Positions 1-64,000 of a stretch of 64,000 nt of DNA are shown one piece after another; within the stretch, counting starts at the first letter, position 1, and each line of letters starts with the position of its first letter. This DNA is from Beroe forskalii. Taxonomy: Eukaryota > Ctenophora > Nuda > Beroida > Beroidae. The position numbers and the translations under genes were made by a program. The notes under the pieces were generated by a model. That model saw nothing but the letters and a program-made list of their open reading frames with translations, made no database searches and was not told the DNA's origin. The stretch covers positions 186,001 through 250,000 of the forward strand of contig WFMF01000028.1 of NCBI GenBank assembly GCA_011033025.1, written 5' to 3'.

Positions 1-305
1 TCTGCTAACCACTTTATCAATACCTGGATTTTACAGAGTATCCTACCACTTACTAGGAATATAACAGGTTACTGGTTACTTGGTTAGTGGAGTTACCGGA
101 GAATCAGCCAGTTGCAGATAATTTGTTAGTATTTGCGGCTAAGAAGCTTACAAGTATGATTCTGATACCTTCATAGCTTCATGAACTTGACCAATCATTG
201 CGCGAGTTAACAGTCAACTCGCGCGGGCCTCGCGCGCATATAAGTCAATGCCAAATGGACTTGTGGGCAAGCTAATATATGCGCCGATTACAGTAACGGA
301 AAAGC
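1..305. other. Left flank of the tandem duplication, no gene seen
   Basis: This is single-copy sequence to the left of the duplicated block. Homology to unit B begins at about position 306. No exon or repeat is recognised here. The minus-strand coiled-coil gene described below probably continues to the left of the window. Confidence 0.5.
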
Positions 306-699
306 ATGCAACTTACAGTGAGAGTATCGGACTGTGTTGGGTGTTTTAAAGGAGTTACAGTAGATTGCAGTATCAGTGATTTGATAGAAATTAGTAATAA
401 CGGAATATGAAGATATATAACCACTTGCTGGATAAATATCAGCCAACTTGTTGGAGGAAGATCAACAAATTTATTGGAGGGGAAACGTGCAACGATAGCA
501 GCATGGAAATGATTCAAATACACGACTCAAAAGCAATTCCTCCTTTCTACGTAACCCAGTCCAGTTAAGGGAGCATAAGAAAACTTATAGAAGCATAGAA
601 AACTTAAAGAAGCATAGAAAACTTATTAGAAAATTATAAAATTAATTGTTTTTTACTTTGACGAAAAATGTAGAAATTTCGTAAGACATGGATCCTCAC

Positions 700-780
700 C
701 TCCTCTCGTCGCCGTTCTACTTTCTGAAGTCTGAGTTCTCTGACAACAGCTTCTGCTCCTTTAAACTTTTCAATCACAGT
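700..780 (-). CDS. Coiled-coil protein, unit A, exon 3 of the block
   Basis: On the minus strand an acceptor (tcctcttttcag) precedes an 81-nt open segment of 27 codons starting TVIEKFKG and ending VERRREE, followed by the donor GAG|gtgagg. It is phase 0 at both ends. The peptide is highly charged, heptad-compatible and likely a coiled coil. The same 81 nt are present without a single change at 11672-11752, although the flanking intron has diverged. I do not recognise the protein. It follows the exon at 6753-6920 in transcript order. The exon call is well supported by splice sites and conservation; the function is unknown. Confidence 0.75.
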
Positions 781-3700
781 CTGAAAAGAGGAAACATGAT
801 CACTTACTGAAAATATTCCGAAATAAAATGGGGTGATATACTTGAACGAGAAAATTTGCACAGTTTTCTGGGACTTCCAGAACGAGTATTAACAATTAAT
901 GAGAGGTCGATGATAAACGACATCATTTATAATTAGGGAGACCAGAAGCTAAAACTTATAAATATGAAAGTCAGAAGTCAGTCAGAAGTCGGTCAGGTAG
1001 TCGGTTGTATGTCATGTTCTACCGGTGCACATGTAGTTTTACCTTCTGATCACAGAATGGACCAATCCAATTTTGTTGAGCCTTTCATAAATCGAACTGC
1101 TAAATAGCAACGTGTTTCAATAACTCTTACAAACACAAAAAGGAACGAAGTAATGAAATTTCAAAAAAAGAAACTGAAATCATGTCATAGATGATACATA
1201 ATAAGATCAGAATTAGATTGAAGGGTGACACGATGAATATGGCTTCACAACGAAACACCCCACAAAAAATTCAGCAAGGTGTTGACTGCTTGATCCCATG
1301 CAAATGGACCCTAGGGCGTGAGCAGGCCGTGTGTATGGGACACACTGACAGACACAGTAACACACGGGCAGACATACCAACACACGGGCAGAGATACTAG
1401 CACACTTACATACAGACAAACCAACACACTGACGGACACACTGACTACATACAAGCTACAGACGTCCTACACATATGTTTCAAATGAGATTAGTCTGGTA
1501 CACAGTAAGTAAAAGCAGCGAGCAGCAATCACTTGAGCACGTGTTCACGCTGGGTAGGATATTAGTAGGAAGTTGGGAGATTATCCGAGGAGCTCAATGT
1601 GAGGGTACGATCGATCGGATGAGATGAGGTATAGCATACGATTTATTATCATTACGGACATCCTCAGATGGTGAATGAAAACGACTAGGGTGATAAACAT
1701 TCCAGTTTTCAGATTGTTTACAGTTCATCTGTTCAAAACTAAGAGAAAATCCCTCAACAAACTTCAATATCTTGAGTCCTAAACAAAAGTTTGTCGGTTT
1801 GAGGAATACGATAATCAAAAAGTAAAAACATCAAACAAAACACACACTTCTGACAGATGGTAGAAGTAGAACACCGCCAAAGTTTACTCCACGTATGTGT
1901 GAACCTGTGTACAATGTGAAGCTGTGTCTAGGTACAATGTGGGGTGTAATCATTGTTTACAACATTAGTAATTTACATGATGACGTATTCTTCGCGAAAT
2001 AGTTTTTATATAAAGCTTAGCTCATCAGCCCAATGATTCGGTTGACCATTCCAAATATTATCAAGAATTACCAATTCCCAGAAATTTTCACCACAAAAGC
2101 CATATTTGATTATTCTTGTACCTGTAGTCAAACTCAAAGGAATGAAGGATTATCCATTTGACCATTTCGTATCTAAAAGAACTTTGCGCTATTTTTTTGG
2201 TAATTACTGGAGAAATACTGAGTTGTATTTATGAATGAGCCCTTTACTCTGAAATGAATTTGGTTCTCCCATTGATACGGGACATAGATGTTTCCGGAGA
2301 GAAAATGAGCAATCTATACCAACAACTGTACGACAACTGTGATCACAGTTGTCAAATTAAGCAGTTGAATTATCAAAGGAAGTTAATCAAAACATTGGTC
2401 ATACTTCGAACGAAAGGAAATTAATCTAGGTACTCCAGCCCCCACCGGAAATTACGACCCTGATTAATGATCGTTAATAAACAAAGTGATATTCAAAACA
2501 CAGCAAACCTCACGGTATTTGGTGATAATCATACGGAAATCAAATCACAAACTGCGCACGGTTAAAGGTTGTGTGACGTCATCAATTCCCCGTCATTACC
2601 CCTGATAATGACACCTCTTTTATCCGCCTGTTTATCACGGGACAGCGCGTTGGGATTACCTCTTTAATCCCTCCAAGAGTGCAGAATTCAGTGCAAATAC
2701 TAGGGCTTCTTTCAATGAGATTAAGGGCATGAGTGAATGACACGTTTGATTTCATAGCACTTCCGTAATGACGTATGAAGTTAATAATACAAATCACAAA
2801 TTTTTGTGCGATGATACGATTTGTATCAATATATGAAAGTACAAAGATCATAAAGATTTCAACCTACCCGCTACCGAACAGTTACAGCTACAGCAGAACA
2901 GAGAAACGAAGCTTTTTACTGCTGGTTTCTCAAACAGAACACTGTCTAATCTAAATCTAACAAATAAGTTGAGAAGTGGACAACAGATTAGGAAGTGCAA
3001 TGTTCCACTTGGCCGTATATGATCTGATATTGATATGCTGCTTGTCAACATACTTGGTTGGTACCTACAGGCGAAAAATCGAGGGTAAAATTTCCACAAA
3101 ATTGAAGCATGCAGTTTGTATCTCAGCAATTTATGAGACTAGAGGATGATTTTGACACCACTCTCATCCGTTTATGGTTTAGACAAGAAAATAGTAGAAT
3201 TAAAACATTGGCAGTTCGTAGAAAAGATGACTGATCTTAAGTCGTGTGTGGTTCTACACGTTCAAAGAAGTAATAGACAGAAATATGTCAGAAGATTAGC
3301 ACAAGGAATGTGCATCCCAGAAACGAGGCATGCTTCAAAATTTACAACTCCTCAACTGTCTCTCAAAACAAAACAAAACCATATTAAAGAATTTGACGTG
3401 ATGAAAAGTTGAAAGAAAATAATATTACTCGTACTTGGTGAAAGCTACTAAAGCTTACCAAAAGTTTGGCTGGCTGAAAGAGTGACAGAATACTAACACT
3501 AATGTCTAAAACAAAGACAGCAGCACCAAATGAAATGATGGTTATTTTGAGAGGTACAAACACCTGAAACTTGTTTGTTATGTTGAAAACAGCCAACATT
3601 CCGTCTGCAGTAGAACGTCAAGCCGTAGCAGAGCTCTGTAGATCAACAGAAGGAAAGAGAGGGTTTGTTTTGGTAAAGTGTTACGATGTAAGCGCTATTA

Positions 3701-4618
3701 CTACGCTTCGTTTGGAGCTCTTATTTGATTGAAACATGATTGCATGTAGCTGCTCGGTGAGTGAAAGATAACAGTAGCCTTTTACTTCAGTACTTTGTAA
3801 GGTTTCAAAGACACTGCCGGTACATAACAACAAAAACATACAGACATGCAATCAAATAACGCCCTAATTTAACTGTGTTTGATTGAAGGATGAGCTGTAT
3901 CCAATGGGACTGAAGTTTTGTAGCTTATCATCCAACGGGGAACGGATCTCACAACACTCCAGGCAAAGGTTAGGGCCCCTGTTAAGGCGCTGGGTAAGGT
4001 TAGGTTCAGGACTTGGAGATAAAGTGCTGTGAAGTGAAATGTCGGGAGGTGGGCTCCCCTTTCAAGAGTCAAAATTATGAGATGCACGGGTTAGCGGCTA
4101 GGAACCATGTTTCATTCAGGGCGCACTGTAGCTTGGGGGCCGTTCGTAAATGACGTCTGAAAAATTTCGGCTATTTTAGACCGCCAACGTCCGCAACCGC
4201 AAACATACCACCTCCGGAGTCCGGACACCCGCATTTTCGTTCATCATTTCTTATGCCATCACTCTTATCATCATTTCGTATGCCCGTATTCTCATCATTT
4301 CTTATGCTCGTTTTCTCAAATATGGTGGTAAAATCAAGTAAATCATTTGACTCAATGTCGAAAATCTAAGTCAAAATTTTAAATAATCGACTATTTTGCG
4401 GACGTCCGCATTCGACCAGACACCTCCTACGTCCTCATTGGCCAGACTCGCCCCCCCTCTTATAGACGTGATTTGTGGCTCCTTGAGAATTCGGAACTAC
4501 CTTCGAGCGCGCAGCTGAGCCGCGCGCGCGGCAAAACCACGCGGTTTTCCACAAAGAAAATGGGTTGTTGAACAGAAATGTCTTCGCGCGTTACGCAAAG
4601 TTCCTATTTTCAACTTCA
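781..4618. other. Intron-like region of unit A without recognised gene
   Basis: This lies between exon 3 and the insertion at 4619. It holds a CA/CAGACA-rich simple-sequence tract at about 1318-1450 and otherwise unique AT-rich sequence. The empty site of the LINE inserted in unit B lies near 2770-2790 (acgtatgaagttaataatac), and the empty site of the pogo-like element near 3692-3703 (gcgctattacta). The short open frames differ between the two units and are not conserved, so I treat them as non-coding. Confidence 0.6.
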
Positions 4619-5842
4619 CATATGATCTTTCGCCGAAAATGGAACAAAAGTGTCAGGATTGTAAGCATATTACCTGAGGCCAGATTTAGGCCCGGATTGA
4701 CTTAATGAAGGTATAGATGTGTCTTAGAGGCATTGAATCGATAGGTTGTTAGGGTCAAGTTGCCATTATGGTGCAGCCACTTAACCGCCAACGCCGCCTA
4801 TTTTCATACACGTTTATGCCAGTATTTTGGGCATTTCTGACGGTCCCAAGAAGGTCATAGGTACTAAAATTGTTGCAAGATATGTTCTTGAAAGTGTATT
4901 TAATGATACAACATTCGCAGGTCGCGTGGTTATCGCCTCAGAAAGTGGAACAAAGTGTATTTGAAAAATGGAACAAAAGTGTCAGGATTGTAAGCATATA
5001 CGCGAAAAGTGTCAGGATTGTAAGCATATTACCTGAGGCCAGAGTAAGGCCTGTATTGACTTTATGATGATATAAATATGTCTTAGAGGCATTGAATCGA
5101 TAGTTTTGATAGGTTGTTAGGGTCAAGTTGCTACCATGGTGCCGCCACATAGCGGCCAAAGCCGCCAATTTTCATACACGTTTATTCCAGTATTTTGGGC
5201 GTTTCTGACGGTCCCAAGGGAGTCATAGGTACTCAAATTGTTGCAAGATATGTTCTAGAAAGTGTATTTAATGATACAACGTCCGTACGTCGGGTGGTAA
5301 TCACCTCAGAAAGTGGAACAAAGTGTATTTGAAAAATGGAACAAAAGTGTCAGGATTGTAACTTGTAAGCATACTTACAAGGATGGTAGGACAAAAGCCC
5401 ACCCGGACAAAACCCCACCCGGACATAACCCCACCTTAGAGCACAAATTGCGCGATGGGAACGTTCGTGCGAACCATACGTCCTAACCCTAACCGTAACC
5501 ATTGCGTCACAGGATTGCGCACGAGCGTCCCTTTCGCGCAATTTGTGCTCTAAGGTGGGGTTATGTCCGGGTGGGGTTATGTCCGGGTGGGCTTTTGTCC
5601 GCGCACCGTAAGCATATACGCGAAAAGTGTCAGGATTGTAAGCATATATGTGGCGGCACCATGGTGGCAACCTGACCCTAACAAGCTATCAAAACTATCG
5701 ATTCAATGCCTCTAAGACATATTTGTATCATCACAAAGTCAATCTAGGCCTAACTCTTGCCTCAGGTAATATGCTTACAATCCTGACACTTTTGTTCCGA
5801 TTTTGTTCCATTTTTGTTCCAAAATCGGCGAAAGACTGACTC
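4619..5842. mobile_element. Foldback-type element inserted in unit A, 8-bp target duplication
   Basis: Unit B reads straight through this site (ttttcaacttcattttgtgg near 18905). In unit A a 1224-bp segment is inserted between two copies of caacttca (4611-4618 and 5843-5850). The ends are inverted repeats: ctttcgccgaaaatggaac on the left and its complement, with internal repetition, on the right (near 5790-5835). A motif containing tgtcaggattgtaagcat occurs several times in both orientations. No transposase is visible, so it is non-autonomous. An 8-bp duplication suits hAT- or MULE-type transposition, but the superfamily is not proven. Confidence 0.75.
5389..5600. mobile_element. Nested palindromic MITE-like element
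   Basis: This inverted repeat inside the 4619-5842 element begins ggacaaaagcccacccgg and ends with its complement, ccgggtgggcttttgtcc. The arms contain tandem ~19-bp repeats of the cacccggacataacccc type, then a shared gagcacaaattgcgcg segment. The core is short and contains tcctaaccctaaccgtaacc, which resembles telomere repeats only by chance. It has no coding capacity. Confidence 0.7.
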
Positions 5843-6588
5843 CAACTTCATTTTGTGGGCCATGAAATTGGGCAAAAGTGATGACTTTATGATGCCTGGA
5901 TTATGAGAATCTATTCCGGGATAAACACACATTATGTGAATACAAATCAATAATTCACATCGGTCAATTGAGTTAAGTGAACGCATAATGAAGTTTGTAA
6001 AGGAATGTAGTGATAACACAACACAAGACTTCGAACAAAGGCGGTTTGAAGTAAACAATTCACCATTGTGCAGCATGAAAATGATGTCAACCTCAACCAA
6101 CTATTGTCTAAGAGCAATTTGTACATGACTACAAACAATACCAAGACTAATGATTCAACACAACATTCCATTTTAAACAAACAATAATTACTCTGCCTCT
6201 ATAAAGAAAATTTTACATCAAGAACTACAAAACAGAGCGTTTGCAGACAGGAAAATTAGCAACGAAACGTCTTCTGGCTATTTCACTGACGTATTGAACA
6301 TGTCTGTAGCTGCTCTGTAGAATCAGAGTTTTCTATTTTAGTATTTTGAGCAGTGAGCACTAACTTTATAAGTTTTGTGGGTAAATTTATTCGGAAGTTT
6401 TTCTCCTTACTTAGTCTGGTTATAAGTTTATTATTCATTTACCGGCTGTCGCTAAGCAAGACATTATGCTTGTGTGTCTGTAATCTGTAGGTTAACTGTC
6501 TACATGTCTAGTGTCTACTTTGCGTTACACAGACACTACATAATATGTTTTTCGGTTAAAAGTCAGTCTGAAAACCTGAAATGTTCAC

Positions 6589-6760
6589 TCGATGTCTGTA
6601 AGTTTGTAACTTTCTACAGACCTGAATTTGACGTGTTTAATGTTAGTTTGTAACTTTCTATAAACCTGAATGTGTCGCGTTGTCTGTAAGTTCGTAACTT
6701 CCCCAAACCTGGATGTGTCGTATTGTCTGAAAGTTTGTAACATTCCGCAAACCTGGATGT
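6589..6760. repeat. 44-bp minisatellite, about 4 units (unit A)
   Basis: There are four degenerate copies of a ~44-bp unit (tgtctgtaagtttgtaac...caaacctgaatgtgtc). The array abuts and overlaps the 3' end and splice donor of the exon at 6753-6920. On the coding strand each unit contains a donor-like CAG|gtttgt and a preceding cttacag. The orthologous array in unit B has expanded to about 14 units. Confidence 0.85.
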
Positions 6761-6920
6761 GTCTGGTTGGTTTCTCCAGGGTACCAGCAGGACATGTCTC
6801 GCTCATGAGACCCATAAGCTCCAACATGGCCTCACTCTGCTTGACAATGTCACTCGACTGCTGGAGGACACCAGTCTTAAGGTTCTGGAACTCGTTGTAC
6901 GTTGCTGACGAGGCTTTAGC
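6753..6920 (-). CDS. Coiled-coil protein, unit A, exon 2 of the block
   Basis: On the minus strand the acceptor ttatccccag is followed by 168 nt (56 codons) starting AKASSATYNEFQNLKTG and ending PTRHIQ, with donor CAG|gtttgc. It is phase 0 at both ends. The heptad-like pattern, with QQSSDIVKQSEAMLELMGLM in the middle, suggests an alpha-helical coiled coil. Compared with unit B (20257-20424) there are four nucleotide differences, all at third codon positions and all synonymous. The donor itself is copied in the adjacent 44-bp minisatellite. The protein family is not recognised. Confidence 0.8.
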
Positions 6921-9152
6921 CTGGGGATAAGGACGTATTAGAATTACAGTAAACTCTGTGGACAAAATACAGGTATTTTCTACAGTAAATTATGGAGTGC
7001 CAAATTAAGTTAAATTTTTGCAAAGGAACTTCTACATGTTATAGTTAGGACATTAGTACTTTAGAACATACGACATACTACAGTACAAAAGTGCCGATCA
7101 ATCCATGCCTGATGCCATGCTTATTCTCTTAGAAGTGGTACAATATCATAATCCCAAGGTAAAATGTTAATAAATGAAGGTAATAATTTGTCGTCAAAAC
7201 AACGCAGGATGCAATGATGAAAGTGACACGTTACTACGGCAACTAATATATCACAGCAGATTGGAGACTTAATACACTTCCCACTGTTACGTCATCATCA
7301 TGGTTAACATCGTAAAAAGATGACGTATAAACTCGCTTATTTTCCACACACAACAGCTTGATCCTTGCTGAGTTTTATACAGGATTATTACATCTACCTC
7401 TCATGATTACGGTGAATCACACAGCCACTGTAATTACATGCTGTACGCAGTACACCCTGGTTTTTAACAGAAACTGTTTATATGGTTTAACACGTAATAA
7501 TATACTGTTAAACACGTGATGTTAAGCAGCTGAGCTGCGCGCGCGCGTTACACGTGACGTCATCGTCAGGGGTTTGAATAGGGCGGTGTTAACGCCAGAT
7601 AGCCTTACTTTAGGGTACGCTGGGTAATGATGATTTGTGGATTGATAGAATCATGTTTTAACAGTCCCTCATTTTACACGTCACTATTTAACTACCCGGT
7701 GTTTTGAGGCCAGCGTCTACTTATATTGGTAGATAGTCAGTCAAGATAGTCAGTCAAGGCTTAAGTTTAAGGTGTGGCGATCTAAATAATCCCCAAGTTT
7801 AAGATTTCAGAGAGAGAGGATGTAATCAATATTCCGCGGTGAAAGTAGAGTCTACCGGTAAATCTTTAGTATTGACTAACGTCTAACTACCTTGAGTTGT
7901 TGGTATTTCATAGAGTATTTCTGAACTTAGTCAACTATGAGTATTACCCTAAACCCTCTACACATTACACTCCAGATTCACAGAAAACCGCACAGATCTA
8001 AGCAAACATTCGCATTAAATACTCGCATAATTGCGAATATTATGCGAATAGTCTGCAATACACCAATATTTTGATAATGTTGCAGACCATTTTACTGATT
8101 TACCACAGCCGTAAAACATTACACTACTATATTTAATTTATGCCAGGTTTTGCAGTAAGGTACTCAACTAAAATCTTTACCGTATTCACGTTTATTAAAT
8201 CTTGGTTTAATTGCTCTCCCCAAATGCTGAGAATTGAATAAAACCATTGTTCAATATATTGAAGGAGATAATATACATCTCAGATTGAACCAACGCTTTT
8301 AAGAGCAGAACTAAACCATTATTCAAAATGTAAGCATGTATTTGACCCGCCGTGCACGAGAAATAGGCGGTTAAACGTCATGAATTTAAGGATTCATCAT
8401 CTAATAACTCATGGTAATTACATCTTTACCAACCGCGTATTGTTTGAGTAGGACCCCTCCTATACACTCTGTGTTGAGGAAAGAACAGAGCATTGTTAAC
8501 CAACAGATGAGTTAAAAGGCTTATCATTAACCGATATAGTGGGAGATAATACAGCTGATAATTCTATACGGATATATAATGATTCCGGATAAGGATCTTG
8601 GGAGCAAAGAGAGGAATCTCCGAATTTCATGTTTTGAGGTTATCTAGAAACCTCAGCGCGCAGGCGGAGTTACTACTTAGTTCTATGTTCTTGTAGCTCT
8701 GTGTACCGTTTCAACACCACCACGTGCTAATCTATACCAGTGTAGAAGACCAAGTTACAGGACTACAGATAGAAACGTGAACCAGGAAAATAAAAATACA
8801 GGAAATCAAGTTTTTCCCGGTTCCGGTTGGATCAGCAAATTTGGCACACTCAAAGTGAGCCATGATTTCACGTGCAATAATTTGAAGACCAAAGTACTTC
8901 AGTTACGTCAGTAACCTGATGTCAAAAGTTGATAACTTTTGCGTTTTTATCAATTTTCCACAAAAGTACAATATGTTCCCTTTAAAGAACTGTACTCCAC
9001 AGTACACAAATTATAACGTGAAATTCAAAAAATAACATTATCTGAATGCCGAATGAAATAAAACTATGACTAACAGCATGGCTTTCGAAAGTTTCTGATG
9101 ATGAAAACATTATTTCACTTCAGTTAAAATACTGTAACGTGTAAACTCCTAC
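6921..9152. other. Intron-like region of unit A, no gene seen
   Basis: This AT-rich sequence is collinear with about 20425-26200 of unit B. It contains the empty site (gcagtaaggtact, near 8155-8165) of the 3.5-kb element in B. No conserved open frame was found. Confidence 0.55.
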
Positions 9153-9173
9153 CGTTGATTGGTCTGCTTTTGC

Positions 9174-9281
9174 CTTGTGGGTTTTGATGAGTTGTCGGAG
9201 GGATCTGATGTTGGTGTCCACATCTCTGATTTGAGAGTAGAGGTGTGTCGTAAAGAGGAGGTACTGTTCACACTGCTGTTT
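9174..9281 (-). CDS. Coiled-coil protein, unit A, exon 1 of the block
   Basis: On the minus strand a pyrimidine-rich acceptor (cctcccctcag) is followed by KQQCEQYLLFTTHLYSQIRD and on to LIKTHK: 36 codons, phase 0. The three differences from unit B are all synonymous. The donor is odd. Unit B has AAG|gtacag, while unit A reads AAG|gcaaaa, a GC instead of GT. Either a GC-AG intron is used, or the exon runs seven codons further (AKADQST) to a GT at 9151-9152, giving exon 9153-9281, which is also phase 0. The encoded segment is helical and coiled-coil-like. The protein is not recognised. Confidence 0.72.
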
Positions 9282-10132
9282 CTGAGGGGAGGGAGGGGGT
9301 TAGACCTGTTCTAGACAGGAGCTCTCAGGGGCTATAGCCCGAGCTAAAGATGGAGGAGGTTAGAGACTCAGCGAGCGGAAATACACACGCGTTTCACTGA
9401 TAAGAAAAAAACACCAGTGATGTGCTCATTGCAGGAAAATCTGAACGCGTTGCTGCGTCATCACTTCATCAGAGCGCGCGTCTTATTCGTATTTATTGCG
9501 CACTGCGACTCAGAGATGAATCATTTAAGGGGATTTTTGTTTTTACGATTAATCTTAGGGTGAAATAATTTATTTTCTGTGCCCATATTTGACCTTCTTA
9601 CCCGCAAAGTAATAAAAAGTACTATTGAACGTATTTGCCGTGAGATTGTGAGAGCTGGTGCGCGCTCACCATGAAAGATACAGGTAGGTGCCCCCAGACA
9701 ATATGCAGACAAAACACCAGGCAAAATTTCTGGAAGGGCGAGCAGGAAAAAAACTGGAAACCCGGGGGGCAAAACCACGAAATAATGAAGGGTTTTTAAG
9801 AGGGGCATGAACAACATGTAGATGAGAGGGAAGTCACGTTAATGGTTAGAAGTGGGTAACTCGTGATGTAATACTCTGTGCAGTAGTTAATAAGCGGGGG
9901 GGATGATAGCAATTTTCAAGGAAAATGTACACGTCACTTATTCACTTAAAAATAACCCTCCCCATTTTAAAGCTATCATCACATTTAGTGGCAACCCCTC
10001 CCCCCCCCCCTTTAGCCTCAAATTCTCGAACCCCCCACTCTGGTACGCTTATTTCGAACCCCCCGCTTATTAGCTACTGCAAAGTACACAGCTTAGTTGG
10101 AGCGTGATCAGTGATGCTTTTTAAATATAGCA
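9282..10132. other. End of unit A, no gene seen
   Basis: This is collinear with 26337-27156. It includes C-rich tracts near 9990-10010 and a cgaaccccccgcttatta motif close to the duplication junction. The open frames here are not conserved between units. Confidence 0.5.
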
Positions 10133-10329
10133 ATGCAACTCACAGTGAGACTATCGGAATGTGTTGGGTGTTATAAAGGAGTTACAGCAGATTATAGTAT
10201 CAGTGATTTGATAGAATTCTAGTAACGGAATATGAAGATATGAAACACTTGCTGGAGGAAGATCAACCAGTTGTTGGAGGGGAAACGTACAACAGTAGCA
10301 GCATGGAAATGATTTAAATACACGATTAA

Positions 10330-11483
10330 GGGCCGGATTACACAATTTTCGTGTTAGGTCGACCTAAGAGGCTCGAAGTTTAAGGAGGAGCTCTAAGGAG
10401 CACCTCCTGTAGGTCCTCCTTTAGCAAAATCAGTATTACCCAATTCGTAAGGTCGACCTATACCGTAAAGGAGGAGGTCGTCTTCAAACGCTAAGGAGCA
10501 TCTTAGGGCAGCTCCTCCTTTGACACTTTCTAGGATTACCCAAATTAAAGGCAACTCAGTTAAGGGCAGCTCCATATATGGTGAACACCACCATATAAGG
10601 AAGTCATATGGAGTGTGAATTAAATCTAGAAATTAGATGCAAATTGAATCTGTTAGCAAACTAAATTATAGATGGGTTTGAATGTGCTCGCTGCCAGTGA
10701 AATGGATTTTACTGCTAGTGAGTAAATATCTTGGAGATGATTGATAAATCGTTAAAAAATAAAAACATGCCTTATCAGTCAATCAAACACAGTTGCTGGA
10801 TAATAGACCTATTGTCAATTTGAGTGATTGAAGCCTACGGCGGGGCACTGACACAGTTCCCAAAAGAGCAAAAGCATGAGAGCTGCCACTGCCAGCTCAG
10901 TTTACAATTACCCTAATTGCTGAATTGCGATTGAATACTTGAATATAAATAAAAATGTTGTACATAAGAGCTTATTATCGGTCTTACCGTTCCCTAATTT
11001 TACCGTTTACGAATCCCAATAAAACACACCACATAATGAAGGTAAATTGTTTAATGATTTTGGCTGTTTAATGATTTTGCTTTTTGAACCGATCACAGCT
11101 GGACCGCAAACTAACCTATCAGAAAATTGGATCATTGAATTTTATTTCTTCTCTTGTGACAACGATGTAGCTCCAAAGTATTATCACATATAACGTGTGG
11201 TTTAAGGAGCACCTCCTGGTTTTAAGGACGAGCTGGAGGTACCTTAAAAATTCGCCGTTTAAGGAGCAGCTAAAGGACCAACTTAAGGACGAGGTAGATT
11301 GGGTAATACCGATTTTTCGAGAATTTTAAGGTCGACCTAACTCGCTAAGGGCACCTTAAAATCTCCTTAAAGAAACACATTGGGTAATACGAATTTTAAG
11401 GTGGACCTTAAACTGCAGTTTGGGCCGTTTTAAGGAGCACCTAGGGCTAAAGGTTGACCTTAAACGGTTGTGTAATCCGGCCC
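10330..11483. mobile_element. Non-autonomous DNA element, TAA target duplication, PIF/Harbinger-like
   Basis: Perfect 16-bp terminal inverted repeats, gggccggattacacaa and ttgtgtaatccggccc, bound a 1154-bp insertion flanked by taa (10327-10329 and 11484-11486). Unit A lacks it near 528-533. The subterminal zones carry many short palindromic motifs related to aaggtcgacctta and taaggagcacctcct in both orientations. A 3-bp TWA duplication is typical of PIF/Harbinger. No transposase is present, so the superfamily is inferred from the duplication and terminus only. Confidence 0.82.
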
Positions 11484-11671
11484 TAAGAAGCAGTTCCTCC
11501 CCAAGACGAAAACCAGTCCAGTTAAGGGAGCATAAGAAAACTTATAGAAGTTAAGAAAACTTATAGAAACATAGAAAATTTATAGAAGCATAGAAAACTT
11601 GTTAGTAAATTAACTCTTTTTGGTTTTTGATGAAAAATGTAGAAATTTCGTAATAAGAAATGGATCCTCAC

Positions 11672-11752
11672 CTCCTCTCGTCGCCGTTCTACTTTCTGAA
11701 GTCTGAGTTCTCTGACAACAGCTTCTGCTCCTTTAAACTTTTCAATCACAGT
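11672..11752 (-). CDS. Coiled-coil protein, unit B, exon 3 of the block
   Basis: The 81 nt are identical to the exon at 700-780 (TVIEKFKG...VERRREE), with acceptor cttttcag and donor GAG|gtgagg, phase 0 at both ends. In transcript order it precedes exon 1 of unit A (9281-9174). Splicing across the units would join VERRREE to KQQCEQ in frame and continue the helix. Confidence 0.75.
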
Positions 11753-12604
11753 CTGAAAAGTGGAAAACATGATAAATGACAGAAGGATTCCGTGATTGGA
11801 GCTGATATAGTTGGAGCTGATATAATTTTATTGGACACAGAAAAATTGCACAGTTTTCTAGGACTTTCAGAACGAGTATTAATGAGAGGTCGATAAACGA
11901 CATCATTTCTAGTTAGGGAGGCTAAAACGTATAATATAAAGGTCAGAAGTCGGTCTAGTCAGGTAGTCAGAAGTCAGTCAGAAGTCGGTTGTATGTCATG
12001 ATTCCACGGTGCATATGTAGTTTACCTTCTGATCACAGAATGGACCAATCCAATTTTGTTGAGCCTTTCATGAATCGTACTGCTAAGTAGCAACGTATTT
12101 CAATAACTCTTACAAACACAAAACAGCAACGAGGTTATGCAATTTCAATAAAGGGAAAGCGAAATCATGTCATAGATGATAGATATTAAGATCAGAATAA
12201 GATTTAAGGGTGACTCGATGAATGTAGCTTCACAACGAAACAACCCACCGAGAACAATCGGCAAGGTGTTGACTGCTTGATCCCATGAAAATGGACCCTA
12301 GGGCGTGAGTAAGCCGTGTGTATGGGACACACTGACACAAGCAGACACACACTGACAGACACACCAACACACTGACAGACAAACCAACACACTGACACAC
12401 ACACACCTATATACTGACAGACACAGAAAGTGCGACATTTGACCCCCCGACACTTGACCCCCCGACATTACATCCCCCGACATTACATCCCCCGACATTA
12501 CATCCCCCGACACTTGACCCCCTGTACTCCTGTAGTTACTAAAAATGTGATAGACAGGATTTGGATATTGCAATAATGTTATAGTGTATAGAATAATTGT
12601 CTAT

Positions 12605-13157
12605 CACAAATTTTTCACACAAAATATCCGGAGGAGGTTCTGGACCATGTCGTTCCTTCTTCTCTCCAGGGCAGATGACTTGAACACGTCTCCTCTGGTA
12701 ACACGGAACATCTTGGCTCTGGAGAGGTTCTGCTGCGTCTGGAGTGTCTTGAGGAGGGTCCAGATGGAGGGGTGGTGGCAGGACAGCAGGGAGTTGAAGG
12801 AGTGGTGAAAGGACTCCAGGGCGTTGGTGGTGCGGGCAGATCCAGCCGAAGCTCTGTCACGGACGTTCCACATGTGGAGAGGGAAGATCGGGGGAAGTCG
12901 TCGTCCTCCAGCTGGAAGTCCGATCTAGGTCCTCTAGCCACGACATCGGCAACAGGAAGGAAGGCCAGTGCCGCCAGCTTCTTCACTGTGAGTTTGGAGT
13001 CGTCGTCCTACTGGTGCTTCCTCATCAGGCCATGCTCCTTAACCAGCCGCTTGCACAAGTGGAAGAAGAAACCTTCTGCTCCAATCCCAGGAAACACTTC
13101 CAGAACAGCCTGAAAAGCACCTTGCTCATAGTCCGACAGAAAGGCCTCGAACAACCA
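12605..13157 (-). pseudogene. MULE transposase fragment, frameshifted and with internal stop
   Basis: The minus-strand reading begins LFEAFLSDYEQGAFQAVLEV, then FPGIGAEGFFFHLCKRLVKE, the hallmark 'FP...GCFFHLCQ' segment of the MULE transposase DDE domain with glycine in place of the usual cysteine. It continues to KLAALAFLPVADVV. An in-frame TAG interrupts it at about 13011. A frame change near 12875 leads to ARTTNALESFHHSFNSLLSC and HHPSIWTLLKTLQTQQNL, the conserved 'RTTN-E-xH-FN' C-terminal part. The N-terminal zinc-binding and first catalytic portions are missing. The fragment is dead as written. The family assignment is from recognised motifs and is quite sure. Confidence 0.85.
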
Positions 13158-13400
13158 TTGATGACTAGAAACATCTACCCATGATTACAACTGCCTGAAA
13201 ACGTGCAGATACGATTCCTTGCGTTTATTTGGTAGCAGAGGGTTCATGTTGCTTGACTCTACGTCTCAACTCAGTCGATGGTGCGACACCTGAACCCCCG
13301 TTCCCAAGCACAGTTGCATGGGAGTTTACTGTGCCTATAGAGGGGATGTGGTGTCGGGGGGTCAAATGTCGCACTTAGACACCTTGGTCAAGCCGCGGAT

Positions 13401-13481
13401 CAGTGCGTTTGATCTATGTTTATTCATCGGGGGATGTATTCAATACATCCCCCGATGAATAAAAATAGATCAAACGCACTG
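13401..13481. repeat. Near-perfect 81-bp palindrome inside the MULE remnant
   Basis: The arm cagtgcgtttgatctatg... (13401-13440) is followed at once by its complement ending ...caaacgcactg (13481), with one mismatch and essentially no loop. It lies beside further inverted gtcggggggtcaaatgtcgc segments (13351-13376 and 13486-13535). Confidence 0.85.
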
Positions 13482-14998
13482 ATTGTCGGGGGGTCAAATG
13501 TCGCAGCAATCGTCGAACTGCGACGTTTGACCCCCCGCTTCCCTCTTTAGATTTACAGTACTGTAGTAGGGGGTGAAGTGTCGGGGGATGTAGTGTCGGG
13601 GGGTGTAATGTCGGGGGATGTAATGTCGGGGGGTCAAGTGTCCCTTTACCCAGACACAGCAACACACTGACAGACATACCAATACACTGACAGACACACG
13701 AACTCACTACAAGCTCCAGACGTCCTACACACATATGTTTCAAATGAGATTAGTCTGGTACACAGTAAAAGCAGCGAGCAGCAATCACGTGAGCACGTGC
13801 TCACGCTCGGTAGGATATTAGTAGGAAGTTGGGAGATTATCCGAGGATCTCAATGTGAGCGTACGATCGCTCAAATGAGATGAGATGTATTTATTATCAT
13901 TGCGGACAGTACACGCTGAGATGGTGAATGAAAAATGAAAACGACTAGGGTAATGGACATGCCAGTTTTCAGATCGTTTACAGTTCATTTGTTCAAAAAC
14001 TAAGAGGATATCCCTCAACAAAAGTTTGTCGGTTTGAGGAACTCTGTAATCAAAAAGTAAAAAATCAAACAAAACACAAACTTCAGACAGATGTTAGAAT
14101 AGAACACCGCCAAAGTTTACTCCACCTACTGACAGAGTAACGTGAGTGTGAAGCTGTGTACAATGTGAAGCTGTGTTAGTAGGTACAATGTGGGGTGTAA
14201 TCATTGTTTACAACATTAGTAATTTACATGATGTCATATTCTTCGCGAAGGAAGGCTTTATAAAAAGCTTAGGTAGCCCATTTTTAGCCCAATGATTCGG
14301 TTGACCGACCATTCAAAATATTTTCAAGAATTTCCAATTCCCAGAAATTTTCACCACAAAAGCAATATTTGATTAATTTTGTACCTGTAGTCAAAGGAAC
14401 GAAGGATTATCCATCTGACCATTTCGTAGATAAAAGAATTTTTGCGCTATTTTTTCCGGTAATTACTGGAGAAATAATTAGTTGAATTTATGAATGGCCC
14501 CTTTTTCTGAAATTAATTTGGTTCCGGAGAGAAAATGAGCAATCTATACCAACAACTGGACGATTATTGTGAAGTAAGCAGTTGAATTATCAAAGGCAGT
14601 TAATCAAAAGATTATTCATACTTCAGACAAAAGGACAATTAATCTGGGTACTCCGGCCCCCACCGGAAATTACGGCCCTGATTATGGGTCGTTAATAAAC
14701 AAAGTGATATTCAAAACACAGCAAACCTCACGGTGTATTTGGTGATAATCATACGGAAATCAAATCACAAACTGCACACGGTAAAAGGTTGCTTGACGTC
14801 ATCAATTCTCCGTTTTAAACCAGGGTAATGACACCTCTCTTATCCGCCTGTTTATCACGGGACAACGTGTTGGGATTACCTTTAAAATCCCTCCAAAGGT
14901 GCAGGATTCAGTGCAAATACTACGGCTTCTTTCAATGAGATTAAGGGCATGAATGACACGTTTAATGTCATACTTCCGCACTGACGTATGTAGTTAAT

Positions 14999-16302
14999 CT
15001 CAGAGCTTTTTGATCCGTTGGAAGATGCCATCAAGAACAAGTTTCTACCTGCAATTATTGGGAGGCATATCTCAGATGTAGAAAGAGAATTGTTCTCTTT
15101 ACCTGTAAGACTTGGTGGACTTGGAGTCTCAAATCCCGTGGAAGGAGCAGCATTTGAGTTTCAGGCTTCAGAAAAGATCACTGAAAACTTGAAGAAATTG
15201 ATCATGAATCAGCAGCCAAGTCTGGATGGTTACCAACATGAGGAAGCAGCAGAGCGCACCAGGGACTGTATGAAGGACAAGGAAGTTAAACTACTCAGGA
15301 AGGTCGCTGATGTCAAATCTGGTTCCTCTGATCGGCTCAAGAGGTCCATAACCTTAGCCCAAGAGAAAGATGCGGGAGCTTGGCTAACCGTTCTTCCTAT
15401 CGGTTCTTTGGGGTGGGTACTGAACAAGGAGGAGTTTAGAGATGCTCTCAGGCTGGCAAATTCCCAACATTCCGGCATTGTGTGTTTGTGGCAAAAAGAA
15501 TTCTGTAGACCACACCTTAGTTTGTAAAAATGGTGGCTACTTAATCTTTAGGCACAACAAAGTACGTGACACAAATGCTGCGTTTCTGAGGGAAGTATGC
15601 CATGACGTTAAGACTGAACCAGAGCTGATTCCGATCAACTCCTGCCAGCAACTCCCTGGGAACACGGAAGAGAGGGCCCGCCTTGACATCTCAGCTCGAG
15701 GGCTCTGGGGACCATTCCAGAAAACCATGTTTGATGTCAGAATCTTCCACCCGAATGCTGATTCTTACAAAGACCGTGATATCAAATCAGTATACACACA
15801 ACACGAAAACATCAAGAGAAAGAACTATGAGCAACGTGTCATCCAGGTTGAGAAATGTAGTTTCACGCCATTAGTTTACAGCACTTCTGGAGGGATGGCA
15901 CCTCAAGCAATGGTGTTTCATAATAGACTGGCTGAACTCATTGCAGAGAAGACAAACGAGGAGTATAGGGATGTAATCAGTACAATGAGAACAAAACTGT
16001 CTTTTGCATTGCTCAAGAGTGTGCTGATTTCAGTGAGGGGATACCGGGGCAAAGCTTCGCGCGTGCCAGAGCTCCCAGTTTCTGCGATATCCTTCAATTT
16101 GATACCAGATGGTTTATCAGGGGATAGCTCACGTCTACAATTCTGATTTTCGTTGTCAGTTGTAGTTTTCCTGTTTGAAGGGTCAAGGCATGAATTTTGA
16201 CAGTTTGTTATGTAATATCTGTAATCTTTTATTCTAATTTTCAAGCATTAGGTAGGTTAACATTATCTTGACATTACCTCTCATAAGCTGTTTTTAAAAA
16301 AA
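14999..16302 (+). mobile_element. 5'-truncated RLE-type non-LTR retrotransposon insertion
   Basis: The insertion is flanked by an 11-bp direct repeat, atgtagttaat (14988-14998 and 16303-16313). The empty site in unit A, acgtatgaagttaataatac near 2770, shows a single copy. The 3' end is a short A-rich tail (tttttaaaaaaaa). The left end cuts into the reverse transcriptase C-terminal region. This is the normal product of target-primed reverse transcription with 5' truncation. Confidence 0.88.
15003..16146 (+). pseudogene. Non-LTR retrotransposon protein, C-terminal part with zinc knuckle and restriction-like endonuclease
   Basis: The open frame enters from the element's left end (ELFDPLEDAIKNKFLPAI) and runs to about 15455, where a one-base shift moves the reading into the frame ending at 16146. 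The first part resembles the region after the RT core. The second has a C-x-C-x7-H-x3-C zinc knuckle (CVCGKKNSVDHTLVC), then RLDISARGLW and FDVRIFHP, which match the PD/D-x-K type spacing of restriction-like endonucleases. Next come NYEQRVIQVE and FTPLVYSTSGGMAPQ, a block I know from repeated RT-associated proteins of cnidarians and other invertebrates. The clade (R2/R4/NeSL or relatives) is not resolved. The frameshift makes it inactive. Confidence 0.8.
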
Positions 16303-17250
16303 ATGTAGTTAATAATACAAATAATAAATTTTGGCGCGATGATACGATTTAAATCAAAATATTAAATTACAAAGATGATAAAAATTTTAGCCTATCTGCT
16401 ACTGAACAAAAACAGAACTAAATAGAAACCGAGCTATTCACTGCTGGGCGCTGGCTCCCCAAACAGAACACTATCTAATCTAAATCTAACAAATAAGTTG
16501 AGAAGTGTACAACAGATTAGGAAGTGCAATGTTCCATATGGCCGTATATGATCTGATATTGATATGTTGCTTGTCAACATACTTGGTTGGTACCTACAGG
16601 CGAAAAATCGAGGGTAAAATTCACAAAATTGAAGCATGCAGTTTGTATGTCAACAATTTAAGAGACTACACCATGATTTTGACATCACCCCACCCGTTTA
16701 TGGTTATACAAGAAAAAGAGTAGAATGAAAACATTGGTAGTAGCCAGTAGGTAGAAAAGACTACTGATCTCAGGTCGAGTGTGGTAATACACATTCAAAG
16801 AAGCAATAGACAGAAATATGTCAGAAGATTAGCACAAGGAATGTTCGATCACAAGAACCCAGAAACGAGGCATGCTTCAAAATTTATAACTTCTCAACTG
16901 TCTCTCAAAACAAAACAAAACCATATTAGCATATTAAAGAATTTGACGTGATGAAAAGTTGAAATAAAATATGACTCGTAGTTGGTGAAAGCTACTAAAG
17001 CTTACCAAAGGTTTGGGTGGCTAGAAGAGTGACAGAATACTAACACTAATGTCTAAAACAAAGACAGCAACACCAAATGTAATGATGGTTATTTTGAGAG
17101 GTACAAACTCCTGAAACTTGTTCGTTTTGTTGAAAACAGCTAACATTCCGTCTGCAGTAGAAGATTTAACGTCAAGCCGTAGCAGAACTCAGTAGATCAA
17201 CAGAAGAAGGTTTGTTTTGGTAAAGTGTTACGATGTAAGCGCTATTACTA

Positions 17251-18049
17251 CCTTAGTGGTAGAAATTAAGAAGTGTACTATTTAAGGTAGTAAGCAATTT
17301 TACTGCCTTAAATAGTACACTCCTAAAATTCTACAAATCTTAATTTCTACCTACCGTAATTTGTACAATACCAAAATTTTAGAAAATTTTGTTTAAATAA
17401 AGATTTGTACATCTATACCTATCTTTTCTTTCACTAGAAGGTACAATATTAAGGCATTCTATTTTCTCTCAATACAGGTTCAGAATCTTTCAGCGAAAGC
17501 ATCAGTGCAGACAAAATCAAATTTTATATGATAAACAATTATCACTCGATAAAAATTATAGGCATTTCTTCAACTTCTTTGTCTTCCTGCACATCTTCCA
17601 TATCTTCTACCTAAAGCCCAATAGAACCATCTTCGATATGTTCTTCGATGTTTTCATCAGAAAACAAGGCCTTCAAAATTTCAGCGGAATCATCGGCCAA
17701 TCTTTCATCAAACGGAGGCAGTGAAACATTGCAAAGAACATGGTGTTGACTCAAGGATGCTCATTGACCCTTTTGCTAATCTGTTTCTCTAGAACGCCTA
17801 GTTCTACTTTTGTCTATATTTCATGGATCCCAAATAAATTGAATTGAATGGAAAATAAATTGAATTCAATGGAAAAATCCCGCCCTCTTCTTGTTTTCAC
17901 ATCGGTATTTTTGGTTGAAAATTGGTGAAACGACGTGAAATTTAGTCCTAGAAAAGCCTGATTTTTGTAGAAATTTTACTGCCTTAATTAGTACACTTCT
18001 TAATTAGTACGTCCTTAATAAATACACATCTTAATTTCTACCACTAAGG
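17251..18049. mobile_element. TA-flanked pogo/Tigger-like deletion derivative
   Basis: The 799-bp insertion has inverted termini ccttagtggtagaaattaag and its complement, and TA on both sides (17249-17250 and 18050-18051). Unit A has the empty site gcgctattacta|cgcttcg. On the minus strand, about 17560-17745, a reading frame includes CNVSLPPFDERLADDSAEIL and an acidic VEDMEDVQEDKEVEE tail ending in a stop, with one internal stop. This looks like the C-terminus of a Tc1/mariner-pogo transposase. Subterminal sequences repeat ttaattagtac-type motifs. The family is inferred from the TA duplication and acidic tail, not from a catalytic triad. Confidence 0.75.
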
Positions 18050-19651
18050 TATGCTTCGTTTGGAGCTCTTATTTGATTGAAACATGATTGCATGTAGCTG
18101 CTCGGTGAGTGATAGATAACATTAGCCTTTAACTTCAGTATTTTGTAAAGTTTCAAAGACAGTGCCGGTACATAACAACAAAAACATACAGACATGCAAT
18201 CAAATAACGCCCTAATTTAACTGTGGTTGATTGAAGGTTGGGCTGTACCCAATAGGACTGAAGGTTTGTAGCTTATCATCTAACGGGGAACGGACCTCAC
18301 GACACTCCACCTTCCGTTAGAGCCCGTGTTAGAATTAAAGCGCTGGGTAAGGTCAGGTTCAAGATTTGGAGTGCAGTGAGGTAAAATGTCGAGAGGAAAC
18401 ATAGGGTGGGCTCCCCTTTCAAGAGTCAAAATTATGAGTTGCACGGCTTAGCGGCTAGGAACCGTGTTTCATTCAGGGCGCACTGTACCTTGGGGGCCAT
18501 TCATAAGTGACGTCTGAAAAATTTCGGCTATTTTAGACCGCAAACTTCCGCAACAAGAAACATACCACCTCCGGAGTCCGGGCAACCAGATTTTCGTTCA
18601 TCATTTCTTATGCAAACATTCTTATCATCATTTCGTATGCCCGTTTTCTCAAATATGGTGGCAAAATCAACTTAATCATTTTACTCAATATCGGCATTTG
18701 ACCAGACACCACCTACGTCCGCATTGGCCAGACTCCCCCTTTTTGCACTTTGCAGACGTGCTTTCGTAGCTCCTTGAGAATTCGAAACTATACCGATCTT
18801 CGAGCGCGCAACTGAGCCGCGCGCGCGGTAAAACCACGCGGTTTTTCAGAAAGAAAATGGGTTGTTGAACAGAAATGTCTTCGCGCGTTACGCAAAGTCC
18901 CTATTTTCAACTTCATTTTGTGGGCCATGAAATTGGGCAAAAGTAATGATTTTATGATGCCTGGATTATGAGAATCTATTCCGGGATAAACACACATTAT
19001 GTGAATACAAATCAATAATTCACATCGGTCAATTGAGTTAAGTGAACGCGTAATGAAGTTTGTAAAGGAATGTAGTGATAACACAACACAAGACTTCGAA
19101 CAAAGGCGGTTTGAAGTAAACAATTCATTATTGTGCAGCATGAAAATTACGTCAACCTCAACCAACTATTGTCTAAGAGCAAGTTGTACATGACTACAAA
19201 CAATACTAAGACTAATGATTCAACACAACATTCCATTTTAAACAAACAATAATTACTATGCCTCTATAAAGAAAATTTTACATCAAGAACTACAAAACAG
19301 AGCGTTTGCAGACATGAAAATTAGCAACGAAACGTCTTCTGGCTATTTCACTGACGTATTGAACATGTCTGCAGCAGCTCTGTAGAATCAGAGTTTTCTA
19401 TTTTAGTATTTTGAGCAGCGAGCACTAACTTTGTAAGTTTTGTGGGTAAATTTATTCGGAAGTTTTTCTCCTTACTTAGTCTGCCAATAAGTTTACTATT
19501 CGTTTACCGGCTGTCGCTATGCACGACATCATGCTTGTGTGTCTGTAATCTGTAGGTTAACTGTCTACATGTCTAGTGTCTACTCTCCGTAACACAGACA
19601 CTGCATAATGTTTTGTCGGTTAAAAGTCAGTCTGAAAACCTGAAATATTTC

Positions 19652-20265
19652 TTCGATGTCTGTAAGTTTGCAACTTTCTACAAACCTGAATGTGTCTTGT
19701 TGTCTGTAAGTTTGTAACATTCCACGAACCTGGATGTGTCGTGTTGTCTGTAAGTTTGTAACTTTCTACAAACCTGAATGTGTCGTGTTTTCTGTAAGTT
19801 TGTAACTTTCTACAAACCTGAATGTGTCGTGTAGTCTGTAAGTTTGTAACTTTCTACAAACCTAAATGTGTCGTGTTGTCTGTTAGTTTGTAACTTTCCA
19901 CAAACCTGGATGTGTCGTGTTGTCTGTAAGTTTGTAACATTCCACAAACCTGGATGTGTCGTGTTGTCTGTAAGTTTGTAACTTTCTACAAACCTGTGTC
20001 GGGTTGTCTGTAAGTTTGTAACATTCCACAAACCTGGATGTTTCGTGTTGTCTGTAAGTTTGTAGCTTTCTACAAACCTAAATGTGTCGTGTTGTCTGTA
20101 AGATTGTAACTCTCCACAAACCTGAATGTGTCGTAATGTCTGTAAGATTGCAACTCTCTACAAACCTGTGTCGTGTTGTCTGTAAGTTTGTAACTTTCCA
20201 CAAACCTGAATGTGTCGTGTTGTCTGTAACTTGTAAGTTTGTAACTTCCTACAAACCTGGATGTG
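19652..20265. repeat. 44-bp minisatellite, about 14 units (unit B)
   Basis: There are about fourteen copies of the same 44-bp unit as at 6589-6760, two of them shortened (cctgtgtcg). The last unit overlaps the splice donor of the exon at 20257-20424. On the coding strand each unit offers acttacag...CAG|gtttgt, that is, a potential acceptor and donor around a short segment. Confidence 0.9.
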
Positions 20266-20424
20266 TCTGGTTGGTTTCTCCAGGGTACCAGCAGGACATG
20301 TCTCGCTCATGAGACCCATAAGCTCCAACATGGCCTCACTCTGCTTGACAATGTCACTCGACTGCTGGAGGACTCCAGTCTTTAGGTTCTGGAACTCGTT
20401 ATACGTTGCTGACGAGGCTTTTGC
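20257..20424 (-). CDS. Coiled-coil protein, unit B, exon 2 of the block
   Basis: The 168 nt encode the same 56 residues as 6753-6920 (AKASSATYNEFQ...PTRHIQ). Four third-position differences are all silent (GCT/GCA, TAC/TAT, CTT/CTA, GGT/GGA). The acceptor is ttatccccag and the donor CAG|gtttgt, phase 0 at both ends. The intron just downstream is an expanded array of donor-containing 44-bp units. The protein is not recognised; a coiled coil is likely. Confidence 0.8.
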
Positions 20425-21689
20425 CTGGGGATAAGGACGCTTTAGCATCACTTTAAACTCTGTAGACATTAGACAAAATACAGGTCTTTTCTACAGAAAA
20501 GAAAAGAACTATGAAGCGACAAATTAAGTTCAATTTAGCAAAGGAACTTCTATATGTTTTAGTTAGGACATTAGTACTTTAGTACAAACTACAGTACAAA
20601 AGTGCCGATCAATCCTTGCCTGATGCCATGCTTGTTCTCTTAGAAGTGGTACAATATCATAATCCCAAGGTAAAATTTTAATAAATGAAGGTAATAATTT
20701 GTCGTCAAAACAACGCAGGATGCAATGATGAAAGTGACACGTTACTACGGCAACTAATATATCACAGCAGGTTGTAGATCGAGCATTGATTTAATACACC
20801 TCCCACTGTGACGACATTATCATGTTTAACATTGTACAAAGATGACGTATAAATCGCTTATTTTCCACACACAACCCCTATAACAGCTTGATCCATGCTG
20901 AGTTTTATACAGGATTATAACATCTACCTCTCATGATTACGGTGAATCACACAGCCACTGTAATTATACATACTGTGCGCAGTACACCCTGGTTTTTAAC
21001 AGAAACTGTTTATATATGGTTTAACACGTAATAATATACTGTTAAACACGTGATGTTAAGCTGAGCCGCGCGCACGCGGCACACGTGACGTCATCGTCAG
21101 AGGTTTGAATAGGGCGTTGTTAACGCCAGGTAGCCTTACTTTGGGGTATGGTGAGTAAAGATGATTTGTGGATTGATAGAATCCTGGTTAAACAGTCCCT
21201 CATTTTACACGTCACTATTTAACAACTCGGTGTTTTGAGGCCAGCGTCTACGTCTTATAATGGTGGTATATAGTCAGTCAATAGGCTAATCCATAAGTTT
21301 AGGGTGTGGCGATCTAAATAATCCCCAAGTTTAAGATTTCAAAGAGTGAGTATGTAATTAATATTCCGTGGTAAAAGTAGAGTCTGCCGGTAGATCTCTA
21401 GTATTGACTAACGTCTAACTATCCTGAGTTGTTGGTATTTCATAGAGTATTTCTGAACTTAGTTAACTATGAGCATTACCTTAAACCCTCTACACATTAC
21501 ACTCCAGATTCACAGAAAACCGCACTCCACAGAGCAAACATTCGCATTAAATACTCGCATAGTTGCGAATATTATGCGAATAGTCTGCTATACACCAATA
21601 TTTTGATAATGTTGCAGACCATTTTACTGATTTACAGCCGTAAAACATTACACTACTATATTTAATTTAAATGCCAGGTTTTGCAGTAA

Positions 21690-24600
21690 TAGTCAAGGCC
21701 CAATTGGTCAACATAGAAGTCCCGTGCTTTTTTCGTGTTAATGGACAGTTAGGAGTGGTTCTAGGTATTTTAGGCTATGCTGAATCGATCTAGCTATGCC
21801 GACATTTTTTATTTCGATGACGACACCGAGTTTTGGCCACGCCCATTTTTGCCCTGTATGTGCATGCCATAGGATCGAAATTTTTTTTCACACTTCAAAT
21901 GGTGTGTCATACATCGAAATAGGGGTTTTTCGACGCGAAAAACACGATGCAATCCTCAGATTTAGCTCAAAATGTTCACAGAACGGTTTAGAGGTGACCA
22001 CACCCCTTTTTAGATACACGCGTGAACCCAAAATGACAAAATTCCCATTTCTTGATACCCATGGCATGTGATATGTCAAAATAGGGGTTTTTCGACACGA
22101 GAAACATGATGCAATCCTCAGAATTGACCAGAGAGGTCCATAGAACGATTTACAAGTGACCACACCCCTTTTTAGGTCCATGCGAGTTCCAAAAATGACC
22201 CGAAAATTCCATTTTCCGATACCCATAGCATGTGATATGTCAAAATAGTGGTTTTCTGGCACGAGAAACACGATGCAATGTTCAGATTTGACCAAAAAGG
22301 TTCACAGAAAGATTTAGAAGTGACCTTTCTCCTTTTCAGACCCAAATGAGGCCCTAGAATGAAAAAAGTTACATTTCCTGATACCTACCCAATAACCATG
22401 GCATGAGGAATAGTAGTTTCATGCAACAAGAGGCATGATTCTATATTCAATCTTTTAATTTAAGCCTGAAATGCTGCCATTAATCGTTAAGAAGGCCAAA
22501 TCCATTTTGTAGAATGTAGCCCCATGTTGCATGCAAAAAATCAACAAAAATTGATATTCTGGATCGTGATTATAATTAGTTCATGATTTTGATTTTAAGA
22601 CCCCGGTCGAGAGTCCCGATCCTCCCCTGCCGGAGCAGGATGGCGTTGCCAGCCCAGCGGCGGGTTCAGGCCACTCCTTCTGTGACCGGAGCGAGGGCTA
22701 CCTCCGCGACATCCTCTAGGGACGGCTAAACTGTAATCCTGATACCCAAGACACTTGTCCCAAGGGATAGGATTACACTTGCAGAGTCGTCGCCAGCTCT
22801 TAGACACTGGGCCACCAGTACTATTGGCATATCTAACGACCCTATTAAGTTTGAACCTGTGCACAATGTTGGTGTTTAAACAGCACAATTCACAAATTTT
22901 GGAGTTGGATTTGGATTCCAATTTTGCACAGAACTCCCTGTATTTTGCGGTCCAATTGTTGTCCCGCAGTATTTCATACCTCTTATGGGACTCCTTCCTT
23001 ATGGTGTCAAGGTCCGAGTCCCGAGGTATTTTCCTGTCTTCTCCTTATCTTTGCCCTCATGTCCCTCCTGGCTTCCCCCTCACCTCAGGCGCATCTCACG
23101 GAAGTGGTTTAATCTTCGCTGACACATACGTCAGTTCAGTCACCGAGTTGAAGGCACCAAGAATGAACAACGGGAGCTCAGATGCCAATGTGTCCATTTT
23201 TTCGACAGAGTAAATATTCCTGAACACTTCTACTTCAGATCATGATGCAACATGTGATGCCATCAATAGTGTTCTGTTACATTGCTTCAGATGTTCTGAG
23301 GGGTGACAAAGCATTCAAAGCATCTAAGAATGCTTCTTAAAGTCTTGAATGATCCCTGTTTTCCACTATAGCTTCATGAATCAAAATGATCACATTATCT
23401 TGAAAGAGGATGCAATTTCGAGGCTTATGTTAATGCAACACAGGAGTTCTGTGTCAGCTTATAGTGATCGTGGAGCTAGTACTGGAAACCCATTTTGGTA
23501 GGTATGAGCTTACAATTCTAAGTCCATAAGCTGCAACATATTGAATTGACAAGAATTCATTTCAAAAATTACTACAAAATACATTAGAATAAGATAAATA
23601 TCATTGCCCCATGTTTTATCATTGTCACATGTTTTATCATTAGAGTTTACTTTAGCAAAAAAAGGAATTTGAGAGCTTCAGTAGGTAGCCTCTATGATAT
23701 TGGACTGCTGAGATGGTTATTATATTCAAAGCATCAAGTTGGTGGAAACTTGCCACCAACAAGTTCAATATTTGAGGTATAGCTTAATTGCTCTGGTTTA
23801 AAAACAAAAATTCCGATTTCTTCCAGAATTATGATGATAATAATAATAAATATGGTTGCTTATACACAGTAACGAGGTGATAAAATAACAAATACTTTAA
23901 CCCTATGCTTTAAAACCCTATACTTTAACCCTATGCACAAATACTTTAACCCTATGCTCAATGGAGTTGGCAATATGCATTTGAAGACTTGTACAAGGAA
24001 ACTGAGTGCTCTCAATGTGAATATAATGTGACAATACATAATTTCCAGTGTTCTGAAGCATGAGGTAGGCAATGTCCTTGACTGACCACTGCACAGTGAG
24101 AAAAAGGATGGTGGAAAATTGTTTTGAAACCGTTGTGAATAACATGATTGTGTGAGTATAAAACTATATAAAAGGAAAAATTTCTTCGTCTGAAAGTGAT
24201 TCACAATAATATCAATATTTTGCTTTAAACTGGATCATGAACTAATTATAATCACGATCCAGGATATCAATTTTTGTTGATTTTTTACATGCAACATGGG
24301 GCTACATTCTACAAAATGGATTTGGCCTTCTTAACGATTAATGGCAGCATTTCAGGCTTAAATTAAAAGATTAAATATAGAATCATGTCTCTCATTGCAT
24401 GAAACTACTATTCCTCATGCCATGATTATTGGGTAAATAAAAAATAAATAAATAAATAAATATATCTACATGGTACACAGCATGCACCTGCCTCTTATTG
24501 GGTAGGTATCAGGAAATGTAACTTTTGTCATTCTAGGGCCTCACGTGGGTCTGAAAAGGAGAAAGGTCACTTCTAAATCGTTCTCTGAACCTTTTTGGTC

Positions 24601-25193
24601 AAATCTGAGCATTGCATCGTGTTTCTCGTGCCAGAAAACCACTATTTTGACATATCACATGCTATGGGTATCGGAAAATGGAATTTTCGGGTCATTTTTG
24701 GAACTCGCATGGACCTAAAAAGGGGTGTGGTCACTTGTAAATCGTTCTATGAACCTCTCTGGTCAATTCTGAGGATTGCATCGTGTTTCTCGTGTCGAAA
24801 AACCCCTATTTTGACATATCACATGCCATGGGTATCAAGAAATGGGAATTTTGTCATTTTGGGTTCACGCGTGTGTCTAAAAAGGGGTGTGGTCACCTCT
24901 AAACCGTTCTGTGAACATTTTGAGCTAAATCTGAGGATTGCATCGTGTTTCTCGCGTCAAAAAACCCCTATTTCGATGTATGACACACCATTTGAAGTGT
25001 GAAATAAAAAATTTTCGATCCTATGGCATGCACATACAGGGCAAAAATGGGCGTGGCCAAAACTCGGTGTCGTAATCAAAATAAAAAATGTCGGCATAGC
25101 TAGATCGATTCAGCATAGCCTAAAATACCTAGAACCACTCCTAACTGTCCATTAACACGTAAAAAGCACGGGATTCCATTTCGTCCCTGACTA
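21690..25193. mobile_element. 3.5-kb DNA element with ~0.9-kb terminal inverted repeats, TAA target duplication
   Basis: The element starts tagtcaaggccc and ends with a similar complement, ...gtccctgacta. It is flanked by taa (21687-21689 and 25194-25196), while unit A has the single taa at the matching site. The left arm 21690-22587 and right arm 24234-25193 are long, highly similar inverted repeats. The right arm also has an AAAT-rich insertion near 24435-24500. The arms themselves contain several diverged ~200-bp internal repeats (gtgaccacaccccttttta-type). The loop has no transposase but holds a short open frame on the minus strand. The TWA duplication points to a PIF/Harbinger-like mechanism; such long arms are unusual. 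Confidence 0.85.
22595..23044 (-). pseudogene. Unidentified cysteine-rich open frame inside the 21690-25193 element
   Basis: The minus-strand reading begins at about 23044 after a stop and includes KESHKRYEILRDNNWTAKYR, a KICELCCLNTNIVHRF segment, VVRYANSTGGPVSKSWRRLC and KCNPIPWDKC. The paired cysteines and basic residues look protein-like, perhaps zinc-binding, but I do not recognise the family. The last ~45 residues (RGCRGGSPRSG...) are low-complexity and may be non-coding. It sits in the loop between the long arms, so it may be captured host sequence or a remnant of the element's own gene. There is no obvious start codon. Confidence 0.4.
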
Positions 25194-26228
25194 TAAGGTA
25201 CTCTACTAAAATCTTTATTCACGTTTATTAAATCATGGTTTAATTGCTCTCCCCAAATGCTGAGAATTGAATAAAACCATTGTTCAATATATTGAAGAAG
25301 ATATACATCTCAGATTGAACCACTGCTTTTAAGAGCAGAACTAAACCATTATTCAAAATGTAAGCATGTATTTGACTCACCGTGCACGAGAAATAGGCGG
25401 TTAAACGTCATAAATCACTCTAACAACTCGTAGTAATAACATCTTTACTAACCGCGTATTGTTTGAGTAGGACCCCTCCTATACATTCAACTCTGTGTTG
25501 AGGAAAGAACAGAGCATTGTTAACCTACAGATGAGTTAAAAGGCTTATCATTAACCGATATAGTGGGAGATAATACAGCTGATAATTCTATACGGATATA
25601 TAATGATTCCGGATAAGGATCTTGGGAGCAAAGAGAGAAATCTCCAAATTTCATGTTTTAAGGATCTGGAAACCTCAGCGCCCAGGCGGAGTTACGGAGT
25701 TACAATCTAGTTCTACGTTCTTGTAGCTCTGTGTACCGTTTCAACACCACCACATGCTAATCTATACCAGTGTAGGAGACCAAGTTACAGGACTACAGAA
25801 TAAGAAACGTGAACCAGGAAAATAAAAATACAGGAAATAACGTTTTTCCCGGTTCCGGTTGGATCAGCAAATTTGGCACACTCAAACGAGCCATGATTTC
25901 ACGTGCAATAATTTCAAGACCAACGTACTTCAGTAACGTCAGTAACGTCAGATGTCAAAAGTTGACAACTTTTGAGTTTTTATCAAGTTGTTTTGACCAC
26001 AAAAGTATAATCTTTTCCAGGTTAAGAACTGTACTCAACAGAACACATCATACCCCCATCATAACGTAAAATTCAAAGAAAGATGTAACATATTATGTCA
26101 TCTGAATACCGAATGAAATAAAACCATGACTGACAACCTGGCTTTCGAGAGTAACTGAAGGAAATATCATTTCACTTCAGTTAAAATTTAAACGAGTAAA
26201 CTCCTACAGTTTATTAGTTTGCCTGTAC

Positions 26229-26336
26229 CTTGTGGGTTTTGATGAGTTGTCGGAGGGATCTGATGTTTGTGTCCACATCTCTGATTTGAGAGTAGAGGTG
26301 TGTCGTGAAGAGGAGGTACTGTTCACACTGCTGCTT
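26229..26336 (-). CDS. Coiled-coil protein, unit B, exon 1 of the block
   Basis: An acceptor ending ctcag is followed by 36 codons, KQQCEQYLLF...LIKTHK, with the canonical donor AAG|gtacag, phase 0 at both ends. The three differences from unit A are silent. Reading past the donor meets stop codons within five codons, which supports the splice site. This is the most 5' exon of the gene found in the window; upstream exons may lie to the right, beyond the large inverted duplication. Confidence 0.75.
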
Positions 26337-27501
26337 CTGAGGGGATGGAGCAGGTTAGAGACTCAGCGAGCAGAAATACACACGCGTTTTACTGATAAGA
26401 AGAAAATAGCCGTGATTTGCTCCAGGCTCATGCGCCGGAAAATCTGAGCGCGTGGCTGCGTCATCAAAGCGCGTCTTATTTTATAGTTTTATATTTATCG
26501 CACACTGCGACTCAGAGGTGAATCAAGTAAGGGGATTTTCTGTTTGCATGATGAATCTTAAGATCTTAGGGTGAAATAATTTATTTTCTGTGACCATATT
26601 TGACCTTCATACCCGCATAATAATAAAAAGAACTATTGAACATATTTTGCCGTGAGATTGTGAGAGCTGGTGCTCGCTCACCATGAAAGATACAGGTGCC
26701 CCCAGACAATACGCAGACAAAACACCAGGTCAATACTCTCTCTGGAAAAGGACGAGTAGAGAAAAACACTAGAGATCTGTGAGGTCTAAAACCACTGAGA
26801 ATCAATAGAGAAGTATTGCACGAGGTGCATGAACAACATGTACAGCGTATGGGAGGTCACGTTCATGGTTAGAAGTGGTTAACCCGTGATGTAATACTCT
26901 GCAGTAGTTGAAGGGGGAGATGATAGCAATTTTCAAGGAAAAAGTCCAGGTCACTTACTCACTTTAAAATAACCCACCCCATTTAAATAATTTTTAAAGT
27001 TTTCATCACATTTAGTGGCAACCCCCCTCCCTCCGTTAGCACGAAATTCTCAAACCCCCCACCCCGGTACGCTTATTTCGAACCCCCCGCTTATTAGCTA
27101 CTGCAGAGTACACAGCTTAGTTGGAGCGTGATCAGTGATGCTTTTTAAATATAGCAGTTATATTTAAATATAGCAGTTACGTCTGGGTGGCTTAATAATA
27201 CTGGTGGTAGGTGATTATAGGTACACATTTGCTGACTGCTGAATTTATCAGCTATTCAGATTGGGATTTAATATAAGGATTATTAAGTTCAATAGAATTC
27301 TGCTTTAAACCTCCTCATCTCATTTGAAGATCAATTCAACATTAACCTAATAACCTAATCACAAATCCCAGCCCTATTTGAGTATATTCAGAGATAAGGA
27401 TCAACTCAGAGTCTGTTGCTAGGGACCAGGGACTAGGAGTGACTTCATAATCATGGATTTTAAAGGTGGGTTAGTGATGTCAAAGTACCTGCTTATAAGA
27501 C

Positions 27502-29448
27502 CTGGAGTAAGCTGGAAGTTGTACTGATGTAGTAGTTCAGTACACAATATCTTGTGGGAATATGAGCTCTATCAACAGTACATTTACGTCGCATATCATA
27601 CTGTGAAGGCTTTTGAACTACAGATTATTATAGTAGTAGTATTATTGTCATTGAAAACGTAGGATATATATTAGGTCTTAAGTATATACCAAGGTCTTTT
27701 AAAACATAGTACAGGTCTTAGAGTCAGACCACCACTGATCTCTGACCTTTGTACTACTACATTAAACTAATTGCCTACCACTTGCACTACTAACACAACA
27801 ATACCTTAACTTATAGTTATAGTGCTCCATAACAAATGAAATTATTATTGTTGATCAATAAAACGCAGATTATAGTATTTGGTGTAACTGTGAGAGGTCG
27901 CAGTGCATCTTACAGACAAACAAAACTAGTAATAATGAAATTGATGGTTGAGAGTGACGTCATTATCATAGCTCAGAATGGGAATCTGGTGGAATACATA
28001 TTTCGCTCACGACTCATCAGTTACTTTCGTTACTCTCCTAGATAACTAAAATCTCAGGTAGGTAAATGATAAATGTAGCCACTTAAATTACCGCCTTTAC
28101 TCAAAGGTGTTATTCATGTGTGGGCCTTGTTACACGTTTCGCTTGAGAGTGAAAGTAGTGTCTAGGGTCATGGTGGACTGGTGCGTGGTGGTGCTAATAA
28201 CAGTTTAACATAGAAACGTTAAAATGTCTAACACACTATAATATGTAGAGCACAAACAAGTTAGACAGCTGTGATGTCATTTTCACGGCTAAGAGAAGTC
28301 AATAGATAGCGTCACTCCATCTATCTCCGTGCTCAGTCCCCACATATATCATTTTATGTGCAATAACAGGGTAATAGTAGGGGCCAGTACGTCCAGCAGC
28401 AGCTCAGACTCAAGGTATAATACCACAGCAGCTGATTGACTCAACAACAATCACTGATTGTTTTGGAGTTTTAACGTTTAACCTCCCCACACACAGGACA
28501 TCTCATTATGCGTCTCAGTGTCTTACGACTACTTTATATTAGTAGTAGCCATGACACACACGTATAAACAGACAAACACACACGTATAAACAGACGGTGA
28601 CAGGCCGTGCTATGTTACAGATACAACCTCACAATAACAGACCTTACATCTGAACAGTGGTTAGTGACGCTTACCAAGTTACCACACTACTTCATGTTTG
28701 GTAACAACCGAACTGGTTCATGAGGGAGAATTGGGCAGGTTTTTTATATAAAGTCTGACCTAATTCAAAAGACTTGTAGATTTAGATTTACCTTCATCTC
28801 TCTTCCCTTCATCTCTCAATAACAATAATATCGGCTCAGTGACTGTTGTCGGTTGCCTTCAAAGCTACAACTTCACTCGGAGATTGGTAAGAGTTCTAGT
28901 TCCTCCAAGTCCGCCGGTATGACAGTGATGTGGAAGAAGTCGGCTCTGTCCAGAGCAAGAAGCTCGAACTGAGTTCCTATTGGAAAGTACCGTTGACACA
29001 AGTCTATCTACAATAATTGATGCACATGCTATTTACTTATTTAGTAGTAAGATTAATCGTTGGAGGCTGTACCAGTTGCAAGTTTATATGTGGAGGAGTG
29101 GTCAGCTGCAGCTTGAGCTAGACAGAGCTTTTTAGATAACCTACGCGACTTGCAAAGCTTTTAATGGGTGCATAAAACTTGCAATCAATGGTGGACAACG
29201 TTAATAACATGCTAATGCAGTTTCTCTCTCTTCATTCATTTTAAACTTACATTAGCAGAGAATTTCTTTGTCTCCAAGTCTCAATTTTCATTTAGCAAGA
29301 TTTTAGTAAAGGAAGCTTTTTTCATTCAAACTGACTAACTTGAATAAGTAAGAAGAAATAACCCAACCAGCTCTCTAAATCAACTCGTTCTATTTGATGC
29401 TGCTATTCGGTATATAACAACTTAAAAGGACGCCTGACCTATGACATT
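27502..29448. repeat. Left arm of a large inverted duplication
   Basis: The sequence from ctggagtaagctgg (27502) through ttggtgtaactgtgagaggtcg (near 27880), the cacacgtataaacagac tract (28560-28600) and cgcctgac (29430) is repeated in inverse complement on the right, in the order expected of one continuous arm. Divergence by substitutions and small indels is evident. No coding capacity is recognised, and no clear terminal motif or target duplication was found. Confidence 0.85.
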
Positions 29449-32138
29449 TTCGATAATGAGAACACAGTCAATACATGTGACATATCCCGTTGACATTTAC
29501 ACTATTTGCACTTCGAGATGAACCCCGAGGCGAGGGAAGGTGGATGAAAGGCTGTTAATTTTCAGGGTGATAAAGCCTTTCATTTTTACACGTAGGAACC
29601 TTTCGGCTATTCTTCTTTGCGCTCCATACAGGATTCACTCTGCTCCTTCTTACCTATTAATGGTGCAACATATTAGCCTCTTGGTGTGGGTAAAAAGTTT
29701 GATATTCTTTTGTGATAATTGAGGGGTTTTGTTGCATGGCTTTTGGCCCGATCAGAGGGCAAACTTTACCTATAATATTTTCTAAGTCCCCCCCCCCCCT
29801 ACTTTTCCTCTCCTACTACTGCAGTGCCAGTGTGTCTGGTGTGGATCCATTAGCGAGTATATTAATAGTAACTTAGTTCTATCTGTTGCTCACTTAACAG
29901 TTAAATGTTAATGCACAAGCTCAGCTGTACAGTGTACAAACATTACACTTATAATACGCTTACAACTTGCTCCGAAAGTAGAAGAAGCTCCGAAAGTCTG
30001 AATTCTGACTGCATGAGTGCTTGCACCAGTAGACTCTATCACCGGCCGACTTTGACACCAGTTGCTCTTGAAACTGACACCAATTGACTTGAGCATTCTA
30101 CTCTAACATAATTGCACCCTGACTCTACTCCATTCATACACCACTTATCCAGAGAGCAGTTCCTCACTTGTTGAATTGTTGTTGAGGAGCCCTGCAACCA
30201 CCTCCATTCTCTCCAATCATCTCTGATGTGCGTGACCACTATGCTATTATCGGCTATGAAGGAGCAACGATAACAAAACTACATGTCACAGGCAGAAATA
30301 GGCAGTTTTAACGCAATCATTAACCATTCTACAGCCTGATAATGACCTCACTCTCACCCGCCTACTCCTCCTATATGGGCTGCCCATGCAGCTGTTCGTC
30401 TGAATCCCACCGCTGTTACTTCCCTGACTCAGGTCTGACTAATTAGCCTGCCTTCTAATTAGCCTCCTTTTCCTATAAATATATATAACTGTTAGCCTAA
30501 TTAGCCTAATTATCTTTACATGTTGGGAGATGATCATGATATATATTGCGATGATGTTTCCTAGCTCATCATCGTCTTGTTGTCTAGGTAATTAGCTCAA
30601 TGTACTGCAGCTCACTGATCATATGGGATGTATTATTACTATTAGTTAACATTGTACACACACATGATATAAAGTGCTAGCGATTAGTAGCTTTTAAAGA
30701 ATGTAATTAGTGTTCACGAGAGATTCACCTCGCTTCTTCTTTCTTCATCTTCTTCAGAGCTGAGATGGAAGATAATTGGTACACAATCTCGTGATATTAT
30801 GATGATGGTAGACGCGATGGAGGCAATTATCAGTTTATCAGTTTGAGAAAGTGAGAAGTTGGCATGAAATATAATACGAAGCGTCTGTTGGCATTCTAGA
30901 GAATTATGCCAACTTGGAAAAGGTCTCAACGCATATTTGACAAAATTGCATCATTGAACTATCAGCATGAAAATATCCGCCCTTCTAGATCCAATTAGCG
31001 TATTATCAATACACTATTCTACGGCTAATTATCGTTTGTTTGCATCTCTTTCTCGACATAATTGCCCCACAATCTGGTTGTATCTACTGAGGTTCACTAA
31101 GTCGGGAATGATATGTAGGCAGCTGAACATGATGCAAGCGTTTTGGTTTAAAATGACAATAAGATGATAAGCGTAACCGCCTATTTGACCCTCGCGACAT
31201 TCAGTGATAAATGAGAATGAGTGTAATTCCCTAATGGGTTTCGCATCATTAAAGATACGTTTCCGGGCCACCTGTTTCACCTATTGTCTGGTATATACCG
31301 CAGAATTCCTCCCTGCTAGACCTTCTGCTGGCGAGAATAAAACAAAAGTATGAAACCTTCAAGTATATTTTAAAGGTGCCAAAATGTATTTTCCAAGTAT
31401 GCTGGAACATTTCTTGGAAAGTTGGAATCGGTAAGCCTAAATAATTGAACAAGAGAAATGATTTGAGGGTAGTAACACATCTAGGATATTACAGTTATCC
31501 GACTTTTATAATGTGCACGCCATAAGCTCTTATAACAAGTGAACATGACAATTAACTCGGACATATTGAAATTTCACAATTCAGACCCTGACCCACATTA
31601 AAATGCAATGTAGGTAATGTGCCCCCAATAACTTGCCCCCTGCACGACTCTATGATATATGCCAAGTTCAAGGGAAATGCCAGGACATGTTTGACAGCGT
31701 GTACCTTGTATAGTCTTTGTTTAGCTGCGCATGTTATTATAACGAGAGAGGTGTTACCTTGACTTCCATTGTACAGCGGTGTGAGTACTGGCACACTGTG
31801 CCGAAGATATATTGGCGGCCGAGTTGAGAGAAGTAAAGAGGAACTTGGTCAAGGAGGAGAGAGGATCAGATGTTTATAATTTGAAATCTGACAATGATAA
31901 TGATATCTTGCTATCCTAATATTGTCGGATTGGCATACTTCAAGCTTACCGCCCTGAAGATATCCTTAGTCATAATTTGGCATATCATTAGGTTTGATAA
32001 TATAAAACAAATTTTAATTGCGGGTTTAATCCATAAGAGGTGAATGATTTCAAAGATTTTTGTTGTATCATAATGCTGCCCGCGAATTTCAGACCTCTTA
32101 GAAATTAGAATACCTGTCATTGCATCTGTGTGTCTGTG

Positions 32139-32170
<32 letters not shown>

Positions 32171-33508
32171 ACTGCATCTATCTCCTGTGTGTCTATAATG
32201 GTGAAGGTTGATAATTATATAACTGCAGTGGTGGCATGTGCAAGCCTACTGAAACAATCTCTATTACAAGCCTTTGTTCTGTAAATTAAGATATAATATA
32301 ATGATCTACACAGGGATGCACTGCATGGCAGATCAGCTCCACTTAGGATGAAGAATGAGTATAAATTAATGCTGCATTTATTATGAAATGACCTGCAATT
32401 TACCTGGTGATTCTAAAGTTGAGCGAAATGAACTTCAGTGGATTCAAAGAGGTAGTTTTTCTGCTTTTTATTCCGTGACCAGTAAACTGTAAAGTAGTAA
32501 CGATTATGACTTTATAATTATGAGTTTCACAACATCTTGAGAGTAGCACCACTTAGATGTGACATAATGCACCCACATTAAATTCGAATCAGTGGTATAA
32601 TTTCAGCTTGCTTGTGCCAGAGATTATGGTGTGTAGTTTTATTTCATATAATGGTACGTCATGTGCGTTGCAGTAACACTGAAAATCACTTTATTACAAA
32701 TTGCTGAAACATCTTAGCCCCCTTGTTAAACGCATAATGATTATGTACTCATTACACAACGTGTCCCCTTTGATAATACTACTGAAACATGGATAATACC
32801 CACATTATATTTACAATATACAGAGTGTCTCTCTGAGTACATCCCCGGGAACAATGTCTGTGAGAACAATGTGTAGCTCTGTAACATCCCAACTTCATGC
32901 CACATACTTTCTCCCTGACCCTAATATGTGCACGAGATAAAAAGCTGGTGAGATGACGTCATTATCACAGCTCAAAGTGGTAGGTTGATGACGATAAACC
33001 ACTCTCTGGCTATAGTAAGCTGCTGTAACCCTAGCATTGTAATGATACGAACCCTAATATTATACCCTACTTGATACCCCACCATAATACTGTAGACAAT
33101 ACCCGATACTCCATTACACTCTCAATTCTCATGTTTAGTAAGACCATGGGTGGCAGGATCATGTTGAGCAGGATACAAGCTGGCGGTTGGAGGGACGTTG
33201 CTATCGTGGTTTAAAGTAGAGAATTTCTGGTATCACGGAGTCCCTGTGTGGGAACTGAGAACAGTGATACACTCTGGAGTTGGTACCCTGGATTTTAATG
33301 GGCTGTTACAATGTGAAACTTGCTCTTTGTAATGTTGTCCAGGTAGACACAGAAATTACCTCACTGCTGGTTAAATCATGTTAAATGACATATGTCTTTA
33401 AAGCCAATTTCTTCTCAATGGACTTCCTTTTACATTAAACACCGAAACACCTGATTCTACTACCCAATTAGTTCAATAAAGTCAGGGGCAAATTATTTTT
33501 GCGTGAAA
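29449..33508. other. Loop of the inverted duplication, no gene seen
   Basis: About 4 kb of AT-rich sequence separates the arms. It contains a poly-C tract near 29790, TAATTAGCCT repeats near 30440-30510 and a TCTG microsatellite (about 32130-32170). Short open frames show no recognisable domain. It may be the internal part of a long foldback element that has lost its genes, or ordinary intergenic DNA between duplicated arms. Confidence 0.5.
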
Positions 33509-34358
33509 AAGTCTCAAAAGTCAGGCGTCTCGTTAAGTTTTTATTTACCGAATAGCAGCATGAATTTAGGACGAGTTGGTTCTAAGAGCTGGTAGAGTAA
33601 TTTCTTATTACTTCTATACTTTTTCAAGTAAGTCAGTGTGAAAAAGCTTTCTTCACTAAAATGTTACTAAATGAAAATTGAGACTTGGAGACAAAGAAAT
33701 TCTCTGCTAATGTAAGTTTGAAATGAATGAATAGAGAGAGAGAAACTGCATTAGCATGTTATTAACGATGTCCACCATTGATTGCAAGTTTTATGCACCC
33801 ATTAAAAGCTTTGCAAGTCGCGTAGGTTACCTAAAAAGCTCTGTCTAGCTCAAGCTGCAGCTGACCACTCCTCCACTTGCAAACTTACAACCGGTACAGC
33901 CTTAAACGAGTAATCTTACTACTAAATAGCACGTGCATCAATTATTGAAGATGGACTGTGTCAACGGTACTTTCCAATAGGAACTCAGTTCGAGCTTCTT
34001 GCTCTGTACAGAGCAGACTTCTTCCGTGATACCGGCTGCCTTGGAGGAACTAAGGCTCTGACCAATCTATGAGTGAAGTTGTAGCTTTGAAGGCAACCGA
34101 CAACCGTCGCTGTGCCGATATTATGGTTATTGAGAGATGAAGAGGAATCTAAATCTACAAATCTACAAATCTTTTGATTTATGTCAGACTTTACATCAAA
34201 AACACGCTCAATTTCCCCGGGGATGAACCAGAGCGGATGTTATCAAACATGAAGTAGTGTGGTAACTTGGTAAGCGTCACTAACCACTGTTCAGCTATAA
34301 AGTCTGTTATTGCTCGAGGTTATCTGTAACATAGCACGGCCTGTCACCGTCTGTTTAT

Positions 34359-34395
<37 letters not shown>

Positions 34396-35156
34396 TGTGT
34401 CTGTTTATACGTGTGTGTCATGGCTACTACTAATATAAAGTAGTCGTAAGACACTGAGACGCATAATGAGATGTCCTGTGTGTGGGGAGGGTTTAAACGT
34501 TAAAACTCCAAAACAATCAGCTGTTGTGGAGTCAATCAGCTGCTGTGGTATTATACCGTGAGTCTAGCTGCTGGACGTCCGACGTACTGGCCCCTACTAT
34601 TACCCTGTTATTGATCACATAAAGTCATAATATGGAGACTGTGCAAGGAAATAGATGGAGTGGTGCTATCAATTTACCACTCTAAGCTATTAAAATTACA
34701 TCACGCACTTTAATAAGCTGACTGTTTGTGCTCTACATATTATAGTGTGATAGACATTTTAACGTTTCTATGTTAAACTGTTATAAGCACCACCACTCAC
34801 CAGTCCACCATGACCCTAGTCCCTAGACACTATTTCACACTCAAACGAAACGTGTAGCAGGCCTAACACATGAGTAACACCTTTGAGTAAAGGGAGTAAT
34901 TTAAGTGGCTACATTTATCATTTAAACCTACCTTAGATTTTAGTTATCTCGGAGAGTAAGGAAAGTAACAGATATGGGTCGTTAGCGAAATAAGTATGTC
35001 ATCCGGGTTCACCATATTCCCATTCTAAGCTATGATAATGACGTCACCCTCAACCACCAAGTTTATTACTAGTTTGTAAGATGAACGACCTCTTACAGTT
35101 ACACCAAATACTATAATCTGCGTTTTATTGATCAACAACAATAATACCATTCGTTA
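33509..35156. repeat. Right arm of the inverted duplication, inner part
   Basis: This is the complement of about 27835-29448, ending at ataataccattcgtta where a 5.16-kb element is inserted. The arm carries a GT microsatellite at about 34360-34392 that is much shorter in the left arm. Its outer remainder resumes at 40317. Confidence 0.85.
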
Positions 35157-35251
35157 CCCCTATGTTCCATGGCCATATTTTCACCCATATATATCAGTGA
35201 GATTTATTTTCTGATATTTTTTACCCATATTTTTACGATTTTACTGATATA

Positions 35252-35911
35252 CCTTATTGTAGTAAATTAAGCACTCAAAAAATTAAGCCTACACGTCATT
35301 AAGCACCATGAAATTAGGCCCTTTTAACACATATGGTGCTTAATTACATGAAGGCTTGATTTCAGGTAGGCCTAATTACTTGTAGGCTTAATTAAATTTT
35401 TCACAATTAATTGAGATGACATGCAAATTTTAATGTGTGTGTTTTCTAAAACAGATTTAAGTTCTGACTGAAGAAAAGTTCCGGTCACCAATCACACAAG
35501 GAGGGCTGTAGATCAAGAGTCATGTCAGACTTTTTGGTGTTCTCTGCGTACATCAAGGAGAGCAACAGCTTTTAAAGATCTGACAAGGATGATTCAAAAG
35601 GATGTAGAACCAAGACCTTGTTGAAGCTGAAGACGAGGAGATGGAGGCTTATGACAAGGATATTTGATAATTCCATTATTTTCAATTCATCATTAAATTA
35701 TTATTAAGATTCTTTACTTCCATTGTTCTAAATTACCACTGTACATAATATAGCAAAATATCGAACATTTTTTGACATTTAAAATCCCAAAATTATATGA
35801 AAATTAAGGCATAAAAAAATTAAGCCAGCATGTCATTAAGCACCATGAAATTAAGCCCTTTTCGAGGCATTGGTGCTTAATTTTCTGAGTGCTTAATTTC
35901 CTACAATAAGG
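35252..35911. mobile_element. 660-bp TA-flanked element related in design to 17251-18049
   Basis: The termini ccttattgtagtaaattaag and ctacaataagg are inverted and flanked by TA (35250-35251 and 35912-35913). Subterminal ttaagcac-type motifs occur in both orientations. On the plus strand near 35610-35670 a frame ends QDLVEAEDEEMEAYDKDI and a stop, an acidic tail like that of pogo-type transposases. It is an internally deleted, non-autonomous copy nested in the 5.16-kb element. Confidence 0.78.
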
Positions 35912-36778
35912 TAATTCGGTCGAAAAAATATGTGCGAGCCGGCACATATTAAATTTTTTTACTCATATATATGGGTAGCGGGCACCTAGATCGCGTTCTA
36001 ATTGATACGCTTAATTGAATTTTGACATGTACCCAGGTATTCTGTGTGTTAATGAGGTAATTGTTTACATTCTACACTCTATATTCTACAACCGAGCTCG
36101 AGCTCGTTCACCATTGACCTTGATCGAGGCGGATCGAGGAAATAAAAACTCTTGATTTTGCAATTGGGGAATATGAAATTAAAAATTTAAATGCATTGAA
36201 TAAAAACAATCAAATCATATTTATGTCATTGTATAGGTCATGCCATGTTTGTGAGCCACAGCCACGGAGAAACTGCTAATGAGGCCTTGATCAGGCTAAT
36301 GAGGCCGAGTACTGACCAATGGAGATCGTACCCAATCAATTTAATCAAGTCATTTATTATTTTGGCCTCTGACACTTTGTCAGGCTACTTTTAAATCTCG
36401 CACTGACCTTAAACGCATTGATTAAAGCCTTATGCAGAACAGTGAACACTGACAGTCATGTAATTTTTAAGCCATAAAATCTGAATTGTAAGCATTGACT
36501 ACATCATTACCGTAATCATTACCGACGGCCGTGGAGCGGTGGAATCGGCCAATTTGAGCCTCACATTGAGAAACCTACCTACAGTCATTATTCAATGGGT
36601 TGGTACATACCCCATTCGCTCATTCGGTGAAGGTAACATAGTGAGTGAGCAAAAATTTCTCTGACAAATCTGTCCCTTTTAAATCTACGGTGTTTTAACG
36701 GCCTACCTCCTCTAAAATCAGTGATTAATTAGGTCAGGCTCAAACATTAAGTTAGAGTTGAGGTTAGGGTTAGAGTTA

Positions 36779-39433
36779 GGCCGTTGTTCCTGGTCCGTTT
36801 TTGGTGCCGTTTCTGAAACGCAACCAAAAACGGTACCAAAAACGGCAAGTCATCATTGGTGGCCAAGAAAAACGGTCCAATGTGATGATGCCAAAGCGTT
36901 TCAAAAACGCTACCTACCGTTTCTGAATTGTGTAAACCGTTGATTAAATAATTGTATTATTAATGCAATCGCGTACACGCAGGAGGGGAGAGAGAGCTAG
37001 TTGATCTGTTCAGGAGTTGGTGAACTCAACTGGGAACTGGAGAAACTGAGAATGGTTTCATATTTGCTTTCCATCATACTCAAAATTCAAATATGATGTG
37101 TTGACACATATTTTTTACACAACACCGGTACTCAAATTTCCATTTGTACCTACCTATGAACTTTATTTTACCTTGTTCAATTTGCAAATTCACTTTCAAA
37201 TCATCATCGTCTGACGGATTCGCTCGACAAATCACAAAATTAAGAGATAACAGTATTTGATTAATAAAAGCTGCAAAAACAGCAGAGTAAAGACATCATT
37301 GCTTCATTGGTATAAATCGTCACGTCATTCGTACAATGGAAACTACAAAAATCATTTGAAAGTTCATACTTCATATTGGACAAAGGGGTGATATTCCACC
37401 CCAAAATCCTAAACGGACAAAAATAGGGTTTTGTTCACTGTACCAAACCATATTACCATTGTGAAATGAATCACTCAGATTGAAATTTTATGAAACTTTT
37501 TTTCGGAATACCTCAGGCTGATTGGACAAAACCCCGGTCATACGAGCGAATTACTGCGGGAGACTCCCGGGAGTACTCAGGGAGTACTCCAGGAGTACTC
37601 CGAGAGCCCTCCGGGAGTACTCCGAGAGTGCCACGGGAGTACCCTGGGAGTACCACGGGAGTAACCCGGGAGTCCCTCGAAAGTCCTACGGGAGTACCCC
37701 GGGAGTTCTACGGGAGTACCCCGGGAGTCCTACGGGAGTACCCCGGGAGTACTGCGGGAGTACTCCGAGAGTCCTACGGGAGTACCCCGGGAGTCCTCCG
37801 GGAGTACTCCGAGAGTCCTCTGGGAGTACTCCGAGAGTCCTCCGGGAGTACTCCGAGAGTCCTCCGGGAGTCCCCCGGTACTCCTGGGGTACTCCCGTAA
37901 GACTCCCGCGGCACACCTGTGTACGCCCGGGGCACTCCCGTGGTACTCCCGTAGGACTCTCGAGGGACTAGACTCCCGGGGTACTCCCGTGGTACTCCCA
38001 GGGTACTCCCGTGGCACTCCCGTGGTACTCCCGGGGGACTCCTGCGAGTACTCCCGGGGGACTCCTGCGAGTACTCCCGGAGGACTCTCGGAGTTCTCCC
38101 GGAGGACTCTCGGAATACTCCCGGAGGACTCTCGGAGTACTCCTGGAGGACTCTCGGAGTACTCCCGGAGGACTCTCGGAGTACTCCCGCAGTACTCCCG
38201 GAGGGCTCTCGGAGGACTCCCGGGAGTCTCCCGCAGTGATTCGCTCGTATGACCTGATTTCCACCCAACCATATTATGCACTATGCAGGTTATAAGTCCC
38301 GAAGTTGAGCTCCCCATGAAGTGAAAATTGAAACCTATTATGAAAATTTGATGTTTCTGTCACAAAAGCACAAAAAGCAACATTGTTACGCCATTAATTA
38401 ATCAAAATTATGAGTACAGTGGCACGATGAAGTGAACGAATTGAAATTTCTGAATTTGGCCATTTTCGGAGCCACCGTGCAGCAAAACTATTTCATGAAA
38501 TCCTAAGAAAAATAATTCTGATAAATTTGATCCTTTGTCTATGTATAAAACAATTTCCAACACCAGAGATGTAACCGGCTCAACAGTATAGTGCCATACT
38601 TTGACTCTTTGAGGGTCTATTCTTCACCCCTTTGTCATATCTGAGTTGACTAGTTGTCGTTAGGAAAGTAGGAAGATAAGTAGCAAACTTGAAATTAATC
38701 ATTATGTAATGTGTAACGATCTCATATTCTCATTATATTTATACTGTATGGATCACATTAGCTCATTAGACGTATTGATTGACATACTACACTATTAAAG
38801 CATTGATGGCGTGTCACGGGATCAGTCTGGCATTTCTATTCATTGAAGTCTGGGACATGTGTTTTGCCCAAATGGGTAGGTTGACCTAGTTACGTCGCTC
38901 ATTCAGGTGCAACGTGATACAATTTCAATGTCATGAGATATTATCGTCTATTAGGATTATGATGATTATAATTAAGATCAGAAATGTGAAGGTACCCTTT
39001 TGCAGAACCTTGGTTCGCAATATATATCGTTGCAAAGTGTAGCTTTTAACTTTATTACAATAATTGAACCATAACTTTGCTTTTGTGTATCGTACGAATG
39101 TCAGAAAAACGGGGTTGTTTATGTTTTAAAAAGATGAATCTAGTTGAATCATTTTCAACTTCGCGAAATTGCTGAAAACTATCCTCGTGATTTTAGCAAG
39201 TCACGTGATATTTTGCCGTTTTTCGAAAACGATTCCAAAAACGGCAGATGGGAAGCGTTTTTAGAAAAACGCCGTTTTTGAAAACGCCGTTTTTTATAAT
39301 TGGAAGCGTTTTTGAAAAACGCCGTTTTTGTTGAAAATGCGGGAACACTGGGAACCGTTTTTGTCCGTTTTTGGTACCGTTTTTGAAAAACGGCACCAAA
39401 AACGGCTCCAAAAACGGACCAGGAACAACGGCC
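36779..39433. mobile_element. 2.66-kb DNA element, TTA target duplication
   Basis: The left terminus ggccgttgttcctggtccgt and right terminus (complement) ggaccaggaacaacggcc are long inverted repeats whose subterminal zones are rich in ccgtttttgg/aaaacggcacc motifs. It is flanked by tta (36776-36778 and 39434-39436). It has no recognisable gene and carries the palindrome 37536-38254. Confidence 0.8.
37536..38254. mobile_element. 0.72-kb palindromic (foldback) element built of short palindromes
   Basis: The arms begin ggtcatacgagcgaattact and end with the complement. Between them is a GC-rich array of gggagtactccgagagtcct-type repeats, whose core ggagtactcc is itself a perfect palindrome. The orientation of the repeats flips near the centre (about 37890-37920), making one large foldback. 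It is open in several frames with SPREYSGST-like translations; this follows from the period being divisible by three and is not evidence of a protein. No clear target duplication was found. Confidence 0.75.
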
Positions 39434-40316
39434 TTAGAGTAAGAATAAGGACTAGCGTAGTTGGGCTCCGGGTTAAGGTTTAGGATTATAACTTTAGAAC
39501 AAGTGAGCTTTGACAGGGAATCGGTAAAAGCCGAGTTAAGGCGTACACAGACTTTGTAGGTACCTGTAGGTAGAGTCTGCACACAGACGCACATCATAAC
39601 AAAAGCCGCTGCAGATGGTAATGATGTAACCGTTTGCCTTGTTCAAGACTCTTTAAGGCCAAGAAGATACCTATAAGTGCAATGTACAGCCCCCACGGCC
39701 CACAGGGTTAGCTGTGAACAGGCATGCAGGTACGTTGCAAACGTGTTCACCCTCCGCAACAGATGTGTATTGCAGTGGCAGAAAGGTGCAGGTGCATTCA
39801 AGAATCTTGCCGATCCATGACAGAACAGTTACCTTTTTTGATGAAATTTGATTTTGGAATATGCAGAGTAGGGGCCCAGGCCACGCGATTTTCACTTCTG
39901 ACAAAAGTACATCCCAGTTTACTGCTTCTTTTGGGCGTTGGCATTGTATACTTTACCCTTCATAAGTTCATTAAGGCTGCACTGCTGAAATTTTTACTGT
40001 ACTGTGTCTTGGTGAAGCGGAATGAAGATAAGACCAACTTTACATGCATTGAATCGAAATATTATGCTCATAATATAGTACGCTACGGAGAAGGAAATAC
40101 ACTCATATTGCTCAATCTAATTGGTTTATGCACCAATCATCAGTTGACTGAATACTGATGGGCTAATGTTTCAATGCTCGAATTGTGATTCAATAATGTA
40201 ATTTGCGCGGCGCAAAAATTATATGGCCATGGAACAGGTTGAGCTGAAAAATATATTTTTCAGAAAAAATATGGCCATATTATTTCAGTGAATTATTTGG
40301 CCATGGAACAAGAGGG

Positions 40317-40642
40317 TTATGGAGCACTATAAGTAAAGATATTGTTAGTAGTGCAAGTGGTAGGCATTAGTTTAATGTAGTAGTACAAAGGTCAGAGATC
40401 AGTGGTGGACTGACTCTAAGACCTGTACTATGTTTTATAAGACCTAGGTATATAAGTATTTAAGACCTATGATATATCATATCTTTATCAATGACAATAA
40501 TACAACTACTATAATAATCTGTTGTTCAATAGCCTTCACAGTATGATATGCGACGTTAATGTACTGTTGATAGCACTCATATTCCCACCAGATATTATGT
40601 ACTGAACTACTACTACAGTACAACTACCAGCTTACTCCAGTC
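40317..40642. repeat. Right arm of the inverted duplication, outer part
   Basis: This is the complement of about 27502-27834 (tagtgcaagtggtaggcatt through ccagcttactccag). It resumes directly after the TTA target duplication of the inserted element. Similarity to the left arm ends at about 40642. Confidence 0.85.
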
Positions 40643-40999
40643 CAATGCCTTATCTATAGAGGTGTATGGGTAAACTACAAACATAACAAAATACTGCATA
40701 TCGATTTTCTAATTCAAGGATTGACATGAGAGGCGGAAGAGACTAAACTGTGAATCATCAGCGGTTACCCTACAGTTGTAAGGTCTCCTGCCATCTGCGA
40801 TGTAGGTGTACCATCAGCAGGTGACAAAGGGAAACGGAGGGTTTCGGCCCATGCACCCCCTCACAGCTTACAACTGCAAGGCTGGGCCACCCAGGACTCC
40901 GGATTCCTGAGTTCAAACCTATGGACCAGGAACTACCCCAATCAGAAGGTTGGTCAAAGATGCTAATGTGATGTTACAAAAATGCTCTGTCTGGAAAAA

Positions 41000-41640
41000 T
41001 GATAAGAAAGTGATTGGTGTTGTCAGCAGAGACCTAAGAACCTAGGTGACATGATCTTGAAAAGGAAACGTTTTGCTCTCAATGATAAGTTGCCTGGTAC
41101 AAAACGTTGCAGACCCTTATTGGACAGTAGCAGGGCAAAAGGAAGGGGAGACCATGTAGTACATGTCCCATGATGTCAGAAACAGAAAAAATCAAGTCTT
41201 CTGCAACTGGAATCACTTTTAACTTACAGGGCTAACTGCAAAACACGTAATATCATTTACTGTGCGAATGTTACCTATGTAATAAACAGTATATTGGAAA
41301 ATCCTCTAACAAATTACAAACTAGGATAGTTGGACATAGGTCTCATGTAGGCTATATTGATGAGGATGATATCATCAATGAATCAGATGAAAAATTAGCA
41401 GAACATCTACTTGAAGCTCACAATTTTGAGTCAGTTGATCACTTTAACAGCAATACTCTTTCACTGTTTTAGAGGTAAGCCCTAAAAACTTAGATCAGTC
41501 AGAACAAAGGGGTGAACAAACTATTGACTTTGAGACCATTTGGTTGAATAAGAAACAGGGCGTTGCTTGTTCTACTTCTTCAATGTGCAGAGGCGCTGGA
41601 TCTGAGGATCCAGCTTTTTGTAAATTTTATTTAATTGTTC
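41000..41640 (+). pseudogene. Penelope-like element remnant with GIY-YIG endonuclease domain
   Basis: Across frame changes the plus strand reads LGDMILKRKRFALNDK, then a Cys-rich linker, NCKTRNIIYC, CYLCNKQYIGKSSNKLQTRI, VGHRSHVG, LAEHLLEAHNFESVDHFNS and VSPKNLDQSEQR. This order, with the IIY...QYIG core, R in LQTRI and downstream 'LDQSEQ', is that of the C-terminal GIY-YIG nuclease of Penelope-like retroelements. The longest intact stretch is 41269-41472. At least two frameshifts, near 41268 and 41465, break the gene, and the reverse transcriptase part is not visible upstream. The element boundaries are unknown. Confidence 0.75.
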
Positions 41641-42385
41641 AACTTTATAGAACTTATTAATACTCAGGTTTTAGTATGAATTAAATAGGTTTTTAATTAC
41701 TTTGAATACCTATGATTTTTATTGTTAGGCTTTGGCCTAATAACAGTAGTTATTTAGTGTGGTTGCTATGATCACCATTATTTATACTTTCAATTATAGG
41801 CTTGTTTTTAATTACATTCTGGTTAATCAGATGTTGTTCTTCCATGCTATATCATTATGTAGGCATGATCAGATATTTTTCTTTATTCCATAAGGTAGCA
41901 GAGTTTGATAACAGTTGCTTTTTACCTTTTTATTCAAACTGTTTTTGATAATTTATTACATCAATTTGAACAATTTTTTAAATTTAATTTAACTAATTCA
42001 TGATCTCAGGAAGGTGCTTATCACCAAATGGAGTTTTCTGAAGACGAGAAATAATATAATCATTTTCAAGTTTGTATTCTCGAAACTGGCAGTAAACCAG
42101 CGGTGTAAAGTAGTTCTGATTTGAATCCATTTTTGCATTCTTAGTGTTTTACTATGGGGTCTCCCTCAGTCAATGCTAAAAGCAATCAAGTTCAACACAT
42201 TAAATTATTATTATTATTAAATTCCCAGTCAAATTTCCAAATAAGAAATCGAAAAAAAGCTTAAATTTGAACGAAAGAAGCTTTTCTGGACACATTCTGT
42301 AATTAATGAACTCAAAATCATGAAATTCATTGAGCTGAATACCATAATCGACCATTCCCGGTGCCTAATCCGAATCCAGCAGCTG

Positions 42386-42478
42386 CATTCCCACCGCATT
42401 CCCAAACCAGCCATCACATTCCCAAACCAGCCACTGCATTCCCAAACCAGCCACCGCATTCCTTAACCAGCCGCGGTA
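42386..42478. repeat. ~21-bp minisatellite
   Basis: There are about four to five tandem copies of a cattcccaaaccagccact-type unit. Confidence 0.85.
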
Positions 42479-42948
42479 TTTCCTTGTGTTTGACTTTGGT
42501 CAAACTTTTTTAATGAAAACTATCTAAATAGCCATCATAAAACATATAATTAAAAAATAATAAAAAATAATAAAAAACATTGTTGCACGTTTCTATCATT
42601 TCTCTAGCTAGCAATCGAACTTATCTTTTTTAATTTCGGTCATTTTAGTGAAAAAAAGTCAAAACCAGCTGGTCTTTACCCCAAGCCGAAAAAGCCTCTT
42701 TTTACTCTTAGTTACAGATTCCCAGCCACTTTTTAAAATTATTCCACTGGGACCAAAGTCCACCAAAAAAATTTTATGGTAGACTTTAGTGGAGTCCAGC
42801 CTCATGAGATTCTAACCACTTTTATCATTTAGCCTATGATGCAACCTATGGCAATTTAAGTCCGAGGGACCTAGTATCATATTGTTTGAGCGTGGAGACT
42901 GGTCTATAATACTATAACATTGATCTCAGAATTCTGTTGTTTTATTAT

Positions 42949-43300
42949 TCAGTTTATATTTAAACATTTGTATACAATCAATAGAATCTTGAATTCTATA
43001 CGATATTTGATAGGAAGCCGGTGAAGGTCTTTCAGAGTATCACCCAGATGATCATGCTTATAAAGCCCTACAATAGCCTTTGCAGCTGCATTTTGAATCA
43101 ATTGCAGTTGGTTGATTAAGTGGTCACTAATGGAAAAAAAATACAAAGCATTGCATTAGTCCAATCTGCAAAAAATAAAAATAAAATAAAAGCAACAATG
43201 CTGTTCACAACCAATTTCATCTGATCAGTGGAGAAAATAAACCGTTTTTTGACAATATCGTGGAAAAATCTCCAAGAGAGTCAAATATTATAAAATACAG
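42949..43300 (-). pseudogene. CR1/L2-like LINE reverse transcriptase fragment
   Basis: The minus-strand frame includes SDHLINQLQLIQNAAAKAIV, GLYKHDHLGDTLKDLHRLPI and KYRIEFKILLIVYKCLN. This is the very conserved region after the RT core of CR1/L2/Jockey-type elements (usually LQ-VQNAAAR...LHWLPV..RI.FK). Further upstream, to about 43290, a degraded frame continues (STDQMKLVVNSI, ADWTNAMLCIF) with shifts and stops. It is an old, dead fragment with no target duplication seen. Confidence 0.8.
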
Positions 43301-43533
43301 GTTGAGAAAGCACCCAACATTTGTAATGAGAGGTGTATCACAATTACAATGATTAAGAAACGATAAAATTATCTGAAGTCAAAATATTTTCAACAGTATG
43401 ACGAATATCAATTTATAAAAGCAACGTATATGAATGTCATATAATGTAATTTGATGTCTGAGAATCCCAGAGCACCGAGAAACATGATTACAAATCTGAT
43501 TCCTAAGCCCGCATAGGTGTGTGTACGCGCCGC

Positions 43534-43561
43534 GCGCTTCCCTGGGGAAGCGCGCCGCGCG
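43534..43561. repeat. GC-rich hairpin
   Basis: The sequence gcgcgcttccc-tggggaagcgcgc forms a stem of about 11-12 bp with almost no loop, in a locally GC-rich patch. Role unknown. Confidence 0.6.
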
Positions 43562-44126
43562 AGCCACACAGGGATATATGATATACGTGTTTAGCAAGAT
43601 TTCACGCTACCCTCCACCGCGCGCCATTTTTTTTTCGCGGGGTCGAGAACACAACCCTCCAAATTTCCGAGTGTTGCGCGCTAGAGATGGGTGAAATCCA
43701 TTTAATTAAATGGATGGGTGCAGATCAAATGGATGAATGTGTCATCAAATATTCAAATGGATCAATTGGATCAATAGCTAAACACGTATTTGCCAGACGT
43801 TGCCTGCCCCGACTCTGCGAGTGGGGGGGCGCGCGGCGTGTGCTTCGCGCGCGCAGCTGCAGGGAAACACGTACAACAATAACCGGATTACCTTAGCCCT
43901 CTTTTGCGCGCGTCTACGGTGTTACAGCAGGATAAGTTGTCGTTCCTGTTTCTAAAGATAGAAATAACTCATCCTTCTGGGACAAAAACGTGTCCATAAG
44001 GATAAGGTATCTTTCATTTTTCAAAAATAAAAATAACGTATCCTTCTTGTCAGACGTTGTCTGACCCCTTCGCCTTCGGCGGGCGCGCGCTCGTCCATCG
44101 AATATCCTTCTGGGATACACGTGATA

Positions 44127-47100
44127 CGCTGCTGTAACAGCGTTACGCTGCTGTAACAGCGTTACGCTGCTGTAACAGCGTTACGCTGCTGTAACAGCGT
44201 TACGCTGCTGTAACAGCGTTACGCTGCTGTAACAGCGTTACGCTGCTGTAACAGCGTTACGCTACAACAGCGTTACGCAGCTGTAACAGCGTTACGCTGC
44301 TGTAACAGTGTTACGCTGCTGTAACAGCGTTACGCTGCTGTAACAGCGTTACGCTGCTGTAACAGCGTTACGCTGCTGTAACAGCGTTACGCTGCTGTAA
44401 CAGCGTTACGCTGCTGTAACAGCGTTACGCTGCTGTAACAGCGTTACGCTGCTGTAACAGCGTTACGCTGCTGTAACAGCGTTACGCTGCTGTAACCGCG
44501 TTACGCTGCTGTAACCGCGTTACGCTGCTGTAACCGCGTTACGCTGCTGTAACCGCGTTACGCTGCTGTAACAGCGTTACGCTGCTGTAACAGCGTTACG
44601 CTGCTGTAACAGCATTACGCTGCTGTAACCGCGTTACGCTGCTGTAACCGCGTTACGCTGCTGTAACCGCGTTACGCTGCTGTAACAGCGTTACGCTGCT
44701 GTAACAGCGTTACGCTGCTGTAACAGCGTTACGCTGCTGTAACAGCGTTACGCTGCTGTAACAGCGTTACGCTGCTGTAACAGCGTTACGCTGCTGTAAC
44801 AGCGTTACACTGCTGTAACAGCGTGCTGCTGCTGTAACAGCGTTACACTGCTGTAACAGCGTTACGCTGCTGTAACAGCGTTACGCTGCTGTAACAGCGT
44901 TACGATGCTGTAACAGCGTTACGCTGCTGTAACAGCGTCACGCTGCTGTAACAACGTTACGCTGCTGTAACAGCGTTACGCTGCTGTAACAGCGTTACGC
45001 TGCTGTAACAACAGCGTTACGCTGCTGTAACAGCGTTACGCTGCTGTAACGGCGTTACACTGCTGTAACAGCGTTACGCTGCTGTAACAGCGTTACGCTG
45101 CTGTAACAGCGTTACACTGCTGTAACGGCGTTACGCTGCTGTAACAGCGTTACGCTGCTGTAACAGCGTTACGCTGCTGTAACAGCGTTACGCTGCTGTA
45201 ACGGCGTTACACTGCTGTAACAGCGTTACGCTGCTGTAACAGCGTTACACTGCTGTAACAGCGTTACGCTGCTGTAACAGCGTTACGCTGCTGTAACAGC
45301 GTTACGCTGCTGTAACGGCGCGTTACGCCGCTGCTGTAACAGCGTTACGCTGCTGTAACAGCGTTACGCTGCTGTAACAGCGTTACGCTGCTGTAACAGC
45401 GTTACGCTGCTGTAACAGCGTTACGCTGCTGTAACGGCGTTACAAGCGCTGCTGCTGTAACGGCGTTACACTGCTGTAACAGCGTTACGCTGCTGTAACA
45501 GCGTTACGCTGCTGTAACAGCGTTACGCTGCTGTAACAGCGTTACGCTGCTGTAACAGCGTTACACTGCTGTAACAGCGTTACACTGCTGTAACAGCGTT
45601 ACACTGCTGTAACAGCGTTACACTGCTGTAACAGCGTTACACTGCTGTAACAGCGTTACACTGCTGTAACAGCGTTACACTGCTGTAACAGCGTTACACT
45701 GCTGTAACAGCGTTACACTGCTGTAACAGCGTTACACTGCTGTAACAGCGTTACGCTGCTGTAACAGCGTTACACTGCTGTAACAGCGTTACGCTGCTGT
45801 AACAGCGTTACGCTGCTGTAACAGCGTTACGCTTTAACTGCTGTAACAGCGCAACGGCGTTACTGCTGTAACAGCGTTACACTGCTGTAACAGCGTTACG
45901 CTGCTGTAACAGCGTTACGCTGTAACAGCGTTACGCTGCTGTAACAGCGTTACGCTGCTGTAACAGCGTTACGCTGCTGTAACAGCGTTACACTGCTGTA
46001 ACAGCGTTACACTGCTGTAACAGCGTTACACTGCTGTAACAGCGTTACACTGCTGTAACAGCGTTACACTGCTGTAACAGCGTTACACTGCTGTAACAGC
46101 GTTACACTGCTGTAACAGCGTTACACTGCTGTAACAGCGTTACACTGCTGTAACAGCGTTACACTGCTGTAACAGCGTTACACTGCTGTAACAGCGTTAC
46201 ACTGCTGTAACAGCGTTACACTGCTGTAACAGCGTTACACTGCTGTAACAGCGTTACACTGCTGTAACAGCGTTACACTGCTGTAACAGCGTTACACTGC
46301 TGTAACAGCGTTACACTGCTGTAACGGCGTTACACTGCTGTAACGGCGTTACACTGCTGCTGTAACAGCGTTACACTGCTGTAACAGCGTTACACTGCTG
46401 TAACAGCGTTACACTGCTGTAACAGCGTTACACTGCTGTAACAGGCGCTGTAACAGCGTTACACTGCTGTAACGGCGTTACACTGCTGTAACGGCGTTAC
46501 ACTGCTGTAACGGCGTTACACTGCTGTAACAGCGTGTTACACTGCTGTAACGGCGTTACACTGCTGTAACGGCGTTACACTGCTGTAACGGCGTTACACT
46601 GCTGTAACGGCGTTACACTGCTGTAACGGCGTTACACTGCTGTAACGGCGTTACACTGCTGTAACGGCGTTACACTGCTGTAACGGCGTTACACTGCTGT
46701 AACGGCGTTACACTGCTGTAACGGCGTTACACTGCTGTAACGGCGTTACACTGCTGTAACGGCACTGCGTAACGGCGTTGCTGTAACGGCGTTACACTGC
46801 GCGTTACACTGCTGTAACGGCGTTACACTGCTGTAACGGCGTTACACTGCTGTAACGGCGTTACACTGCTGTAACGGCGTTACACTGCTGTAACAGCGTT
46901 ACACTGCTGTAACGGCGTTACACTGCTAACAGCGTTACACTGCTGTAACGGCGTTACACTGCTGTAACAGCGTTACACTGCTGTAACGGCGTTACACTGC
47001 TGTAACAGCGTTACGCTGCTGTAACGGCGTTACACTGCTGTAACAGCGTTACGCTGCTGTAACAGCGTTACACTGCTGTAACGGCGTTACACTGCTGTAA

Positions 47101-50100
47101 CGGCGTTACGGCGTTGCTGTAACAGCGTTACACTGCTGTAACGGCGTTACACTGCTGTAACGGCGTTACACTGCTGTAACAGCGTTACACTGCTGTAACG
47201 GCGTTACACACTGCTGTAACGGCGTTACACTGCTGTAACGGCGTTACACTGCTGTAACAGCGTTACACTGCTGTAACGGCGTTACACTGCTGTAACAGCG
47301 TTACACTGCTGTAACAGCGTTACACTGCTGTAACAGCGTTACACTGCTGTAACAGCGTTACACTGCTGTAACGGCGTTACACTGCTGTAACAGCGTTACA
47401 CTGCTGTAACAGCGTTACACTGCTGTAACGGCGTTACACTGCTGTAACGGCGTTACACTGCTGTAACGGCGTTACACTGCTGTAACGGCGTTAACACGTT
47501 ACTGCTGTAACAGCGTTACACTGCTGTAACAGCGTTACACTGCTGTAACGGCGTTACACTGCTGTAACGGCGTTACACTGCTGTAACAGCGTTACACTGC
47601 TGTAACGGCGTTACACTGCTGTAACGGCGTTACACTGCTGTAACGGCGTTACACTGCTGTAACGGCGTTACACTGCTGTAACAGCGTTACACTGCTGTAA
47701 CAGCGTTACACTGCTGTAACAGCGTTACACTGCTGTAACGGCGTTACACTGCTGTAACAGCGTTACACTGCTGTAACAGCGTTACACTGCTGTAACGGCG
47801 TTACACTGCTGTAACAGCGTTACACTGCTGTAACAGCGTTACACTGCTGTAACGGCGTTACACTGCTGTAACGGCGTTACACTGCTGTAACGGCGTTACA
47901 CTGCTGTAACGGCGTTACACTGCTGTAACGGCGTTACACTGCTGTAACGGCGTTACACTGCTGTAACGGCGTTACACTGCTGTAACGGCGTTACACTGCT
48001 GTAACGGCGTTACACTGCTGTAACAGCGTTACACTGCTGTAACAGCGTTACACTGCTGTAACGGCGGCTGTAACGGGACACTGCTGTAACGGCGTTACAC
48101 TGCTGTAACGGCGTTACACTGCTGTAACGGCGTTACACTGCTGTAACGGCGTTACACTGCTGTAACGGCGTTGGTTACACTGCTGTAACGGCGTTACACT
48201 GCTGTAACGGCGTTACACTGCTGTAACGGCGTTACACTGCTGTAACGGCGTTACACTGCTGTAACGGCGTTACACTGCTGTAACGGCGTTGTTGATTAAC
48301 GGCGTTACACTGCTGTAACGGCGTTACACTTGCTGTAACGGCGTTACACTGCTGTAACGGCGTTACACTGCTGTAACGGCGTTACACTGCTGTAACGGCG
48401 TTACACTGCTGTAACGGCGTTACACTGCTGTAACGGCGTTACACTGCTGTAACGGCGTTACACTGCTGTAACGGCGTTACACTGCTGTAACGGCGTTACA
48501 CTGCTGTAACGGCGTTACACTGCTGTAACGGCGTTACACTGCTGTAACGGCGTTACACTTTTGTAACGGCGTTACACTGCTGTAACGGCGTTACACTGCT
48601 GTAACGGCGTTACACTGCTGTAACAGCGTTACACTGCTGTAACGGCGTTACACTGCTGTAAGCGGCGTTACACTGCTGTAACAGCGTTACACTGCTGTAA
48701 CAGCGTTACGCTGCTGTAACAGCGTTACGCTGCTGTAACAGCGTTACACTGCTGTAACGGCGTTACACTGCTGTAACAGCGTTACGCTGCTGTAACAGCG
48801 TTACGCTGCTGTAACGGCGTTACGCTGCTGTAACGGCGTTACACTGCTGTAACAGCGTTACGCTGCTGTAACGGCGTTACACTGCTGTAACGGCGTTACA
48901 CTGCTGTAACGGCGTTACACTGCTGTAACGGCGTTACACTGCTGTAACGGCGTTACACTGCTGTAACGGCGTTACACTGCTGTAACGGCGTTACACTGCT
49001 GTAACGGCGTTACACTGCTGTAACGGCGTTACACTGCTGTAACGGCGTTACACTGCTGTAACGGCGTTACTGCTGTAACGGCGTTACACTGTAACGGCGT
49101 TACACTGCTGTAACAGCGTTACGCTGCTGTAACAGCGTTACGCTGCTGTAACGGCGTTACACTGCTGTAACGGCGTAACGCTGTTAAGCGTTGCACCGCT
49201 GTAACGGCGTTACACTGCTGTAACGGCGTTACACTGCTGTAACGGCGTTACACTGCTGTAACGGCGTTACACTGTTGTAAGGCGTTACACTGCTGTAACG
49301 GCGTTACACTGCTGTAACGGCGTTACACTGCTGTAACGGCGTTACACTGCTGTAACGGCGTTACACTGCTGTAACGGCGTTACACTGCTGTAACGGCGTT
49401 ACACTGCTGTAACGGCGTTACACTGCTGTAACGGCGTTACACTGCTGTAACAGCGTTACGCTGCTGTAACAGCGTTACGCTGCTGTAACAGCAACACTGC
49501 TGTAACGGCGTTACACTGCTGTAACAGCGTTACGCTGCTGTAACAGCGTTACGCTGCTGTAACAGCGTTACGCTGCTGTAACAGCGTTACGCTGCTGTAA
49601 CAGCGTTACGCTGCTGTAACAGCGTTACACTGCTGTAACAGCGTTACACTGCTGTAACAGCGTTACGCTGCTGTAACAGCGTTACGCTGCTGTAACAGCG
49701 TTACGCTGCTGTAACGGTACTGCTGTAACGGCGTTACACTGCTGTAACAGCGTTACACTGCTGTAACAGCGTTACGCTGCTGTAACGGCGTTACACTGCT
49801 GTAACGGCGTTACACTGCTGTAACGGCGTTACGCTGCTGTAACGGCGTTACACTGCTGTAACGGCGTTACACTGCTGTAACGGCGTTACACTGCTGTAAC
49901 AGCGTTACGCTGCTGTAACAGCGTTACGCTGCTGTAACAGCGTTACGCTGCTGTAACAGCGTTACGCTGCTGTAACAGCGTTACGCTGCTGTAACAGCGT
50001 TACGCTGCTGTAACAGCGTTACGCTGCTGTAACAGCGTTACGCTGCTGTAACAGCGTTACACTGCCGTAACGGCGTTACACTGCTGTAACAGCGTTACGC

Positions 50101-51926
50101 TGCTGTAACGCGTTACACTGCTGTAACGGCGTTACACTGCTGTAACAGCGTTACACTGCTGTAACGGCGTTACTGCTGTAACGGCTGCTGTAACAGCGTT
50201 ACGCTGCTGTAACGGCGTTACACTGCTGTAACGGCTGCTGTAACGGCGTTACTGTGTAACTGCTGTAACAGCGTTACACTGCTGTAACAGCGTTACGCTG
50301 CTGTAACAGCGTTACGCTGCTGTAACAGCGTTACGCTGCTGTAACAGCGTTACGCTGCTGTAACAGCGTTACGCTGCTGTAACAGCGTTACGCTGCTGTA
50401 ACAGCGTTACGCTGCTGTAACGGCGTTACGCTGCTGTAACGGCGTTACGCTGCTGTAACAGCGTTACACTGCTGTAACGGCGTTACACTGCTGTAACGGC
50501 GTTACACTGCTGTAAACGGCGTTACACTGCTGTAACAGCGTTACGCTGCTGTAACAGCGTTACGCTGCTGTAACAGCGTTACGCTGCTGTAACAGCGTTA
50601 CGCTGCTGTAACAGCGTTACGCTGCTGTAACAGCGTTACGCTGCTGTAACAGCGTTACGCTGCTGTAACAGCGTTACACTGCTGTAACGGCGTTACACTG
50701 CTGTAACAGCGTTACGCTGCTGTAACGGCGTTACACTGCTGTAACGGCGTTACGCTGCTGTAACAGCGTTACACTGCTGTAACAGCGTTACGCTGCTGTA
50801 ACAGCGTTACGCTGCTGTAACGGCGGCGTGTAACGGCGTTACGCTGCTGTAACAGCGTTACGCTGCTGTAACAGCGTTACGCTGCTGTAACAGCGTTACG
50901 CTGCTGTAACAGCGTTACGCTGCTGTAACAGCGTTACGCTGCTGTAACAGCGTTACGCTGCTGTAACAGCGTTACGCTGCTGTAACAGCGTTACGCTGCT
51001 GTAACGGCGTTACGCTGCTGTAACAGCGTTACGCTGCTGTAACGGCGTTACACTGCTGTAACGGCGTTACACTGCTGTAACGGCGTTACACTGCTGTAAC
51101 GGCGTTACACTGCTGTAACAGCGTTACACTGCTGTAACAGCGTTACACTGCTGTAACAGCGTTACACTGCTGTAACGGCGTTACACTGCTGTAACGGCGT
51201 TACACTGCTGTAACAGCGTTACACTGCTGTAACAGCGTTACACTGCTGTAACAGCGTTACACTGCTGTAACAGCGTTACACTGCTGTAACAGCGTTACAC
51301 TGCTGTAACAGCGTTACACTGCTGTAACAGCGCTATGCTGCTGTAACGGCGTTACACTGCTGTAACGGCGTTACACTGCTGTAACGGCGTTACACTGCTG
51401 TAACGGCGTTACACTGCTGTAACGGCGTTACACTGCTGTAACGGCGTTACACTGCTGTAACGGCGTTACACTGCTGTAACGGCGTTACACTGCTGTAACG
51501 GCGTTACACTGCTGTAACGGCGTTACACTGCTGTAACGGCGTTACACTGCTGTAACGGCGTTACACTGCTGTAACGGCGTTACACTGCTGTAACGGCGTT
51601 ACACTGCTGTAACGGCGTTACACTGCTGTAACAGCGTTACACTGCTGTAACAGCGTTACACTGCTGTAACAGCGTTACACTGCTGTAACAGCGTTACACT
51701 GCTGTAACGGCGTTACACTGCTGTAACGGCGTTACACTGCTGTAACGGCGTTACACTGCTGTAACGGCGTTACACTGCTGTAACGGCGTTACACTGCTGT
51801 AACGGCGTTACACTGCTGTAACGGCGTTACACTGCTGTAACGGCGTTACACTGCTGTAACGGCGTTACACTGCTGTAACGGCGTTACACTGCTGTAACGG
51901 CGTTACACTGCTGTAACGGCGTTACG
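44127..51926. repeat. 7.8-kb satellite array of a 19-bp monomer, about 410 copies
   Basis: The monomer gcgttacgctgctgtaaca repeats almost without interruption. Three main variants differ at two sites (acGct or acAct; aacAg or aacGg), plus an aacCg variant near 44490-44680. They come in homogeneous blocks: G/A near the start, A/A around 45550-46320, A/G around 46490-46790 and 48000-49430, mixed again to 51000, then A/G to the end. GTTAC and GTAAC alternate, so each monomer can form GTTAC-6 nt-GTAAC and GTAAC-3 nt-GTTAC dyads. Occasional short indels break the phase. No open frame of note. It ends abruptly at gcgttacgcttcatc. Confidence 0.97.
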
Positions 51927-52825
51927 CTTCATCTATTACTTTATATGGCTTAACTCCGGTATACTTTGAATTAGCAATCAATGGTAAATGTTGATTATAT
52001 AGTGATTAACTGTATATGTTTTAATGATATCGTCACATGTTTTTATGATACAGAATTAAGTTTAAAATATCCCCTCCAGTAGCAAAATGTGCTATCTCCA
52101 AAAATAAAAATGCAACAAATAAAATTAATATTATTAAAAATCAAATTCGTCACAGTTCACACAGCAATGATGACGGGGATGGTTCGAAATAAGTTAGCGA
52201 AAGTAACGTGACAATTTCCACATATTTTGTTGCAAGACTGCAGATTTTCAAAGCAAGTATGTGGCGAATGCATGTGCAGTGGTGAACTGAAAAAGTGGAA
52301 ACAGGTAGGCTAATCATTATATTTTATCACTTACAGTAATTTAAGCCTGCAACAATGCAACATTGCAGTGGGGTCCCGGATGTTTGAGACGCAGTCACGC
52401 CTCATGACGTCGCCATTTCACTTCAGTTAGAGACGCAGGAACCTTTGGCTTCAGGAAGGAAGCCGGCTTCTTGTTCTACAACGCGCGAATTCGAAAGTAA
52501 ATCAGGCTTTGAACAGATTTAAAGATATAAGCGCACCGCAAAATAATTCTAATATGTGGAAATGGTACACGGTAAGCTTGCTTTGCTGTTTTTCAGAACG
52601 ATGAACTATGAAGAGTGGCGTTCCCTGGTACACTCCACATTGCACATGGAGTGATATACTCCAACCATCCCATCGCAGTCTTTTACTGTACTCTCGTCAT
52701 CACACACTCTCTCACACGAAGTGTCAATTAACCGCTTCAAATTCAAATATTTACAATGTGAGACTTTCAAATACAGCATAATCACACACTCTGCAGTTTC
52801 AATCCAACGACTCCGCCTCGTGATT
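51927..52825. other. Between satellite and PDE8 3' end, no gene seen
   Basis: This is mostly unique AT-rich sequence. The far end may include the 3' untranslated region of the PDE8-like gene; I could not place its polyadenylation site. Confidence 0.4.
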
Positions 52826-53150
52826 CCTCTAACGAGTATAAATCCATCCCTCATGATTACTTCAATGAGTTTAAATCCAACCCTCGTGATATTTCTAATG
52901 GGTATAATCCAACCCCTCGTGATTTCTCTGGTGAGTATAAATCCAACCCCTCGTGATTTCTCTAGTGAGTGTAAATCCAACCCCTCGCGATTTCTCTAGT
53001 GAGTATAAATCCAACCCCTCGTGATTTCTCTAATGAGTATAAATCCAATCCCTCGTGATCCCATTAATGACTAAATGAGTATTGATCTCCCCTCGTGATC
53101 TCTCTAATGACTTAACGAGTATTAATGTCCCCCTCGTGACTCATGTGTTC
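52826..53150. repeat. ~34-bp minisatellite just downstream of the PDE8-like stop codon
   Basis: There are about nine degenerate copies of tcgtgatttctctagtgagt plus ataaatccaacccc. The array lies 80-400 bp past the stop codon in transcript direction, so it may be transcribed as part of the 3' untranslated region. Confidence 0.85.
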
Positions 53151-53230
53151 CCCTCGTTAGGAACCACTCTGGCAGTAACCCCCCTCTCTTCCTCTGTATC
53201 TGATTCCGTCTGGTAGCTGCTCCGCCCCGC

Positions 53231-54185
53231 TCAAGTGACAGTGGAGGTGGTAGGGAGGGACATGGTGTGAGGGTAGGGGTTTTCCTCGTCGAAGCTGTCC
53301 CAGTAATTGAAGGTGTCGTTTAGCTGGTCGGTGAGGTGCCCGAATTCCAGGAACTCATTATACGCGGTGAGCAGGTCCTTGGCGAACAGGTGTATGAACA
53401 GGACCTGCGACTTGGGGATGTCGTCGAATGGCGGCAGGCTCTGCGGCAGGTCACGTGACTTCTCCTCGGCGATCTGCTCGCGGTACTCCAGGACTATGCG
53501 GTGCGCCCAGGCGCGCGCGAGGGGCACTGCGCGCGAGGGGTTGGAGATGTCCGCGCACTTCATGGCCATCCTGAGGACGAGTGTCTTGTTCTCCTGACTG
53601 ATGGGCACGTGTATGGAGGTGGTGCTGGAGTTCTCGCTCTCCTCCATACTACTGCTCTTCAGGTTCACTGCCAGGAACTTGTTGTAGTACTCGAAGTGTT
53701 GCGTCATGTCCGTGGCCAGGATCATGGAGATGATGGACTTCCTGATGGACTTGAAGGTGTCTGCGTCCAGGTGCTGGAAGATGTTGATGTTCTTCTGGTC
53801 GGTGTGGCAGGTGACTTTGAAGGTGTGAGCTGAGTGGTGGCTCTCTAACACTGCTGAGTCGTTGTACAGCACGGCCAAGTCGTGGCCCACGTTGCAGAGG
53901 AAGGCGTTGGTTCGGCCCGGATGGTCGATGTCGTGGCAGATAGACGCTATTAGCAGCGCCAGGAAGTCCGTGGGGTCTAGACACTTCTCCATGCAGTGAC
54001 TCCGGCAGAAGTACGCGGCGGCCTGCAGCACGTCCGCCGCGTGAGTTGAGTTGTGGTACGTGTTGCTGACGCGGTAGTGCGACTCTATCGTGCTCAGCCA
54101 GTTTCGCAGGATGGTCTCCTCGATCTTAAAGAGATTCAGAATCCCAAACTCCACCAGAATGTCAAAGCCGAGGTAGAACAGTGGC
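53231..54185 (-). CDS. PDE8: PDE8-like cAMP phosphodiesterase, last exon (catalytic domain and stop)
   Basis: The acceptor atcctcag|GCC at 54186 opens an exon running to the TGA at 53231-53233. It encodes PLFYLGFDILVEFGILNLFK, then HNSTHAADVL (the first metal-ligand motif), ICHDIDHPGRTN (the class I PDEase HDxDHxGxxN signature), CADISNP (the later metal aspartate) and KSQVLFIH, with the invariant glutamine that holds the nucleotide. The end is FNYWDSFDEENPYPHTM. The order, length and the PAS exon upstream fit PDE8, which hydrolyses cAMP with high affinity. All key residues I can check are present, so the enzyme should be active. GC content is higher than in the surroundings. The junction with the previous exon restores NRRPLF in frame. 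Confidence 0.93.
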
Positions 54186-54429
54186 CTGAGGATACAGCAC
54201 GTTAGTGTGTCAGAATATTAAACCGGAGGTTTTCACACAAGATATAGACTTCTTATCTGAAAATACTTTATCGATGAGTTAAGTAAAATTATCAAACTTA
54301 CAATTGAGGTTTACTCATTTTAGGAACTTATTTTCAAGAAAATTTCAATTCAAGATCATTTCGTCATTTCAAGGTAAGAACATAACAGTTTTCTTTGGCC
54401 TGGATCAACCATTTTGCTAATTTTTATAC

Positions 54430-54598
54430 CTTCGGTTGGAAAGTTTTTCCAGTTCAAATATGTCATAGTCCCACTCTTTACGCCTTTTGAGGTTTTCCTT
54501 TATCAGAATGGGGAGTGTCTGCATCATCATGGTGTTGTTGAATGCTACGGTAGACTCTGCAAAGGGCATTGTGATACTCAGGCTAAACTCCCGGAGCG
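54430..54598 (-). CDS. PDE8: PDE8-like phosphodiesterase, exon before the catalytic exon
   Basis: The minus-strand acceptor ttcatttttag precedes 169 nt reading LREFSLSITMPFAESTV through LKRRKEWDYDIFELEKLSNR, with donor AAG|gtataa. 'WDYDIFELE' is the conserved entrance to the PDE8 catalytic domain. The last codon is split and joins as AGG with the next exon. The reading frame needs two bases (CG) of a split codon at the start, but the exon at 56998-57162 ends in phase 0. So either a small exon lies in the intron, or a downstream acceptor (gggag|TTT, phase 0) is used. Confidence 0.85.
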
Positions 54599-54710
54599 CT
54601 AAAAATGAAACAACATAAAAATTAAAACAATAAAACATCTGACAACTGATTTCAAAATGTCATGAGATGTAAAAGAGAGTTTCCAGAGCTTATTATGGTG
54701 TCATTACGGT

Positions 54711-54815
54711 GACATGTCGAACTCCATCGTGCGCGGCTTTGCCCTGCGCGACTCACTGGCTATCAAACAGTGAGCCGCGCACGAAAAAGCCGCGCACGGA
54801 GGAGTTCGACATGTC
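54711..54815. repeat. Inverted repeat (MITE-like) in a PDE8 intron
   Basis: The segment starts gacatgtcgaactcc and ends with the exact complement, ggagttcgacatgtc. A second inner pair (gcgcggct / agccgcgc) makes a long hairpin in GC-rich sequence. Confidence 0.7.
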
Positions 54816-55350
54816 ATATCGTCATTGTAGCGGTAAAAGTGCCACGCAATAAGAAACTCACCCCTGTGGGAGATGATGGTGTCGCTAGTGATGGAGGGCC
54901 GCGTACCTCTTCCCTGCAAGTGAACGTAAAGCTTACGGAGGTGGCACGCGCAGAACTTGCACAGACACACGCACAAACACAACATCCTCCTACAGAGACG
55001 TTAATGAGAGATGAGAAGAAAACACGATAAAAATAATGGCAATTCGGTAATCTGCCGATGCACACCTGGGCACACAAAGGGTACAAAAAGTATCTGGAGC
55101 ACAATAAAAACGAAAATAAAAATAAAATAAAAATAAAAATAACAAGAATTGCGCCTGCAGGCTCAATCTTTGTTAGTCCCGTTGCCTCGTTTTGCAGGCG
55201 CTTAATTTCCCTCTCCAACGTACTTGAATTAACGCGCGCATGTAATGGCACGTGGGCGAAGTCGGTCCGATACACGTGCCAAATCATTGCGCGCGCTCCC
55301 GCCAATTCGTAGAACTCTTTGTAGATTTGGCCATTTTGTTTGCGCGCCAT
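54814..55350 (-). other. Open frame of 178 codons within a PDE8 intron, doubtful gene
   Basis: The frame begins MARKQNGQIYKEFYELAGAR and continues through about 65 residues of ordinary composition (STLEREIKRLQNEATGL looks helical). It then turns into a hydrophobic run coded by an AAAATAAAAAT-rich tract (read in complement) and an unlikely Cys/Val-rich tail. It is collinear with the host gene. The first part could be a small nested gene, an alternative PDE8 exon or chance. No family is recognised. Confidence 0.2.
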
Positions 55351-56890
55351 TATATTTCATTACCAATAGCGCCATTTTTGTTACGCATCAGTCATCACGA
55401 TCACATTTTCTTTGATGTCGATATCGAATGACAAACTACTGTACAATTGTTGCACTTAATAGTTCATGTTGCATCACACCGTCCCTTTACATGATTTCAT
55501 GAAGTCCAGACATGGAAAAGATTGATGAATTGATAGGTATTTCATACTGTTCAAGATTGACGATTCTGATATGATTACCGAGACAAATTTTTCATCGGAA
55601 GCCATGGTCATCATTGATTGCACTCAAATTGCTCATTGTCAATTGTTTCTAAGCTACAAGATCACTTGAAATCCAATAAGATATTGATGAGAAATTCCGT
55701 GACAGCGTGACAGTTGATAGATATTTCACCCTACTTATCCACCGCGTGGGCCACGTCTTATCATTGACATTGATAAATCAAGTTTTAAAAACTTAAAAAG
55801 GAATCAAAATTTTCAAGGTTAGGATCACCGGAGCATTGAACCCAAATAGCTGTAAGCTAGCTGCTGTGAGAACTGCACACGATGCCACTACACCAAACTG
55901 AGAAACTACACCGGCGCGAGTGATTTTATAAAGGAGCAGTTGGTTAATGCACCTCTTGCCTGTAATGGTACCTTGTTGACGAAATCTCCCTCAAATATGA
56001 GGACATCTCCCTCAAATTTGTGGACATCTCCCTCAAATTTTGTGGACATATCTCCCTCGGACTTTCCGGGCACTTTCCAGAAATTACAGTAGTTGTATTG
56101 CAAATCTGGACCTGCTATGCACACATCCTATTTCGCACCTTCCCAAACACGATCTCTGCTAACCCTCTCATTTGCCTTTTTGTAAAACAAAAACGCAACT
56201 GGAGAGGGAAAAAATAAAAATGATAGATTTCCAATCGTTAACCGTCGGAACATCTCTGGAAGTTTTACTAAACATAATTTTTATGTCAATAAGGTTCCTG
56301 TGGATCTCTAGTTACAAGTAGACACTATAAAACAATTAAATTGGAATAAGAAAAGGTGCTATAAACCACCAAACTGTCACCCAAACAAAACACAGAAAAG
56401 CAACAGAACAATAATCAATAAACAACTCGTGTCCCAGGAAAGGAGGGAGACCTCCCCTAACAGAGGGGGACCTCCCACTGAGCATGCTGGTAACTGACCG
56501 GGTCTTTATCCTGACACCTCTCTAATAACCTCGCTCTCCCACACATGCTACACCTAATTAAACCCCCTGACATTACACGCTAATCCCTGTGCACCTTGGA
56601 GACACTTCCCCATCAGGAGGGATGTGTCAGGATGATGTGAGCTAGGGATAGGACAAACAAATGTAAGATGTGCCAGGAGGCGAGCTAGGGATATGACAAA
56701 CAAATGTCACAGTTTTCAGCAAACACTCGGAGACGAAGACCTTGTGAGCAGCATCATGAAAACTAAGAATATTTTAATAGCCTATCTCCGCTGCCAAGAT
56801 GGGCTTGTGATGCTCTAAACCGTGATAACCAGGTTGTAACAATTCAACAGTCTGTCATTCAGCGCCAAGAAATGATGGCGCTGGCCATAA
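55351..56890. other. PDE8 intron sequence, no gene seen
   Basis: This is intronic sequence with a short ~21-bp repeat at about 55984-56062 (catctccctcaaatttgtgga, read in 20-base steps) and otherwise unique AT-rich DNA. I could not find the small exon that the frame argument would predict. Confidence 0.4.
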
Positions 56891-56958
56891 AAATGGTGGC
56901 ACACCACAAGTAAATATTCTAACATTGTAAGATATTTCCTTGTGGTGTGCCACCATTT
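56891..56958. repeat. Perfect 20-bp-arm hairpin next to a PDE8 exon
   Basis: The arm aaatggtggcacaccacaag (56891-56910) and its exact complement (56939-56958) enclose a 28-nt AT-rich loop whose ends can also pair. Part of the arm recurs at 56982-56995, immediately before the donor of the exon at 56998-57162, so it may fold in the pre-mRNA near that splice site. Confidence 0.8.
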
Positions 56959-56997
56959 AAATAGAGTAGTAGAATGGTGGCACAAGGAAACACAAAC

Positions 56998-57162
56998 CTC
57001 CATAAGTCCGTCCAGGAAGCCGAGTGCCTCAGGGTCCTCAGTGAGGCTGTTGGAGCCGGGGTTGTAGAGCTCGGAGGACCTTAGCATTGCCATCACGTTC
57101 TCTATGAGGTTAGGGGGCAGGTTGGGGTTGGAGTCCTGGATACTCCGTAGCGAGGAGAGGAT
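56998..57162 (-). CDS. PDE8: PDE8-like phosphodiesterase, exon between the linker and catalytic entrance
   Basis: The acceptor cttcctcccccag is followed by 55 codons, ILSSLRSIQDSNPNLPPNLI, ENVMAMLRSSELYNPG and EDPEALGFLDGLME, with donor GAG|gtttgt. It is phase 0 at both ends. The segment matches the PDE8 region just upstream of the catalytic domain, where 'LRTTELYSPQ...DDPH...DLVGGLM'-type sequence is usual. It joins the upstream exon in frame (APIIK-ILSSL). Confidence 0.85.
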
Positions 57163-57199
57163 CTGGGGGAGGAAGTCAGTAATTCCATGGTCAATTTAT

Positions 57200-57385
57200 A
57201 TCCCCATGTCAGCCTCCGTCGGCAAGACCAACTCCCCGCCCCCTTGCTAACGCCAGCATAATTACTAATTAGCCAACCCCCGCCCCCATTCTAACGCTAG
57301 CATAATTAGCCAACCCCCCATACTTACGACAGCATAATAAGACAAGCCCCTCCCCTTTCTAACGCCAACGCAATTAGCTAACCCC
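57200..57385. repeat. ~38-60-bp degenerate repeats in a PDE8 intron
   Basis: There are several copies of a taacgccagcataattagcc/aaccccc-type unit. Confidence 0.6.
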
Positions 57386-57544
57386 CATGCTCAGAAACAA
57401 GCATTTAATTTATAGTTCTGTGGTTTTATTGGGCATTTATTATACAATGGATTGGAAAAAACTTAAACCGTAAGAACTCAAAATTAGGTCATAAGATACG
57501 GAGTAACTTAGTAGGTTTTAAAATCTCAATCGTTTTGCTGACTT

Positions 57545-57675
57545 CAGCAAAGCCCTGCCCCTCCCCTGTCAAGATTAGGATAACCCCTCCCTCCCCTGTC
57601 AAGATTAGGATAACCCTTCCCTCCCCTGTCAAGATTAGGATACCCCTCCCTCCCCTGTCAAGATTAGGATAACCC
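57545..57675. repeat. ~30-bp minisatellite in a PDE8 intron
   Basis: There are four to five near-identical copies of ctcccctgtcaagattagga plus taacccctc. Confidence 0.85.
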
Positions 57676-58137
57676 TTCCTCTATTTGCTGACGGAATAAT
57701 GGAATATTAGCAAGAGCTCCCTCTCCGTCAATTTCATGGCGTCACAAGACCCCACTGAGTGACCTTATACGGTGAGCTGTGATCGTCGATGAAATACGTC
57801 AGAATACAGATACTGACGCAAGCCTTGACAGTCGGAGGGAGGGTTAAATGACGTACTGCGAACCACGTATTCAACGTTCAAGGCTATTACCCTGCACTGC
57901 CTCGTCAACATTATTTTAACAGTGTAAGATTCCAATTATTAAATTTAGTGGTGCTTCCAATATAATGAAGAATTGAAGACTATGGATTTCATTACAACGT
58001 AGTTTGTTGATTAACTGAAGATAATGAGGAAGTGTAACAGTAAATTATAATAACTCTCATAGCTGGAGAACTGGCAGGGCGGTTTCCGATGAATTAAACA
58101 TCATTATAATCCCCCTGACATCGTGTATTTCCCTTAC

Positions 58138-58278
58138 CTTGATAATGGGAGCATCCACTTGCTTAGAGAGCCGCCTGGACATGGAGTTCTGGTTCACGAC
58201 TCCGCTGTTCAGCGACGTGTTTGAGGACTCCGTACGAACTCTCCCGTTACTCATCCGACGAGGGGTCGAGTTCAACGC
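58138..58278 (-). CDS. PDE8: PDE8-like phosphodiesterase, linker exon after the PAS domain
   Basis: The acceptor cattctctccag precedes 47 codons, ALNSTPRRMSNGRVRTES, NTSLNSGVVNQNSMSRRLSK and QVDAPIIK, with donor AAG|gtaagg. It is phase 0 at both ends. The Ser/Arg-rich stretch with RRLSK and RRMS, followed by 'APIIK', is the expected linker between PAS and the regulatory helix of PDE8. RRLS is a good match to a basophilic kinase (for example PKA) site, which is inference only. Confidence 0.85.
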
Positions 58279-58628
58279 CTGGAGAGAATGGAGTTAGGTA
58301 CAACCGTGAAGGTAGGAATGTTAGGTTTAAAAAAACTTAATCACAAAAAACCTTAATCACAACTCTTTAATTTAATGCATAAATGGGTAGGTAGCTTTCA
58401 ATAATCACAGCACTTGACTGAGTCATTTTAATTGCTTGAGTCTTTAACTGTTCCATTTTAATTTGTAAACTTAGCTGGCTCATAATCTTCATTTCAAACA
58501 ACTTCTACAATCTTCTAAATCATTAGAAGTTCAGCTTTTGACTAATCTGTGGCCTGTGCGCTCAAGGCTGGGCCTTTCAGTCTTAAATAGCATCGGAATG
58601 TCATGCAACGAAGTACCGCGATTGTTAC

Positions 58629-59016
58629 CTTGTTGGTGCAGTTTTTGCATGAGGAGCTGCTAGCCTCCCTGCGTGAAGTGACGTAGTGGGAAGGCACATT
58701 ATCTGCCTCTCCGTCAAACACTGGCAGTATCTTCATCTCGAGAGGTATGGGCTCCAGACCCCCCTTCCTGTTGGTGATGACGACCCCCTCCCAGGCCTTG
58801 CCCTCCGCCTTGCACCTCTCCATGGTCTCCAGGAGGCCCGGGCCCGTCTTCTCTTCATTCACCAACACGTCAGTGGAGTTACCCACCAAGTCCTCACTCT
58901 TGTAACCTGTCAACTTCTCGAAGGAGGCGTTCACGTAGCTGCAGATACCGTCAGCATCAGTGATGTCAAGACTCTCCCTGTTGTCTTGGAGTAGTTGGAA
59001 GAGCGTGTTCGCTACT
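58629..59016 (-). CDS. PDE8: PDE8-like phosphodiesterase, PAS-domain exon
   Basis: The acceptor ctcttcttcag is followed by 388 nt: VANTLFQLLQDNRESLDITD, ADGICSYVNASFEKLTGYKS, EDLVGNSTDVL, WEGVVITNRKGG and EIPLEMKILPVF-like text (LEPIPLEMKILPVFDG), ending CKNCTNK with donor AAG|gtaaca. This is a PAS fold with the usual 'YVN-aFe-ltGY' and 'W.G...nRrK.G' motifs, found N-terminal to the catalytic domain only in PDE8 among PDEs. The exon starts with the last base of a split codon, so an upstream exon must exist; it was not found up to 64000. The downstream junction is in frame. Confidence 0.92.
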
Positions 59017-59025
59017 CTGAAGAAG

Positions 59026-59112
59026 AGGGGGGGGGGGTAATCACCAATAGTCACAGGGGACTATTGATGAAGAGGGGGGGGGGGGTAATCTCCAATAGTC
59101 ATGTAGAGGACT
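59026..59112. repeat. Short tandem duplication with poly-G runs beside the PAS exon
   Basis: Two copies of a ~60-bp segment (gaagaggggg...taatcaccaatagtc and gaagaggggg...taatctccaatagtc) lie at the acceptor of the PAS exon. The poly-G run read in complement is the acceptor's pyrimidine tract. Confidence 0.75.
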
Positions 59113-59119
59113 ATAGATG

Positions 59120-60770
59120 AACTAGCAGGCCCGTTGGGCCTGCAAACACACAGCTCACTCGGCGCTGCTACGCAGCACCTCGTTCGCAAGTTTTAAACAC
59201 TGCCATTCGAATTGATTGGATACTGTTTACCGCATCAAAAAATTCCAATTAGATCAGAAGTCGAAAGTTATGTGCAAAAATCAAATATTAAAGAAAAAAC
59301 TTTATGAAGGAGCAGAGTGGAAAATAGATCGAATTCGTCGGTTAGTCTTATAAGTGCTAAACCATGTGAGTTTTGTTCCAGCGTTCCGTTTTGATTGCAA
59401 GATGATGTTTATTCTGACAACTGATTCTCATACTGACACTGACATTGGAAAACTTTGTTTTGTTCACAGGCCAGGAACTGTCTTCGAAAACTCTTACGCC
59501 TACATTCGACTCAATTGAATTGTACACCTTGTAACCTTAACGGTTTATTTCACAACTGCACAGTTACTATTGTTTTCACAGACTCAACTTTGATTATCTA
59601 CCAACCTCTGCCACAATGAAAGCAATCCATCTGAAATATCCTCCGTTATTCAAGTTATGCCCATTCTCCATCTTGAGATCTTGAATTTGACGTTAAGAAA
59701 ACGTCAAAAATTTTCAAGTATCTACAGCATTTAACAATCGTAGCGTAATTGAAAGCACTCGCATAGAACTGATCGTAATCTGCACGTGCAAAAAATCTGT
59801 ATCCATAGCAACGGTACCATTATGCGCATCTTAGCCTTTGTTTCTCTTGATATTCTCTTGGCAAGCTCAAATTTAAACTGTGCGCCCGCACAAACAGACA
59901 TTATTCACGTGCTCTTACGAAATTATATAAGACTAGCAGGCCCGTAGGGCCTGCTATCCCCAACTCACTCGCGCTGCTACGCAGCACCTCGTTCGCAAAT
60001 TTCGAATCAACTAAATACTTTTTTACCGCATCAAAAATTCGTATCCGTTCAAAAGTTACGCGGAGCAACGTATTCAAAAACAGCATTAAATGTGAAATGA
60101 ACGCGCGCAATATGTAACCATAGCAACGCGCGTCTATTCTTCCATACTGCACGCGCCCACAAAAAGGACTAAAAACGTGACTAGCAGGCCCGTGGGCCTA
60201 TAAAATAACTCACTCGGCGCTGCTACGCAGCACCTCGTTCGCAAAAAGTCAAATCCACCAAATACTTTTTACCGCATCAAAAAATTCCAATCACATCAAA
60301 AGTTACGCAGCAACATACTCAAACAGCATTAAACAGAAATGAACCCGCGCACGCAATATGTAACCATAGCAACGCGCGCGCCTATACCAAAACTGCACGT
60401 GGGCGCTCCAAAATGTGTCTACAAAAGGACAAAAAACGTGACGGAGGTACAAAATAATATTACAGAGGTTGCGAAATTATATTAGAGATAGCAGGCCCGT
60501 TGTGCCTGCAAATACACAGCTCGCAAATTTCAACCAATGCGATTCAAATCAACTAAAAAATTTTACCGCATCAAAAAAACTCCGATCCGTTCAAAAGTTA
60601 TTAATAGAGATCGCGCAACGTAATCAAAACACCATTAACAGAAATGAGCGCGCGCGCAATTCTCCGTGCACGTGTCACCATGGTTACCCGCACAAATCGT
60701 AATGCGCGCGCGTTCCGAAGATGTTTCCGCCGTTACGACAAACAGAAAAACAGAGGTTGCGAAATTATAT
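59120..60770. repeat. Cluster of four copies of a ~290-bp repeat with two small hairpins
   Basis: Copies begin near 59123, 59934, 60181 and 60488 with ctagcaggcccgttgggcct. They continue with ggcgctgctacgcagcacct and cgttcgcaa, then a taccgcatcaaaaaattc box and agcgcgcgcaatatgtaacc-type text. The junction sequence gaggttgcgaaattatatta occurs at 60462 and 60754. gcaggcccgttgggcctgc and gctgctacgcagc are hairpins. No coding region or tRNA-like promoter is clear; the family is unknown to me. Confidence 0.8.
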
Positions 60771-60771
60771 T

Positions 60772-61575
60772 AGAGATGCTTTGAGGAATGATTTGAGGAA
60801 TAACTTGAGGAATAACTTGAGGAATGATTTGAGGAATGATTTTAGGAATGATTCGAGGAATAATTTGAGGAATGATTTGAGGAATGATTTGAGGAATGAT
60901 TTGAGGAATGATTTGAGGAATAATTTGAGGAATAATTTGAGGAATAACTTGAGGAATGATTTTAAGAATGATTCGAGGAATAATTTGAGGAATGATTTGA
61001 GGAATAATTTGAGGAATAATTTGAGGAATAATTTGAGGAATGATTTGAGGAATAACTTGAGGAATAATTTGAGGAATAATTTGAGGAATGATTTGAGGAA
61101 TGATTTGAGGAATAATTTGAGGAATGATTTGAGGAATAACTTGAGGAACAATTTGAGGAATAACTTGAGGAATGATTTGAGGAATAATTTGAGGAATAAT
61201 TTGAGGAATAAAGTGAGGAATGATTTGAGGAATGATTTGAGGAATGATTTGAGGAATGATTTGAGGAATAATTTGAGGAATAACTTGAGGAATGATTTTA
61301 GGAATGATTCGAGGAATAACTTGAGGAATGATTTGAGGAATGATTCGAGGAATAACTTGAGGAATGATTTGAGGAATGATTTGAGGAATGATTTGAGGAA
61401 TGATTTTAGGAATGATTTGAGGAATGATTCGAAGAATAATTTGAGGAATAATTTGAGGAATGATTTGAGGAATAATTTGAGGAATAATTTGAGGAATAAT
61501 TTGAGGAATGATTTGAGGAATGATTCGAGGAATAATTTGAGGAATAACTTGAGGAATAACTTGAGGAATAATTTT
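60772..61575. repeat. 12-bp minisatellite, about 66 copies
   Basis: The unit ttgaggaatgat (variants aataat, aataac, tttaggaatgat, attcgagg) repeats in strict 12-bp phase. Since 12 is divisible by 3 and the unit lacks stops, long frames open on both strands: LRND/LRNN repeats on plus, IIPQ or LFLK repeats on minus. The plus frame starts in the preceding ~290-bp repeat. I annotate DNA repeat, not gene. The same unit reappears at 63928-64000. Confidence 0.95.
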
Positions 61576-61748
61576 ATACGGTAAATACACACTTGGGTGT
61601 GTAATTACCACATTAATTCCACGAGCTTGCGAGTGGAATTCATGCAATAAATGCACGAGCTTGCGAGTGCATTTATTGGAGTAATTGCACGAGCTTGCGA
61701 GTGCAATTACGATGGTAATTTACACACTCAAGTGTGTATTTACTGTAT
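61576..61748. mobile_element. Three-hairpin (cloverleaf) palindromic element
   Basis: An outer inverted repeat (atacggtaaatacacacttg at 61576-61595, and the corresponding complement ending at 61748) encloses three separate hairpins. All three have the same 10-nt loop gagcttgcga but different stems: aattccac (61615-61622/61633-61640), aataaatgcac (61646-61656/61667-61677) and gtaattgcac (61681-61690/61701-61710). Stem changes are compensated on both sides. It directly follows the 12-bp array. I call it a MITE-like element for want of a better class; no clear target duplication was found. Confidence 0.8.
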
Positions 61749-62068
61749 TATTACCCTGCCATATACGCATCAATCAAAGTAGACGGTTTGAAACTTAAGT
61801 ATTCGAACTTAATTTTTTATGAATAATGATTAATGGGTACACTATTTCATAATTGAAACAGGCGAGAATTTTGAACAAATTTGCCAGTGATTTGTAAAAG
61901 TCAGAATCAGATCATCATCGTATCGGGGTCAATTCAGCGAATAAGTTCAAAAGTCCAAATGATACAACCAGCCCCCAGCATTGATACATACTGTTAGTGT
62001 ATGACGTAGTGTATGTATATGTACTTTACAAAAATTTCGTTTTAATCTTTCATTGCCATAAAAAAATG

Positions 62069-62961
62069 GGTAAAAGTGTCATAAGAGTTGTGATTTTTGT
62101 CCAATGGATCCATTGGATCCATCATGTCCAATGGACATGTCCAATGGACGTCCATTGGACATCCATTGGACATCCATTGGACATCCATTGAACATGACGT
62201 CCATCGGTAAAAACGTCCAATGGTGTTCAATGGATCCAATGGATCCATTGGATCCATTTTTGATGTTCAATGGACATGCTCAATGGATCCAATGGATGTT
62301 CAATGGATCCATCTGAGTGGATCCAATGGACACAATCACCAAACATGGTTTGGTAAATGGACATCAGACTGGTATTTTTGTTCATTGGATCCATTGTGTC
62401 CATTGGATCCAATGGATCCATTGTGTCCATTGAACACCATTGAACATGTCCATTGGATCCATTGTACATGGTGTCCATTGGATCCATTGTGTCCAATGGA
62501 TCCATTGTGTCCAATGGACAAAATGGATCCATTGGATCCAATGGACACAATGTTCAATGGATCCAATGGATCCAATGGACATGTCCAATGGTGTTCAATG
62601 GACACAATGGATCCATTGGATCCAATGGACACAATGGATCCAATGAACAAAAAAATACCAGTCTGATGTCCATTTACCAAACCATGTTTGGTGATTGTGT
62701 CCATTGGATCCACTCAGATGGATCCATTGAACATCCATTGGATCCATTGAGCATGTCCATTGAACATCAAAAATGGATCCAATGGATCCATTGGATCCAT
62801 TGAACACCATTGGACGTTTTTACCGATGGACGTCATGTTCAATGGATGTCCAATGGATGTCCAATGGATGTCCAATGGACGTCCATTGGACATGTCCATT
62901 GGACATGATGGATCCAATGGATCCATTGGACAAAAATCACAACTCTTGTGACACTTTTACC
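62069..62961. mobile_element. 893-bp near-perfect foldback element with 8-bp target duplication
   Basis: The ends ggtaaaagtgtc and gacacttttacc are flanked by aaaaaatg (62061-62068 and 62962-62969). The whole insert is one palindrome centred near 62515, with arms of about 445 bp. The arms are made of shuffled short palindromic words: ggatcc, tccattgga, tccaatgga and gacatgtc. MDPMDPLDP-like translations on both strands are by-products. No transposase. The design recalls Drosophila FB elements; the ggtaaa terminus and 8-bp duplication also recall the MULE at 12427-13650. Confidence 0.85.
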
Positions 62962-62969
62962 AAAAAATG

Positions 62970-63740
62970 AAACATGAAAGTTTAGTACTTAATCGAAAAC
63001 ATTACAATTCACACCACAAGCATTGATAAAAACTGACTCGAGAGCTACAATCTTATGCGGATCTCGTATAGAATCTGCCCTTAAAGAAAAAAAACACGAT
63101 CACATGTGAATGTAGTCAGCTAAATCTTTAGAGTGCATCAAAATGTATGTATGTACTCCTCAGTTGAACAATAAGTTTTGCGCCATAATCATTATCTTCA
63201 TCCCGATCTAAAATAAGTAACGAACACTGACAGAGATAGAAATGACGGCGCACAGAAATAATGTAGTTGAATTTGATAAAATGGAGCAACACACCCTATA
63301 TATGGCGCCACAAGTCTTCGTTATATCTCTAAGACTAGATAAATAAACATTGAAGCACGGATGGAGTTATCAAGCGCGTCTGGGTGGCGCCATTTAGGTG
63401 TATACGATAGTGTTCCTTCTATCTATTTTATCTTTATCTTGTGCTGCCCTATAATATCGTTTAGATATATCGTATTTTATACATTGTGCTCGTATTTACT
63501 TTTATCTTGTGCTACCGAATGTGCCATATTTAAGAATATAACATATATCGTACTGAACATTATGTGCCTTATCGCTATTTTATCTTGTTTTACAGTATAT
63601 ATACGGTTAAGAATAGATTATATCGAATCGTTTTTAATATGAAAAGTGCGATAACAGATATCATGGGAGCTTATTATTCTCCTATTTACATCCGCACAGA
63701 GATAGCAAATAGGTTAGAATCATGCGAATGGCCGTTTTTA
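62970..63740. other. No gene seen
   Basis: This is unique AT-rich sequence. One frame (63361-63642) is open but composed of T/A-rich hydrophobic codons without recognisable features. Confidence 0.4.
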
Positions 63741-63744
63741 TAAA

Positions 63745-63925
63745 ATTGGTAGTAACTCAACAGTAGTAATTCAACAGCTGGGAATAGTAATTCAACACTT
63801 GAATAATAATTCAACAGTTGAGGTATAGTAATCACACACTTGACAGTAAGTCAACTGCTGGGTACGGTGATATTACATGATTAATATTGCTCAAAAATTC
63901 GAAAAGTAATTACACTGCAGGGTAA
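63745..63925. repeat. Degenerate ~21-bp repeat
   Basis: There are about seven diverged copies of an agtaattcaacagctgg-type unit leading into the second 12-bp array. Confidence 0.65.
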
Positions 63926-63927
63926 TA

Positions 63928-64000
63928 ATAGGAATAATTCGAGGAATGATTCGAGGAATGCTTTGAGGAATAATTCGAGGAATGATTTTAGGAATGATTT
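63928..64000. repeat. Second 12-bp array, running off the window
   Basis: About six copies of the aggaataattcg/aggaatgatttt unit, the same family as 60772-61575 and in the same orientation, continue past the right edge. Confidence 0.9.

Follow-up and report, generated by a model that had tools for sequence, protein, structure and literature searches.

A block of three coding exons lies twice, head to tail, on the minus strand of a 64,000-nucleotide stretch of the Beroe forskalii genome (contig WFMF01000028.1; herein the window), and both exon sets encode an identical 119 residues. We consider it probable that this arrangement arose by head-to-tail duplication, inside a gene, of a 9.8 kb segment with three phase 0-0 exons, and that both sets are spliced into one mRNA, which would make the encoded helical rod longer by one repeat. 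After the duplication, introns and silent sites would have drifted by ∼8 to 10% and six insertions would have entered one unit or the other, with selection removing every amino-acid change in both copies.

A blastn self-comparison, together with the junction sequences, places the join between the two units at 10132/10133. The tandem duplication of the original prediction is real, and its true limits are 306 through 10132 for unit A (minus strand; the downstream copy in transcription order) and 10133 through 27156 for unit B (minus strand; the upstream copy, made larger by five insertions). Insertions aside, the units can be aligned over nearly their full length. Each exon has two matches in the 216 Mb assembly, both inside units A and B; two other exon matches, elsewhere in the assembly, have E values above 5. 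Chance likeness of the units is excluded by the near-full-length alignment and by each exon having its only good assembly matches here. An intron probe from unit A also finds places in units A and B only. No third copy of the unit turned up in 50 kb of downstream sequence, nor, with the exon and intron probes, in the rest of the assembly.

All six exons are open, have lengths divisible by three, are phase 0-0 and are preceded by AG, and they occupy the minus-strand positions originally proposed. Unit A comprises exon 1 (9174 through 9281; 36 codons; donor AAG/GCAAAA, slash at the exon end), exon 2 (6753 through 6920; 56 codons; donor CAG/GTTTGC), and exon 3 (700 through 780; 27 codons; donor GAG/GTGAGG). 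The unit B counterparts are exon 1 (26229 through 26336; the same 36 residues; donor AAG/GTACAG), exon 2 (20257 through 20424; the same 56 residues; donor CAG/GTTTGT), and exon 3 (11672 through 11752), in which all 81 nt are identical to unit A. The sets differ at 3/108 nt in exon 1, 4/168 in exon 2, and 0/81 in exon 3; our recount therefore agrees with the seven differences in 357 coding nucleotides first reported, all at third positions and all synonymous.

The aligned introns carry substitutions at 9.5% of sites (730/7703; an alternative count gives 9.8%, 792/8096), numerous small indels, and six insertions of 0.8 to 3.5 kb that are each present in one unit only, in keeping with the earlier description. 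One insertion is in unit A (4619 through 5842; ∼1.2 kb, with internal direct and inverted repeats). The five in unit B lie at 10326 through 11487 (17-bp inverted repeats close to the ends), 12426 through 13669 (75-bp inverted repeats), 14999 through 16302 (an 11-bp target-site-like duplication), 17252 through 18049, and 21690 through 25193 (∼0.7 kb inverted repeats, 97% alike). Because the insertions are confined to one unit, drift came after duplication. Candidate target-site duplications of 7 to 13 nt were mostly no better than chance, and the 11-nt candidate of the 14999 through 16302 insertion is the only one to stand out; one of the two listed frames of this insertion gave no Pfam match.

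Between the exon sets, dN is 0 at a dS of 0.08 to 0.095, exonic silent sites differing by ∼8 to 9%. In the absence of selection 21 to 27 nonsynonymous changes would be expected; none is seen. The chance that all seven changes are silent, if they fell at random over sites, is 2.5e-5 to 6.3e-5; the chance of zero nonsynonymous changes is 3e-13 to 1e-12 at the intron rate and ∼1e-6 if just one copy drifted freely. With the introns diverged by close to a tenth, these comparisons strongly support purifying selection on both exon copies, as had been proposed, and both sets appear to be in use, given that the 119 residues are identical despite ∼10% drift of the surrounding DNA.

Gene conversion confined to the exons, which had been offered as another way of keeping the copies alike, is not needed and seems to us highly improbable. 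It could draw on exon 3, identical across 81 nt with flanks (±100 nt) that differ at 43/200 sites, and on uneven divergence along the units (dispersion 5.7 over 38 windows), by which patchy conversion may occur. Silent sites (7/∼84) are also less diverged than the ±100 nt exon flanks (82/450, p = 0.025), so a weak conversion effect, for example at exon 3, could be present. Conversion would, however, wipe out silent and replacement differences equally, yet the exons hold seven of the former and none of the latter. Their silent sites show no difference from the unit-wide intron rate (7/∼84 against 730/7703, p = 0.85), and the four most alike 200-site windows (4 to 6 differences; starts at 5879, 6079, 8025, and 8447) are all intronic. 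We therefore reject conversion as the main cause. An assembly artifact, with two divergent haplotypes set in tandem, would account for the arrangement in that an unmerged haplotype overlap could resemble head-to-tail copies at ∼90% identity, but we hold it to be very improbable. No N occurs in 114 kb that include the junction, and the artifact would need all six large insertions to be heterozygous as well as allelic divergence near 10%, which would be extreme. The one probe tried from the neighboring phosphodiesterase gene (window positions 53200 to 54200, non-repeat) has a single place in the assembly, and the intron probe matches at the two tandem units and nowhere else; with these two probes, then, retained haplotype copies are not evident.

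The two exon sets might instead be alternatives, one per transcript (for example by tissue or through exon skipping), each constrained through use. Such use would fit the constraint on both sets, and also their unlike splice signals, namely the GC donor of unit A exon 1 and donor arrays of unequal length (described below). We nevertheless regard it as unlikely: since both sets encode the same residues, using one to the exclusion of the other gains nothing in protein sequence, and with phase 0-0 exons of lengths divisible by three the frame does not forbid joint inclusion. We infer a single transcription unit holding both copies. As the exon set is phase-symmetric, a single mRNA can take in both sets, with the rod lengthened as a result, and joint inclusion is accordingly a plausible outcome of the within-gene duplication that we favor.

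The acceptors of all six exons score 4.3 to 7.4 on our own splice-site score. Five of the six donors are GT; that of unit A exon 1 is GC, in a weak context, and scores −2.7. With a GC penalty that we set ourselves, the scoring model prefers a GT at 9152, 21 nt beyond the GC donor (exon 9153 through 9281), and if used this site would add seven codons in frame. We infer that splicing of unit A exon 1 uses the GC donor. Our exon scan combined a simple codon score with the splice-site score, its training set being 4519 codons taken from eight frames in this genome; under strict thresholds it gave exact ends for two of the six exons already known, and in a relaxed rerun for five of six, the miss being unit A exon 1.

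The donor of exon 2 heads a 44-bp minisatellite, the units of which repeat the exon tail together with the donor. On the minus strand, the unit A array spans 6593 through 6763, overlapping the donor itself (3.9 copies by TRF), and that of unit B spans 19657 through 20240 (13.5 copies by TRF); a search of the assembly found the minisatellite at no further place. It appears to have grown out of the splice donor. The unit A array holds four extra CAG/GT sites (6708, 6665, 6621, and 6575, the last just past the array), and the unit B array 14 extra AG/GT sites, which run from 20205 down to 19639 and likewise end just past the array. In-frame extensions are open to 6665 (+29 residues) and to 20205 (+17 residues), again ending in TRHIQ. 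With four donor-like sites against 14, the array could act as a bank of competing donors; that it is such a length-variable bank, seeded by the exon 2 donor, and that its length could influence whether the repeat is included or how long it is, is a speculative and rather doubtful suggestion. The unequal copy number in two otherwise matched introns offers a ready comparison for donor competition.

The block would sit within the 5′ portion of a Trio/Kalirin-like RhoGEF-kinase gene that lies downstream on the same strand. Same-strand candidate exons there lead to DH-PH and kinase domains, five of the first eight being phase 0-0. The DH-PH region has its best PDB matches in Trio (6d8z, E = 1.4e-35; 1nty, E = 7.1e-35), and Pfam identifies RhoGEF (3.2e-22) and, after DH-PH in joined neighboring exons, Pkinase (1.3e-14); one joined exon pair gives a weak spectrin match. 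Trio/Kalirin family members have an N-terminal Sec14 domain, a second DH domain, and a C-terminal kinase. The downstream gene resembles them in its DH-PH, which is closest to Trio among solved structures, its kinase, and the weak spectrin match in one exon pair; it is unlike them in that no second DH-PH or Sec14 is seen at this locus. For the second DH, a RhoGEF search of the whole assembly, in which exon-split domains can be missed, gave 23 matches, only one of them on this contig (C336:141138-141518), and for Sec14 a CRAL_TRIO_2 search with the same restriction gave seven matches in the assembly with E no higher than 1, all of them on other contigs. Between the block and the next clear downstream exon are 10.7 kb that contain an opposite-strand receptor-like gene. 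Upstream, the codon and splice-site scan, with frames read by eye, gave no convincing coding exon in 26337 through 44000, nor did the scan up to 53000 at a score of at least 15. The best-scoring upstream candidates were a 31-nt one at 30759 through 30729 and one at 38142 through 37917 within a tandem repeat; the best first-exon candidate sits in a dispersed repeat.

The 119-residue block probably amounts to a single complete spectrin-like repeat of three helices. The coiled-coil character originally claimed is suggested by an amphipathic-helix signal above that of 993 of 1000 shuffles, but no spectrin profile exceeds its cut-off: the single block has no spectrin family among the five Pfam matches listed, and the doubled block matches Spectrin_7 with E = 0.0058 and 17.4 bits, below the cut-off of 27. 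The doubled block also matches DUF1722 and Globin; we disregard both matches, since they exceed their cut-offs solely because the sequence was entered twice (16.9 and 14.5 bits for the single block). Other Pfam and PDB identities of the block are weak or chance-like (e.g., Prominin, E = 0.005; synaptonemal complex protein, E = 0.009). By our reading, the spacing from exon 3 to the next clear downstream exon is unlike a canonical spectrin linker.

The locus is a clean example from nature of how copying a phase-symmetric exon set could give a protein one more repeat; each copy is under full amino-acid constraint at ∼9% neutral divergence. The kind of event, tandem exon duplication, is known; the splice-site detail is unusual. 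In the largely non-subscription literature covered, we found general work on exon duplication but no paper that treats this locus. The repeated segments of nebulin are near-identical, and the introns here are far more diverged. The nebulin triplicate region has eight exons repeated three times (PMC9109913); there, as here, a multi-exon block is tandemly repeated in the gene for a long repetitive protein, although the present locus has two copies rather than three and a different module. Tandem exon duplications are reported to occur in ∼10% of animal genes (PMC9013439). Phase-symmetric coding exons placed head to tail, with both copies kept, are shared with such cases; a three-exon block with identical residues at ∼9% silent divergence, and with no residue specialization evident, sets the Beroe locus apart from them. 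Variable internal tandem repeats at exon-intron boundaries are described for human paralogues (PMC2812944). Those repeats are comparable in that a minisatellite lies across an exon-intron boundary with unequal copy number between duplicates, and they differ in that the array units here reproduce the exon tail together with a putative 5′ splice site.

The duplicated block consists of two tandem units on the minus strand. Comparison of the window with itself, together with the junction sequences, places unit A (the downstream copy) at 306-10132 and unit B (the upstream copy) at 10133-27156; copy A stops at one base and copy B starts at the next, and each half of the junction has its counterpart at one of the outer ends. 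The exons lie on the minus strand at exactly the coordinates of the original prediction (exons 1 through 3 at 9174-9281, 6753-6920, and 700-780 in unit A and at 26229-26336, 20257-20424, and 11672-11752 in unit B). All six are open, have a length divisible by three, and are immediately preceded by AG, in line with the proposed phase 0-0 arrangement, and the two sets encode identical residues (36, 56, and 27 per exon). Exons 1, 2, and 3 differ by 3, 4, and 0 nucleotides, and all seven differences are, as originally counted, silent third-position changes. The six predicted insertions are also present and are unit-specific, one in unit A (1.2 kb) and five in unit B (0.8-3.5 kb), the latter making unit B the longer; the unit B insertion at 21690-25193 has inverted repeats of ~0.7 kb (97% alike) containing 162-164 bp tandem repeats. 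Against an assembly artefact, the 114 kb examined contain no N bases, and in the assembly (216 Mb in 1134 contigs, the window being C336:186001-250000) a probe from the unit introns found two tandem places only; the one neighboring probe tried found a single place.

Seven silent differences and no others correspond to dS = 0.08-0.095 and dN = 0, using 78.5-89.7 silent and 267-279 nonsynonymous sites over the block (ranges set by the transition weighting). Were changes to fall at random over sites, all seven would be silent with P = 2.5e-5 to 6.3e-5. The introns of the two units differ at 730/7703 aligned sites, a count that omits the insertions, the minisatellite, and two short interblock stretches and in which block ends were trimmed by estimate, such that a few extra mismatches are possible; an alternative alignment gives 792/8096, with some repeat sites counted twice. 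If nonsynonymous sites changed at the silent rate, 21-25 differences would be expected there; the intron rate would give 26-27. None is observed (P = 3e-13 to 1e-12 at the intron rate and ~1e-6 if just one copy were free), which supports purifying selection on both copies.

Gene conversion confined to exons had been proposed as the other source of this similarity. Silent sites are indeed less diverged than introns within 100 nt of exons (82/450; p = 0.025), which leaves room for weak silent-site selection or short conversion tracts. Against the introns as a whole, silent-site divergence shows no difference (p = 0.85). Divergence along the units is uneven (dispersion 5.7 across 38 200-site windows), and the four windows with the highest similarity are all intronic; exon-limited conversion is therefore not the explanation, and purifying selection is preferred. 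Patchy conversion may have acted somewhere in the units.

The acceptors of the six exons all have good scores (4.3-7.4), and the donors of exon 3 (GAG/GTGAGG) and exon 2 (CAG/GTTTG) are common to both units. The exon 1 donor is AAG/GTACAG in unit B vs. AAG/GCAAAA in unit A, a GC that the original prediction did not mention. GC donors form a minority class in animals, and this putative donor may thus be usable. Counting against its use, the exon scan, whose GC-donor penalty was chosen by us, prefers an in-frame GT 21 nt further on, adding seven codons (9173-9152). The matching stretch of unit B contains an in-frame stop (flank read by eye), so this extension is not common to both copies; if the GT were used, one copy would have seven more residues than the other at this splice junction, and the 119 common residues would still be identical.

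The proposed coiled coil is suggested by an amphipathic signal above that of 993/1000 shuffles, but the block reached no spectrin profile cut-off in a Pfam profile search. Read by eye, the 119 residues would make up the three helices (A, B, and C) of a putative spectrin-like repeat, and helix C would pass into the next helix A where exon 3 of one copy is joined to exon 1 of the other.

The block probably belongs to the 5′ part of a Trio/Kalirin-like RhoGEF-kinase gene, judging from the arrangement of predicted exons. Same-strand candidate exons continue downstream beyond the window edge (negative positions) and are followed by DH, PH, and kinase domains closest to Trio, and upstream lies a minus-strand cyclic-nucleotide phosphodiesterase gene (53231 to ~67 kb, farthest exon identified by eye; one exon matches Pfam PDEase_I, 3.8e-69). 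This phosphodiesterase exon, the RhoGEF-kinase gene, and the presence of introns indicate an animal genome. Five of the first eight downstream candidates are phase 0-0 (scores ≥14, -9963 to -22954, without one 22-nt and one 485-nt low-complexity candidate). One joined pair has a weak similarity to Pfam Spectrin (E 0.0013; 19.7 bits, under the cut-off of 29.9), and four other downstream queries, single or joined, had no match in the same search. Two observations count against membership: exon scans found no convincing exon upstream of the block, and an opposite-strand receptor-like gene lies inside the presumed intron between the block and the next downstream exons (plus strand; C336:178548-182380, window -7452 to -3620, L009:2548-6380). 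Of its two overlapping long frames, one encodes SRCR (1.4e-7) and the other LDL-receptor class A (1.6e-21) and rhodopsin-type seven-helix 7tm_1 (5.7e-10) domains.

Inverted copies of a dispersed repeat (84-88% alike; 27502-29450, 33508-35156, and 40316-40640) occupy the region where upstream exons would be expected. A 7.8 kb satellite (~413 copies of a 19-bp unit, 44125-51925) separates the phosphodiesterase gene from the block, and ~67 copies of a 12-bp unit at 60776-61574 contain three long open frames (287 aa plus; 307 and 275 aa minus).

In both units a 44-bp tandem array begins right at the exon 2 donor (unit A, 6593-6763, 3.9 copies; unit B, 19657-20240, 13.5 copies); an assembly search, which skips simple repeats, found it at no other place. 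Its units carry, in register, a copy of the last ~12 nt of exon 2 and the donor: 13/16 copies match those 12 nt at ≥9 positions and the remaining three at 5, 6, and 8, two of these being shortened units. Beyond the true donor there are 4 (A) and 14 (B) further AG/GT sites, the last of each just past the array. Those at 6665 (A) and 20205 (B) are candidate alternative donors that would give an open reading frame in the correct phase; the other 16 would cause a frame shift or a stop. A comparable situation is described for human duplicated genes, in which internal repeats at exon-intron boundaries change splicing (PMC2812944).
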